NCBI GenBank assembly: GCA_015956445.1
Contig: WIUZ02000024.1
Location: 248,001 to 312,000 of the forward strand
Source of the DNA: Thelephora terrestris
Taxonomy: Eukaryota > Basidiomycota > Agaricomycetes > Thelephorales > Thelephoraceae
Reading direction: 5' to 3'
DNA: 64,000 bases
A model generated the notes under the pieces. It did no database searches. It was not told the origin of the DNA and worked only from the letters and a program-made list of their open reading frames with translations. Of the stretch, positions 1 to 64,000 are shown piece by piece. The translations under genes were made by a program, and so were the position numbers. Position 1 is the first letter of the stretch. Every line of letters starts with the position of its first letter.

Positions 1-730
1 CTCTTGAAAGACATGTGAGCCCGACTACGCCCACTCCGATAAGACTGACTGGAGGAAAGGGTCATAGATCTCGACCGCGATAGAAAACCCAATGTAAATA
101 CAGTCATCATTGCTCATCCTTTCGCCGAAAATGATGATCGGGTGAAGCGCAACTGGATGAACGGCGATCGAGGAAATTTCATGCCAGGAAGCGCGGTAGT
201 GACTCAGGCACCTAGGAGTCAGCTTCTCAGTAGACACGCTTATGCGAGGCTCGTCATTTTCGATGGAGGCGGTGATTTCGAGGTCGGGGTGTGTATTCTT
301 GGCGTCGGAGGGGGACCGTGATTGGAGAGTCTTCTGTAAGTGGAGGCTGACCTAGTCGTAACGACGGAGCAATCGAGCTACTTCGCCTCCTCCCCAGTAG
401 CCAGCGACAGTGACCATGTGCCGCTGCATGTTCCCTCTTCCGTGGAACGTTTCGAGCTTAAGCACAAGGTCACATTCACCCAGGCGCAGTTTTTACGGGT
501 CCCTTTCGTACGCAGTCAACCCACCATAACTGGATAGGAAAACGAACAGTACCTTCAATAGAACCTCAGCTTTCTCTTGTCGATGTTGGCTGGAGGAACC
601 CCGGACACCTTGACTCGGGTTCGAACAGTAGACGAGGCGGTCGCAGAAGAAATCACTGCATCTTCGGATTCAGGAGGGACAGAGCGGCGGGTCAAAACTC
701 TTCCGCCTCTCATTTGGAAACCTACAGCAC
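1..730 (-). pseudogene. TEN1-like pseudogene, copy A, plus flanking duplicated DNA
   Basis: Read on the minus strand, this stretch aligns with the TEN1-like gene at 15,216-15,627 and with copy C at 43,700-44,700. It keeps the block around the first intron (FVFLSSYGGLTAYERDP) but hits a stop directly after it, and the start region is scrambled. Beyond the TEN1-like homology, bases 1-330 match 44,120-44,600 (shared peptide pattern EKLTP.C.SHYRA), so the duplicated segment is longer than the gene. No continuous reading frame survives. It continues past the left edge of the window. The direction of decay is clear; the identity of the shared flank is unknown. Confidence 0.5.
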
Positions 731-732
731 TC

Positions 733-805
733 CATATTTGCGCCCCTGGTCAGGGCCACCCCCGTAACATGCACTAGACACTTCCAGTATGTACCAGCAA
801 TGCCA
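733..805 (+). pseudogene. relic of frataxin exon 1 (copy A)
   Basis: The plus strand encodes IFAPLVRATPVTCTRHF, which aligns with the frataxin presequence start [17 protein letters not shown] encoded at 15,107 on the minus strand. The ATG has become ATA and nothing of the mature frataxin follows. The fragment lies between the dead TEN1-like copy and the dead MMM1 copy, in the same relative place as the relic in copy C near 43,620-43,690. Confidence 0.55.
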
Positions 806-831
806 TAGTTGGGGTGACAGGTCTGTTTGGA

Positions 832-2060
832 TTACCCATCGTTCGAATCGGATGAAACATTTGTCTCTGAACGCGGTTTGCTCATCCCTGGCAAGATAAC
901 CTTCCACGCTGCATTCTCAGAAATCTGTTTCTTGACCTATTTTTCGGAAGAAAGATGTCAAATGGTGACGAAAGGATTGTGAACAGAGCATCTCCACCTG
1001 CAGTTTAGGAACGTCTGCCAATTGGGCTCGCGAACCCATGGTAGAAGTCATCTTGAGATGTAGCAAGATGGATCAATGGGGTATGCTGATCGTCAACGCA
1101 GGAAACTCTTCATACGTCACAGGGGGTTGTTTGTACTGGTTGTAGGTTTTGAAGGCGTGAAGACGATCTGCGAGCGCCGTCCATCAGTTTTGGCGGAAAC
1201 CCAAATCAATCCGCCACCTGCCTTGCACGAAAACAACTCAAGGGCAATTATGAGCGGAAGCGGAAGCTTTGCGAAACCCGGAAACGAATAATTAGACAAC
1301 GCAGTCGTCAAAAGCGAAATGAAGGCCGTGTCCGTGTAGTGCAAGTCGAATTCCACCTGCGGCTAGACGTACGTCAGTCCACGCGTGTTGCGTGTGGAAG
1401 AAAAGAAATTGCGGAGCATACAATGCCTCCGATCGTCTCAGTTATCTTTGCGTTCGAAAATTGAGGGGCGGATGCACCCAGGTCGACCGAGTGAATGTGA
1501 ATGGGGCCCCAGAGCGTACGTACGACTTGAGATGGTTTGTGGCGAGGGTAATAATCAGTACGCACAAGTAGCGTCTGTGGCCGGGCTGCGTTCGCCAAGT
1601 CTTGAATCCGTCTTAGGGCTACCTTCTCCTTCTCCCCGTCCAACCCTCTGTCAGTAGCACTCAACTTGCATCGGTATTCGCCCAAGATCTGTTTATATTC
1701 GACACGAGGCTCATGGAATCAACTCTGTTCCGTTCCGGGGGCACGAGACTGCTTGCCTGCTTCAGCAAAACGTTCAACCATTCCGCGGACTCTACAGAAT
1801 CGCCGGCTCGCTCTTCGCCCTGCTCTTCGACCTTTGTTTAGAGGAAAGCATTCGAAATAAACTTTTCGGTTGAGAAACTTGGCCGAAAGAAGGGTACACC
1901 CTCTTCGGTGGATTCTTCGGGGAATGGTGTCAACTTTGAATCGAAGCAAAGGAGTTTGAGGATGAAATAGATGAGGAGGAGGATAGAGGCTTGCCCGAGA
2001 ATGAGGCCTCGGGTAAACGAGGGTAAACGTCGGTGTCAAGGTGAAGATGGAGCTGCCCAT
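832..2060 (-). pseudogene. MMM1 pseudogene (inverted copy of 42,315-43,596)
   Basis: This is a degraded, inverted copy of the MMM1 gene at 42.3 kb. Recognisable parts are the N-terminal FTLTPTFT motif, the ESAEWLNVLLKQ stretch, the GPIHIHSVDLGASAPQFSN stretch and the SMP-domain piece YTDTAFISL. It is broken in several ways: a 10-base duplication (TTTACCCTCG) shifts the frame in the transmembrane region near 2,015, FLQ has become FL-stop near 1,860, the first intron donor is altered from gtaag to gcaag, and the exon reading MGSRAQLADVPKLHELIETQ is truncated. No functional product is expected. The intact copy provides the gene structure used to read this one. Confidence 0.9.
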
Positions 2061-2097
2061 TGTTGCAGAATGGCCGGCAAACGCCATCCCGATCAGA

Positions 2098-2300
2098 TGG
2101 TATGACTGTGTAGGCGGTATCATGGCTGTGCAAATGGCATGGCTGTGCAGGTGGTACTTTTGGCTGTGTAGGCGGTATGGCTGTGTAGATGGTATGTGGC
2201 TGTGCAGGTGGTATATGGCTGTGCAGGTGGTACATGGCTGTGCAGTTGGTATGGCTGTGCAGTTGGTATGGCTGTGTAGGCGGTATGGCTGTGCAGGCGC
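2098..2300. repeat. minisatellite, about 17-22-bp unit (GGTATGGCTGTGCAGGT)
   Basis: About eleven imperfect tandem copies of a GGTATGGCTGTGCAGGT-like unit run between the 5' end of the MMM1 pseudogene and kinase 1. The unit length varies by a few bases, so the repeat reads through in several frames on both strands (for example repeated WLCRRYG/MAVQ), giving spurious ORFs. It has no counterpart at the intact MMM1 locus. Confidence 0.9.
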
Positions 2301-2560
2301 TTTGCAGCTTAAGTACGTTCCCTGATTGGTTTAAATCGGCCACGAACAGGTACCCCCTATCTATATATGTGTACGAGCGGTCGGGCACTCAGAGTATCTC
2401 GTAAAGACCGCAGCGTGCTAAACACTGCTAAACATCGCAAGTTGGAGCCTCGCGTGCTAATTAGCAGAATATGTATGTAATTGACCTTTGCCTCATGCGT
2501 TTCTCTTCAAAAGTCAAAGTTGGAGCAAAATTATTCGGACTGCACTCTCCCCAGTCTCGC
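2301..2560. other. unique spacer, possible promoter of kinase 1
   Basis: There is no gene here. A TATA-like stretch (TATCTATATATG) lies near 2,358-2,369, about 200 bases upstream of the first candidate kinase start codon. Confidence 0.35.
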
Positions 2561-4230
2561 TATGGAATCCCCCAGCACCATGCTAGTAACACCGGTTGGT
2601 CCTGGAACGGAGCAAGGTGCCCCGGCTACGAATGAAACGCCATTGATGATCCCCGGTGCGCTCTCTCTTTCTACTCCTGCGGGTGGGCCACTGACTCATT
2701 GAATGACTAGATGCGGAATCCTGGACCAACCTCTACAGGATGGAGGTTACCTCGAATGATTCTCTCACACGGGTTCGCTCTCTCTTATCCCATCGATCCA
2801 GCACGGATGCCGTTAGGAGGTTTCAGGGGAGCGACGCCCAGACGTTCGTCGATTTCCTTGACCGAGTGAGTAGAGTATGCGGTATGTCACCCTTGATCAC
2901 TAACAGTGCCACGTTCAGATTCTTGTGCAACCCTACCTGGGTCACAAACTCTGGCAGCGGGGTTTGAGGCTTCTTTCCAAGATCTGCGAAGCCCACAGCA
3001 TCGTACCCGCCTCGTATATTCGTCAACAGGAACTCATCTGTATGGGGACTGTTCGCTACCGTGGTGGATTTGCAGACGTCAGGGATGGGGAATACTTGGG
3101 ACGCCATGTTGCCATCAAGTCTCTCAGGAATGAAGGGGATTCCCCAAAAAGTTTCAAGGTACTTTCATTGGCCCTCGTCTGTCAGCGTATCTCATATCAC
3201 CTAGCGGCTGTGTCGGGAGATCATCTGTTGGAAACACCTGTCCCATCCAAATATCTTGCCTTTGTTGGGGGTTTCTATATCTACCAACCGACGTTCTTTC
3301 AAAATTCTCACCGAGTGGATGCCCAACGGGAACGTGAAGCAGTATACAAGATCCAATCCGGAAGCGAACCGTTTGAAACTGGTGAAACCGCTTGCCCTTT
3401 CCTTCCGATCTCATCCAACTCAGCGACATGATCCTAGCTATCTGAGGTTATGTCTGGTGTAACATATATCCACGGGCTTAGAGTTGTTCATGGAGATCTC
3501 AAGGGGGTAGGTACAATGATATCACACACTTTCACTCCACTGACGAGTGAAGCAGGCGAATATCCTCGTCGACAATGCAGGCACCGCTTGCGTTGCGGAT
3601 TTTGGTCTCATGACCATGACCGATGCGAGCGCTGCCATCCTATCTGGGACTGCGGTTTCCCCGGGTGGGACGTATGGTTGGATGAGCCCGGAGCTGCTGG
3701 ATCCGTCGCGCTTTGGTTCGGATGGCCGTCCGACTCGTGAGTCGGACTGCTACGCGCTTGGGATGGTGATATATGAGGTGAGCGGGCCGCACTCGCGGCC
3801 ATACCTGTTCCTTGCTCAGCCACCCCAGGTTCTGACTGGCCTCCGACCGTTCCACTACTTAATCGCCCCTACACCCGTGCCCGCTGTGATGAGGGGCGAG
3901 CGTCCGATAAAACCCATCAGTGCCAACTCTCTAGGACTCACCGAAACAATCTGGGAGTTGGTCGAATTGTGCTGGAGCGAGTCCAGTTTAACTCGACCAA
4001 CTGCCCAGCAGCTACTTGATTGCATTTCCTCCGCTTCCCTCACCTGGGCGCCCCCGCTAGTGTACCCTGCTGCTAGGGTTGATTTCTCCAGCATCGTTGA
4101 TCCAGACTCGAACACATTCGACTCGTTGACAATGCTCACGCCAGTTTCGCAAGGTGTGGAGACTATTACCCTGATAGGAGGTTTACTTGTCCTAGTTATT
4201 GTGCTACTTCTCTTCATTCTACCTGAGTAG
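2561..4230 (+). CDS. TKL-like protein kinase 1 with C-terminal membrane anchor
   Basis: This is a multi-exon protein kinase. Conserved elements in order are RYRGGFADV (glycine-rich loop region), VAIKSL (ATP-binding Lys), ILTEWMPNGNV (hinge), VVHGDLKG|ANILVD (catalytic loop, split by an intron near 3,508-3,555), ADFGLMT (DFG) and GWMSPELLD (APE-like), then the C-lobe ending near LLDCISSAS. All catalytic residues are present. After a short linker the protein ends in one hydrophobic helix (IGGLLVLVIVLLLFIL), a tail-anchor-like segment that the paralogues lack. The domain before the kinase (AESWTNLYRM...FVDFLDR) matches the paralogues at 27-28.5 kb and 45.9 kb, but the far N-terminal helical region of the third paralogue is missing. 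The start at 2,561 is uncertain; 2,740 is an alternative ATG. Substrate unknown. Confidence 0.75.
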
Positions 4231-4396
4231 ATACTTTCTACTACGTTTGTTTCTTTACTCCACATGTGCCGTTCTTTAAATGATTTATGTCGAATTTATG
4301 TCAATCTGGTATAAGCTCCTAAACATTTTTCGTCCAAAAAGATACTCGCGACCAAACAATGAGGTTCCCTAGTGCACAAAAGGTTTCGGCAAGGGC

Positions 4397-4795
4397 TTGT
4401 CGCCATCTGGTGAACAAGATGTATTCAATCCCCACTCCGGTGGCTCAATGGACGACGTCAACCTTTTCGCTAACGTCGCTCTACAAGTTTTGAAGGTGGC
4501 CGCAGGGGTGAATGACGGCCATCAGCAAAGGAAGCATTTGATTATTGCGGCTTATTCTGATCTCATCATCGAGCTCGCCCACTCGTCGAGGCTGAGGAGT
4601 CCGTCGAGTACGAAGAACACCGAGTCCGTCGCCAAGCTTTTTGATTCCACCCAGCTCCGATCACTCACATCGCGTCCTCCCGCGGCACTGCCCTGTCAGC
4701 CAAGTCTCGTGGCTTGGCGTGGCTTCCCGGCTTCCCATCCATCCTCCCCCTCACCCATCCCCACACTTCCCCACACTCATCAACGCACGCTTTAA
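4397..4795 (+). other. open frame of unknown status between kinase 1 and the beta-trefoil gene
   Basis: A 132-codon frame holds a helix-like stretch (VNLFANVALQVLKVAAGVND, then RKHLIIAAYSDLII) before it turns into Pro/Ser-rich low complexity. It could be 5' leader of the next gene or an orphan exon. The spacing of hydrophobic residues is loosely like the helical N-terminal domain of kinase 3 (44,859 onward). That resemblance is weak and by eye only. Confidence 0.25.
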
Positions 4796-5873
4796 ATGAA
4801 CGCACCCCACATCGACACGGAATCCTTAGGCTTCCCAATCGGCTACTTCTCAATCAAATCCGTCGCAACCGGTCGCCTCCTCGAAGTTTTCAGAAACGAC
4901 ATAGACGATAACTCTCCTCTCGCCCTCTGGCCAGCCAAAGAGCAATCTCTCGTCGAGAGTACGTCCCTACTCCGCCCCCGTATAAATCCCCATGTAATTG
5001 CATCGAGAGAGTGAATCGCTCATTTGACATCCGATGATCCCCTCGTTCGGTCGTGCTGCCTCCCCTCTCTCTATATAGCTCTTCGGTCTCGAGATGCAGA
5101 TAACCAGGCAAGCCATCTTAATCATAACCACGGGTTTCAATTTGACGTCAGATTTGCCTTCTACTACCACAGGTGTTCTTTATCGATTCCACCGGCGCAC
5201 TTTGCTCCCGCGCCTCCGGACACGCCATAGACGTCGACGGTAAGTCCCCCCCATTCACCGTCCCTCAAACCCGCACTCTCACACACACAACAAACTCACA
5301 GGCGAAGAACTCGTCCTCCGACACAGACGCCCCCTCTCCTACCCCTTCCCAAACGAATTCTCCCACCCACTCCCCCAATTCTCCTACGACCCCTCAACCC
5401 TCCAAATCTCCATCACCTTCTCCTACCCTCCAACCTTCTCCACCAACACCACCAGCTTGAGCTCCCCAGGGTCAGAAGATTGGTCAAAAAACACTTACCT
5501 CCTCGCGTCTAAACCCCGAGTCCGCCCCAAATCCATAATCGAACACGCAACCTCCTTCTTCTCCACCGCGGTCACTTCCTCAAGGTCTTTGCTCTCCGGC
5601 GTCGGTCACAACAAAGCCACGCCCGATCAGGTGTTCGATCAGGGCGACATCGATTTGAGAGACGACGAGATTTTGGATCTGGATCGGGGTGAGGAGGGTG
5701 AGGTAGACGATTCTCCGGACCTCTTTCGGCTTGTTAGGGTCGTGGCCGTCTCACCTGACGATTACGACAAGACCGTCGCACCGTACAAGGCTCTCAGGAG
5801 GAAGTGGGAGTTGTTACCGCTCAGGGCGAGCAGGGCGCAGTATCACGGCCGCAAGCCCAGCGTTTCAAATTAA
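4796..5873 (+). CDS. beta-trefoil (ricin B lectin-type fold) intracellular protein
   Basis: Exons at about 4,796-4,958, 5,173-5,239 and 5,302-5,873 encode a protein of about 266 aa. The start GYFSIKSVATGRLLEV and the block VFFIDSTGALCSRASGHAID followed by ELVLRHRRPLSYPFPN look like the beta-trefoil repeats of a conserved basidiomycete protein annotated with a ricin-B-lectin fold. The C-terminal half is acidic and polar (EILDLDRGEEGEVDDSPDLF). There is no signal peptide. The second intron (5,240-5,301) keeps the frame exactly. For the first, the obvious GT at 4,959 joined to the AG at 5,172 does not, so that junction is unresolved or the gene is slightly damaged. Carbohydrate binding is not shown by the sequence. 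The gene is convergent with the Ser-rich gene downstream. Confidence 0.6.
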
Positions 5874-6079
5874 CCTGCTCGGTTGATTCGGTCGGCTCTA
5901 TTATTTCTCTTTGCTATAGGTAAACTTGTATTTTACAACGTTTGATGGAGACGATATGCTATACGATGGTGTCACTCCATACGACCGAAGATAAGAACTG
6001 AAGACAAGAACAACAACAAAGAATGATCAACACCAATGCAAATAATTTAAGTTGTTCGAAATGGCAAGAAAAAAATAAG

Positions 6080-8221
6080 CTATCTAGCAGTCCGTGGACG
6101 TCTGCCGTGCCCGTGTCTTGGGGCTGAAAATCCACCTTGAGAACGAGACATCGCTCGTTCGTTTTCACCTTCCGACGTAGCCCCTCTCCCAAAGCTCTCA
6201 CCTCTATTCCTCCCTCTAGAGCCATCCGCACCCGCAGTGGCGGGTCGAGCGTCCCGAGTCGTCTGCCACACAGCGTCCGCGCTCTGCCCTCGATCTCCAT
6301 TCCACCACTGTGGCGGCCACTCGCCCTCCCGCGCTTTCCTCGCGACGTAAGCGGAGGTAGGACGCCTCCTCCTCCTACTAGCAGAATCCTCCGAAGGAAT
6401 GAGCTCCTCCTCGCTCCCGTCGCTCCCCTTGTCAAACCGATAAGGCGACGTTCGCGTTCGCTTCCCCCACAGCTTACTCGGCGACGGGAACCGGAACCCG
6501 CCAACGACGGCCTTCGGAGACGTAGGAGACGCAAGCGGACTCACGATCTTGTGCGTAGGGGAGGTGACAATCAACGGCTCCAGCTTGTTAGCGAGAACCC
6601 TCGGCTGGATACCCTTTTTCCACAAGCTGAGGACGGTAACCTTTCGCCCTTGCCTCGGATGAAGCAACCCGGGCGAACAACTGAACCGAAGCGGCGTCAA
6701 GTACTTCTCTCCATCACCCGCCTTGGACCCGTCAGCTTTCCGTTTATCCTCCACCGCGTACTCAAACCGCCACTCGAGCTTGATCGGCGAGTCGCCACCA
6801 GTCCCTCGCCTGGTCTCGGTCCCTCTCACCGCATACACCTGGGAGCCACCGCCCGACTTGATGGTCAGATACGCGTACTGCGAAAGGTAATCCCTCGACT
6901 CGTCCCCGTTCGCGCTCAATCTCCGAACAGAAGGCGGTGGGTCCAAAGGGGAGTGATGAAAAACGAAGCTCTCCCACTTGAGCGGCATAAACTCGGCCAT
7001 CCCCATCAAATCTGGGTCTGTCGAGACCTGGACCATGGGCTCCGACCGTTGCTTGTTTGGGCTACCGCTCGCGTTCCCATCGTTTCCTACCGAAAGCGGC
7101 GGTTTCTGCTTTCCGGTTCGGGGAGAATGGTGGGGGAGCATCGGTTTTGTGTAGCCTGCGAGCTTGAACGCGGGTGAGATGGTCCGGAAAGCCTCTTGGT
7201 CGATGCAGAGCGAGATCGTGAGGTCTTGTAGCCATGCCAGGTTAGGTGGAATACTCGAGTTTGCAGAGGATGATGACGAAGATGGCTCGATCGATGACGG
7301 GGGAAATCCGTGGTCCATCATAGCACGGCTTCTAGGGGTAAAATCGATAGACGAGTCGGCCTCTGCAGAGGAGATGGTGGGAGAGGAAACAACGCGAGCG
7401 ATCTTATACTGGTGGTTAGAGGTTAAAGGAAGCTGAAGCGGTTCTACGCAGTCATAGATGACGAATGAATTGGAAGAAGGCCGAGAGATTTCAAGGTCAC
7501 AAGTTTGAAGAGCGAAATTTTGCTTCCGCTTCTCAGCAGCTATCAGCGGGGTGGTGTTGATAGACGCCGGAGAAGCACCGCACGAGCTACCGCAACGAGT
7601 CCTACGCGTATAAACCTGCGCAACGCCCGTTTGGCCGAAAGAGCTGGATCGAGAGGAAGGGCAGGAGCAGTTTGAGCAGTAGGAAGAAGAGAGAAAGGGT
7701 TCGACGTCGAAGAGATCGCTTTCTCGGAGGTCACCCTCGTTTTCGTCGTCGGCCGATCCAGAAGAGGAAGGGTATCCATGGACGAGATCAAACGCGAGGC
7801 CAATGCAATTCGCTCCACCGGATCCTTCGGCTCGTTCCCCAGAAGATCCACGGAAGGCGCAAGGTTCCACAACGCCAAGCCCCGAGCAACGATCCTGGAC
7901 GACCCGACAGCCAAGCACACTCTTTCCGGTTCCTTCAGTTCTAGTATCAGTAGCCATTCCAAATCGAGGCGGGGGTGAGGCCGAATCAGTGTCCAGCAGA
8001 TCATCGACATCATCATCAAACAACAAGATTGGTATTGTCCCAGTGCTCGGAAACTTCTTTCCAGATGGTAATTCCCCGCAGTCGTCGGAAAGTGACAAAG
8101 AGCCCAGAGAGCAACTCGTAGGGAGGGATTGAGACCATCGAACACCAGAGCTAAAGTCGCGAGGGAGATGACCGTCCATGAAGAAAGGAAACGGAGAGAC
8201 CCATGTTTTCGAACACTTCAT
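6080..8221 (-). CDS. Ser-rich protein of unknown function, 713 aa
   Basis: One long uninterrupted frame of 713 codons, unusual in this intron-rich window. I do not recognise a domain. The N-terminal third is Ser/Asp-rich with a small Cys cluster (YCSNCSCPSSRSSS). The middle holds the more ordered segments FVIYDCVEPLQLPLTSNHQY, NLAWLQDLTISLCIDQEAF and PLKWESFVFHHSPLDPPP. The C-terminus is Arg/Ser/Gly-rich and disordered. There are no membrane segments or signal peptide. The stop lies 206 bp from the convergent beta-trefoil gene; upstream, the stop of ALG9 is only 95 bp away on the same strand. A 346-codon antisense frame over 6,137-7,177 is most likely a shadow of this GC-rich Arg/Ser coding region. 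It is probably a real, fast-evolving fungal protein. Confidence 0.6.
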   Translation of the reverse strand: MKCSKTWVSPFPFFMDGHLPRDFSSGVRWSQSLPTSCSLGSLSLSDDCGELPSGKKFPSTGTIPILLFDDDVDDLLDTDSASPPPRFGMATDTRTEGTGKSVLGCRVVQDRCSGLGVVEPCAFRGSSGERAEGSGGANCIGLAFDLVHGYPSSSGSADDENEGDLRESDLFDVEPFLSSSYCSNCSCPSSRSSSFGQTGVAQVYTRRTRCGSSCGASPASINTTPLIAAEKRKQNFALQTCDLEISRPSSNSFVIYDCVEPLQLPLTSNHQYKIARVVSSPTISSAEADSSIDFTPRSRAMMDHGFPPSSIEPSSSSSSANSSIPPNLAWLQDLTISLCIDQEAFRTISPAFKLAGYTKPMLPHHSPRTGKQKPPLSVGNDGNASGSPNKQRSEPMVQVSTDPDLMGMAEFMPLKWESFVFHHSPLDPPPSVRRLSANGDESRDYLSQYAYLTIKSGGGSQVYAVRGTETRRGTGGDSPIKLEWRFEYAVEDKRKADGSKAGDGEKYLTPLRFSCSPGLLHPRQGRKVTVLSLWKKGIQPRVLANKLEPLIVTSPTHKIVSPLASPTSPKAVVGGFRFPSPSKLWGKRTRTSPYRFDKGSDGSEEELIPSEDSASRRRRRPTSAYVARKAREGEWPPQWWNGDRGQSADAVWQTTRDARPATAGADGSRGRNRGESFGRGATSEGENERAMSRSQGGFSAPRHGHGRRPRTAR

Positions 8222-8316
8222 CCCACGTGCGAACGAACCGCTTCATCAACGTGGTTCAATGAACGAACCCTCCGCGCACGGACGACGTTTGGTAATTACA
8301 TTGCAGAACAATCATT

Positions 8317-10741
8317 TCAAGACACCACCCTCATCTCTTCTATCTTCCGATTCAACCTCCCCTTGTGACCCAACAGGCAGTAATCTCCATACTCGTTCGC
8401 CTGCTGCCATGCCTCGAAAGGAAGCCAAAACACCCTCGTGATCATGGGCGAATTCCTCGCGTCTAAAAACGGTCCGCAAGCCAGCCGTTCCCAATCCGGA
8501 TCCGTGGCGTATCGGGGTTCGAGCGGCGAAGAAGAAGGATGAAGAGGGAAATCGAGATCGATTAAGTAGTCGCAAGCCGACGTGTTAATCTTTATAGCAC
8601 CACGTTTCTTTAGCGCTCGTCCCGGCCGGAGGAAAGAAGCACTCACCAGGTGGCTCGGTTCTTCTCGATTCATGTCATTCATTCCGGACGGCACATGCTT
8701 GGTTCCTTCCCGAAGCCAAAATCGCGACGTCTGCGAAATGTTCTCCCCAAAGTGCCCGGGCAGCAGTCCCGAGAAGTCGCTCTTGATCCAATCCACTCGA
8801 ATCCCTTCTGGGATCAGGTAGCTCCCGGGAAATCTATGCCATTCCTTTCCGACGCATAAACGTAACCCAAACTCCTTGAGGTGCGTCAGATTATATTGCG
8901 CTTCAGCTTCTCCCTTTTGATAATAGGGGTGATGACTGGGAAGGTAGATATGGCCGGTGCTGTTCAGCAGCTTCGGCAAAACCTCCATTTCGAAGTCATG
9001 GACCACCTGCAGCGGGGCGTGGTAATAGTTGTACAACGCTAGGATCCGGGAAACCGAGAGCAGCGATGTCGCAACTATCGCCGATAACGTGAACCTGCTG
9101 AAAAGTTTCGCCTGGGACGCCTACCCAGCCAGACATCAGCCCTACCGCACAGAAGAGATGGAGAGAAGATACTTGCCTGATACGGCGACACAGTCATCTT
9201 AATATAGGCAACTTCTAGCCAACCACGAGCCAGGTATAGGGTCACGGCAGCATTGAAGCAGATCAATGGATACGCTGGGAACATAAACCTCTCTTCCTTG
9301 TGCGGTTGGGCAGTAAGAATCCCAATCCAAACATATAATGGCAGAAGCCTTGTCGCAAGTAACGTGAATGGGCTCGAACGCTCGGGCTCGGCCTTCCATG
9401 CCCCCAAACGTTTCACGTCGACGAAATAAGTGACCACGAGGGCCGGTAGTGATCCAAGCGCCAGGAGAAGCAAGCCGTTGAAATTGAGGACAAGGTTCAC
9501 GAAGTAGTAGCTCCACGGTTCTGTTCCGTACAACTCGGGGCCCTTCCCATTCGCCCGAGAGAACAGGTTGTATTTAATGATGTTCCAGGGAACGATTGTG
9601 GGCTTCCCGTACGCAATGGAATCCACCCCTATGACTGGGACCTAATGAAGGAGGTCAGCGGGGCCAAGCTTAGACGCTTGGAGGAGACCAACGAATATCA
9701 AGGAAGCTATCGCCACAGACCGCCCGAAGCGCAACCACCTGCTGACCATCCACTTCGACTTGTCAGCGGCAGGAACTATGTCCCCTGCGTACAGAAAGAG
9801 TTCTTCTATCACAAACGGAATAGAGAGCGCTAGAGCGAACGGCCAGCCGACGATCGCCGCGGTAGCGAATAGAGAGGTCACGAGAAGTGTCCGTTGGGGG
9901 TTCCTTGAACTCGCTGGTTCCATGTTGAACGCAGATGCTAGAGTGACGAAGTACATCGCAAAGGAGGAAGGAAGGAAAGCTGAACATATCGAGAGTCAAT
10001 CAGGGTCGATTGACTCCACAGCCAACTCGACATACCCACTGAAGCGTTCCACATCCCGGAACTGGTAATCATCATGAAGAGCATATACCTTGCCACCCGC
10101 CAGTTGACCTTCTCAAGGACCATACGATACAGTTTCGCCTCGCACAGAGTCGACACGAGAGAAAGAGTCCCCCGGAGGGCGAAGAAAGCAATCCTCTAAC
10201 AGAAACCGTCAGCGCTTGATCTTTGCGAATCTACCCGACCGACCCACCTTTTGGTCTCCAAAGAGCAGGACAGGAATTTTGACCGAAACGAGGTGCAAAA
10301 GGATGTACGCGTAACTCCGAATCGCGTATTGTGGTGAAGTCTCCCATGTCTGGAATCCGTGACCACGATCGAGATAATGAAGCGGTTCCCAAAAGTTAAA
10401 CACTAGGAAGATGGGTGAGTAGAGCGACGGCCTACGTACACCATAACCCATCCCTTACCTTCGTCGCAATCTTGGATGTTGGAGTACATCGCAGCAGAGA
10501 ACCTTACAAGAAGCAAAATCCGCACCGCCAGCGAGAAGCTCGGACACCAAGGTGCCCTCTGAGCTCTGCGGTAAAGTCAGCCAGGTGGTAAAAAAGGTTG
10601 CGAGGGACGGCACACCCCTCACCTACGAAGCTGGTCTTGCAGCATACCCGCATGCCTATCTACACGCTTTGGCGGCTCAGCGGGACTCTCTTTCGATTTG
10701 TTCGTAGGCCGACGGAACCGGATGGTTTGTACGTCGGTCAT
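8317..10741 (-). CDS. ALG9: ALG9 alpha-1,2-mannosyltransferase (GT22)
   Basis: A multi-exon gene on the minus strand. ALG9 adds alpha-1,2-linked mannose from dolichyl-P-mannose to the lipid-linked oligosaccharide in the ER lumen. Visible hallmarks in order are YSNIQDCDEVFNFWEPLHYL (acidic first luminal loop), GFQTWETSPQYAIRSYAYI, the multi-pass block MYFVTLASAFNMEP...IVGWPFALALSIPFVIEE, IKYNLFS...GTEPWSYYFVNL, QPHKEERFMFPAYPL (GT22 signature) and a soluble C-terminal part ending near EEMRVVS. The start at 10,741 begins MTDVQTIRFRRP and splices in frame across a 5' intron (AG|A junction) into the conserved core. It is divergent from the ACT-domain gene over a 417-bp shared promoter. A truncated piece of this gene is duplicated at 13,085-13,410. 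Confidence 0.92.
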
Positions 10742-11158
10742 GTCGTCGCGGTATAGCTACCAGACGGTCGACGTGCAAAGGGTTTCCGAGGGTGGGGGGT
10801 CAGTGAGTGATAAAAGGGGTGAGAGCTGGCTACGGTGCGTATCAGAGGCAAAAAGACATTCGTCGACTTGGGGAGCGGTGGGCAAGGTGGGAATCGTCAT
10901 GATCATGATGGGTCGGGTCGGCATTCGGAGCGGAAGTAGACGCCCGTACCTTGCTCCCGCCGCGGCCAACGATGGTCAGCGATACATCCGAGTCTTCGAG
11001 AGCCAGGAGCCCTCTGGGTACATTACAAAACGCTAGAGACCGGACTCCGCGCTCGATACCTTCAGACCCTGGACTGTTGAATAATCAAAGATACCCCAAT
11101 CGTAGAAAACCGAGGATCTTCTTCGAATATTTCAATCCACGCCCCACCTTCCTCCACC
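10742..11158. promoter_or_regulatory. shared intergenic region between ALG9 (-) and the ACT-domain gene (+)
   Basis: 417 bp between two divergent start codons. Small frames on both strands here have no recognisable protein features and are treated as shadows. No clear TATA box. A bidirectional promoter is inferred from position only. Confidence 0.4.
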
Positions 11159-11714
11159 ATGCCACCCCCTTCCAACCACAAAGCCTTTCATCTATCCTTA
11201 CTCCCCAACATCTATTTCGTGAAACAGCTCCCGGAACTCTCAGGAACCACGTTATCGCTCCTCAACGGACAAGGATTCTTCTCGATCACTCGAACGCCCG
11301 AAGAATACTCCGTCGTGGGGGAAGTGACAGACGACCCCCAAGTCCAGTTTTTGAGCGAGGGAGTCCCCCTTTGGAGGTGTATAAAAATTGCAGGTCCTAT
11401 GGATCCCGGTAAACCCCCCATCCTCCCCCGCCGCCGTTTGGGATATGCTCCCGTATTTTGAATGATCTGAATTGACCGCCGACAGCGATAACTGGCGTCA
11501 TGTGTAATTTTACTATCCCGCTGAAGGCTGCTGGAATCCCAATCTTTGCTCTCTCAACTTGGTTTGGGCTGGCGTTTGATGAAAGCCAGTTCGCGGGTAC
11601 TGATGTCTTGACACCTACAGGAACACCGACTACATGCTGGTTCCCACAGCCGACGCCGAACAGGCTGTGGAAGTCCTAGAAGCCGATGGATGGCACTTCG
11701 CGACGGTTCCATAA
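11159..11714 (+). CDS. ACT-domain protein (CASTOR-like fold)
   Basis: Exons 11,159-11,408, 11,486-11,561 and 11,621-11,714 join in frame to about 139 aa. The first exon has the pattern FHLSLLPNIYFVKQL and FFSITRTPEEYSVVGE. After the WRCIKIAGPMD motif the splice leads into ITGVMCNFTIPLKAAGIPIF, then ALSTWNTDYMLVP and VLEADGWHF at the C-terminus. This is the layout of fungal ACT-domain proteins related to CASTOR-type arginine-sensor folds, in which two ACT modules form an amino-acid-binding site. Ligand and role in this organism are unknown. The gene is short, complete and divergent from ALG9. Confidence 0.85.
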
Positions 11715-11862
11715 TCAGAAAAGCACGTATAGTTCCGGATGTCGAACGTTTCATTAGACTTACTCTAAAATATATCCTAAATTCTAATAGATACACTAGT
11801 ATGCAGCTCATGACATGAATGAGGTATGCAAGATTGGAGGAAAAAGCCACCGTCCATTAGTT

Positions 11863-12740
11863 TTACACCTTGCCAGGGGGGGCGGCAGTAATGTGGATTT
11901 TCGCGAGCGCACAGACAAGTGGGATAGCATGGAAGACATAGCCAACCCACACCATGGTGAAACCGTTGGAAAGGACAGCCATCAGATGTGCGCCATTATC
12001 ACCCTCGAGCTGGATGCTCTGGTTGAAATCGTCAACCGCTTTCCCGAACCACAAGCGAATGATCAAAAACGAGGAGATGCCTGAGGAACTTATGTCAGTC
12101 TGAGGATGTAGGGGCGAGAAACTTCGATGACGTACCGATCATGAAACCAAAGATACCGATCCAAGCACAGGCCCGCTGGACCATGGGCCGTTCGAGCGTG
12201 GCACCCAACCTGCCGAGCCTCGCGCGGAAGGCGATCAGGCTGAACAGAACGAAGAAGATGGTTGAGAAGCCCAGGGAAACGCCGATGAATGCGGGTGTGG
12301 TAGCCGTAGGGGCGGACAACCAACGGGATGCGTCACTTGGAAGTACAGAAAGGTCTACGTGGACAATGAGATCGGATTTCACTTGTTTGCCATGATTGTA
12401 AACAAACCGTAGGTGGGGCTCAGAACAGGCATCGTGCAATTGACGGCCGCGCTGTTACTGGTTCTTGAACAGGATCCTGTAACGCGAGTTGAATATCACT
12501 GGATTCTTTCGCATGGCAAACAGACGTACCAAGAGGTCCCAAGAACAAGGAAGGTCCATCGATCTTATCGTTTGAGGGATTCGGCAACAAAAGCAGAGAT
12601 GGTTTTACAACGAGCAATGACACCTGAGTTTGCAGCATCACCGTAGGGGAAAGGTAGGAAAATATCACAAGCAACACTGCCGTGAAGGACAGAACTGGGG
12701 CAAGGTAGAGAGCGACGGCGTTAGAAAGTTGGTTGAGCAT
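11863..12740 (-). CDS. SUR7/PalI family membrane protein
   Basis: The product begins MLNQLSNAVALYLAPVLSF and has an N-terminal transmembrane helix, an extracellular loop, then three more hydrophobic segments: TPAFIGVSLGFSTIFFVLFS, ACAWIGIFGFMIG and VGYVFHAIPLVCALAKIHIT. Between the last two lies the conserved-looking WFGKAVDDFNQSI stretch. The four-helix topology and the sequence pattern fit SUR7/PalI proteins, which sit in plasma-membrane eisosome or pH-signalling domains. Introns separate the N-terminal exon, the middle (VLPSDASRWLSAPTATTPAF) and the C-terminal exon. The start at 12,740 places the first helix immediately after MLNQLSNA. A decayed copy of the first exon and its promoter lies at 13,410-13,910. 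Confidence 0.75.
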
Positions 12741-13084
12741 GATGAAAGAGCGGCCTTGCGCGATAGAGAAATAGAGAGAAAAAACTGGAAGTGACAATGA
12801 GCAGCACTGGGCTAGCTCAGGACTAGATGAAAGGGTAGGGGGGAATGATGATGAATGTCTGTCCGTTTGGGAGGCCTTTAAAACCACTGCCTTTGGACAA
12901 TAGCAGCCGAATACAAGCCGGCACGTGACTGGCGGGCAATCAGCTTTGCCCTCCTCCATTGTTGACCCATTGTCCACCTATTGTGACCGTTCACTAGCGC
13001 CATTGTCTGGGCTGGAATCCGCTTCGTGTTCCATGCCGTGAAATCTGTGAATGGAGAGAAGCTGATATCAATACGAAATACGCT

Positions 13085-13910
13085 TCATCCAAGGCAGAGG
13101 TAGCCAGCCGCAGATCGCGAGAAGCGCAGCCATATCCTGACCATCCATTTCGACTTATCGCTGGCCAGAACTATGCCCCTAGCACAGAGAAGGACTTCTT
13201 TTATCACAAAAGGAATAGAGAGTGCTTGGACCAACGGCCACCCGACAGTCGCCACGGTAGCAAAAAAGGTCGTCACGAGCGGTGTACGCTGAGGGTCCCT
13301 TGAACTCACTGATCCCATGTTGAGCGCAGACGACAGAGTGACAAAGTACAAGCCAATCCAATACAGTTCCGCCTCGCGGACAGTCGACACGAGATAAAGT
13401 GTCCTCCGGAGGGCAACAAGGAAGGGCCGTCGATGTTATCGTTCGATCAATTCGGTGAAAGATTTGGAGATGGATTTACGGTGAGCCATGACGCCTGGGT
13501 GTGCAGGATCACCGTAAAGGAAAGGTAGGAAAATCCCACGAGCAACACTGCCGCAAAGGACAGGATCGGGGCAAGGCAGAGAGTGAAAGCGGTAGAGCAT
13601 TGGCCGAACATGATGATTAGAGAGCGGGCTTGCGCAAAAGAATTTGGTTGGGAAGTGGTGACGAGCAGCACTGGTCTGGCTCAGGATGAAATGAAAGGGT
13701 AAGAGTGGATGAAGTACCAATCTGCTCGTTCGGGAGACTTCAAGTCCGTTTCCCTTGGATAACAAAAGCCGAACACAAGTGGGTGCGTGACTGGCGGCCA
13801 ACTACCTTTCCCCCTTTCCACCGGCGCCATTGTCTAGAGCCGCTAGAGTCCGCTCTGTGTTCGCCAGACAACCCGTGAATGAAGAGGAATTGATATCATG
13901 GAATGCGGTA
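13085..13910 (-). pseudogene. chimeric pseudogene: SUR7/PalI first exon fused to ALG9 middle exons
   Basis: Read on the minus strand, bases 13,910-13,412 copy the promoter and first exon of the SUR7/PalI gene (CLAPILSFAAVLLVGFSYLS). At about 13,412 the sequence switches to ALG9, giving STVREAELYWIGLYFVTLSSALNM then ATVGWPLVQALSIPFVIKE. Within the ALG9 part, the end of one exon is joined to a later one by a deletion (EAELY|WIGLYFVTL against the parent's EAKLY...MYFVTL). Parent and copy differ at many sites, so the event is old. No long frame spans the junction and it is not expected to make a working enzyme. Confidence 0.8.
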
Positions 13911-14279
13911 ATGGGGCTGCCTCGTGGCCATTCCGAGGGTATTGAGTGTTGAATGTTCAACGCTGATCCCTTGTCTGCAAACAAGCAAGAATAATCCCAG
14001 CAAAGGCGCAGATCGACGCGAATAGGCCTAGATCCGGGGCGGGGGGGTGATGGATCGGAGGGATGCTTTGAAAGGACCCGGGTCCACCACTCTCACACCG
14101 CGGCTGCATCTAGGGGGTCGAATAACATCGGGTGGCGATTGTTCAAGGAAGGGAGAATCCGTGGGAATTTTGAGGTTCGGGAAGATCTGAAAAACGTCGG
14201 CGGGGAGAATCTTGTCTGTCGTGCCACAGCAATTTATTAAACGACTGGTCATAGGCATATTGCTCAGAATTGTTATCAA
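13911..14279. other. intergenic, no gene seen
   Basis: 369 bp between the chimeric pseudogene and tRNA-Ser. It contains a G-run (GGGGCGGGGGGG near 14,036) but no coding or repeat signal that I can support. Confidence 0.4.
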
Positions 14280-14375
14280 GCTGCTATGGCCGAGAGGTTA
14301 AGGCGACAGACTTGAATCTAATTCAAGGGCATCTGTTTCACTTTGTGAGCGTAGGTTCAAACCCTACTGGCAGCG
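14280..14375 (+). tRNA. tRNA-Ser(UGA), with a 14-nt intron
   Basis: The acceptor stem GCTGCTA pairs with TGGCAGC and is followed by discriminator G. The D-arm GGC...GGC, the long variable arm (TCAC-TTT-GTGA) typical of serine tRNAs, and the T-arm GTAGG-TTCAAAC-CCTAC are all present. The anticodon stem ACAGA/TCTGT encloses loop CTTGAA + intron + A, giving anticodon TGA with the intron (tctaattcaagggc) after position 37, the standard eukaryotic site. A T-run (TTATTTTTT) just downstream acts as the RNA polymerase III terminator. Its 3' end is 64 bp from the end of the convergent frataxin gene. Confidence 0.95.
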
Positions 14376-14439
14376 TTATTTTTTCTCCCCTCCACATTCA
14401 ACTCGAGCTCAGAAAAGACGCGGTTATGCAGTAAACAGA

Positions 14440-15107
14440 TTAATTGGTGTGCTGGGAAACATTATCTAACCCTAGTTCGACCTGTCGGCCAACGATTTGG
14501 CCAATCTCACCGTTGAGGAGGTCACTCAAAGCCACACTATCTCTTGTATAGAGCCAGCCGTCCTTCTCCTCCGAGTAATCATAGCGTTTCGGCCCTCTGT
14601 GCAAAGTCAGGCTCATCGCATGAGACTGAAGCCATATTTCGCTTACGAGATCGGTGACGACAGCCAGATTTGTTTGTTCGGGGGTTGCTTGTTGATAACA
14701 TACGTCCCATGGTCACCCAGCTTGAGCGTAAGCACCCCGCTCTGGAAGGGGTTCGTGAGACCGTGCGTGGGGGCAGGAGTCGCAACGCACATTGTATTCC
14801 ACCTCGTAGTTTGGATTCCCTTCTGCGTCTAATAGTCCTTCCAGCGATTCCCACAACGTATCCATCGTCGCATCAGATAGGGCATGATACCGTTCAACAG
14901 ACAATTCACTATCACCATGACTCAGCAGTTCGCGGAAGGGGTTTGTGGCACTTACCTGTGGTTAAGCTGTGGTGGAGGGGTGGCATAGCACCGTCGCTGT
15001 AGCTGGCCAGCGGGTATCCTCAAAGGCACGCGTAATGTCACGGCTGTTCGGCGGTGAAGATGTCTAATGCATGTCGTGAGGATGATTCCGACCGGACGCT
15101 TGAACAT
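14440..15107 (-). CDS. YFH1: frataxin, mitochondrial iron-sulfur assembly factor
   Basis: Exons 15,107-14,956, 14,920-14,791, 14,741-14,647 and 14,596-14,440 join exactly in frame to 177 aa. The N-terminus ([20 protein letters not shown], followed by more Arg and hydrophobic residues and RRCYATP) is a clear mitochondrial presequence. The mature protein has [19 protein letters not shown] (acidic helix 1), then [36 protein letters not shown] and WLYTRD, which are the frataxin beta-sheet hallmarks. Frataxin helps the ISCU/NFS1 complex build Fe-S clusters in the matrix. The first intron is only 35 nt. The gene is head-to-head with the TEN1-like gene (108 bp between starts), implying a shared promoter. 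Confidence 0.95.
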
Positions 15108-15215
15108 GAGGTTTTGCAGGTTTCGGAGGAGAACGACGGAGGAATTTTGATCCGCCGTTCTGTCGCGTCAGACCGAAGATGGAATGTCGATCCCCTTCCA
15201 CAACCACCGTGTCAA

Positions 15216-15627
15216 ATGTCCGACCCCGAGTCCGCTCAGTTGGTCAAAGTATCCGAGGTTTCGCTGGAGCTTGTCAACAAAAAGTTGAGGCTTTATGGAA
15301 GGTAACTTTTGGTTTTCTATCCGGTTACGCTGAGCTGATCGCGTACGAAAGGGTGTACTCCTATGATGTAGACACGTCTTTAATCGTGTTATGTGACCCA
15401 GACACGTCTTTGAGAAAAGGCGTCTGGGTGGACGTGACTTTGTGTCTAAACCCGAAATACTCCGCCCCATGGAAGAGGGAACCCATGCACATGGTCATTG
15501 TCGTTGGATACTTGGAAGCGTGCGAGGTAGGCCTAATCCCTTCAGATTGCTCCGTTGTAACAACTAGATCAGCCTCCTCTACACGAACTTGACCAAGGCG
15601 GGGCCCTTCTGGGACACCTCGAGATAG
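15216..15627 (+). CDS. TEN1-like OB-fold protein (candidate CST telomere subunit)
   Basis: Exons 15,216-15,301, 15,352-15,526 and 15,568-15,627 splice in frame to 106 aa. The core LVNKKLRLYGRVYSYDVDTS, followed by LIVLCD, WVDVTLCLNPKYSAPWKRE and MHMVIVVGYLEAC, has the size and strand pattern of a small OB-fold protein. The 'RLYGRV.SYD..T..IVL' and 'V.VIG.LE' layout resembles fungal Ten1, a CST component that caps telomeres with Stn1. A different small OB-fold protein (RPA14-like) is possible. It shares its promoter with frataxin. Two dead copies (1-730 and 43,700-44,700) show this is the only intact one in the window. The last exon differs from the other copies. Confidence 0.5.
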
Positions 15628-16019
15628 ATAGCCGGTGGAGGCTACAAGCTATCGTCTTGGAGAGTTGTGATGACCTCAACGTTGAGGCTTTGGACGAAAC
15701 GTGCAGGAGAATGGCTAGTCGCGGCCCGTACCGCGTAATACACCATGCTATGGTTACTCGCTGAGTGCTGTTCTCGCCTAGTCACTCCAGTGGGACAGGG
15801 GTTCAATACGTCAGCGGTAAATTTCGCGTTTGCGCGCCACAAAATTTCCAAGCACTCATCTATGGTCTACGGATGACGTGATAGTCTGGGTCTCGTTGGT
15901 GGTGCGCGCGCTGAGATGCCGACGCGGGCCAGGCATCCCATTCACTCCCCCTAAATGAGGATGATCGATACCAGTAATACCACTCCCTTCTCTATTTCTC
16001 ATCATCATAAAAAAGAGAG
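15628..16019. other. spacer upstream of the coiled-coil array
   Basis: About 390 bp with no supported gene. A short minus-strand frame (15,642-15,851) has no recognisable features. The last 60 bases before 16,020 are AT- and CT-rich and probably hold the 5' leader of the first array gene. Confidence 0.35.
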
Positions 16020-17438
16020 ATGGATCAACCTCGAAATATGGATCAAAAAGTCACACAGGAACTCGTATCACGTCTCACCGAGGAGGTGACGAACCTAAAG
16101 AACGAGAACTCAATGCTCAAGGTACTATCATCGAAATCCAGCGAACCCTTCCCCATACACTCTAACGCAATTCAAATTAAACAGGATCAATTGGGCATTT
16201 CAGGGGATGAAAACACCGGTGAAAGTGTTCGGAGTTATGACGATCTCCTCGAAGAGATAGACGGATTGAAGGATGAGCTGTCGCAGAGACCGAGCCAGGA
16301 TGTGGTGCGTAACGCCCCCGTGCATCCCCCCCTTCTCTCACCGTGTCTTAGGTCGATGAAATGGAAGGAAAAATTGCGAAACACAAGGACCGCAAACGGG
16401 AATGGGTGCGAACATTCTCCTGCTTCATCACCATTACCCCCTAAATATAAATGTCACGCAGCGAGACCAGATAAACTACTTAACCTCGCAACTGTATGAA
16501 GCAGAATCTGGTAAGGATGATCAAGAGGGCCTGAAAGAGGAGCTGGAGTGGGTTCGTCCTCTTCCTGAGATCCGTTAGATGGACAACTCATTATTGTACA
16601 GGAGGTCGAGAAGCTTGGCAAGGACTTCAAGGAAAAGATACAGAAGAAAGAAGAAGCTATTGCGCGACTCGAGGCCCAGCAGGCGGTGGGTACATGTTAT
16701 ATTGTCTTTTCGTCATGTCCGAGTGACGTTCTCCAATCATAAGCATACATTCGACATTCGCGAGTTTCTCCGTGGAGGGTTGGGTGAAGTTCCTTCCAAG
16801 CCCAGCCCTAGGGCCTTGAATTTGAAAGAAGTACGTAGGTTGAAAGCGGTGAGTTGAGGTTTACATGCATTCTTGATGACACTTCTCCATCTTGCATTTT
16901 GCTCGAACCACTCCCCAAAAAGAGAAAGTATGCGCTGCACTGCTAGAGCTGAGACCCATTCCTGACCTCCTCCACCCCAAGGGACAACAATATTTTCCCC
17001 CTCAAGGAGGCTGGCGCGATCAAATGGGCAGATCAAGGCGGACGATTCGTGGTCGCTTTGCCTTCGGTGATCTATAACGGAAAGACACAGCTCACGGAAC
17101 CATTTCATGGCAACGTCGTTACAGACTTCTTGTATGAAGTCTTCGTGGATGCGAATGCCACCTACTATGGATCCTATCGGTGCATCAAAAGGGCCCCGGT
17201 GGAGTGGAATGTACTAACATCACTTGGTCAGGGAGTAAGCACCGTCCTCCGTAATCATGGGGCTCACCCTCTGACGAAGCGGCAAGTTCGTGACATCCTT
17301 CTTGAACCGTCTGGTAGTCGAGAAAGATCTTGCTGCTCCAGCCATCGAGTCCCTAGTTCGACACATGTACGCGACTGGCTCCCTGAAGGCAGAATGCTTG
17401 GCATTCCAAAGCGAAGGCTCTGGCGAGGCGCCCTATTA
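16020..17438 (+). CDS. coiled-coil array gene, copy alpha
   Basis: First member of a family repeated at least six times here; I know of no characterised homologue. The first exon (MDQPRNMDQKVTQELVSRL...LKNENSMLK) is a leucine-heptad coiled coil, followed by small exons that extend it (SYDDLLEEIDGLKDELSQRP, VEKLGKDFKEKIQKKEEAIA). After a linker (FLRGGLGEVPSKP) comes the conserved C-terminal module AIKWADQGGRFVVALPSVIY, YYGSYRCIKRAPVEWNVL and VVEKDLAAPAIESLVRHMYA. Unlike the other copies it ends in EGSGEAPY and lacks the basic tail. Exons are short with roughly 50-70-nt introns. It is the most divergent copy of the left cluster, with its closest relative the dead copy at 38,450. Confidence 0.65.
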
Positions 17439-17674
17439 AAATTCTCGTTGGGGCGATTGTCGGACAGCCGCAGCGGCCCAAGGCGTATGTTATGGGATTT
17501 ATTCTGTAGTTGGCCCCATCTGCGTTCGTGTGACAGAATGTAACCTGCCTTTGCGGCCACAGCGCCTATACTCCCCTTTTAGGAAGTCACCGTTAGAGCA
17601 GTCCCGATCCGCTTCGTGCCTCCGGGCGCGATCGGTTTCCATCCCACCCCCAAACTGCACCTTTCATCGTAATC

Positions 17675-19278
17675 ATGGACCAAATTCAAGATCATCTTGA
17701 CCCAGAAGTTGCAAAGGAGGTTCTCACAGCCCTGAACAGGAAAATCGTAAACCTGAGAAGCGAAAACGCTCAACTTCAGGTGCGATCATATGATGCAAAA
17801 TCGTTCCGCGCTGTACGAGGCGATCTCAACCCAACAGGGCCTGTTGAGCAGGGCTTCCATCAAGACGGAGGAGAATGCATCGCACGAAGGTAACACCCAA
17901 CGTCTCTTGGAAGAGATAGAAAAACATAAATCCGAACTGGAACGGAGGCCGGGTGTTGGGGAGGTCGGTACTGTGATTTTACATCAGTTACATCGCTCAG
18001 GGTACACCAGGTCGCTGCATTAGAGGAAAAGCTCAAGGAAAGCGAGCAGCGTGGGCAGGAGTTGGTTCGCTTCCCTCCCTGCTTTCTGTCGTCTATTTTC
18101 GAGTTGATATCGCGTAGGGAAAACAAGTGGATCTGCTCAGCACGAAATTGGAAGAATCAGAATCAGGGAGGCAGAACGCAGTGGCTGTCCAAAAAGAATT
18201 GGAAAAGGTTTGTCCCACCTTCATCGACCTGTCACGATCTTCTACACACGGCCACGTAGGAAGTAGCGAAGCTTTGTGATCTACTCAATGAAACGCACGA
18301 GACGGAAAAGGCGGCCGTGCGACCTAAGCCCTTGGCGGTATGTGCATACGGCGCTCGTGCCAGGTGGGGTATGGTACAACAAGCTCACCTCACCAGAATG
18401 TGTCAAACTTGCGCAAGTTTCTTGACGGCAAATTTATTGACCTGCCACCAAGACATCCACCCGCGTTCATGTCCGCAGAAGGAAAGCGCTGGTTTACGCA
18501 AGTACGTCTTGTTCCGTTCCGAAGTTGCACTCGGCCTCACCTCCCGCTTAAGGCGACCCAGCAAAGGTATTCTCCAGCTCCCCAAACTACGCCTTCCATT
18601 CTTGGCTGAGAATGCAAAGGGGAGAAGAACCTTTCTCCTCAAATGCTCCCCGGAGTATCATATGGGCAGGTGAAACCGGGGGATGCGTCGTGCCGTTGCC
18701 TTCGGTCCTATACAATGGGAGAGCGCAAGCTCCTGAAGAGTATCGCTATAAACCCGTCCCAAACCACTCGTATCACCTCTGGGGTATTGACGAGCGGAAT
18801 CATTACCGCACGTACCACGGCATCTATCGATGCGTCGCGGTGGTAAGCGGTGACTGGAGACACCTCGAATCCATTGATCTGGAAGTGAGTGAACGAAGTT
18901 CCTAGCTGATGTAAAATCTGCCATCTGATAAGGTGGCGAGGTTGCGGGTCGCTTTCTAGGTCGTGTTGTGGTTGAGAAAGGCTTCGCTACGGATATGGTT
19001 GTTTCTTTCGTCAAGAAACTGTACCAGACCGGTGCCCTGATGATTGATTATGTTTTGTTGCGGTATGAAACCTTCGACGGCGCGACTGTGAAGCAAGTAC
19101 AGACAGCGGGTGGACCTCCAACAATCATCAATGTACCTTCTCCTCACACCGGTGAGTACCTTTTGTCCCTTTTGTGCTTTGACGCCATCCTTAGTAAACG
19201 AAAGGCAGTAAGCGTCCGAGCGACCAATATCAGGAGTGGGCGGATGGTTCGGTCAAAAAACCAAAGTTACAGAATTGA
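17675..19278 (+). CDS. coiled-coil/NLS array gene, copy beta
   Basis: Exon 1 encodes MDQIQDHLDPEVAKEVLTAL and then NRKIVNLRSENAQLQ. Further short exons carry SIKTEENASHEGNTQRLLEE, VAALEEKLKESEQRGQEL, VDLLSTKLEESES, then FRKFLDGKFIDLPPRHPP. The C-terminal module reads IWAGETGGCVVPLPSVLYNG, YHGIYRCVAVVSGDW and VVEKGFATDMVVSFVKKLYQ. The last exon, joined through a G|GC splice, ends GSKRPSDQYQEWADGSVKKP-KLQN. The two basic clusters KR and KKPK, separated by about 15 residues, look like a bipartite nuclear localisation signal. All visible splice phases are consistent, so this copy looks intact. Architecture (long coiled coil + globular module + NLS) suggests a nuclear dimeric protein; the function is unknown. 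Confidence 0.65.
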
Positions 19279-19289
19279 GAGGCCGAAAC

Positions 19290-19456
19290 CTACGTCTAGC
19301 TGAACCTGACATGTGCAGTGCTATGAAATATATGAGATTATGTGCCGGTGCGGAGATACCCTCGCACACTCCTACCGTCCTCTTCTGAACCTCTAGGCAC
19401 TTGAAGAGGTGTCCGTCCCCTTCGTCGGTGTCATGTGCTGCTGCAGGGTAGCCCAC
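19290..19456 (-). pseudogene. 3' tail remnant of the TTL-like gene
   Basis: A short minus-strand segment still reads DEGDGHLFKCLEVQ, matching the ERDTYLFKCLEVQ end of the TTL-like gene at 23,850. Nothing else of that gene remains. Together with the preceding coiled-coil copy it marks one duplication unit. Confidence 0.6.
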
Positions 19457-19532
19457 GTGACTGCCGCGTCTAACGCGATCGCGGCTTTCTAGCCATCAGC
19501 GCGGAGTCCCCACCGCACCTTTGTTCGCAGCC

Positions 19533-21143
19533 ATGAACCGAACTCAGGACCAACTTGACCCAGAAATTGCAAAGGAGGTCATTGCACTCCTCAACAGGAA
19601 AGTTGCCGAACTGAGGAGCGAAAACGCCGAACTTCAGGTACGTTCACATGCTTCAGAATCGTCCTCCCGCGGCGTGAAGCGATCTGGACACAACAGGGTC
19701 GATTGGACAAATACTCCGTCAAGAAGGAGGACGAGGGCCATGTTTCTTTAGACGATAACAACACCCAACGTCGCCTAGAAGAAATAGCAAATTGTAAGTC
19801 CGAACTCGAACGGAGACCGGGTCCGGGGGAGGTCAGTTTTGTAACCGCCCACCATTCATTCGCCTTGTTCAACGTACATCAGGTTTCCACGCTGGAGAGG
19901 AAACTTGAGACAAGCGGGCAGCGTGGACAGGAATTGGTGTGCCCCATCCCCTCTGCCTTGTGGTCATAAATTTCCGAGTTAACATCGCACAGGAACAACG
20001 AGTTGACCAACTCAACGCGAAACTAGAAGAATTTGAGTCTGAAAAGCGAGCTGCAGCCGCGATCCAGGCAGCATTGGAGAAGGTTCGTCTCGCCTTTGTC
20101 AGTCTGTTGCAATCTTCCAAACGGTCGGCCACGCAGGAAATGGGGAGGCTTTTTCATGCACTCAATGAAAGAACTCAAGAAAAGGAAGCGGCTGTTGCAC
20201 AGCTCATGCTCTTGGTAGTATGTGCATGCGATGTCCTGTGCCAGCGGGAGCATGGTACAAACTCACCTTTAGGACACTTTTGACTTCCGCAAATTTCTTG
20301 CTGGCGGGTTGATCGCCCTACCAGCAAGACATCAACCCGTGCTGATGACCAGAGAAGAAAAGCGGCGGTTTAAGAGAGTACGTATCTGTTTCATTCCAAA
20401 GTTCTGCTCAGTCTCGCATTCCACAGAATGTTATCCAGCAAAGGTGTGCCTCAGCTTCCCAACTACGCCTTTTGTTCCCCCCTAAAGGTTTGCAAAGAGG
20501 GGACAAGTCACTCTCCACAAATGCTCCCCACGGGATTATGTGGGCAGGCGAAAAAGGAGGATGCGTGGTGCCATTCCCTTCGGTCGTATACATTGGGAAA
20601 TCAAAGGCCATTGAAAAAAACAGCAAGAGATTTGATGTGAACCACTTATATCAGTTCTTCGGCGTTGATGATACAGGTCAGCATCAAACCTACCATGGCT
20701 CCTATCGCTGCGTCGCAGTGGCGGCGACCGACTGGGAAATTCTCGCATCTATAAATCGAGAGGTGAGTAGATGAGCCTCCGATCGATATCTAGTCTGACG
20801 AGGTTGTGAGTTTGCGCAACGTTTTTTAGACCGTGTTGTGGTTGAGAAAATGTTCTCTCCGCAGAAGGTCACTTCCTTCGTCGAGGAACTGTACCGCACT
20901 GGTGTCCTGAAGGTCGAATACGTCGCTCTGCAGTATGAAAGCTTCGACAGTGCAACCGTGGAGAAAGTTAAGTCAATGGGGGGACCTCCAACAACCATTA
21001 ATGCACCCCCCAATACAGGCGAGTTTCTTTTGCCCATAGTGCGTCTACACCATCCTCAGTGAACAACAGGCGGTAAACGTCCGAGCGACCAGCATCAGGA
21101 GTCGGCCGGTGGTTCAGTCAAGAAACCACGGCTAAAGAGTTGA
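19533..21143 (+). CDS. coiled-coil/NLS array gene, copy gamma
   Basis: Same exon plan as copy beta. Exon 1 reads MNRTQDQLDPEIAKEVIALL, then NRKVAELRSENAELQ. Later exons carry NTQRRLEEIANCKSELERRP, VSTLERKLETSGQRGQEL, QRVDQLNAKLEEFESEKRAA and FRKFLAGGLIALPARHQP. The C-terminal module is IMWAGEKGGCVVPFPSVVYI, YHGSYRCVAVAATDW and VVEKMFSPQKVTSFVEELYR. The final exon gives GGKRPSDQHQESAGGSVKKP-RLKS, again a bipartite basic pattern. It looks intact. About 125 bp downstream begins another piece of the antisense TTL-like gene, repeating the unit structure. Confidence 0.65.
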
Positions 21144-21268
21144 GGGATTGAGGTCTATGATTAGCTGAGCCCGACATGCGCAATACTATGGGATACGTGA
21201 GATTATGTGCCAGTGTGGAGATATCCTCGCACACACCTACCACCCGCTCTCTCCTCTCACCTGGACCT

Positions 21269-22141
21269 CTAGGCACTTGAAGAGGTACTTGTCCCCTTCA
21301 AATGGTTCACCTGTTTCCAGGTGGGTCCCATAACCACCCTCGCAATCCTCTCGAACAAATCCTCCAGGATCCAGGTCAGTCGAGGGTCAGTCAACTCAAT
21401 AGCAGGCTTAGAGTTCATCTCCAGCAAATAAGGCCGGAGTTTTGAATTCTCGCAAGTAGCCAGAAACTCGACACCAAAGAGCTCGAATGCATTCGGGAGG
21501 GGCTGAAGTTTCAATCGCCTTAGCCGTGTGGAGCCACGAGTGACGAGGAGTATAGGGTAACCGTGTGTCATGCCTGTAATGATAGGCCAGAATGACGGCC
21601 GGAGAATGTTCAATGTTGTCGTCGGACCCTCTGGCGCTGGGAGTAAGTTCGTCCATTGACCCTCGTCAACCCATATCTTCTCTGTTTTGTTGTCCTTTGT
21701 GGGGTGTTCAAACAATGCCTCCTTGAATTCGGTTGTGTTACGAGACGGCTAAGCAGGGTCTGTACTGATCTGAATCTTATCGCTGGAGTTGACCATTGCC
21801 TCGAGAATATCTGTGCCAGGTCTCGGCTTCTTGATAAACGCTGGGTGGGTGAACAGTGGTATCCGGCGGGCGGATGGAGAAGGAATCTCAATATGTCATC
21901 CAGATGAGCGTGCTGGAGCGACTGTGAGGTTGCCGAATAATGCTAGAGCGGTCACCCGAAGTATCCCTGGAGAATAGAACTTTACTTCTGGGAATGGTTG
22001 CACATCATGAGAGGCATGACGAGAGAGGTTGTACTTCCCTTTTGCTATTGAAGTAAAACTCAAACTTTTAGGGTGTTTAGGTAGAGCAGCCCACGTGACC
22101 ACCGCGTCTGATACACCGATCACGGCGTTCCTGGCCATCAC
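21269..22141 (-). pseudogene. chimeric fragment: unknown upstream sequence fused to the last TTL-like exon
   Basis: Bases 21,269-21,530 (minus) carry the TTL-like exon PLPNAFELFGVEFLATCENS with TWILEDLFERIARVV, complete with the end of its upstream intron (CGGCTAAGGCGATTGAAACTTCAG). Immediately upstream, where the intact TTL-like gene has ATP-grasp exons, there is unrelated open sequence (WVDEGQWTNLLPAPEGPTTT, ILRPSFWPIITGMTHGYPI) and, further up, MARNAVIGVSDAVVTWAALP. The switch lies inside the intron, near 21,545. I do not recognise the upstream part. It may be the remains of another gene captured at the duplication breakpoint. Confidence 0.55.
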
Positions 22142-22181
22142 CGTTTCCCGTCAGGGCGGCCACACCTTTCATATCGTGGCC

Positions 22182-23758
22182 ATGGATCAAATCCAAGACC
22201 ACTTTGACCCGGAAGTTGCAAAGGACGTTATCGCACTCCTGAACAGGAAAATTGTGAACCTGAGGAGTGAAAACGCGGAACTTCAGGTACGGTCATACAC
22301 CGCAACATTGTCCCTACGCCGTATGAACTGGTCTGAACCCCAACAGGGCCAATTGAGGAAATCTTCCCCAGATGGTACATTGAACCAAGTAACACCCGTC
22401 TCCTGGAATAGATCCGAACTCGAACGGAGACCAAGTCTGAGGGAGGTTAGTATTGTGGTTGTCCGCCATTCACTTCGCTCAACGTACATCAGGTCGCCGC
22501 GCTTGAGGAAGAACTCAAGGAAAGCAAACAGCGTGGACAGGAACTGGTTCGCTCCCCTCCCCTGCTTTCTGGTTGTTTACTTTCAAGTTGACATCGCGTA
22601 GGGAAACCAAGTGGATCTGCTTAACGCGAAATTAGAAGAATCAGAATCAGAGCTGCAAAACGCGTCGGCTTTCCAAGAACAATTAGAGAAGGTTTGTCTC
22701 ACTTTCATCGGCCCGTCGCAATCTTCTCCACGCTGCCACGTAGAAAATAGAGGAGCTTTGCCATATACTCAACGGAAGAACGGAAGAGAACGTCGTCGCG
22801 CAAGTCGAGCCCTTGACGGTACGTGCCTACGGTTTCTCCTGCCCGTGGAAACATGGTACAAGGTTGCCTCACTAGAATACGTTTGACTTCCGCAAATTTC
22901 TTGATGGCCAGCTTATTAGCTTGCCGCCGAGACATCCACCCGTGTTCATAACTAGAAAAGAAAGGCATCGGTTTATGCAAGTAAGCCTTCGTTTCATTCT
23001 CAAGTCCTGTTCAGTCTCACCTCCCCACCCAAGGTGACCCTGCAAAGGTATTCCTCAGCCCCACAAGCAACGTGTCCAATTCTCCTCTAAAAATTTGTAA
23101 GGGGAGAAAAATATTTCAGCCCAACTGTTACTAGGAGTATCATATGGGCAGGTGAAAACGGAGGATGCGTGGTGCCGTTGCCTTCGATCCTATATAATGG
23201 GAAAACACAGGCCCCTGAATATTATCGCCATAAATTCGTCGTAAATCACTTGTATCCATTCCTCGACATTGATGATCTAAATGATCACCGCAAGTACTAT
23301 GGCACGTTCCGCTGTGTCACATTGGTCAGGGCTGATTGGGCATGCCTCGAATCCATTGACTCAGAGGTGAGTAAACAGTCTCTAGTTGATGTCGAGTCCG
23401 CCATCTGACAAGATTGTGAGGTTGCGGGTCGCTTGCTAGGTCGTGTCGTTGTTGAGAGAGACCTTACTCAGCAGACGACCGTTTCCCTCATCGAGCAGCT
23501 GTACCAAACTGGTGCCCTGAAGGTTGATTATGTTGTGCTGCGGTATAAAAACTTTGATGATGCGCTCATGGAGCAAGTACGGCCAACGGATGGACCTCCA
23601 ACAATCGTCGACGTACCTTCTCCTCACACCGGTGAGTACCTTTTGTCCCTTTAGTGCTTCAGCGGAATCCTCAGTAAAGAAAAGGCGATAAACGTCCGAG
23701 CGACCAATACCAGGAGTGGGCGGATGGTTCAGTCAAGAAACCAAGGTTACAGAATTGA
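22182..23758 (+). CDS. coiled-coil/NLS array gene, copy delta
   Basis: Fourth tandem member. Exon 1 reads MDQIQDHFDPEVAKDVIALL, then NRKIVNLRSENAELQ, nearly identical to copy beta. The second exon has lost about 16 bases relative to beta (the region coding EEIEKHK), which changes the local peptide but returns to the SELERRP frame. Later exons carry KLEESESELQNASAFQEQLE and FRKFLDGQLISLPPRHPPVF. The C-terminal module is WAGENGGCVVPLPSILYNG, YYGTFRCVTLVRADW and VVERDLTQQTTVSLIEQLYQ. The last exon ends GDKRPSDQYQEWADGSVKKP-RLQN. It is followed 92 bp later by the intact, convergent TTL-like gene, so this unit is probably the parent arrangement. Confidence 0.62.
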
Positions 23759-23849
23759 GAGGTCGAAGGCTACTTCTAGTTGAATTTGACATGTGTGGTG
23801 GTGTGAAATATGAGATCGTGTGGCGGAGTGGAGGTACCCTCGCACACAC

Positions 23850-25303
23850 CTACCACCCACTTTTCCCCCTCACCTGGACCTCTAAGCACTTGAAGAGGTA
23901 TGTGTCCCTTTCCGATGGCTCACCTGTTTCCAGGTGTGGTCCCACAACAACCCCCGCGATCCTCTCGAACAAATCCTCCAGGATCCACGTCAGTCGAGGG
24001 CCAGTCAACTCAATAGCGGGCTCAGCGTTTATCTCCAGCAAATAAGGCCGAAGTTTTGAGTCCTCGCACGTAACCACAAAGTCGACACCAAAGAGCTCGA
24101 ATGCGTTCGGGAGGGGCTGAATTTTCAATCGCCTTAGCCGGTGGAACCACGAGTCACCAGAAAAAATGTTACCTGGAAGTGGACTGGGCTTTCCAAAGCG
24201 GCTTTGAAAGTCTCCGAAAGAATCTCACCCATCTGGTCGATGAGATCGTTCGTATCCTCTTCCGTCAACTTCCGATCCCAACCTGAGGAAAGGATTTGGC
24301 ATCCTACCAGCTCGCTGAGCAGCCGTACACCGGCATCGCCCCTGTCCGTTTGTAACGAAGTGTTGGTCAGGTGGGGGGTAAGTGACGGATTCGAATCGCC
24401 GGCTTCCGGAACAACGAAGGGCACGGAGGAGAAAAGAGCCAGTATTCGGGTATAAAGGTATACTTTGAGAGCACCAGAGGCAATGCAATACACCCGAAGG
24501 TGGAACTTGATATCCATTGCGTCAGATCGGTAGCACGTTACGACACTAAAGAGCTATCTTACCTTGTAGCCCTGAAGATTGGCGACGGCCTTTCCAGCGC
24601 CTTGCCCAGGGTCCAGGAGGAGGGGCTTCGCAAGGTACTCCTACTTCGTGTGAGAATATATCTGGATTTTTCGAGGTTCCTGCGAGCGAACCTGCACGAC
24701 AAAATGACGCAGTTGTGAAGTGATAACAGCAGTGTCCCCCTCGTTCTCGTCTTCCGCGTCTTCACGTTCCTCGAACTCTTCAAAGATAGACTGCAACCCT
24801 TCCCTCGAGTCAAACAGCCGGATGCCCATACCTCTGTCCGCCATTCCAGGTTTCAAGATGAACCAACGAGGTGTAGAATCGCCAGGTTCTTCCAAGAACT
24901 CTGCGAGATCAAATAACTCGTCCGTCCACATCTCGTCGAGTTCATCCGCGAATGAGAGTTCGATTTCCCAAGTACGTGGGACAGCACGCACAAGGGGAGA
25001 GCCAGGATGCTTAGTGACATAAGAACGAATCGTTCGAGAGAGAAAATGTTTCCGGATCAACGCTTTCCTGAAGGTGTAAGAGGACGAGAGGACGGTGCTT
25101 CGAGCCCGAGTCAGTTCGTGGTCTATAGAATCGTATGCAGCCCATTGTATCAGTAGTTTTGCCGAGGGATTGGAGGTGAAGTCTTCGGGAAGAAGAGATT
25201 GGATGATAATAGAACGAGGGAGAGAATTGAGTGCCCGTTCGACCAGGGATTTTGTCAGCGGAGCGCTAGGCCAATCTACAAACGCTGTAGTTGTTTCTGT
25301 CAT
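23850..25303 (-). CDS. tubulin-tyrosine-ligase-like (TTL) ATP-grasp protein, Pby1-type
   Basis: The product begins MTETTTAFVDWPSAPLTKSL and carries the TTL ATP-grasp core in order: RWFILKPGMADRGMGIRLF (ATP-binding KP..., Gly-rich), then LRHFVVQ|EYLAKPLLL across an intron, DIKFHLRVYCIASGALKVYL, TPHLTNTSLQ (Mg/ATP site, with Asn), PLPNAFELFGVDFVV and SKLRPYLLEINAEPAIELTG (the E.N metal-binding motif). All key motifs are present. In budding yeast the related Pby1 combines a SurE domain with a TTL domain; this gene has only the TTL half. TTL enzymes ligate amino acids to tubulin or other acidic tails, but the fungal substrate is unclear. Fragments of this gene are repeated at 19.3, 21.3 and 40.9-42.1 kb. 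Confidence 0.85.
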
Positions 25304-25472
25304 CTATGCAATTGATGTTGTAAGGGGCATGTAAAAGAGTGTTTCATTTTTTCCCTACCCGTAGCTTGACGAGGGTGTGGTCGATTGACCTGCAATCAAG
25401 AGCTCAGTGGCAAATCGATGATCGACTCAATGGCGTTTTTACTTGATAAGTACAGTCTCCACGGTATGTATC

Positions 25473-26679
25473 TCATCCGACGGAATTGACCAATTCGATT
25501 AACCCTTTCTTTGTTCCCTCCGGCAACAACCCCCTTATGTACTCACATACCCTTTCCTTCCTCCTCACCGCGCTGTATGTGACCCTCGTGCGAATTGCAT
25601 GCGACTTCCAAAGTCGGACGAGAGTGTGGTCGAGCATCACCCACTGCAAGTAGGTCTCTTTCCCAACAGTTCGTCTGACGTCGACAGGGCCGTTACTGGG
25701 GAAGGAGGAAGAAAGGACGTAGATTGAGATCCGCTGGAGATCGCGATGTTCGGATGTGATGGTCTCGAGTGCCATGACGATCAATATTGGATGAGGGTTG
25801 GAACGGAATACGACTTCTTTGAATTTTTTTGCCTTGGTGAAGTCTAGTGAAGCCATCCTAGATTTAGCTGATGCAACAACCTCGAGTCAGGTGAATGGTC
25901 CAGCGTAGAAGCTGGAGGGACGTACCCGGGGACACGTAGCACTCAATTTCGATGCGTTCAAGGGTGGCAGAGCATTCCTCCACCAAAGCCATTATCCACC
26001 GAAGCTCTTCTCCAGTGCACCACGTGCACACGAATTTACGAAAGTGAAGACCGTGCGGCAAGTTTAATAACCGGCGCGCGGTGTGTTCCACTCCATTCAG
26101 CATATAAAGTAGGAGGGTCCCAGTCAACGGTGGCGAGGTCGAAGGTTTGAAGGTGGACCTTTCATCCTCCTCCGACGACCTAGTGTCCATACCGTGACAC
26201 AATATCATCAAGTCCTCGAGAAGGGGTAAGTTGTGCATGAGACCGAAAACCTCGGAGAGCGGAATGTTCCTGTACTCTACGCAGAGAGATTTTAGGGCGG
26301 GTGAGATATTTCGAAAAGGGACGAGAGAGTACGCGTGCGAGCTCCTAGTGGTGCTCATCACGTTAAAAAGCTCCACCTTGGAAAATGCCCGGATCCAACC
26401 GCCATCTTCAGCATCCGCGGCGGTGATGTATGGTAAACATTCAACGGTTAAAGAACGGGTATGATATGCGGGCGAGTTCGCAGGATCGGGAAAGGTCCTC
26501 CTCCATGCCTCGAGGTCTGCGAGAGACCTGAACGCGATACGGTAGAAGAGGTATCTTCGGGTGCGCGGGATCCATGATTTGCAGACCAGACAACACTGCT
26601 TGAGCGCGTCTCGACTACCGCGCAGGAGGTCGACGATGAAATCAAGTGTCTCCTGTGGGAGACTAGGCCTGGAGTTCAT
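25473..26679 (-). CDS. F-box protein
   Basis: Exons 26,679-25,926 and 25,867-25,473 join in frame (G|CT) to 382 aa. The N-terminal 45 residues, beginning SLPQETLDFIVDLLRGSRDA and CCLVCKSWIPRTRRYLF, are a typical basidiomycete F-box that would bind Skp1 in an SCF ubiquitin ligase. The rest is a Leu-rich, divergent substrate region (ISPALKSLCVEYRNIPLSEV, LPLLEDLMIL) without clear repeats, as usual in this large fungal family. Substrate unknown. The gene lies 170 bp upstream of the TTL-like gene on the same strand and is divergent from the broken small gene at 26,890. Confidence 0.85.
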
Positions 26680-26889
26680 CGTGGTTTACAAAATGGGGTG
26701 GCGGTGGACGGATGATTGAGCGCGTTCTCTTTTCGGTCGGAGTCCGTTTCGATCGACTCACTGCTGCCAAGGGCTGTCAGCTGTCACTTGACCACCGTCG
26801 TCTTGGAGATTATGATTGTCCTCGATATCATTGTTCTTCGCCTCATTCACGCACGCACCCCTCGTTTCTCCTCCACTCACGCCTTCGCA

Positions 26890-27038
26890 ATGGGCAACGG
26901 TGGCAGGAAGGTGAATCTTCGCCGTCGAAATGCAGATCAAGGACGTCTAGCGCAGTCACGTTTGGAGGTGAGTATTCTCTTGAACAGAAAGTGATTTGCA
27001 AGGACCTTATATCAACACAGGCAACGCGTACAAAATAA
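26890..27038 (+). pseudogene. truncated small basic gene (SERF/DUF1909-like start)
   Basis: The start MGNGGRKVNLRRRNADQGRL is followed by AQSRLE and a good intron donor (GTGAGT). It resembles the first exon of the short conserved fungal proteins that begin MGNGAK.....RERNAK and continue into a zinc-binding module. Here the sequence after the intron acceptor near 27,021 encodes only ATRTK before a stop, and the next 50 bases run into the 3' end of kinase 2. The conserved Cys/His part is missing, so the gene seems to have been cut by the duplication that placed kinase 2 here. Confidence 0.45.
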
Positions 27039-27085
27039 TGATACAAAAGCGACAGGCGAGAAGCAGCACAACATCGGCGAACCTC

Positions 27086-28527
27086 CTAACTAGTGAACAG
27101 TGCCGATACTCTCAAAAAGTCAGACAAATCCGAGTCTGAGCCGGCGGTACTGGAGGAGGTCACAATAACGGGGTACACTGGCGGTGGCGTCCAAGTATAT
27201 GAAGCGGGAGAAACGCAATCAAGCAGTTCCCGGACGGTTGGTCGATCCGCACTCGACTCGCCCCAACACGATTGGACCAACCTCCAAAGTGTGTCAGAAA
27301 ACCCTAGAGACTCGGCGTCGAACGGTTTTATCGGGCGCTCGCCCCTCATCACAGCGGGCACGGGCGTGGGGGCGATTAAGTGGTGGAATGGCCGGAGCCC
27401 AGTCAAAACCTGGGATGGGTAAGCAAGGAACGATTATGACTATCAGTGCGACCAGCTTACCTCGTATATCACCATTCCAAGTGCATAGCAATCCGATTCA
27501 CGAGTCGGACGACCGTTTGCACCGAACCGTGATGGATCCAGCAGCTCTGGGCTCATCCAACCGTGCGTTCCACCAGATGAAACCGCAGTTCCAGATAGGA
27601 TGGCAGTACTCATATCAATCATGGTCATGAGACCGAAATCCGCGACACGGGCGGTGCCTGTGACGTCAACGAGGATATTTGCCTTTTCCACTCGTCAGTG
27701 ATCTGAAAGGGTGTCAAGAATATTGCGCCTACCCCCTTGAGATCTCCATGAACAATCTTAAGTTCGTGAAGGTAGGTCACACCAGACATGACCTCAGCGA
27801 GCTAATGGTTCTTTGTGAGCTGGATAACATCGAGGGGGCCGACAAGGGGTCTCACAAGTTTCAAGCGGTTCGCCTTTGGATTGGACCTTGCGTACCGGAT
27901 CACGTTCCCGTTGGGCATCCACTCGGTAAGAATGCTGAAGTGGCATCGGTCTTCAGATACCGAAACTCCGAACAAAGGTAAGATATTCGTGTGGCTTAAA
28001 TGTTTCCAGCAGATGATCTCTCGACACAATCCCTGGCCGCAATGAGTAATGACAGAAGACAAGGTCCATCAAAAATACCTTGAAAGTTTTGGGGTCATCC
28101 CTCCCGCGTACCCCGAGAGACTTGATGGCGACAGGGAGTCCTAAGTACTCTCCGATGCTTACGTCTGCAAACCCACTGCGACAGTAAAAGGTCCCCACAC
28201 GGATGAGTCCTCGTTGACGAATATACGAGGCGGGTATGATACTGCGGTCTTCACAGATCTTGGAAAGGAGCCTCAGACTCCTTTGCCAGAGTTTGTCATC
28301 CATATCGGACTGCGCGAGAACCTGAACGCAGTGTTGTTGGTGATCGAAGGCGAGACGCATAATCTGTTACTCACTTGGTCGAGAAAATTGACAAACGCCT
28401 GGGCTTCGCTTCCTTGGAAGCTCCGCACAACGTTCACGTTGGATCGACAACTTAAGAGAGAACGAACTCTGGTAAGACACTCATCCGAGGCAACCTTTAT
28501 TGTAGAGATGTTTGCCCAGGATTGCAC
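27086..28527 (-). CDS. TKL-like protein kinase 2
   Basis: A paralogue of kinase 1 in inverted orientation. In order: FVNFLDQ, LWQRSLRLLSKICEDRSIIP, CRSGFADVSIGEYLG (Gly-rich loop), VAIKSL (Lys), ICWKHLSHTNILPLFGVSVS, ILTEWMPNGNV, IVHGDLKG|ANILVD (catalytic loop split by the same intron as in kinase 1), ADFGLMT, GWMSPELLDPSRFG and the C-lobe ending LLDCVSPASYTW. All catalytic residues are kept and the intron positions match kinase 1. The C-terminus ends in a Ser-rich tail (SDLSDFLRVSALFTS) without the membrane helix of kinase 1. The far N-terminus is undefined, and the first Met at 28,527 is not at a conserved position. Probably functional; target unknown. Confidence 0.7.
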
Positions 28528-28703
28528 ACCTGGTCATTTGATGAGCCCGTGATCAGCCTACAGGCAGAGAAAGGGGAGCGCACCGAGGGGGCCCAGCTCA
28601 CAGGACATGTCTTTCCTGCCGGGTGCTGCGACGTTGGGAGGGGGGTTGGTAGAGCACGCCCGAGTGATAGTGGTTATATATCCACCGGCAGGATTACTCT
28701 ATT

Positions 28704-28965
28704 CCCATGCGCTCATTCTGATTTGGTACCGCGGACTGGGAACCCTCGAACGCGCATGGCCGAGGTGGTGCGGTGTAGTCTTCTTACGTCTTCTTTCGGG
28801 CTGCCGAACGCGACCTCAGCTACATAATTTGAATAGGCATCAAAGAGATTAAAGGATCAGAGCTCTAATCCCACGCGCGGATTCTGATTTGGTACCACGG
28901 ACCGGGAACCCTTGAACGCGCTTGATGGCCAAGGTGGGCGGTACTTATAGCGAACGCGACCCCCG
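28704..28965. repeat. 166-bp tandem repeat, units 1 and 2 (left of the LINE)
   Basis: A unit starting CCCAYGCGC..ATTCTGATTT, GGTACCRCGGACYGGGAACCC occurs at 28,704 and again at 28,870 (period 166 bp). It ends in CGAACGCGACC and an ATTAAAGGATCA spacer. The second unit is interrupted by the LINE and the array resumes at 38,054. No protein is encoded. These units look like a small satellite-type array. Confidence 0.85.
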
Positions 28966-29109
28966 GGACTTCCTTTTCGGGCAACCACCACTTATCCGTT
29001 CGGACTTTGAGTGGGTCGGCCAGCAAAATCGAAGTATTTACTCTTCTCTACACCGCATTCAACCCTAAACCTACTACCAATCGCACAATAAACAAACGTC
29101 CCACATTGC

Positions 29110-30729
29110 ATGCCAAATCCTCCGGGTAGGAGAATGGCCTCAGGCCCCATCAAACCCAGCCAGCCAATCGAACAAGTACACGAAGCAATGAGAGCCATAC
29201 CGTCCGCAGTGAAGAACGCAGAGGATGCCAGGTCATATTTATTCTCCAAGAACTGGCTCACCCCAGCAGACGAAATCTCGCTCGAAACCCTGGCAAGAAC
29301 CCTCTTCGGGCTGGTTATTGATCCCACCGTCAAACTCAATAAAGAAGCATCTAACCCGATCCTCGCCGTCGCCTATCTGATCACCGAGAAGTGCGAAGAC
29401 AATATCAGACTCAATGTGGCCGACACCATCACCAAACACCTGCTGGACGCACTAGCCCCAATCACTAACAGCATCCAAGAGAAGTTTGATACGCATCTGA
29501 AGGCCGTCACTGAATCCAACAAAGCCTATCTGGAGATCAACGAGAAACTGCAACAGACGCAAGAGAAGTTAGAGGAATCAGCCCAAAAGGCAACAACCCC
29601 CACCAGATCCTACAGCCAAGCCGCCGCCACCCCACCACAGCAACAACCCCCTCCCCCCTTCCCCCCCTTCCCCCCCTTCCCCACCTACACGTCACCCAAC
29701 GCAGCACTCTCCCAGCTTCAAGTCAAAAACCGAGAGGAGGTAAAGAGACGGCAAGTATTGATCGACTTCGATAAGGACGCGAACCCGTCCCTCGAAGTAC
29801 TGAACGAAGCAACTCTCACCAGGAAAGCCAAAGACGCCTTGAATGCCACCTGGGCGGCGGCGCGGGAACCCAAACCCGAACGCCCGAACTTAAAAACGAT
29901 CATACTGATGAAGAACGGCGGCTTACTCTTAGAACTAGATTCCACGGAAACAGCTGACTGGCTTCGCCACCCCAACACACGCGAAAGCTTCCTAACAGGC
30001 CTAGGATCCGGGGCGAACATCAAAGACAGAACGTACCAAGTGATCGTGCAGTTTGTGCCGATCCAATTCGACCCAGAGATACAGGAGAACTTGAGGAACT
30101 ACGAGATCTTTAACGGTCTCGAAGAGAACTCAGTACTAAAGGCCGAATGGATCAAACCGCCCGGATCGAGAACGGCAACCCAGAAAGTAGCGACACTAAA
30201 GGTATATCACAGGGACGCGGAGTCCGCCAACAAGATCCTCAGCGAAGGTGCGTCTGTCTTCAACAAACCCACAGTTCTGAGGAAGCCCAAGAAGGAGCCC
30301 ATGCGGTGCCTACACTGCCAATTATTTGGCCACGAACGCCGGGACTGTAACTACGAGTACCCGAGATGTGGTCGATGCACCGAGACTCACCGAACTGACG
30401 AGTGCGAAGCTAACCCAGACGAGTTCAAATGCGTCAACTGCTCAGGTAACCACCCTAGCTACAGCAGAAACTGCTCCTACTTTGAAGAGAGATGCAAACG
30501 AACTGACATGAGGAGACCCGAAAACAACCTTGCCTTCTACCCCACAGATGAACCGTGGACCTGGGCCACAATGCAGCTACACACCCGCTCGAACCCACCA
30601 GATCCACCCCGACCGCCGCCACCAGCCCGTCAGCCAGGCCTCCGCCAAACCCACCTCACCCACAACACCAACGCCCCCACGACGAACGTGACCAGAGACG
30701 CACCCCCCCGAACCCCCCCCAATGAATGA
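29110..30729 (+). CDS. LINE ORF1, nucleic-acid-binding protein with CCHC zinc knuckles
   Basis: An uninterrupted 539-codon frame. The N-terminal half is helical, followed by a coiled-coil-like region (residues ~120-155, EINEKLQQTQEKLEESAQK) and a Pro-rich linker. Residues ~395-460 hold three zinc knuckles: CLHCQLFGHERRDC (C-x2-C-x4-H-x4-C), CGRCTETHRTDEC and CVNCSGNHPSYSRNC. The Pro-rich C-terminus overlaps ORF2. This is the gag-like chaperone that coats LINE RNA. It has no stops or frameshifts, in contrast to ORF2. The ORF1 stop overlaps the ORF2 start in the string ATGAATGA at 30,722-30,729, which suggests termination-reinitiation. Confidence 0.9.
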   Translation: MPNPPGRRMASGPIKPSQPIEQVHEAMRAIPSAVKNAEDARSYLFSKNWLTPADEISLETLARTLFGLVIDPTVKLNKEASNPILAVAYLITEKCEDNIRLNVADTITKHLLDALAPITNSIQEKFDTHLKAVTESNKAYLEINEKLQQTQEKLEESAQKATTPTRSYSQAAATPPQQQPPPPFPPFPPFPTYTSPNAALSQLQVKNREEVKRRQVLIDFDKDANPSLEVLNEATLTRKAKDALNATWAAAREPKPERPNLKTIILMKNGGLLLELDSTETADWLRHPNTRESFLTGLGSGANIKDRTYQVIVQFVPIQFDPEIQENLRNYEIFNGLEENSVLKAEWIKPPGSRTATQKVATLKVYHRDAESANKILSEGASVFNKPTVLRKPKKEPMRCLHCQLFGHERRDCNYEYPRCGRCTETHRTDECEANPDEFKCVNCSGNHPSYSRNCSYFEERCKRTDMRRPENNLAFYPTDEPWTWATMQLHTRSNPPDPPRPPPPARQPGLRQTHLTHNTNAPTTNVTRDAPPRTPPNE

Positions 30730-31274
30730 TACAACCTTACATCAACCGCAGCTTCGACTTTGGCAACAAAACGTGAACAAATCCCTAACCTCACAGCTCC
30801 ACCTCCTCAACACGGCCCGCCCGAACGACTGGGATATACTGCTCCTACAAGAACCCTGGATCAGTCAGACCAAAACCACCAGGAGTGCACCATACTGGCG
30901 AGTACTATACCCGAATTCGCACCTCAGAGACAACGCACGAACCCTACGATCTCTCATCCTAATAAACACTAACATTCCAACCAACTCATACGACCAGATC
31001 CAGTTCCCCACGCAAGACGTCACAGGCGTCCACATTACACGAGAGAGACAAAACATCTTCTTGATAAATGTGTATAACGCTTGCGACAACAACAACGCTA
31101 TCACCGTGGTAAGTGAATTCCTCAAATCAAAATTCCCAGACGACCACGTACCAGACGACCACCACGTCATCCTCCTCGGCGACTTCAATCGTCACCACAC
31201 CATGTGGGAGGAGGACCGCAACGCCCACCTCACGTCAAGCGAAGCACAGCTGCTCCCACTCCTCGACCTAGTCA

Positions 31275-31775
31275 CACTGGGGGCAAGGGCACCTGGAATC
31301 GGTGATTACATCTTGATTACATGGTGAGTTCATGTGCACTTTTCAATGATTGTAATCGCCGATTCTAGGTTGATTACATTTCAAATGTTACCTTGACATG
31401 CAATCCAGCCAATGTCCACCATTTACATTTGGAATGTTCTCTACAAATGTTTCTGGGATGTTCTTTACCTGTCGGCAAAAATGATACTGCAATGTAGTCA
31501 ACATGTTCTTCAATCGTCTGAGATGTAATCTAAATGTGCTCAAAAACATGAGATGTTTTCACAATGTGCCCAGTGGGCACATTCAGGAAACATTGCTTGG
31601 GAACATTTTGAGGAAATTTCAAATGGAGTTGGTGGGCACAGTTGAATTACATGTCAAGGTAACATTTAAAATGTAATCAACCTGGAATCAGCGATTACAA
31701 TCATTGAAAAGTGCACATGAACTCACCATGTAATCGGGATGTAATCACCGATTCCAGGTGCCCCTGCCCCCAGTG
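31275..31775. mobile_element. 501-bp miniature inverted-repeat element, CACTA (EnSpm)-like
   Basis: The element begins CACTGGGGGCAAGGGCACCT and ends with its inverse. The terminal inverted repeats are about 125 bp long and nearly identical, reaching from the tips to ATGTTACCTTGACATG. It is flanked by a 3-bp direct repeat TCA (31,272-31,274 and 31,776-31,778). CACTG tips with a 3-bp target duplication fit CACTA-type DNA transposons. It has no coding capacity, so it depends on a transposase from elsewhere. The middle (about 31,400-31,640) contains repeated ATGTTYTC/ACATT motifs. The high identity of the two arms suggests recent movement. Confidence 0.88.
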
Positions 31776-34700
31776 TCAGCGACTTCGACCTACGCATGGC
31801 ACTCCCGCCAGCGATCCCGACCCTCCAAGCTCTATCGACCGGAAACTGGACGAGACCGGACAATGTCTGGTGCACGAGCCACTTGATTGACCTATTCACT
31901 AACTGCTCCACCAACCCAGGACTTAGAGGCCCAAACACTGACCATCTCCCCATCCTCTCAACGATAGACATCCCACTACCCCGCAACCAACCCAAGCAAT
32001 CGCGAAACTTCCGCGACATTGACTGGAAGGCCTTCAACCAACACCTATCCGACCTCCTCGCCACCCACCCCCAGCCCCGACGCATCACCACCCCCACGGA
32101 ATTCCGATCGTCCCTCGATGTTATCAACAACACGCTGAAAGCCACCATCGAGGATCAGCTCCCCATCAGCAAACCACTACCGCACACCAAGAGATGGTGG
32201 AACAGCGACCTGACAGACCTTCGAAAGAAGAGAAACAGACTAGCTAACGCCGCTTACAGATGGAGAGGCACTCCTGACCACCCCACCCACCAGCAACTCA
32301 AAACCGCCAACAAACAGTACGCTGAGTTGATCGAGAGCGCGAAGAAAGAGCACTGGGAGAACTGGCTAACTAACGCCGCAGAGAGAGACATATGGACGGC
32401 GAACAAATATGCCACTGACCCTCCAACAGACGGTGGACGTACACGCATGCCCACGCTCAACTTCACAGACCCCGAAGGCAACACGAGACGTACCAGCACC
32501 AACCAAGAAAAGAGCAACGCCCTAGCTAACTCCTTCTTCCCCCCCTCCCCCACCGGAGAGACCAGCCATCCCGCACACCCAATACCCGGAACCTGCTAAC
32601 ATATTCCAATTCTTCACCCCTGAACAGATCCGCAAGGCCGCCAAACGTCTTGAAGCCTACAAGGCCCCTGGCCCAGATGGGATCCCAAACGTAGTCCTTA
32701 AAAAGACCATTGACACACTAATCAGGCACGTCTACTATGTTTACAGGGCAATCTTCGAACTCGACATCTACCCCGAAGAATGGAAGGAATCCATCACAGT
32801 GGTGCTGCGCAAACCGGGTAAGCCATCCTACGAGGAACCAAAAGCGTACAGACCCATCGCACTCCTCAACACACTGGGAAAACTCTTTTCCTTGATAGTC
32901 GCTGACGATCTTAGCCACTACTGCGAATCGCGAGAGGTATTCCCCGGCAACCAATTCGGCGGCAGACTAGCCCGAACTACTTCAGACTCGATGCTCCTAC
33001 TGACACACAGAATCAAGGAAGCCTGGAGAAGCAGAAAAGTGGCCTCCATCCTTTTCCTTGATGTACAGGGGGCCTTTCCCAACGTAGTCAAGGAAGTTCT
33101 CATCCACAACATGCGGAAATGTGCTGTGCCAGAACGATACGTACTACTGACCGAGCGAATGCTAACGGGTCGTCGAACCAAACTCTCCTTTGATGACTTC
33201 CTCTCTGACTTCATAGACATCAACAATGGGAACAATCAAGGATGTCCCCTCTCCATGATCTTCTACGCGTTCTACAACGCCGGCCTGCTAGAGATCAGCC
33301 CGCCCACCACAACGGATGAACAGCAATTCGGATACGTCGACGATGTCGCACTGCTCGCCATAGGTAACGACCTCACAGAAACGCACAGTAAGCTCAACGA
33401 CATGATGACGCGAGAGGGCGGAGCCTTCGAGTGGTCAATGACACACAATTCGAAGTTCGAACTGTCCAAACTTGCACTCATGGACTTCTCCACCAGACCG
33501 CACCAACCCACCCCGCTGACACTAACCGACCCTTACACAAATGTCTCGACCACGATTGCTCCATCACTCACATACTGTTTCCTAGGAGTTCTATTTGACC
33601 CCAAGCTAAGATGGAACGCGCAGACGGAACGTGCCAGTCGATCAGCCTCAGCATGGATCAACCTAGTCCGCAGACTCGCTCGTACCTCATCGGACATCTC
33701 CGCCAAAGGTATGAGACAGCTATACACAGCAGTCGCAATCCCCAAGATGTCATACGCGGCCGAAGTTTGGTACACCCTACCGCATCACCCCACCCCCGAC
33801 ACGAAACGTAGACTAGGCTCAATCAAGTTCACACAGAAGCTCATCACAGAACAAAGAAAGGCAGCTATCACCATCCTAGGAGCAATGAGAACCACAGCCG
33901 GTGACGTACTCAGTATCCATGCACACCTCCCCTTCCCACACCTATTATTTCTCAAGGCACTAATCCGTGTCGCGACCCGTCTAGTTACCCTTCCTGCCTG
34001 CCACCCGCTACACAGACCCACCCAACGAGCCGTCAGAGGAGCACCGAAAAGACACCGGAGTCCACTCCACCTGCTTTTTCTCACCACCGCAGTAAAACCG
34101 AAAAACTACGAAACGATCCAAATCACCAGGAGACAACGTAATTACGGCATGCTAGCCAACGTCAAAATAGAGGAGAACAGACAAAAGGCTATCCTCAACG
34201 CACACAACATCCAAGGAACGGCGATATACACTGACGGCTCGGGTTATGAACACAAGATCGGCGCAGCGGCAGTTCTCGTCAGAAACGGCACCACCATCAG
34301 AACACTCAAATACCACCTAGGAAACGAGGAGGAGCATACGGTATACGAGGCGGAGGCAATAGCAGTGACGCTAGCCCTACACATGCTGACAGAACTTAAC
34401 CAACGTATCAACAGAGTCACGATAGGCATGGACAACCAAGTGGTCCTACTCGGCCTACAGAATCAGAAGTCGAAGCCAGGGCACCATATAATGGACAAGA
34501 TACACGACGCCCTACAAGATTTCCAGGCGATGCAAGAGAGGAGGCGAGGAGTCAAGTTGAAAGGATACAGGAAAGGCAAGGGAAGAACAAGACTGGAGGA
34601 CGGGAGCAGAGGTTGGGAAGAGTGGAAGCTGAAGAGATGGTGTCACGTCAAGTTTATATGGACGCCGGGACACGAGGACATAGAGGGCAACGAACTGGCG

Positions 34701-34801
34701 GACGAACAGGCAAAACTCGCAGCGCAAGGCGAATTGAGCGACAAACAAGACCTACCCCCCTTCCTACGAAGGAAACCACTCTGTCAGGGTTGTAGGCCTG
34801 C

Positions 34802-35425
34802 TTACTGTTTGTGGGGCGTTAGAGGATTAGCGGATGGGTGTGGAGTGTCGGGTCGAGTTCGGAAGGGGGTTCCGGGTGTGGAGACGAGAGGAGGGGGAAT
34901 ATCAAGCGAGAGTGGTGACTCTGTTTGATAAGGGTGGACGGGCGAGTTGTAGTCTTGGCAGAATTGATTTAACTGCTGAATGAACGGCTCGAAGTTTTGA
35001 TCGCTGAGTTGTTCGAAGTGAACAAGGTATTCTATAATCGAATAAGGTAGTTCAGTCGGAATGTCCCACCAAAGGACGATGAGAGCAGGGCAGTGAGTGT
35101 GAACGTTGGTGGTTAGATGAACTTTGGGAGAAGGAAAGTAAAAGGCGGGGCTAACGCTGAAATAGACAGTTGCTAGGACACTCTCAGTGAGGTCTGAGTT
35201 CCAAAGGAACTGATGGTCTGCGCCTAGAAGGAAAGGAGGAGTAGTGACTCCTGCGTCGAGGGCAGCGAAGGGACGATAGTAAGGGAAATGAGTTAATAAA
35301 CCGTTGGTACGATTTACTTGGAGACTTCTAATGAGTTTATACTCCCAGATAGATCTCCTGGCGTCGGGGATATTGGGGGGGATGACTGGACTAGTAGAGG
35401 GGAAAGGATTGGGTGCGCTGAACAT
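34802..35425 (-). CDS. uncharacterised ORF of the 2.3-kb insertion, 207 aa
   Basis: An open frame with no recognised domain. It has a Pro/Ser-rich start (MFSAPNPFPSTSPVIPPNIP), then SIWEYKLIRSLQVNRTNGLL, an aromatic stretch (THFPYYRPFAALDAGV), PFLLGADHQFLWNSDLTES and hydrophobic ALIVLWWDIPTELPYSIIEY; the tail is Pro/Thr-rich. No signal peptide. The stop codon lies only 20 bp inside the element end, so the gene fills the right-hand side (minus-strand reading) of the insertion. A TATATAAG box on the same strand near 35,575 lies about 150 bp upstream of the ATG. No intron is needed. It may be element-encoded. Confidence 0.5.
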   Translation of the reverse strand: MFSAPNPFPSTSPVIPPNIPDARRSIWEYKLIRSLQVNRTNGLLTHFPYYRPFAALDAGVTTPPFLLGADHQFLWNSDLTESVLATVYFSVSPAFYFPSPKVHLTTNVHTHCPALIVLWWDIPTELPYSIIEYLVHFEQLSDQNFEPFIQQLNQFCQDYNSPVHPYQTESPLSLDIPPPLVSTPGTPFRTRPDTPHPSANPLTPHKQ

Positions 35426-36083
35426 ACACTGGCAGGAAGATTCCTGCTTTAGGATGAGTTAGAAGGGGTAACACGTGAGGAGAATTCCTCAAGCTTACTT
35501 TGTATTCAGATGGTAGGTAGAGGAGTACAGAAGAGATTGAGAATGGGGAAAAGAAAGGAGCGAACTCTCTTCCTTATATACCCAATCCTCTACAGGAGTC
35601 ATTACTTTACAACGAGTCAAACAGGAATCAACATGGTCTGTGCGTAGTTTAGGGTAGGTTGGGCGAGTCAGGGGAGTGGGGCTCTGGAGCGACGAATGAC
35701 GAAATGAAATAGGGGAACAATAGTAAAGGAGTCATTAGGAGCATAATGGGGATTTCTCACGATCAATGGTGGTAATAGAAGACTGATGGGGATCTCTCGT
35801 GATCGGTGGGGATTTCTCTCGTTTCATGGTGGCAGTAAAATGTGGATGGGGATTTCCCATGATCGATGGGGATTTCTCTGAATTGATGGGATCGCGATTG
35901 GGGTTGAGGGTTCGTTTATCCTAATGAGGATGTTAATGGATAATAAGTTATTGTCTTCCCCTTTTGGTTTTCTTTGAGTCAGGATGTATTTAAGTCAGGG
36001 GGGTTAGTGGTCGTTCCCCTCATCGCCTCTTTTCCACTCCCACAATTACCACTACCACCCCTCTTCTCCAAACATCTACTACT
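35426..36083. promoter_or_regulatory. central divergent promoter region of the 2.3-kb insertion
   Basis: 658 bp between the two divergent start codons. It contains TATATAAG (minus strand, ~35,575) and GTATTTAAG (plus strand, ~35,985) placed suitably for the two ORFs, and a cluster of GATGGGGATTTCTC-type direct repeats between them. No coding signal. A two-way promoter is inferred from layout. Confidence 0.45.
35745..35890. repeat. cluster of GATGGGGATTTCTC / CGTGATCG repeats
   Basis: Six or so copies of (GA/GG)TGGGGATYTCYC occur in about 145 bp, several linked by RYGATCGGT or ACGATCAAT to the next copy. They are interleaved with ATGGTGGYARTARAA. The spacing and repetition look like an array of protein-binding sites between the two promoters of the insertion. 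Confidence 0.6.
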
Positions 36084-36821
36084 ATGTCTGCTTTCGCCGC
36101 CAACAACGTCGTTCTCAACGCCGCCGCCACCCCCTTTACTCCGTCCTTTGAGACGGATGCTCCCTACAACGTGGAGCAGCATCTGTATGACTCCCCTGCC
36201 AACATTGCTCATGACAACAGAGTTGCCGTCGACTTCCTCACCGTTCACAATGCTCCCGCCGAATTCTGGGAGCAAGCTGGGTATGAAGACCCTAGACTTT
36301 CTAGGCCTCAGGCTCAGCCTGGTCATCCTGGAGCCGTCCTTCTGTTGGACGCCATGGAGAGGGAGAGGGAGGATAGGATTTTGAAGCTGGAGAAGCGTGT
36401 GGACCGCATGTACGTCATCATGAGCAGTTTGAACGAGGACTTCTCTCACTTTGCTTTGGAACATTGGGGACCTTTCCAGGCGTCTCTCTTCCGATACTTC
36501 GGACATCAATGCCACGGAGCTTATTGCACCGACCCCCCTTGCAAGTCCCCAGTCATCCCTTCGCCACCGCCAGGATCGGGGCGTTCCTCTCCCTCCATCC
36601 CCTCCCTGGAGTCCTGCCCCAGTTCGCCAGATGGTGGAGAGGTCCCAGAAGAAGAAGAACCGCAAGAGTCCGATGACTCGTTCTGGTCAACGCTGTCGTC
36701 CCTCCGACAAGTCACGTCAGGTTCGGATGAAGTTGAAGGTGGAAGTGGCGGGTCTCCAAGACCGCTATGGGTTCGCCTTAGTGAGCGCAGCCTTGTCGGA
36801 CGTGAAGCGGGAGATGCATGA
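36084..36821 (+). CDS. uncharacterised ORF of the 2.3-kb insertion, 245 aa (acidic frame)
   Basis: The frame begins MSAFAANNVVLNAAATPFTP. It includes a helical region with likely coiled coil (LLLDAMEREREDRILKLEKR, VDRMYVIMSSLNEDFSHFAL) and a Cys/His patch (FGHQCHGAYCTDPPCKSP). The C-terminal third is acidic and Ser-rich. I find no known family. Another frame (36,451-36,987) is open across its 3' half and carries a second Cys/His-rich stretch, so the true C-terminus may come from that frame through an unseen intron or frameshift. Transcribed away from the minus-strand ORF. Translation is likely given the length and the 5' context; the exact end is not settled. Confidence 0.5.
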   Translation: MSAFAANNVVLNAAATPFTPSFETDAPYNVEQHLYDSPANIAHDNRVAVDFLTVHNAPAEFWEQAGYEDPRLSRPQAQPGHPGAVLLLDAMEREREDRILKLEKRVDRMYVIMSSLNEDFSHFALEHWGPFQASLFRYFGHQCHGAYCTDPPCKSPVIPSPPPGSGRSSPSIPSLESCPSSPDGGEVPEEEEPQESDDSFWSTLSSLRQVTSGSDEVEGGSGGSPRPLWVRLSERSLVGREAGDA

Positions 36822-36987
36822 TAGTTTGTATCATGATGTGGAGGGGTGTAGAGAGTGTTGGCAAGATCCGGTGACGCGAGCGTATTCATATTGTCCTGAG
36901 AGCGTACATAATCCTCACCACTTCGCTCATCGTTGCCCGTTTGCTCAGGACTGTGCGTGTGATGTAGATCCTTTTGTTCTTGTCTGA
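36451..36987 (+). CDS. overlapping frame of the 2.3-kb insertion with Cys/His-rich end
   Basis: This frame overlaps the acidic one and continues 166 bp further. Its distinctive part is basic (ERSQKKKNRKSP), then KLKVEVAGLQDRYGFALVSA, ALSDVKREMHDSLYHDVEGC and a Cys/His-rich end (CRECWQDPVT, YCPESVHNPHHFAHRCPFAQ, DCAC). Such spacing could bind zinc. It is either the real 3' coding part of the 36,084 gene (an AG acceptor lies at 36,719-36,720, directly before the VRMKLKVEV stretch) or a separate overlapping gene. I cannot decide from one sequence. Confidence 0.35.
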   Translation: MLWNIGDLSRRLSSDTSDINATELIAPTPLASPQSSLRHRQDRGVPLPPSPPWSPAPVRQMVERSQKKKNRKSPMTRSGQRCRPSDKSRQVRMKLKVEVAGLQDRYGFALVSAALSDVKREMHDSLYHDVEGCRECWQDPVTRAYSYCPESVHNPHHFAHRCPFAQDCACDVDPFVLV

Positions 36988-37637
36988 ATTTGTAGTTCTT
37001 GTTAGCCCTCCTTGTACTATTATTATAGCGAATAAGACCAATGTCTTGAATTACTTGTGTGATTTTGGACACTATGTCACACGTTCGTGACACACTCCCA
37101 GTCAGCATATCTGCAACACGACAACTCCTCAAGAAGGACCTGAAAGCGAGATGGCTCAGAGACTGGGCAGACTCACCACGCCATGACCAAACACACTCCA
37201 TCGACAACTCATTCCCCTCCGACGACTACCTACACATCATCGACCAACTGCGACGTAACCAAGCGAGCCTTCTGACTCAGCTCAGAACGGGACACATTCC
37301 TCTGAACCAGATCCTATTCAGAATCAAACACGCTGAAACGCCCCACTGCCCACACTGCGGACCAGGAGCGATCGAGACCATAACGCACCTCATCTTCTTC
37401 TGTCCACACTATGCCAGAGCAAGGGGGCTGCTCATGGCTAGCGTCAGCAGAAAAGAGTTTACGTCCAAACACCTACTGAGCAGCAGAAAAGGAATCCCGC
37501 ACCTACTCCGTTACGTCAGCGACACCGGTCGCCTGAGGGCAACTTTCGGGGAAGTTCGCCCGAAGGACAATTTCGTCATAAAGGAAAAAGAAGTCAAGGA
37601 GAAGTCGAACGCGAGGACAACTCACCATGAGTCCTAA

Positions 37638-38034
37638 CACATTCGTCGAGGATAACCCATCGACCTTTCAGGCACCCTTTGGGAGTATCGGAAGGGAGGT
37701 TCCTAGTACGACGGGGAGGGCCGACAACCGCCTTACACCAATCCACCGTCCACCGCTAACACACCACAGCTCACCTCTCATCACTCGGGAATTTCCCCTC
37801 ACACAAAACGCTGTTTAGTCCGACTTAGATTCCATTCAACACGCGAACCAAGATCAAGAAGGAGAACGGAGAAGGAAGGACAGGAACGAGGGCGAAAGGA
37901 GGGACGTGCTGAGGGCCATTCCACAACACCGATTACAAGCCATTCTGCCTGAAGGCCAAACCACCTTCCACCCGTCTCACAGATCGCGATGTGTAACATA
38001 GGTTTAATTACCTCCGCACAATAAACTAGCATCG
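37638..38034 (+). other. LINE 3' untranslated region
   Basis: 397 bp between the ORF2 stop and the poly-A tail. No gene. An AATAAA-like signal (CAATAAACTAG) lies about 15 bp before the A-run. Confidence 0.7.
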
Positions 38035-38053
38035 AAAAAAAAAAAAAAAAAAA

Positions 38054-38235
38054 GAACGCGACCCCCGCTACATAGTGGGAATTGGCATCTAAGCTGTTAA
38101 AGGATCACTTTATTCCCACGCGCTCATTCTGATTTCGTACCGCGGACTGGGAACCCTTTAACGCGCTTGATGGCCAAGGTGGTGCGGGATAGCCTTCTCT
38201 CGGGATGCCGAACGCGACCTCAGGACGGTCGCTGG
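38054..38235. repeat. 166-bp tandem repeat, unit 3 (right of the LINE), with 14-bp target duplication
   Basis: It begins with the second copy of the LINE target duplication (38,054-38,067) and the rest of unit 2, then a full further unit from about 38,114 (CCCACGCGCTCATTCTGATT...CCGAACGCGACC). Aligned with the left side, it rebuilds a continuous array of at least three units before the LINE arrived. Confidence 0.85.
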
Positions 38236-38449
38236 CTCGCCTCCCGCTGCGGTCTAGACCGCGTATGGCGGTGGCGGTTTGACCCCTATATCTGATCAGA
38301 TGTCTTTGCTCAACCTCGTCACCGGGAAGATTCTCCACCCGTAGAGTGTGAAGTCGTGGATTCGTATGCAGGATCGCGAGAGAGCCAGATAGCCGTTGTT
38401 GGTATCTTGCCTTTCATCTCCTTTTTCATGCTTGGATTATGACGCCCCA

Positions 38450-39130
38450 GTCTTCACCAGCAATTGTTTTCTGCCCGTCCGCATGCAGTCTTCGCTTGTG
38501 AGAATAAATACAAACGGACGTCAACTTTTTGGTGGCGCAGGGGGAGATTACCGTCCAAGCACAACCCTAGGGCCTCGACTTGTAAGAAATATGTGAGGTG
38601 AAAACGGTACGTTGGTTTACATGTGTCGACGATGCTACTTTCGACCCTTGGCATGTTTCTCTCGAACCATCCCCCCAGACAATTATGTTGCTAAAGCCAG
38701 ATTCAGTTACGACGCTCTGTTAAGTAACAAACATATACCCCTCCCTCAAAGAGGCTGGCACGATAAAACGGGCAGACGCAGACGAACGGTTCATGATATC
38801 TTTGCCTTTGGTGATTTTTATAGTGGTAAAGCACAGCTCACAGAGATACTCCATGGCGACATCGCCGCAGACTTCTTGCACGAAGCCTGTGTGGTGAATA
38901 AATATATTGTCTACTACGAATCTCATCGGTGCATCAAGAGGGGTTCGGTGGACTGGGATGTGCTGGCATCTTTTGGTCGGGTGGAAGTGAGCACCGCCTT
39001 CTGTAATCGTGGTGGCATCCTTCTTGAACCATTTCATAGCCCAGAAGAGGCTTGCTGCTCCAGCCGTCATTACCCTGGTTCGTTACATGCACGAAAGTGG
39101 CTGATCAGTGATCACTCGTTCGCGTCTGCG
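38450..39130 (+). pseudogene. coiled-coil array gene, truncated copy alpha-prime
   Basis: This segment matches 16,700-17,400 (copy alpha): linker ...STTLGPRLV, then the C-terminal module. It lacks the whole coiled-coil N-terminus. Within the module, two extra bases in GTGATTTTTATAGTGGTAAAG shift the frame between GTIKRADADERFMISLPL and YSGKAQLTEILHGDIAADFL. The end is also shortened (HARKWLISDHSFASA). Not expected to be functional. It shows that the alpha-beta order of the left cluster is repeated to the right of the LINE. Confidence 0.75.
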
Positions 39131-39229
39131 TAAATTTACTTCCGCGTAAGTTTCGAGTTTCGAGCCTAGTACCCGGTGTGATCGATTGATCACTTTCTAC
39201 CGCAATCTTCCGCTTCTCCACCTCCAGCC

Positions 39230-40892
39230 ATGGATCAAGGCCACATCGACCCTGAAGTCGCACAAGAAGTGATCGCGCTACTACACAAGAAAGTATCCGG
39301 CCTGAGAACAGAGAATGCTCAACTCCAGGTACGGCCAACCGTGGATCAATCGATCAGGAGTCCCCTACGCAGAATAAAGTGATTTGGACCCGACAGAACC
39401 AACTAAGCAACTCTATCGTGAAGACAGAGGGTGAAGCCCACGGATCCCCGGATGGTAACACTCGACAACTACTGGAAGAGATAGAGCATTGGAAGTCCGA
39501 ACTTGAACGGAGACCGCGTCTGGAGGAGGTTAGCGTTGTCGCTATCCATTGCTTGCTTCCTCAATGTGCGTCAGGTTTCCGCGTTAAAGGAGAAGCTCGA
39601 GAGAAGCAAACAGCGTAAACAAGAATCGGTGGAGTCTTCCCCTCGCTCTGGCTCCGTTGCCGTCCGTTCTCCCGTGATTGACACCTCGCTCAGGAACGAA
39701 ACCTGCAGTCTCAGATAGACCAACTACGGAAGGAGCTCGAAGAGACACAGACTGTGATGCAAGGGGAACGCGCAGTTAGAGAGGCGCTGGAGGAGGTTTG
39801 TCTAGCATCACTTAGGTTGTGGCGACAGCTACCTCATCGTTGCACAGGAAATCCACAAATTGTGCGGTGAGCTGAACAAGAGAACTCAAGAGAAAGAAGA
39901 GGCTCTCTCCCGGCTCAGATGCCAGCAGTCGGTGTGTGGGTTCAATGCTGCTTGTTCGCGGTGCTATAAAACTCGGAAATCTTCAGGATAACTTCGACGT
40001 TTCCAAGTTTCTCCGCGGCACGTTGGAAGAGTTGCCTCCTATGCCCAACCCGGTGGTCGCGGCCAGAGAAGGAGTGCCTAGACCTAGGGGTGTACGTACC
40101 ATCACTGGCTGTTGATTCCATCAATCGGTCTCATCTCCCACTAAAAGGTGACAATAGAAACCAGAAAGTAGGTACTATACCGCTGAACCAGATTTGCCAC
40201 CTGCTGACCTAAAAAAGGGGCAAATCCATCCTTTATGTGAATGGCGACAATACGATCCAATGGGCAAACAAAGGTGGAGGATGTGTGGTACCTTTCCCTC
40301 CGGCCATATACAACGGAAAGACGCACGTCGTGGAGCAATCCCATAATGGAACAGTGGAGAACCGCCCATTTGAGCTCTTTGGGGCCGATGGACATGTCAT
40401 CTACTATGGAACCTACCGCTGCATTAAAGTGGTATCCATGAACTGGGGGGCGCTCATAAGTTGTTTAGGTCAAGAAGTGAGCACGCGGTTCTATTTTTCG
40501 TTGAAAATTTGTCTCTCTAATGAGGTGATCAGTTTTCGAATGCTTTCTTGGAGACAACAGTCATCCAAGATGGCCACGCAGCTCCAGTTACCCGTTCGCT
40601 CATGGAGAGCATGTATAAGAGCGGGATCCTGAAGGCCACTTGTGCGGTGCTCCGATGTGAGGGCTTCGATGAGCATATGGTCATGAAGCAAGCACAGTCT
40701 GCGGCTGGGCCTGTCACCCACAATAGTGAGTGGTTTGCTCTTTTGTTCGTGCGCCAGTGTGTTCACCGGCATACAACAGACGGTAAACGACTGAACTACC
40801 ATGGGGAAGGTTCACAAGGCAAACATAAGAGGGCGAAGTTGACGGGCGGTAAATTGAGAACTCTGGGGGCGCACCGAAATACCAAGAGATAG
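39230..40892 (+). CDS. coiled-coil/NLS array gene, copy beta-prime (right cluster)
   Basis: Exon 1 reads MDQGHIDPEVAQEVIALLHK and KVSGLRTENAQLQ. Later exons carry NTRQLLEEIEHWKSELERRP, VSALKEKLERSKQRKQES, IDQLRKELEETQTVMQGERA, EIHKLCGELNKRTQEKEEAL and FDVSKFLRGTLEELPPMPNP. The C-terminal module is IQWANKGGGCVVPFPPAIYN, YYGTYRCIKVVSMNW and PVTRSLMESMYKSGILKATC. The final exon ends with a longer basic tail (NGKRLNYHGEGSQGKHKRAK then LTGGKLRTL, closing HRNTKR), again two basic clusters. Splice phases look consistent, so the copy is probably intact but more diverged than the left-cluster members. Downstream lies a dead TTL-like gene in the same convergent arrangement as copy delta. Confidence 0.62.
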
Positions 40893-40904
40893 ATAAGACA
40901 CGGT

Positions 40905-42120
40905 CACTGTTGCGAACCAATTCTTTCATCGTCACCGTTTTTCTCACCCCTCATCCGAGCACTTGGAGAGATTTTTGTCCCTTCTAATGATTTACCTGTT
41001 CCCAGGGATGGTCCAAAACAGCCATTGTAATCCTCACGAACAGATCTTCTAGGATCTACATCAGTCGAGAACCGCTCGATTGAACAGCGGCCCCAAAATT
41101 TACTTCTAGCAGATGAGGTTAGAGTCTCGATTTCTTGCACGAAATCACAAAATTGGTCGCCATGGAACACAAACGTATTCGGGAGGAACGAACGTTTGGA
41201 TCACCTTTGTGGCACGGAACCAAGAGTGTTACCCCGGGGAGGTAGACCGGAGTTTCCTAGGTGGCTTTGAAAATCTTTCGTAGGATCATCGAGTCGTTCA
41301 CGTCCTCTTCTTGCAATTTACGATCCAGGCCAGGGGAGAGAATTTGACATCCCACGGACTGACTGAGCGATCACACGTAAGCGTCGCTGCTGTCCGACTG
41401 CAACAAAGTGTCGGTCAGATGAGGTGTGGGCAGTGGGTCTGAACCGCTGGCTCCTGAAACAGCGAAGGGCACGGAGAAGAGAGCCAGGGTAAAAAGGGTA
41501 CGCTCAAGGGGCACCGGAGCTATCTGAGCTGTACTGCGGACGAACCTGCACGGCAAATCCAAACAGTTGTGAGGCGATAACAGCGGCGTCGCCTTCGTTC
41601 ACGCCTTCTGTACCCTCATCTTCTCCGAACTCTAGAGGGCTGCAGCACTTGTCTCGAGTAAAACACCCGGACACCCATCTCTATGTCCGCCATTTTAGGC
41701 TTCAAGCCACACTAGCGAGGCTCAAGATTTCCATGCTCTTCCGAGAACTCTGCGAGATCAAACAGCTTTTTCATCCACACCTTGTCAACTTCGTCCGGAG
41801 ATGTGAGTGCGGCTTCTCAAGTGTTTAGGACGGCGCGCACCAGAGGAGAGCTAGGGCGCTTGTTGAGATAAAAATGAATCATCCGTGAGAAGGGATGTTT
41901 CCGGGTGAATGATTTCCGAACGATGTAGGTTGAACACGAGATGATGGTGGCTCGAGCTCGAATCATCATTTCGTGCACGGCCTATTACGGGCATCTTCGC
42001 GAAGGGATTGTTCTTGGGAAGACGAGATTGGACGTTGATAGAATGAAGGATAGAAGTGAGCGCTCATCGGTCCTGGGTGACTAGTCCACAAAGCCACAAC
42101 CACGGTAATACATAGCTTCA
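40905..42120 (-). pseudogene. TTL-like pseudogene (full-length but decayed)
   Basis: Read on the minus strand it follows the whole TTL-like gene of 23,850-25,303: the 5' part near 42,100, the ATP-grasp region near 41,700, the segment LALFSVPFAVSGASGSDPLP with TPHLTDTLLQSD, and the 3' exon near 41,000-41,100. Stops and frameshifts interrupt every exon. Its convergent position behind copy beta-prime mirrors the delta/TTL pair on the left. Confidence 0.8.
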
Positions 42121-42314
42121 TGGTACGTCAAGGCTCCCCGTACCTCCCGCAGGAGCACTCAGACATTCGTTTATGTGCGCGTGTGGATGGTTCCAACATT
42201 AGGGACACTCACCCACTTCGTATAAACCGTAACTGAAAGTTGCTTCAGCTTCAAGGCGACCGTTCGACTGAGATGCGGCTGCAAAACAGCCGCCCATGAT
42301 GCCGTCCGATCGGA

Positions 42315-43596
42315 ATGACGTTTGCCGACCATTCCGCCCCCAATTCATGCACATGTTCCACACCAATGGGCAACTACATTTTCACCTTGACACCAACGTT
42401 CACCCAAGGCCTCATTCTCGGACAAGCTTCTATCCTCCTTCTCGTCTACTTCATCCTCAAATACCTCTTCTTCGACTCAAAGTCGACACCATTCCTCGAA
42501 GAATCCACCGAAGAAGGCACACCCTTCTTCCGGCCAAGTTTCTCCGCCGAAAAGTTTGTTTCGGCTGCTTTCCTCCAAACGAAGGCTAAAGACCAGGGCG
42601 AAGAACGAGATGGTGACTCTGTAGAGTCCGCGGAATGGTTGAACGTTTTGCTGAAGCAGGTAAGGAGTCGCGTGCCCCGGGAACGGAACAGAGTTGATCC
42701 ACGAGCCTCGTATTGGATACGAACAGATCGTGGATGAATACCGATGCAAGTTACGTGCTACTGACAGAGGGCTGGACGGAGAGAAGGAGAAAGTAGCCCT
42801 AAGACGGATTCAAGAGTTGGCGAACACAGCTCGGCCACAGACACTACTTGTGCGTACTGATGCTCACCCTCGCCGCGAACCCTCCCAAGTCGTACGTACG
42901 CTCTAGGGCCCCATTCACATTCACTCGGTCGACCTGGGTGCATCCGCACCCCAATTTTCAAACGCAAAGATAACTGAGACGATCGGAGGAATTGTATGCT
43001 CCCCAATTTCTTTTCTCCCACACGCAACACGCGTGTGCTGACGTACGTCTAGCCGCAGGTGGAATTCGACTTGAACTACACGGACACGGCCTTCATTTCG
43101 CTTTCGACGACTGCATTATTTAATTACCCGTTTCCGGGTTTCGCAAAGCTTCCGCTCTCGCTCATAATTGCCCTTGAGTTGTTTTCGTGCAAGGCAGGTG
43201 GCGGATTGATTTTGGTTTCCGCCAAAGCTGATGGGTGGCGCTCGCAGATCGTCTTCACGCCTCCAAAACCTACAACCAGCACAAAACAACCTCCTGTGAC
43301 GTCTGAAGAGTTTCCTGCGTTGATGATCAGCATACCTCCTTCATCCATCTCGTTACATCTCAAGATGACTTCCACCATGGGCTCGCGAGCCCAATTGGCA
43401 GACGTTCCAAAGCTCCACGAGCTCATCGAAACGCAGGTGAAGATTCCCCGGTCACAATCCTGTCGTCACCGTTTGACATCTTTCTTCCGAAATATAGGTC
43501 AAGAAACTGATTTCTGAGAAGGCGACGTGGAAGGTTATCTTGCCTGGGATGAGTAAACCGCGTCCAGAGACAAATGCTGATTCGAACGATGGGTAA
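42315..43596 (+). CDS. MMM1: MMM1, ER subunit of the ERMES ER-mitochondria tether
   Basis: Five exons (42,315-42,659, 42,727-42,849, 42,907-42,993, 43,053-43,436, 43,498-43,596) join exactly in frame to 345 aa. After a short luminal N-terminus come FTLTPTFTQGLILGQASILL and the single transmembrane helix (LLVYFILKYLFF). The cytosolic SMP lipid-transfer domain follows: ESAEWLNVLLKQIVDEYRC, GPIHIHSVDLGASAPQFSNA, VEFDLNYTDTAFISLSTTAL, PFPGFAKLPLSLIIALELF, then MGSRAQLADVPKLHELIETQ and ATWKVILPGM. MMM1 pairs with Mdm12, Mdm34 and Mdm10 and moves phospholipids between the ER and mitochondria. The SMP insert between LELFSC and FTPPKP is longer than usual. The inverted copy at 832-2,060 is dead, so this is the sole working copy here. 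Confidence 0.95.
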
Positions 43597-43619
43597 CCCA
43601 AGAGACTTGGCACCCTGAC

Positions 43620-43695
43620 TATGGTATTGCTGGTCGATACGGGAGGTGTCTAGTGCATGTTACGGGGGTGACCTTAACCAGGCGCGTGAATATGG
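43620..43695 (-). pseudogene. relic of frataxin exon 1 (copy C)
   Basis: On the minus strand the sequence reads IFTRLVKVTPVTCTRHLPYR, aligned with the frataxin start [20 protein letters not shown]; the initiator ATG is ATA. It begins 24 bp after the MMM1 stop. The mature frataxin is absent. Confidence 0.6.
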
Positions 43696-43699
43696 AGTG

Positions 43700-44700
43700 T
43701 TGTAGGTTTCCGAATGAAAGGCGGAACAGTTTTGACCCGCCGCTCTGTCCCTCCTTCAAACCTCCGGAACCCGAAGATGGGAGCAGTGATTTCTTCCGCG
43801 ACCGCCTCGTCTGCTGTTCGAGCCCCATTCAAGGTATCCGGGGTCCACCGGCAAATCTCGACAAATGAAAGCTGAGGCCCTATGGAAGGTACCGTTCGTT
43901 TTCCTACGCGGTTATTGTGGGTTGATTGCGTACGAAAGGGACCCATAAAAATGCGCATGGGCGAATGCGACCTTGTGCCTAAGCTTAAAACGCTCCACGG
44001 AAGAGGGAACGCATGCAGCGGCACATAGTCCCTGTCGCTGGATACTTTGGAGGATCGAAGTAGGCCTGATTCCTTCAGATTGCCCCGTCTTTACGACTAG
44101 ATCAGCCTCCACTCCCAGAACTGGGGCAACGCGAAACGCGCAGAAGAATGTCAAATCGCAGTCCGTATTCGACGCCGAGAACATGAACCTCGAAATTTCC
44201 ACCTCTTTCGAAAATGACGAGGCTCACATGAGCGTGTCTGCTGAGAAGCTGACTCCTAGCTGCATGAGTCACTACCGCGCTTTCTGGCCTCAAATTTCCC
44301 CAGTCACCGTTCACCCAGTTGCAGCGATTGGCCATCATTTTAGGAGAAACTGATGAGCAAGGCTCTTAGGTTGTTCGTTACCGACTGTATCATCCCGCGG
44401 TCTCGCATCCTTATGTCTGTCGAGTATAATACTCTCCAACGACGACAATCGGAGCCACTCCCCAGTGTCCTGGGATCTGAATAGTGACTGCGTTTACGTT
44501 GGGGTTTCTACCGCGGTCGAGATTCCCTTTCCCCCAGTCATTCATATTGGAGTAGCGTGGTCGAGCTCACATGTCCTTGAAGACCTCTTTGACGAGCTCA
44601 CTACATTAACCGCATACAAAATCCTGCTTATTGCGTGTGTTGATACGTGCACATTTCGCTATTGCATCCTTGCAGGACACCTACCCTTGTCGACACCCTG
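43700..44700 (+). pseudogene. TEN1-like pseudogene, copy C, and duplicated flank
   Basis: Corresponds to the TEN1-like gene at 15,216-15,627. A frameshift removes the first exon (...LDK-stop-KLRPYGR), and the second exon hits a stop after ERDP. The last part (CRWILWRIEVGLIPSDCPVF) is still recognisable. From 44,120 on, the sequence matches copy A near 1-330 (EKLTPSCMSHYRA, DCVYVGVSTAVEI), but no continuous frame remains. Confidence 0.55.
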
Positions 44701-44858
44701 GTGCGTTTTAGATTTGTATCTCTTATGGTCTCGATAACAATCGACTTTACGCTTCTCACGTAGTTGAGACGGGCGTCCTAGGGTTTGGTGTACCACGTGC
44801 CCAACTATCGTTGCCCCGCCCACCCTCTTCCCCCTCCTATCACTCGCCACTCTAAGGT

Positions 44859-47352
44859 ATGGCGACTCCAGAATCTCAGGCGAATTGTAACACTCTCCCG
44901 GAAGTTGACTGCGATTTGAAAACAACGGTCGCAATGGACGCCGACATCAAGCTCCTCGCCAATTTCAAGGATAAAGTAGATTCCACCCTTGTGAAGGACG
45001 TTTTCGAGCCCGTCATCGCCATCCTAACCATCGTTAAGGTCGGTTTTTCTGCTGGGTTCCCGCTTTCCCGTTCGCTTATCAGTGTGACGACCAGGATGGG
45101 ACGGTAAAAGAGGATGCGTTCGCAGAACTGGCCGGTCTCTGTTCCAAAACGTGCCACATGTTGGAGACTGTAGATGATCTAGCCGGTTGCGATGAACGTA
45201 TCGAAAATTTGGGAAGGTTCGTTGGTACAGGTTGTCTCTTGCTATCGATAATGACGAGGGTTCAGAATCGTGAGCGACATCGAGTCTGCAGTCAGAACAC
45301 GTGCGAACTGCGTGGTTGCCTCACCGGAGCATCCCCAAATGCCCACCGAAGAATGCGTCAACAAGTGGCGCAAGGAGTTGAACGGAATACTGAGTTTTTT
45401 TGACGTACGTCGTTGCTTACTCACGACCCCTGTACCACGTCACCTCAACCAAGTTTCTCAGGGATTCTCGAGGCGGGGCAGTTCACTTGAGTTGAGTGCG
45501 ATTCCAGAACACGTGCAGGAGACCGTTGATTCCGGGCCGGAAGTCGACCAAGTGCCCACCCCACTTGTGGCACGTTGCTCCGTTTTCTATGCCCAACGCT
45601 CTTTACCAACTGCCAATCCAGCTTACGTTAGCGTCGCCTGTTGCTTTGGGATCGTCAAACTCAAGTCCTGACGAACGTTCTGACGAGCCCGCGCCCATCT
45701 ATTCCGCTGTACCTGGGCTACACCAGCAAGGGGACGTGAACCACATCTCTGAACCACCACTAGGACCCACCTCAGAAGCTGTTCAACGAGCCTTGCAACG
45801 TTTGGTCAGCCCCGGAGTACTCCCCAACGAACTTGCTTCCTTCATCGAGACAGTCGCCCTGAATATTAAAGCAGCCGATATTGTCCAGTGTCTCCGAGGG
45901 ACCGACGCTCAGATATTCATCAACGTGATAGACCAGGTTTGTGGTGCTATTACATTTCGAAGGATTGCGCCAGTTCTAATCTATTTTTGGTCAGTCACTG
46001 GAAACCATTGAGTTCACACCACCGGTCCGGAGGAAATGCGTCAAATCGTTGTACAAGATGTGTGCTGGACACACCCTGCTCCCAAGATCCCTGCACCTTG
46101 AGTTACCTGGGGGTACGATGGGTGATGTACAATACCGTAGCGGGTCTGCAGACGTTTTGAGATGTGAACGCAGTGACGGAGCGGTTGCAGTCAAGGCCTT
46201 GCGACCGCGCGACGGCGTCAGCTTGGAGGATATGACGAACGTGAGTTTCCGTCGGTTAGCTTGTATCCGTGTACATACTGATGAATTGACTGTACCATTT
46301 GTAGAGATTTTGCAAGGAACTCATAACCTGGAAATCCCTTCAACACCCGAATGTGTTGCCGCTCCAGGGGGCGATCATGACTGGGGGTCAATTTGCCATG
46401 GTGTCCGAGTGGATGGCAGACGGCAACATCAAGGAGTTCATAGCAGCACGTCAGGATGCGAACCGATTCGAACTTGTAAGATTCTGATTCAAGCTCATGA
46501 AATAACCAGCTGCCAATGACCATTTCTATGACTCCGATAGTTGGCGGATGCTGCGAGGGGGTTGATGCATTTGCACAGTCGGGGAATGATCCATGGGGAT
46601 CTCAAAGGAGTGCGTGAAGTTTAACCAAGGATTACACACTTTCTGACGGACCCGCTTGTTAAGGCAAACATCCTTATCGATAAGAACGGCCACGCGTGCC
46701 TAGCGGACTTCGGTCTGCTCACGATCGCATCGGACGCCACAAACATTACATCCTCGAACTCATTTCTGACAGGTGGATCGTACCGATGGATGAGTCCGGA
46801 ACTCTTTGAACGGAGAAGTTTGGTCTTGAGAACAGCTGCCCCACGAAAAACTCAGACCGTTACGCGTTCGGAATGGTGACGTACGAGGTTCTGAGTGGAC
46901 AATATCCGTTTTCGACGCACTACGGTTATGCCGTTGTTGTGAAGGTCCTGAAGGGTAGACGTCCTGCGAGACCTGAAGGAGCGGAAGGGAGGTGGTTCAC
47001 AGACGACATCTGGAGCATCTTGGAGTGTTGCTGGAAGGCTGGCCCCGACGATCGCCCAAAAGTCAAAGCCGTACTCCGCTGTTTGGAGGAGGTTTCAAGC
47101 ACTTGGACGCCCCCTCAACCAACGGCCGATTTTCCAACAGTAATTCCACCCAGACGGACCATGGAATCAAGCAGTGAGGGGACAACAGACGAGGACGAAA
47201 TCCCGGCATCTCAGAAAGTCTTGCCTCAGCCATCGCCGAGGCTCCGGCTGGAAGGTAATACAACCAAACTCAGTATTCATCCTCCCGCTTACACCGTTCT
47301 CCAGCTCTCCCTAACGACGCTTCTGGTCAACGGGCCCTGGGAACCGCTGTAA
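44859..47352 (+). pseudogene. TKL-like kinase 3 with N-terminal helical domain, frameshifted
   Basis: The longest of the three kinase paralogues. Exons from 44,859 give a helical N-terminal region of about 170 aa (KLLANFKDKVDSTLVKDVFE, FAELAGLCSKTCHMLETVDD, CVNKWRKELNGILSFFD) whose layout resembles the MLKL-like four-helix bundles often fused to such kinases in agaricomycetes. A linker leads to FINVIDQ and the kinase: RYRSGSADV (loop Gly partly lost), VAVKALRP, VSEWMADGNIKEF, MIHGDLKG|ANILIDKNG, ADFGLLT and YRWMSPELFE. One base is then missing near 46,816, and the C-lobe (KFGLENSCPTKNSDRYAFGM onward) continues in another frame to SSTWTPPQP. Unless this is a sequence error, the kinase is truncated after the activation loop. 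Introns match the other paralogues. Confidence 0.7.
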
Positions 47353-48760
47353 ACTATCCCAGTGGGGAATCTGAACGAATTATGGATCGGGTATGTCCCG
47401 TGGGTCTCTTTGATGGCATCAACTTGACAGCCCGTTAGGCATCGTCCGGCAACGGTCACGCTAGGGCGACCTTACACAGACGACGGCTTGCTCGGATCTA
47501 TCGGGAGGGTCGGTCCCAATACACGGGCGGCGGTGAGGGTTGGGAAGGGCAGAGTGGAACGTTGGGAGAGTTTACAGAAAAGGTTTGCATGGTCTTCGGC
47601 TCATCGATGCGTGTCACTGAAATGGTGTAGGCACGTTGTGGAGATGTTGACATGAGGGAAAGGCGAAAGGCCCCCGATGTTGTTGGACACCTCCCACCGC
47701 TACATACAATATTTGAATGGATACATCGTCACAAAGCGCTGAGCGCTGTTTTTTTTTTTGATTGATGTTACATCCGGAAGGGCGTGGGTGAAACGGGAAG
47801 GCCAATGATTGGCCAGGCCAACGTTAATTAACCTCGATCAACGTTTCCATGTAACTTAAGTCCGATTCACCACCACAGCTTCTACACAGTTCTGCCTCGT
47901 TCCACAAGATTTTCATCTATAGTGCACTTCGTATCCTCTGGGATTGCCTGCGTATTCTATGTCACCTATTTCTCGCAGCCTCTGGTGAAAAAGTCGCCCG
48001 AGGCACCCTGTGCATTCAACCGATATCGATGACGTCAACCTCACGTGAAGTGCCAAGGGCAGCAGAAATCACCTGAATAATAATTCTCGACGCTCTTTGT
48101 GAAAACTGGAGATCCTGGATCTGTTCTCCGCTCTAACCCGCTTTCCTCACCACGGCCGGAGGCACAAGGGGAGTGGGCCTTGTGAAATGCGAATCTGACC
48201 ATCTATGCGGAAGGATGGAAGCCGCCGTGAGGCGGCAACACTCAGAACGGCGACAGAAGGGACAACGGTTTGTTTTGAGATAGAGAGAGACAGAGAAAGG
48301 TATCCTACTGTAATCGAGGTCGAATATTGTTTATATACTGTACTGTAATTCAACATGAACATAATGACGTCGTAATCATGGGAGCATGATTACAAAGGAA
48401 CCCCAATCATCGAAACGATGAGCTGGGGGAAGGTTGAGACTTTGAGGTCGGTGGAGTGTTTATGGTGCGTCTTATATGACGCTTACATGCCGGCGCAGAG
48501 CGCGACTTGGAACATCAAGTGATAACCTCGATGTTTATCGAAAAAAGCCCATGTACGGCACCTTCAGTATGAAATCCGCCCACACTTCACTGCTGACTCG
48601 GATGCCGTTCATACCGGCCATTACGCTATATTTCGCTCGCACTGGTGACGATTCCTTTATAGGAGAGTTATACCATCCTGCCTGAGCTTGAGGGCTTCAG
48701 GTTCCAAATGTATCACATTTCTAACTCCTCTCAAGAATCGCAACCCACGAACCGTCTAAA
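47353..48760. other. 1.4-kb region without a supported gene
   Basis: Short frames only. There is an 11-12-base T-run near 47,749, with AT-rich sequence around 48,290-48,370. A stretch after the kinase (TLGRPYTDDGLLGSIGRVGP, 47,459-47,520) is open but short and unidentified. It could be a leftover 3' exon of the kinase gene. Confidence 0.35.
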
Positions 48761-48799
48761 CTGCAGAGGTAAATTCTATTCCGCAGTGGCGATTATACA

Positions 48800-49990
48800 T
48801 CCAATCGCACTGACACTTTGGGAGTTACTCGAACTTCCATTCCCTGTCCTGCAGGGAAGAGAAACTGTGTTCGCTTTCCGGAAGTTCTGCGAAATTGGTT
48901 AGGTACGGCGTGACGCTGACCGCGTCGACGTTCAAGGCCCAGCTGTCGGTTCCTTCGGGTGGGGCTGACTTGCTGAGGAGTTCTGAATAGTCTGGGTTGA
49001 ATCTGAACGCCAAATCCTTCCCTTCGAGAGCATCCTCCGGGTTCCCACCACCCTCACGGGGGACAATAACATCCGGGGTTCGTGAGCTGTTATCCGCCAC
49101 CTGCGGGACCTCGGTAAACATCCGCCGATAATTGCTCTTCCAAACCGACGTCCAATAAACCCGCATCCCATCCTCGTGAAGCAGTCTCTCCACCATGGGG
49201 ATATTGATACCGTACAGCACCCTGTTGTCGTGGGGGCTCCAGTTCTCGATAAGACGCTGGATAATCCTTGAGCTAAGCTCGAAGGCGGGTTTGTGAAATG
49301 TCGTTGGGATGTGCTCGGTCATGTTGCCATATGAGAGGGCGATAGAACGTACACCTGAGAGTGAGGACGAAAAGGCTGCTCCTAATGTACCTGAAGATAG
49401 GGTCAATGCGCCTGAGGAGGGGTTAGTACCGTGGCTTTCGCAACTCCCTCACAAGAGGGGCGGCCCTTACTTGATGCGTTTCGCCCAAAATTGGGCCCGG
49501 AAATCTGATCGGGACAAAGGATATCGAAAAGGGGATTAGTGAGACGCTGCAGCACTTGCTCCGGCCACGTACGACGAGATCGATCTCTCCGGGGAAGAGG
49601 TTTTGCAAAGCGATGTTTGCACACGAGGCGGGCGACTGAAGAGAGCCGGAGATAAGATCGTCAAAGAGCTTTTGTGGAGCGCAGAACTTACTGCATCTAG
49701 CAAGACCCATTCACCGATTTCGCCCTCCTTCAAGCCTCGGCGTGACGAGGAAATTTCCCCTTGCCCGTCTGAGGATTTGGATTTGAGCGACCGAAGTATG
49801 TCGATACCGACATCCTCAAATGGACCCCACCTGTATCCTTGGGGTAATAGTAACGACCGTTTATGGTGCCGGCGGTGTGAAAGGCCCCGCCTGAAGGGGG
49901 TTAAAGTTGATCTCCCTTGCCTTTCCGTGTTTGTGCCTACCGATCCATGACTTTTGAGTGCTGGGAATGACAACTTTGAGGTCCCACCCT
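48800..49990 (-). pseudogene. SurE-like nucleotidase pseudogene 1
   Basis: On the minus strand, pieces typical of fungal SurE-domain proteins follow one another: KSWIG-type start and RYYYPKDTGG (49,860), GEWVLLD (49,720), CxxIAxxNLFPGEID (49,600), GPNFGRNASS (49,480), then a longer frame with LSSGTLGAAFSSSLSGVRSI, ALSYG, NWSPHDNRVLYGINIPMVER, LLHEDGMRVYWTSVWKSNYR and a C-terminal part to 48,825. The early exons are separated by stops and frame changes (for example TCAN has become an altered context), so only the last exon (193 codons) is open. SurE hydrolyses nucleoside monophosphates; in yeast Pby1 this domain is fused to a TTL domain. Confidence 0.65.
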
Positions 49991-50394
49991 GCGGAAGTAA
50001 CTTTGAGGATTCCCCCTTCTGTGTGGATATCTCATCGCACTCACCAAGATTCTGGGTCAGATGTTGGTACCACCCGATGAGGTATGGAGATCCCGGACCG
50101 GGTGGGCCATCGTCATTCTACCATGAGTATTCGAGATCGGAAACGATATGAGAGCGAGTTCAATGCCCCCCGGAAGAGACAGGCCTACTGTCAAGAGCAC
50201 CCGAAGCTTTCTCGTCGAACCGGGAGCCATGTAAGATGTAAGCGGGTGCAAAGCAGTCGATTGCGGACCAGCAACGTCAGGTCCGTTTTCGTTTGTACTT
50301 CTTTGTCCCCGCGCCAAAACCACAAGCCAAAAAGAAGTAAAACGCTCAAAACTCCTCGAACGAAACGCGAGCCATGAATATTGAATCATCTATA

Positions 50395-51480
50395 CGGCAG
50401 AGGTAAATCCTACGTCCAGCGGCTATATATACGATTGCAACGTTTGGGAATTAGAACTCGAACTTCCATTTCCGGTCCTGCCAGCAGGAGAAACTACGAT
50501 CCCTCTCCGGAGTTCTGCGAAACCGGTGAGGTAAGGTGTGACGCTGGTCGCATCGGCACCCAAGGTAACCAAGGCTCAACTATCTTATCCTTCCTTTGGG
50601 ACCGTCTTGAGCGTGAATCCTAAAGCGTCTGGGTTGAATTCGAACACATTCACTTCAGCAAGCATCCTTCGGGTTCCTTCCATCTTCGCGGGAGACATCA
50701 ACATCAGTAACTTGCAATATGGCCTTCTCGACCTCGCTAGACGCACTCCCATTCGTCACCTGTGGATTCGGCAAACGACTGCTCAGGATTACTTCTCCAT
50801 ACCGACGTCCAATAATTATTGGAGCAGTCTCTCGATCTCGGGGACATTGACGCTGTATAGGGTCATGGAATACCGCGCCAGGAACCTGCCCAGACGCGTT
50901 GCCAAAGGAGAGGGCAATCGCGCGGACGCCTGTGAGTGAGGATGAAAAAGTCTGCCCCTAACGTCCCTGAAGGTAGGGTGAATGCGCCTGAAGAGCGGTC
51001 AATATCGCGCTTTGCGCAACTCCCGAGAAAAGGGTGACCCTTACTTGAAGGCTGTACTCTGTCCAAAATCAAGTCCGGGAACTTGATCAGGAAAAGGGCT
51101 ACCGACAAGGAGATTAGTGCGATGTTGCAGTATTCCAGATCGATCTCTCCTGGGACGAGGTGATGCAAGGCGATGTTTGCGCACGAGGCAGGTGTCTGCA
51201 GTGAGTTAGGGATGAGATCGTTGGCAGGTTTCTACGCAAGGAACTTACCGCGTCTAGCAAGACCCATCCCCCCTCTTTCAATCCTAGTAGTGACGAGAAA
51301 TTTTCTCCTTGCCTGGCTAGAGCTTGCGTTGAGCGACCGCATAAATATAGGGTACTCAACGAAGCTCACCCGGATCATTGGGATAATAGTATCGACCCTT
51401 GACGAGATCGACAGTATGGAAGGCCCTGGGATTTCAAAGCTAATCACCCTTCCGTTCGGTGTTTATGCCTAACGATCCAT
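50395..51480 (-). pseudogene. SurE-like pseudogene 2 (tandem copy)
   Basis: A second, more decayed copy about 1.6 kb to the right of the first. It keeps GWVLLDAVSS (51,250), IALHHLVPGEIDLEYCNIAL (51,130), LPSGTLGADFF (50,950) and the 3' end near 50,470. Many stops and frameshifts. Flanking DNA (for example GGGCCATCGTCAT at 50,102 and 51,577) is duplicated with it, showing a tandem duplication rather than retroposition. Confidence 0.65.
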
Positions 51481-53383
51481 GGCTTTTGGCTGTGAAAACA
51501 CCGTTGAGAATCCCTTTTGTGCGGATATGCGTCGCCCTTACCACCTTACCAGGTAGGGAGAGTCAGGGCCAGGTGGGCCATCGTCATACTACTTTCAAAA
51601 AAAACGGCAACGGTGTGAGAGTGGGTCTGCTGCCTCTCCAAAGAGAAATACTCACTGTCTCGAAGCCCACCCGATACTTTCTTGTCGAACCGGAAGTCAT
51701 ACGGAGGTAAACAATAAATTCTGAGGGCGCCGCGGGGTGAGGCGCTAAGCTTAAAACAAGCCCAGCGGTCACGTGGTGCAAGCCAGCAGGGTTGCTCTTG
51801 GACTTGCTCCAGCTTGCTCCATCGAGCGTCCCGTGCAGGCGACAGGATGAAGGCCACATCGCCCGTTACGCACAGAGATCCCTTCTCGGTTTCTCTTCTT
51901 CGTGGGCGGGAAGGTCTGAACGTCTCCCCATCTGTTGGCAGGATACTGCCGTGTTCCAATGGAACTCAACAGCCGGGATGTCCCGGTAGGCGGAAACAAG
52001 AAACTCGACTCGATATGCGAAGCCCTGGCCGCGGGAGGGGATTAGCCAGCCGCCAGATTGCCCCAAAGATCCAGCCTCTTCGGACTGATGAGGGGCGATG
52101 GCGTTTCGTGGTCTTCAAATTCCGCCGGGAGTTGGGTGAATGTGTCTTTTTCTCTTCGGAGGGATTTCCGACTCGCGGTTCGTCCGTGTTTTTCAAGTTC
52201 GGTTAACTTTGTCTTCCAGCGAGGGCTAAGCAAAGGGCTTTCCTGACGGCGACGGTATCCCTGTGTGGTGGCCTAGCCGAAGCACCGGGTTTACTGTTGC
52301 ATTGAGTGTCGGGACCCTCCTCGTGTTTTGGGGACTTGGATACCGGCTTAGTTGGTTTTCCGCACGTTTACCCTTTAGTGCAATTTGTGGCGCACGGAAT
52401 TTCTTGCCCTTTGGGCGGCAACCCGTGGAACTCAATTCGGCCTACTCTCATCCTGTCGTTCCCAACCCAATTTTTTCCTCTTTTATCTCCTTCGGAGACA
52501 ATGTGCGTAGTTGTCAAAATGTAGATGCTAATTTGTATGCTTGTTTCAAGTCTTCCGCCGGTATGACGAGTGACCGTGAGAACTGTTGATAAGAACTGGT
52601 TGAATGCCACGGGACTTTTTTTCTCTTCGTCCACATCGTCTCCGGTGTCCGCCACAGCTCAAAAACCGCGATACTCATCACGCACACGAGCGGTCCAACC
52701 GCCTCGTTTTTCATGAGTGGGAAGGTCTGAGAAAATAGTCCATTTGTCAAGACCCGGTCGAGACGACCCAGGTACCAACGTACCTAACGGCAAACATGAA
52801 AATCGGCAGCTTTCCTGTTTACCCCGAAGAAATGTGTTTCCGCCGGTTTTAACTGGCGGTAACTATCGTAGAGGGAGGTGGAAAGCAGCCTTGAAATATT
52901 GCCGTGGACTTTGGGTGAGCCTTTCCGCTTCCGATGTCGATCAAATCATCTAGGCCCCCACGTCGCGCGGGTCTCAATGGTAGCGCATATGCTGCCTCCG
53001 CTGCGAAGGGGGCCATGGTTTGGTCCCGACGCGGTCGTCTGGTGGGTTCGCCCTTTAGTGCAATTCGCGGTGCGCGTTTGGGGGCTTCGCGCCTTCGACG
53101 TGTAACTCGATTCAGACTATTCTTGGACTGTGGCTTCGCCATGGGCGAAGACAATTTTTTCCTCACTCTCCTTCGGAGAATTTCTGCCCAGATCAAATGT
53201 GATTCTATGTTCAAGGTATGCCTTCGAGTCGTCCTTAAGGCAGGTATATGCGCTAACACAGCATTTTGATGCCCAAAGCAGCTGTCTTGGATACGCCTCG
53301 GGCCTTGTTTGTACCTCTTGTAGTGTTTATTAAAAATGTATGTTTTTTTCTGCCAACATACTGCGGAATCCTTGTAAAAAATG
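51481..53383. other. 1.9-kb decayed region, no supported gene
   Basis: Only short overlapping frames on all strands. Two partial copies of a sequence around CCTTTAGTGCAATTYGYGGYGC occur at 52,370 and 53,053, about 680 bp apart, each followed by GGCTTCG or GGCGGC-type sequence, so an older duplication is likely. I can support no protein here. Confidence 0.4.
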
Positions 53384-53468
53384 AGGTCCATCCCGGGTTC
53401 GAACCGGGGTTGCTGGAAAGTGATCATCTAGTCAAAATCCAGAGTGATAACCACTACACTAATGAACC
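53384..53468 (-). tRNA. tRNA-Gln(UUG), with a 13-nt intron
   Basis: On the minus strand the acceptor stem GGTTCAT pairs with ATGGACC, followed by discriminator T. The D-arm region TTAGTGTAGTGGTTATCA and the T-arm CCCGG-TTCGAAC-CCGGG are canonical. The anticodon stem CTGGA/TCCAG encloses TTTTGA + intron + T, so the anticodon is TTG with a 13-nt intron (ctagatgatcact) after position 37. Without the intron the length is 72 nt. A T-run (CATTTTTTACA) follows the 3' end as polymerase III terminator. Confidence 0.93.
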
Positions 53469-53735
53469 AGGTACTTGTTCCTGGGATTGTTACCTCTTGG
53501 TCTCTACGATGCTTTCCCCGGAAACCAGTTGTGGTGTTTCTGGACTCCAACAAAAAACCGTAAGAAGACTTTACTATTGAGCGGGCCGAAGATGTGATTT
53601 TTTTCTAGTGTCCTCGAAGAGTCCTTTCCACCATCGCAGACTTCCCGTCGAATACATCGATTCCCGATACAGAATTGTCTTTCTTATTCCTCAGCACAAG
53701 TGGCCGAACATTATATCATAGGTACACCTTGGTCT

Positions 53736-55252
53736 TTACAATTCAAGAGCTTTACGCGCGAGGGTTAATGCTCCATCTTTTGTTTTGTTGCCTGCGGGAG
53801 CGAAGTGTCAGCGCCTTGGGTAACAAAGTAGGAACAAGACGGTACGACGCACCCCCAATGAATCCAGACGCGTGAACAAAGATCCCACCCTCAACCCCGG
53901 ACACCTCTGAAAGCTTCTCGTCCCTGAGCCCTCTCCACGCCTCCGGTAGGGCTTTCCTGCTCTCAAAACTATCCGGGGAAGCCGGAACAGCTTGAATGCG
54001 CCAATTACCAGCCGTCTCGTCGGGGTACACGACGTAGAACGGCTTCGCCTCATCGGTCACGTTCAGTTCCGTCTCTAGCTCAAACAGGTGTTCCTATATC
54101 AAGAAGTGAGATCGACCCCTGGGTCAGTTATTTGTTAACTTCACGCGGGTGCGGGGAAAGGAAGGTAGAAATTAAGTTGCCAAGAAGGAAAAGGGGGGGA
54201 GGAAGAAAGTTGGCCCGGAGAGGGTAAAACGAAAACTCACTTTCCAAGGGGCGAATTGTTCGAAGAGGATTATTCTCCCACTCGGATCTACTTGAGCCCG
54301 CTGCGAGAGGCCATCAGCGACCAGAGTTCGAGCCGGCAGCCAGGCTTTTGCATAGTAATCCAAGCGCCCCAAAAACTCTTCACCCGCCAACGTGGAGGCT
54401 TTCACAAATCGTGCCTGCATTAACTTCAATACGTGCCAAATCTGAGGATTCCGGTGGTGAACGCGTCTTACATCCACCCTCTTCGAATCGAAGGGCTCAT
54501 TCCATGCAGGGTTCAGCCAACCCACTCTGGCGGAAAGGTCTGTCCGATTACGATACTTAGGGGCGACGTCCCGAGGGTACTGGGAAACACCGTTATCCAC
54601 TCCGTCAATCGCTTCGATGAATTCCTGGTTCTTCCCTATCAGCAGGTGCCTTCAAAATCCCGGCGACGAAGGCGAACCTTGTACAGTTTCAACCAGAGCG
54701 TCTTGACGGTCGGGTCTTCAGGTTGTAGCCGGAATCTGTCCCCGATGATCTCTTGGCCAAAGTGTCTGTGCCGCAATCAGCGTTTTGTCTGAGAGATGGA
54801 CGGAAGGTAACGCACTTGTAAATCAGCCCGGCAGACGAGAGTTTCGTTTGGAAGCCGTGGCCGAAAACCCCTTCAAAACCGCGTTGGTGGTGGTCGAATC
54901 TTTTTAGGTTTTCATCGTACACCGCCCCGACGTCCACGACGATATCGCACGTATCCAAGATCGCCGGGTCTCTCGTTCGGATCAAGTCTGTTCGATAGGG
55001 GCGTTGATTTCGTAGAGGGAAAATCCGGCTGACGTGACAAACCTGCGTTGGTGTAAGTCGAGGTTTGCCTGAGCAGGTAGACCGCTAGGGCTTCGTCGCA
55101 GTGAAAGGTTCCGTTGTGCGTTCCAATGACCTAAAGAATGGGCGAAATTGGTAAAAACGTGTTGCGGCAGAACAAGGTCAAGGTCGCGTCACCTTGGGGG
55201 TCTCGGCAGTTTTGAGCCTTTTGGCTGCGTGGGTTCCTTGAGGGTCAGACAT
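53736..55252 (-). CDS. MYG1-family exonuclease (DHH-type, UPF0160)
   Basis: The product starts MSDPQGTHAAKRLKTAETPK. The second exon has the family signature VIGTHNGTFHCDEALAVYLL, and the next carries RDPAILDTCDIVVDVGAVYD with NLKRFDHHQRGF (the DHH-like metal site). Downstream are LWLKLYKEFIEAIDGVDNGV, a PAWNEPFDS segment and ILFEQFAPWK. The C-terminal exons contain YVVYPDETAGNWRIQAVPAS, PEAWRGLRDEKLSEVSG and GIFVHASGFIGG, and a final splice gives NKTKDGALTLARKALEL. The stop is at 53,736. MYG1 proteins are 3'-5' RNA exonucleases of nucleus and mitochondria in humans; the fungal role is less known. All signature motifs are present, so the gene appears functional. Confidence 0.9.
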
Positions 55253-55543
55253 GGGGGATGCGCAGAGCTTTCGAATTTGTAAAGGCCCCCAGCCACACTG
55301 TCTTAACTGGGTGAACGTGGTTCGCCCTAATTTTCCGAGGTTCATCGAGTGCCACAGAACAGTTGGTGGGAGTTCAGTGGGTTGGATAGTCTACCGAAAG
55401 GCGGGGGAAATATATCGATACGTGTCGTCCATAAAAAATGTAACTAAAATATGCGAGGAAACGATAAAAAGTGTCCGTGAAATGCAAGGCGACAAAATGC
55501 AAAAGATGGTCCACATAAAAAGTCTTTGACTAGTGCCATGGTA

Positions 55544-56125
55544 CTAGCGCAACACCAAGATACCACCAGCAATGAGAGCTATTAAGGAGCCCAGAAGCGT
55601 ATTTGCAGTGAGTGCCATCACCGATGAGGTGTAGTTGTCGTTTGGACCATAGATACCACCACCTCCGGACTGACCGGGCACCGGGGCACCACTCGGACCT
55701 CCTCCATCAACGGTGACATCGCTAGGAGCGGTGGAAAGCGGGGGAGTAGAAGATGTTTTGGTGGAGGTTCTTGTGTTATTGGTGTTTGTGTTGTTACCAC
55801 TCGGCTGCGCATTTTGGGTGACGATGGTCAAAATCGATGAGACGATTGTCGTCTGCTGACCGTTTGCTGCAGTGCTAACGGTCGAGAACACGGTGGTAGA
55901 AGTGATAACCACTGGGAGTGTACTGTTCCCACCACCGGATGGGGTAGAGACAGTGTTTCCATTCCCGGAACCACTCGACTGAGTTAGATGCGTTTAATCA
56001 GCCTCGGACCTGATGGAGGAGTTGGAAAAGCATACCTGGGCCAAAGTTAGAACCGGGAGGAGTGCTAGAACCAGGAGCTTCGCCGCTGTCGAGCTGTCGA
56101 ACTGGCCTGATGGTGAGAGTTTCAT
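55544..56125 (-). CDS. secreted Ser/Thr-rich protein, probably GPI-anchored
   Basis: Exon 1 (56,125-56,036) encodes a signal peptide ending LLVLALLPVLTLAQ, spliced to SSGSGNGNTVSTPSGGGNST. The mature protein is rich in Ser, Thr and Asn (NNTNTNNTRTSTKTSSTPPL), suiting heavy O-glycosylation. Near the C-terminus a small-residue stretch precedes a hydrophobic tail (LLGSLIALIAGGILVLR), the layout of a GPI-attachment signal. About 160 aa. Likely a cell-wall or surface mucin-like protein with no catalytic domain. It is divergent from the gene at 56,301 with 175 bp between the start codons. Confidence 0.75.
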
Positions 56126-56300
56126 GGCAGGCTGTTGTGGTAGTATCACGTGCTTTCCGATCCAAGCGGTAAATGATACTAAATCGTTGGGCTATGGTTC
56201 TTCCCTCTCTCTTTACCTTTCCTTACCAACGGATACTTTCTGTGGCGACGATATTCCGGCCTCAACCTCGCTCGCGCCTTATAAGCACACCTGCGTCAGA

Positions 56301-57617
56301 ATGGAACACGACACGGTCGACGCCTCACAGAAAATGAATCCTTCCAGCCTCGAACAGCACAAAGTCGATTACATCCTTCAGCTCATCTCCCCTCCTTCCA
56401 ACCTCCAGCCCATTCCCGCACATGAACTCTCCAGAGCAATGATGCAGAGGCACCACTTCCTCAGCATTACCCCAGACACTCCTCGGGAATATCTCTCCTG
56501 GCCATCCAACGACGATGGAAAAGCTGGAAAAGAGGCGATCGACCTGCTCGAACAGTATTATACCTACGCGCACCATCACCCGTACCGGACAGTCTACACC
56601 TCCGATGGAGACTATACTTATGGTCACGTCGCTCTCTCTTGTTCCGGGCTCAGCAAGGGCATTCGGCTCGTTTTCCAATGGGACTTTGCCACCGAGTCTT
56701 GGAAATTCCACGATCTGAAAACGATGCCTTTTCCTGAAGGGGCGAAGTCGAGTCCACAGGCCGTGTCCCCTTTTTCGACTCAGGTAATGTCAACGCCGAT
56801 TCTGGTCACAGGGGGAGGCTCCCCCTTATCGGAAGATGACGACGACGACGACGCGTACTGGAATGCGTATGGGAACGATTCTCAAACCTCTGGGAGGCCC
56901 ACCTCCGCGTCCATCAAAGAGCCTGACAGCGAGGACGCTTACTGGGCTCAATATTCAGCCATTCAAGGTTGGTAGCTTTTCCCCGCAAAATGCCGCGCTT
57001 CTTTGATATCGAAGCTTACTTACGTATTCAATATTACAGGAACGGCAGACTCCACAGTCCCATCACCCCTCCCCCAGGACGGCGCCAGGAAACGTCCACA
57101 GTTCCCCTTGGAAGACGACCCTAATCCAAATGATCCATCCTATCAAGATGTCGATCTCTTGAGCATTCCCCAGACCATGATCTATCCAGGGCGGGAACCT
57201 TCTCCCGAGCAACTCGCGCATCTCTTGTCGGGCCTCGTTGAGGAAGAACAGAATTTCCGCACTCCCCCAACCCCTGACTTCCCCTCCAGTGTTGAGCGTG
57301 ACCTCGAGGAATCTACAATCTCCGTCGTCAGCGATCTGATCAGCATCTCCCCTCAGTCCAGTCACTCACGGACCCCTTCCGACGCTGGTTCTACCTCTTC
57401 GAGGTCTTCTCGAAAATCCCTCAAAATCAAGATACCCACCCTCGAGCGCCGGGGCGAAGACTGTTATGTACAGAAAGTGGACGTAGACCAGAAACCCGAC
57501 CAAGCTTTGGCGGATACTATCAAAGGAATCTACCAGCTGTGGAAGGCCCAACGGGGAGACGAGATCGACAAATACCAGTTCCTCAAGGTTGTACAAAACG
57601 CTATCGATGACTTCTGA
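56301..57617 (+). CDS. conserved fungal protein of unknown function
   Basis: Two exons (from 56,301, and from about 57,040 to 57,617) joined at YSAIQG|TADST. The start at 56,301 (MEHDTVDASQKMNPSSLEQH) precedes a helical stretch (KVDYILQLISPPSNLQPIPA); the frame is open further upstream but overlaps the divergent neighbour's promoter. Features are an acidic run (SEDDDDDDAYWNAYGNDS), EDAYWAQYSAIQG, a Ser/Thr-rich centre and a helical C-terminus (ADTIKGIYQLWKAQRGDEID then KYQFLKVVQNAIDDF). I recognise no catalytic motif. The ordered ends with a disordered middle suggest an adaptor. Both exons are intact. Confidence 0.7.
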
Positions 57618-58207
57618 AATTTTTTTGCTCCGATCCACCCTCTACATTAACATCAACCTTCGCATTCACGCATCCCAGACATCGATTCTTGGGGCGCCCT
57701 TGAGGTCCCCCCTTTTCACGCATGTATCATAGTTATTGCAATCGTCCCGTCCGTGCCATGTGCTTGTTGACCTATTTGTACCTACAAACACCCCTATACC
57801 TTATCATGAGTATTGCTATCGTAAAATTTAATAATCGGCCAGAACCCTCCAGAACCCCCAACCCAAGGCGTCTCTCGTCGGCAACGGGCTTCAGCTGATA
57901 TTCATATCTGCATTGCCGCTTCCTGACTGCAAGGAACGGGGGGGAGCAACAAAGCTTGTTGCGGCTGGTCAAACAGAGGTAGACACGAGACGAATGACCC
58001 ATGGCTAAGTCGCTCTACCGAATGTGAGGTAGGAATTTCGAATGAAGAACGATGATCGATTGCAGAATTGGCAGCCTTTTTCACGGCACCATACCGACGA
58101 AAATCTCGAGATGTGTCTAAGTAGATTCGGTTTGACACAGTGACCCCTGTGCTGTGAGTGGCATCGTAGTACATGAACACTGGCCTGGTAGGACTTAGTG
58201 TTGATGT
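57618..58207. other. intergenic region between convergent genes
   Basis: 590 bp that hold the 3' ends of the two convergent genes. Short frames on the minus strand (57,772-58,180) have no conserved features. No RNA gene seen. Confidence 0.45.
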
Positions 58208-59808
58208 TTAGAGTAGCCAACTATCTTTTAGTAAATCTTGCGCGCTCGGTCGCACCTTAGGATCCAAGGTCAGACATCTGCGCAAGAACGCAGAGACACC
58301 TGGAATATCGTTTTCATTCAGAACTTCGAGAAACCGTAACATATCTTCGAGGGCGGTGGGCTCAGAATCACCGGTTGTTCGAAGAAGCGTGCCTAAGTGA
58401 AAATATGTTAGCTAGGGCTATCGTGATTGAAGTGTGCTCACCATTCTCGTCAAAGTATTCAGTCCGATCTTCGCAGGCTTGGAGAAATTCAGGTGGGAAT
58501 GGCCCTAAGCACTGTGTCATACGCTGCAAACGAAGATCGATGGAATATTTCTTGGCGTCCTGGTCAAAGAGCTGGCGTTCGGTAAGAAGTTCAAACAACT
58601 GTAACATATTCAGTATCAGCAGAGCGATGGAAGCAGCTACTTACAAGGCAACCGACTGTCCAAATGTCGATGGCGGGCGTCCAGGGATACTTGAGGGTGA
58701 CTTCCGGGGCACGGAGGACAGAGGGCTGACAAAGTTCGGACCTACGGGGCGCATCGATGGCAGTTGCTGTTGATGTCTCGTCAGTAAGGGTGAGAAAAGG
58801 AGGGCGGTACGCGTTACCTTCGCTGTAATCCACTACGCGCACTGAGATATCTTCAAGAGATCCACCAAGGTCGAAATAGGGGAGAGGCTGCGAACACGAG
58901 AAGACGAGGGGTAGAGTTAATGATTCCAGGGGGAGGGGGGGACCATAGATTTGCGCAGGGTTTGACTTGATGAATTCGTCTATTCGTGAAGTTGTTGGTT
59001 CAGGTATTGTGACAAGGATGTTCTCGGATTTGAGATCTTGATAAATGACCATCAGCATGCATAAGGGCGGGCGTGGAAGTAGACCCACCAGTGTGAATGT
59101 AGCCACATTCGCGGTGAAGGTAGTCCAGAGCGAGAAGGACCTGTTTTATTATGCGCTTTGCGATGGGCAGCGGGAACCGGTTCTGCCCGGGCGGTCGAAG
59201 TGTTGCCAGGCCCGAACTTAAGACATCTGTCACGAAGCATATATGACCGCCAGCCGCGCTCTTGGTAATGAGAGAACGTCGGAGCCTCAAACAGTGGTCA
59301 AATCCAGGGTGTTCGGGATTCGTGGTTCCAACCGCCCGGTATACATCGCTTTCTGGTGAGTTGGCTAAGACGATACGTGCGGTAGCTTGCGATGTCAAGA
59401 TCTTTAAGGCAACGTAAGTCCTGGTCTTCGCTGACATATCTCTGTGTTAACATAAAATATTAGTTGGCCTTGGTAGGAATTGACGAGGAACTAACAGAGC
59501 GAGCCACACAGATGAGGTAGCGGCCCAACCGAGCTGTCCTGGATGGTCAAATACGGGCTGGAACGGGGAAGCCATGTACGAACCTTGCGTGCGAACTGAT
59601 ACTGACCCAGTGAACGCCCGACTGCAGCAGCGGTGAAGTACCCGAAACCGTCCTCATAGCTTGAGAGCAGAGGTTCCTCTGGAGGCTGGTCACCTCCCAT
59701 CGCGTCGGCTAGAGCCTTGGGATCGATTGCTTTGAGATCTCGCTGAAAATAAGATTGCGTTTGTCGAAAGGTTGGCTCTGCTTCTTGCGACGCTTCAGAC
59801 ATTTTCAC
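58208..59808 (-). CDS. SRPK-like protein kinase with altered DFG motif
   Basis: The start MKMSEASQEAEPTFRQTQSY leads to EDGFGYFTAAAVGRSLGQYQ. Exons give YVALKILTSQATARIVLANS (ATP Lys) and GFDHCLRLRRSLITKSAAGG, then CFVTDVLSSGL. The catalytic loop IHT|DLKSENILV is split by an intron, as in SR-protein kinases. Instead of DFG or DLG the activation segment reads VRVVDYSE|ATAIDAPRRSE, followed by LRAPEVTLKYPWTPAIDIWT and VGCL. Later exons carry LFELLTERQLFDQDAKKYSI and the end RCLTLDPKVRPSAQDLLKDS. The metal-binding Asp is present but the Gly is replaced by Ser, so activity is possible but unusual. Similar SRPK-like kinases are expanded in basidiomycetes. The gene is otherwise intact. Confidence 0.75.
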
Positions 59809-60713
59809 TTGGGAAGATGGCCCTTGGTTGGGCCTGAAGGTTGAGAAAATGCGACCCAGGATGGGGGAGAGGCCGCGGCGAGCACCAAGATATCCGAGAA
59901 TTTTTAGCCGAGCTTGCGAGGCTCTATGTCTGCGCGGTTTCGAAAAACGTAGATTAAGTAAGCAAACGTAGTACCTTTTATGGTAATACGCTTTGCTTAG
60001 CTAATTTCCGCGAGTCGGCTAAGTTAACATGGGTTCAAGTACATTGGCAGGACTTTGCGCCTTTTGCGACCAAAAAATTCCAAGTCTTTACAGCAAAAAA
60101 AATTGTATTTAACACGAGTGAATTTCGGAATTGACGAGCTCGGCTCTGCCATGAGGGATACCCTCATAAATAACATTTTGGCCATTGAGGTCATAGAGTC
60201 TGGGGCCCGTTCGGCGTTGAACGTTGAACGATAAATTGCCGCTCTTTACGAGGGTTACTTTAGATATGGTGGCTCAGTACAGGTGGCGGTGTGGTGTGAG
60301 GTCAGCGTTTTCCCACTGAATTCAAAGCCACCGTCCTCGACATTTGAGTCACCCGGTAACAATAGTTATGATAGGTTGATGGTCGCGGCAGAGGTGTCCG
60401 AAATTGGTTGAATCGCGGGCTGGTGCAGCCTACGGTCGACGCTTTGGCGGTCTGGTTCGTACCAAACCCACCTGCCGTTGGGGGGACTTCCTGGAACTTC
60501 TTGATTATGATACTAGTAGCCTCAGGCTGGTTGGAGTTCGAGCGATGATCGGATAGTCCCGTACTCCCACGGTCTGACTTGGTGGATCCGGGCTGGTGCC
60601 GAGCCGAGTGCGTGCGCCGCGCGGGCGATGAAGCGGGCGATGAAGGAAACAGATATCGATACGACCCTTTCCAACCCAATCCTACAACACAACAAGTTGA
60701 ACAACCCTTCGCG
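59809..60713. promoter_or_regulatory. intergenic region between divergent SRPK-like and BTB genes
   Basis: 905 bp. AT-rich in the middle (60,080-60,120). A 141-codon minus-strand frame at 60,302-60,727 has no recognisable domain and overlaps the BTB start; I treat it as a shadow. Promoters for both neighbours must lie here, but I can point to no specific site. Confidence 0.4.
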
Positions 60714-61641
60714 ATGACGATGCCCAAACGACACGACGAGTATTACTTCGAGGACGGATCCGTAATCCTTCTGGTAAGCTCCTAACCATTCGACCGCTCA
60801 CCCAACTAACCAATTTCTGCCAACCGCCATCGACGGTTCGGTCTCTAGGTGGAGGACACGTTGTTTCGCGTCCACCGATACTACTTCACGAGAGAGTCCC
60901 AAATCTTCTCAGATATGTTCTCCTTGCCCACCGTCGGGCCCAATGGGCCCTGTCCTGTAGAGGGGCAGACCGACTCCTTGCCGATCGAAATTCCGGGGGT
61001 GACAAAGCCAGAAATGGAGAGCTTCCTTGGTTTTGTCTACTTTGGGTGCGTAGCCGTGTCCGTACATCGAAACGTCACACACCGACGGGGAATACAGGAT
61101 GCACGACGAGAACGCCTTCACGATGGAATCTTGGATTGCCCTTCTCTCCTTCTCGACTCGCTTCATCTGCGATAAGATCCGTGCCCGCGCGATTCGCGAG
61201 ATCGAATCAATCCAAGCCCGGGTAGACCCAATCGAGCGCATCGTCCTCGCCGTCCGACACAACGTCCCTCAATGGCTAAGCGGGGCGTACCAAGAACTCT
61301 GTCAACGCCAAGATTCACTTACGGAAGCGGAGGGGGAGAAGTTAGGGTTATCGACTGTGATCAAGCTGATGAGAGCGAGAGAGATATTGCTCTCTGGATC
61401 TGACGTGCGCGATCCACGCTTCCTCTCCAATAGGCTTAGCCGGGCTCCGGGGATGTCATCCAGCTCTTCGTACATGGCTAGGATGCAGCTACTAGACGCC
61501 GAACCGGTGCGGCCGCACATATCCTCCGATTTCTGGGGAACTCTCCACACTCCGAGTGTAGAGTTACGATTTGATCCCCAACGCGTGGCGGAGGTCGTCC
61601 GGGATGTGTTCACTTTGGAGGGTTCCCCGAGCTCGCCGTGA
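60714..61641 (+). CDS. BTB/POZ domain protein
   Basis: Exons 60,714-60,773, 60,849-61,045 and 61,098-61,641 join in frame to about 266 aa. The opening DEYYFEDGSVILL|VEDTLF, with RVHRYYFTRESQIFSDMFSL, then IEIPGVTKPEMESFLGFVYF, is the BTB fold start typical of agaricomycetes (DG.v.f.ve...FrvHr..L...S.vF..mF). The rest (ESWIALLSFSTRFICDKIRA, IERIVLAVRHNVPQWLSGAY) is the helical BACK-like extension. Such proteins may act as Cullin-3 adaptors or simple dimerisation modules. No zinc finger or Kelch repeats. Complete gene. Confidence 0.85.
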
Positions 61642-61963
61642 AGACCCGCAACTTATATTTATGCTGTCCATAGAACTTTCAACGCACTAGTCTACATGAA
61701 ATCAAACTAGAATTGTATTCGCAGGGTGATGAATACAACGCCCTTCCAACAGGCATTACAAAACTGTGTACAAGGAAAGCGAACCTTAAATATTTAGATC
61801 ATAAGCGGAATAAGGTACCCAAAAACCAGATGTACGAGACTCATTAGACACCAGGGCTAGAGCCAAGAATTGTTCTACACAGGATTAAAAGGAAAATACG
61901 GGAAGAATGGGGTAAATACGTCGTGTAAGCGTGAACTTCCATCCTCTCTAATCTAGCATTCCT

Positions 61964-64000
61964 TCACTGATCCTCTTCCGGTGCAGGGTGATCAAGGGGC
62001 TCGTATGTCGCATCTATCTCCTTGTTCCACACCCATCGCACGCCACAGAAGAACGCGCAAATCAGCAGCACGCCCATAACACCACCGCCGATCGGTTTTC
62101 CGTATTCAACAAACCAGGGCGGGTGATATGGTGACAGAAGCCTGTCGATCGTGATCACACCTCCAACGCCATCTCCTGTCGTCGCCCGACCCCACGAAAT
62201 GACCTGAGCCCAATCCTCTTGGGCCGATGTTCCCCTTGCGCCTTTGATTCCCAAGAGAAGTGGTCCATCGGGAGACTTTGGTGACCGAACGACGATATCT
62301 CCATAGGCATTGTGCGGGGAGAGTAGAGTGGAGTACGTGGCGTCGTTCTGCAAAGAAATCGGCAGATTCAATTTGTCGTCCTTCGCCTTCTCCCCGCTCT
62401 TGGATGCTGAGACTTGGCGTGGTGGGGTCGGAATGAGATGTTGACCAACGATCTCCTTCAGTCTCTCCGCGTCCCCTAACAACTCCGTAATGTTCACGTG
62501 TTTGAAGGCGTTGTCAGACGGACACAACAACGTCCATCCTTTCCCATCCAACCCCATCTCTGCCCACGGTGAATCTGCAGGCGGGGCACTCGCGTCCAGC
62601 ACCCATTCAAATCCAGCCTTGACCAGCATAGATAACATCAAGGACCCTTTCGCGGCTCGAGCTAGCTTTCCCACAGTCAGCTCAACGGTTCGGGGTATAA
62701 GAACATCAGAGAGTTCGTGAACAACGCCGGTTTCCGTGATCAGGTTCCTAAGGTGTAGCTCAGAGGTCATGTCCGGCCACCCACCGCTCGCCGTGAAACT
62801 ACCATTGACCAGCCTGATGTCGGAACCGTCGTGCGTGGGTATTGACTTCCCGGAAACGTTGGTCAAGGAATCAGTGTAGTAAACACCGTCGACAACGTGG
62901 TGCATAATGACGTGGGTGAGGTCTGATTTTCCGGCGGACGAGAGAAGATGGTCGCTGACGAGTACTCCAATGTGTTCGAAACCCTTGTTGCGTGGCATGA
63001 GGATCGTAGAGCGGGGCGTACTCTTTATGGCGTCAGCCAGGGAGGTGGAGAATATGGCAGCGAGGAACGCAGATAGTTCGAGTTTGGGGAGAGCAGAAGT
63101 CATCGCGTCGGGGGGTGGGATGATTGGACGTGAAATGAAGTAGATGACAATGTTGCCGATTTCAGCTGCACATATCGTGTACCAGGTTAATTTGGATTAT
63201 AGACGAGCAGGAAAACCGACATACCGTAGTCTTGAACGGTTCCAACACCACCGAAGCGAACCTTTCCATCCGCGGACTGCGTGGCGCCGTGGGTGACCTC
63301 GATCTCGATTACTTGGGGTTCGTGGTCCAAGCCAGGCTCTCTCAACTCTGTCTTGAGCAGCATCTTATGCTTCATTTTGTTTGGGGTCCACCTGTCCGGA
63401 ATGAAATGATACTGCAATGTGCGCCTCAGTTCGTCGGTTCCTTCTCCTGGCAAGTCAGAGTCACCGAACAGCGATATGACGTCATCCGCAGGTGCAAGGA
63501 CAGTGTACTGCGCGTCCGGGTCGTTGATTAAAGAAGTCAGGTTTACGGAGTGTAGGAGAGAGACGAAGCGCGTGCATTTGAGAGCGAGAAGGTACTTCTC
63601 CGGGGTGAGTCTGAGAGAGGATGGCGGAAGAAGCATAGAGGAAACGGTGTGAATGACACCGTTCGAGGCATAGATATCTGGCTGCACCAACTCCGCATCG
63701 TTGACGACGATTTTCTCAGACGATGCGGCGATCTTGAGGTGGTTTCCCTTGATGGTTTTGACTGCATGCATGCGCGGTGAGTATCAGATTATCGCCAGTG
63801 AAAAGGGAAAACTTACGATCTGCACCGGCATCAAATGACTCGGACCAAAAAACATCACCCGCTCCGACGGCGTGACCGTGAAGGATCTTGAGCAGGTCAT
63901 CCGTGGCAAATTCACTTTCGAGGTAGAGTCTTTCAATAGGGTGTAGTGCATCCCAGGCCGGGTCAACCGGGAGAAAAACCGTCAGTCCAGAGAGATCTTT
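61964..64000 (-). CDS. multi-FAS1 (fasciclin) membrane protein, 5' end outside the window
   Basis: The minus strand carries consecutive fasciclin domains. They include AWDALHP..RLYLESEFATDDL (right edge), VNDAELVQPDIYASNGVIHT, CTRFVSLLHSVNLTSLINDP with DAQYTVLAPADDVISLFGDS, TPRSTILMPRNKGFEHIGVL, VVDGVYYTDSL, a fourth unit with WTLLCPSDNAFKHVNITELL, and a C-terminal transmembrane helix (IGGGVMGVLLICAFFCGV) followed by a short acidic tail. The layout matches fungal Fsc1-like proteins, which in fission yeast act in autophagosome-vacuole fusion. Two introns are visible (near 63,110-63,220 and 63,770-63,810). The signal peptide and first domain lie beyond 64,000. Confidence 0.85.

Follow-up and report, generated by a model that had tools for sequence, protein, structure and literature searches.

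A tandem array of leucine-zipper genes with a putative, far-diverged DUF6697-like module in Thelephora terrestris

The window (the whole stretch of 64,000 nucleotides of Thelephora terrestris DNA that was analysed) carries on its + strand, at 16020-40892, five intact related genes of 9-10 exons (c1-c4 and c6) and one broken fragment (c5), the outer limits of the array being those given by the first-pass annotation. A LINE splits the array, with four copies on its left and two on its right, one copy being dead; this layout, already proposed in the first-pass annotation, is borne out by our splice models and by the translation of c5. The genes and the exons that carry their main parts are as follows.

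c1, 16020..17439, + strand: 9 exons, 321 aa, coiled coil and module; the splice model is open throughout but ends early, with neither the module's end nor a basic tail exon
c2, 17675..19278, + strand: 10 exons, 373 aa (splice model)
c3, 19533..21143, + strand: 10 exons, 377 aa, with a GC donor at intron 9 (splice model)
c4, 22182..23758, + strand: 10 exons, 363 aa (splice model)
c5, approximately 38551..39102, + strand: dead remnant of a c1-like copy, comprising only part of the module (blastn/tblastn and three-frame translation)
c6, 39230..40892, + strand: 10 exons, 386 aa, with a divergent basic tail (splice model)
Exon 1 of c4, 22182..22286, + strand: leucine zipper read by eye, with I17, I24, N31 and L38 at position a and L20, L27 and L34 at position d; identical register on the + strand in c1 (16020-16121), c2 (17675-17779), c3 (19533-19637) and c6 (39230-39328)
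Exon 8 of c4, 23102..23366, + strand: first half of the DUF6697-like module, CVVPLPSILYNGK ... YYGTFRC ... W; counterparts on the + strand in c1 (16982-17234), c2 (18620-18884), c3 (20498-20762) and c6 (40218-40476)
Exon 9 of c4, 23421..23631, + strand: second half of the module with LYQTGALKVDYVVLRYKNFD, corresponding to the DUF6697 C-terminus; counterparts on the + strand in c1 (17287-17439), c2 (18941-19151), c3 (20811-21018) and c6 (40533-40725)
Exon 10 of c4, 23685..23758, + strand: KRPSDQYQEWADGSVKKPRL, the bipartite basic tail; counterparts on the + strand in c2 (19205-19278), c3 (21070-21143) and, in changed form, c6 (40780-40892)

In the splice models the intron phases 0,0,0,0,0,0,2,0,(1) are identical across all five genes, as had been claimed, and the introns are GT-AG (43/44) or GC-AG (1/44). 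The phase of intron 8 in c2-c4 depends on the donor/acceptor pair chosen; phase 1 was rejected in favour of an alternative pair, adopted in the model, under which all five genes have phase 0 here. Fragment c5 has 67-68% DNA identity to c1, and three-frame translation shows its exon-8 part divided over two frames and its exon-9 part interrupted early by a stop; no coil exons were found for it by tblastn at E 0.01. Genome searches with c6 and c4 as queries found no near copies elsewhere. A SUMO-like motif in exon 2 of c2, c3 and c6 was not above shuffles (rates of 0.37-0.57 per protein).

Judged from the predicted proteins, the description of the locus as a coiled-coil array with one common C-terminal module is supported. 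The start MDQ is present in four of the five copies and DPE[VI]A also in four, c1 lacking the latter, and loose forms of CVVPxPS..YNGK and YYGTYRC occur in 5/5. The N-terminal zipper of exon 1, which is accompanied by further coil, resembles the zipper part of bZIP proteins, for which GCN4 is a reference, in likewise spanning four heptads that carry Leu at position d and Asn at position a in all five genes, the register being set by eye. Its 3.5-residue periodicity was matched by 4/500 shuffles for c1, 17/500 for c4 and 10/500 for c6, and by this crude measure is weak in c2 and c3, where 57/500 and 65/500 shuffles reach it. Unlike in bZIP proteins, however, no basic region lies directly N-terminal to the zipper: few of the residues ahead of it are basic (the models of c2, c4 and c6 start with MDQ..D.DPEVA), and Pfam bZIP_1 scores 12.1 bits in c1 and 10.5 bits in c3, below its cut-off of 27.6.

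At the other end of the proteins, the tail fits a bipartite nuclear signal in four of the five genes (c2, c3, c4 and c6), against a shuffled rate of 1-3%. The first-pass annotation had assigned a KRPSDQ last exon to four copies; the bipartite basic pattern does extend to four, but the sequence KRPSDQ..VKKP[KR]L is found in c2, c3 and c4, c6 having a different sequence with the pattern retained. The tail of c2, c3 and c4 is a single inherited character, not three independent ones, and within these three genes it is the part under the strongest constraint (dN/dS 0.19-0.24).

Pfam names DUF6697 as a domain of unknown function; a relation of the module to it had been suspected. As to Pfam membership, the curated cut-off of 23.9 bits is reached by no window protein: c6 matches DUF6697 (PF20411) with 9.5 bits over 37 residues, the domain was not listed at E up to 10 in scans of c1, c2 and c4, and for c3 it was not among the best 25 of the 31 families listed, the c3 module alone giving no such match. 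The suspicion of homology, in turn, is upheld through a locus of the same genome, L027, which matches Pfam DUF6697 with 53.9 bits (E 2.7e-14; same cut-off). With domains cut directly from the DNA, hhalign aligned the window profile A1 with L027 at E 1.8e-8 and a score of 52.5, the maximum over 150 column shuffles being 22.8. In hmmsearch with A1 among 8 domains and 1000 decoys, L027 came first (E 1.7e-7) and L036 second (E 0.025); L027 alone is clear of the decoys, and L001, L003, L004, L005, L008 and L028 fall among them. Among 1509 ORFs from 13 loci, the two exons of L027 rank first and second (E 0.0016 and 0.025) and L036 third (E 0.19). Against the five classical DUF6697 domains only, the window profile is at noise level (score 11.3, E 0.53); the score is 22.2 with L028 added and 28.0 with L028 and L036. 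Since the direct match is at noise and no Pfam cut-off is passed, the link to DUF6697 depends mainly on L027 and on an intron.

This intron, of phase 0, lies by eye 6 residues past a conserved Trp in the 8/8 other loci read (Val replaces Trp in L008) and 9-10 residues past it in 5/5 window genes. Y, G, W and G are invariant in the nine domains of alignment A5, which leaves out c2, L001, L005 and L008. In a tree of 13 domains, whose input has seven wrong starting residues in the L027 row and doubtful junctions at the N-terminal part of L028 and at one residue of L005, the window copies cluster (90/88) with L027 next (81/80). The window genes carry the DUF6697 marks in the same order plus the family intron as seen in this genome: like the L027 type they have a coil and then a C-terminal domain, with YxGxYR, the Trp and Y..G.LK...L.C..F(D/N) in matching order and a phase-0 intron soon after the Trp. 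They differ from it in lying under the Pfam cut-off, in a gap between Trp and intron that is 3-4 residues longer, in an N-terminal half of the domain that is not confidently alignable, and in a final Cys retained solely in c6. As far as its sequence indicates, the C-terminal module is a far-diverged homologue of DUF6697, not a Pfam-level member.

Between copies, dN/dS was 0.13-0.43 in all ten pairs (bootstrap upper limits 0.32-0.61), and not near 1 in all copies, the outcome that the first-pass annotation had set against its own reading. Since dS ranges from 0.55 to saturation, and is high or saturated between c1, c6 and the remaining copies, the copies are old. Selection seems to preserve the five genes instead of diversifying them. 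We consider it unlikely that they are decaying duplicates with no present function, of which the ancestral copy alone mattered. Such decay would fit the dead c5, the loss of module end and tail in c1, and the c2-c4 pair, whose dN/dS of 0.43 (module 0.55) is the highest; against it, five genes of 9-10 exons are still open at such dS with all phases retained, usable borders are found in 44/44 introns, and the bootstrap upper limits are below 1 in every pair.

Diversifying recognition genes, in which variation itself is selected (by allorecognition or parasite conflict), seem to us an improbable account. The tandem arrangement that includes a dead copy, and an exon 2 whose length differs among copies (99-135 nt), would suit it, as would the identity of 31-62% between copies, which agrees with the earlier remark that residues vary widely. 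The 'selection for diversity' that had been read from this is nevertheless unsupported, because dN/dS does not exceed 0.43 in any of the ten pairs; moreover, pN exceeds pS in only 2/75 sliding windows (25 for each of the three c2/c3/c4 pairs), both in c2-c4, at columns 135 and 180. The saturated dS accounts for the low identity through age alone. Positive selection may still act at single sites.

Our preferred reading, to which we give about an even chance, is that of an old tandem array of zipper-paired nuclear adaptor proteins with a divergent DUF6697 domain. With Leu in its d positions and Asn at a, exon 1 would form a parallel dimer, possibly including mixed pairs between paralogs, the basic tail would bring the dimer into the nucleus via importin alpha, and the two DUF6697-like modules per dimer could hold a nuclear partner, either protein or nucleic acid. 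The tailless c1 would be cytoplasmic, or nuclear only when paired with a tailed paralog. The array may have grown by duplication of a unit made of one such gene and part of a convergent tubulin-tyrosine-ligase (TTL) gene, with some copies lost on the way (c5); positions 22088-24160 match 19450-21547 with 71% identity across 2.1 kb, and the match extends into TTL.

There is also a small chance that zipper and module make a DNA-binding regulator, the exon 9 half being winged-helix-like and the dimer binding DNA like the MecI/BlaI repressors. Among PDB sequences, two from MecI match the window profile best (E 0.0063 and 0.0066, residues 8-70; PDB 1okr and 1sd6), the match to the second half of the module being weak; they persist at E 0.019 and 0.020 once L027 is added, the reversed profile gives no match up to E 10, and zipper and basic tail are compatible with a regulator. 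However, with L027 added a designed TIM barrel outscores MecI (E 0.005), the best MecI stretch alone gives E 0.38, MecI is the only winged-helix protein listed, and with other DUF6697 domains added E is 0.9 (the start of the L028 row being doubtful). The score is at the edge of noise, it comes with no sign of a wing or of DNA binding, and the basic region ahead of the zipper is absent. Less probable still, DUF6697-type modules in general would be winged-helix-like nucleic-acid binders and the array a set of zipper-paired nuclear regulators with mixable paralogs, c1 acting as a natural dominant-negative; if true, c1, with its zipper, truncated module and no basic tail, would represent Id-like logic from an unstudied fungal domain. 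The YxGxY motif recalls an SRA/YDG-type base reader, a candidate rejected for want of a supporting sequence match to a solved structure.

In the open-access literature searched, outside which most subscription journals lie, no paper names 'DUF6697' or 'PF20411', and the partial texts reached by wider literature searches say nothing about the array's family; of 59 pattern matches to possible relatives on viral contigs, none was confirmed. The array stretches the DUF6697 family past the reach of its Pfam model and brings an architecture with testable parts, namely the zipper, the module, the basic tail and one tailless copy. It also illustrates that old, drifting paralogs may pass for 'selection for diversity'.

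The window, on contig C17 of a 40.6-Mb genome in 60 contigs, holds a single family of five genes (c1 to c4 on the left of the LINE, c6 on the right) and one fragment (c5, also on the right), all on the + strand:

16020-17439, +, c1, splice model with 9 exons
17675-19278, +, c2, splice model with 10 exons
19533-21143, +, c3, splice model with 10 exons
22182-23758, +, c4, splice model with 10 exons
39230-40892, +, c6, splice model with 10 exons
about 38551-39102, +, c5, dead fragment: c1-like module in two frames with an early stop at its end

All five splice models are open from ATG to stop. Their introns are 46-74 nt long with GT-AG borders in 43 of 44 cases (intron 9 of c3 is GC-AG), and exon 7 is in every gene a micro-exon of 5-20 nt. 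The intron phases are 0,0,0,0,0,0,2,0 in 5/5 genes, plus 1 where the tenth exon is present, while pairwise protein identity among the five copies is 31-62%, bearing out the first-pass annotation that phases are kept while residues vary widely. A tblastn search with the five proteins (E up to 0.01), covering the window plus three flank loci of 10 kb (one overlaps the window), detected no further copies. Among the best candidates scored, whole-genome searches returned the array locus alone for c6 at an E limit of 0.001; for c4, at a limit of 10, they returned it plus one match elsewhere at E 0.48.

The wide variation had also been taken as selection for diversity, a reading that the substitution rates do not support: dN/dS is 0.13-0.43 in 10/10 pairs, with 95% bootstrap upper limits of 0.32-0.61. 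Among c2, c3 and c4, constraint is strongest in the basic tail (dN/dS 0.19-0.24), intermediate in the coil (0.32-0.36) and weakest in the C-terminal module (exons 8 and 9; 0.37-0.55). Nei-Gojobori dS is 0.55 for c2-c4, 0.82-0.88 for c3 against either of these, and from 1.8 to saturation for pairs involving c1 or c6. Between c2 and c4, synonymous sites diverge by 39%, nonsynonymous sites by 20% and introns by 24.5% of aligned sites, the intron distances being lowered by alignment. The full-protein tree joins c2 with c4 (97/96) and then c3 (100/99). The copies are old paralogs under purifying, perhaps relaxed, selection and are overall not diversifying, and single sites may be under positive selection.

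Compared with itself, the sequence shows repeats some 1.8-2.1 kb long that are 69-75% identical; one of these extends well beyond the family gene into a convergent tubulin-tyrosine-ligase (TTL) gene:

23853-25303, -, TTL family gene (PF03133), converging on the array
21272-21748, -, partial TTL copy after c3, by DNA similarity
about 40958-41965, -, partial TTL copy after c6, by DNA similarity

A 203-nt stretch at 21324, placed in the TTL 3' part by DNA identity, is 91% identical to one at 23938. Since the repeat and this stretch both reach into TTL, duplication probably copied one family gene together with part of its neighbour as a unit; the partial copies after c3 and c6 indicate that TTL was probably copied in the same events. 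A SurE domain (PF01975; 48828-49448, -) lies in the same window as TTL; yeast Pby1 joins these two domains.

Other repeats were also observed. Positions 110-2065 and 42361-44360 form an inverted duplication of about 2 kb (84% DNA identity), the right copy with an MMM1-like reading frame (PF10296); 2651-4067 and 27171-28588 form another (76%), the left copy overlapping a protein-kinase domain. Related short sequences (28697-28942 and 38054-38223; 79-89%) flank the LINE stretch close to the truncated end of c5.

A possible relationship of the module to DUF6697 (PF20411), a family mentioned nowhere in the open-access literature searched, had been proposed. It holds as homology through an intermediate, but no copy passes the Pfam threshold. 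No window protein reached the cut-off for any listed family (for c3, the best 25 of 31 families); the sole DUF6697 trace among the listed matches is 9.5 bits in c6, and the c3 module alone gave no DUF6697 match against Pfam. The genome carries at least eight DUF6697 loci above the cut-off of 23.9 bits (four on contig C23, two on C1, one on C13 and one on C5, pieces of one gene counted together). Three DUF6697 genes (L001, L002 and L003) form a cluster at C23:1.860-1.877 Mb, two of them with a nearly identical domain.

One of the loci above the cut-off, L027 (C1:3.916 Mb), encodes a coil and, after it, a DUF6697 domain scoring 53.9 bits (E 2.7e-14). Against it, the profile of window modules (A1) gave an hhalign E of 1.8e-8 and a score of 52.5, the maximum among 150 column-shuffled profiles being 22.8. 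In hmmsearch with A1, L027 ranks first (E 1.7e-7) among 8 domains and 1000 decoys. When 1509 ORFs from 13 loci outside the array were searched, its two exons came first and second (E 0.0016 and 0.025), and L036, also coil plus domain, third (E 0.19). Scored singly against the window profile, L001, L028 and L036 reached 25-27, little over shuffles, and L003, L004, L005 and L008 did not exceed them. Because the five classical DUF6697 domains alone give noise (score 11.3) while L027 matches, the relationship is transitive, with L027 bridging the window module to DUF6697. The L036 locus (1592-2148; C45:1388.8 kb) is DUF6697-like but below cut-off, with 18.1 bits in one scan and, for its last exon in another, 20.1, just under the threshold.

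Among 13 domains placed in a tree, the window copies form a group (90/88) that L027 joins next (81/80), although the L027 row has seven wrong residues; L027 and L036 are long branches. An independent sign of the relationship is a phase-0 intron after a conserved Trp. With junctions placed by eye, it lies six residues past this position in L001, L003 (two candidate acceptors, both phase 0), L004, L005, L008 (Val for Trp), L027, L028 and L036, and nine (c1-c4) or ten (c6) residues past it in the window genes.

At the other end of the protein, exon 1 of all five copies encodes, as read by eye, a four-heptad zipper with I/V, I/V, N and L at successive a positions and L at three successive d positions (in c4, a 17, 24, 31, 38 and d 20, 27, 34). 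Asn at a would favour parallel dimers. Few shuffles reach the 3.5-residue periodicity of c1, c4 and c6; that of c2 and c3 is less clear. The bipartite basic tail noted earlier in four copies was recovered: the pattern ends 4/5 proteins and occurs in 1-3% of shuffled tails. The tails of c2, c3 and c4 are nearly identical, and that of c6 keeps the pattern in a very different sequence; c1 has neither the module end nor the tail. Short basic clusters follow the domain in the sequence listings of L003, L004 and L028, and would fit nuclear proteins.

Only one hint of a biochemical role emerged, and it borders on noise: the module's second half weakly matches the winged-helix sequence of MecI (three profile versions gave E 0.006, 0.019 and 0.9). 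A designed TIM barrel outscores MecI in the search giving E 0.019, and the reversed profile has no MecI match. As read from sequence, the family combines a dimer-type zipper, module homology, a basic tail and purifying selection; we infer that its proteins would pair, enter the nucleus and hold a nuclear partner there.
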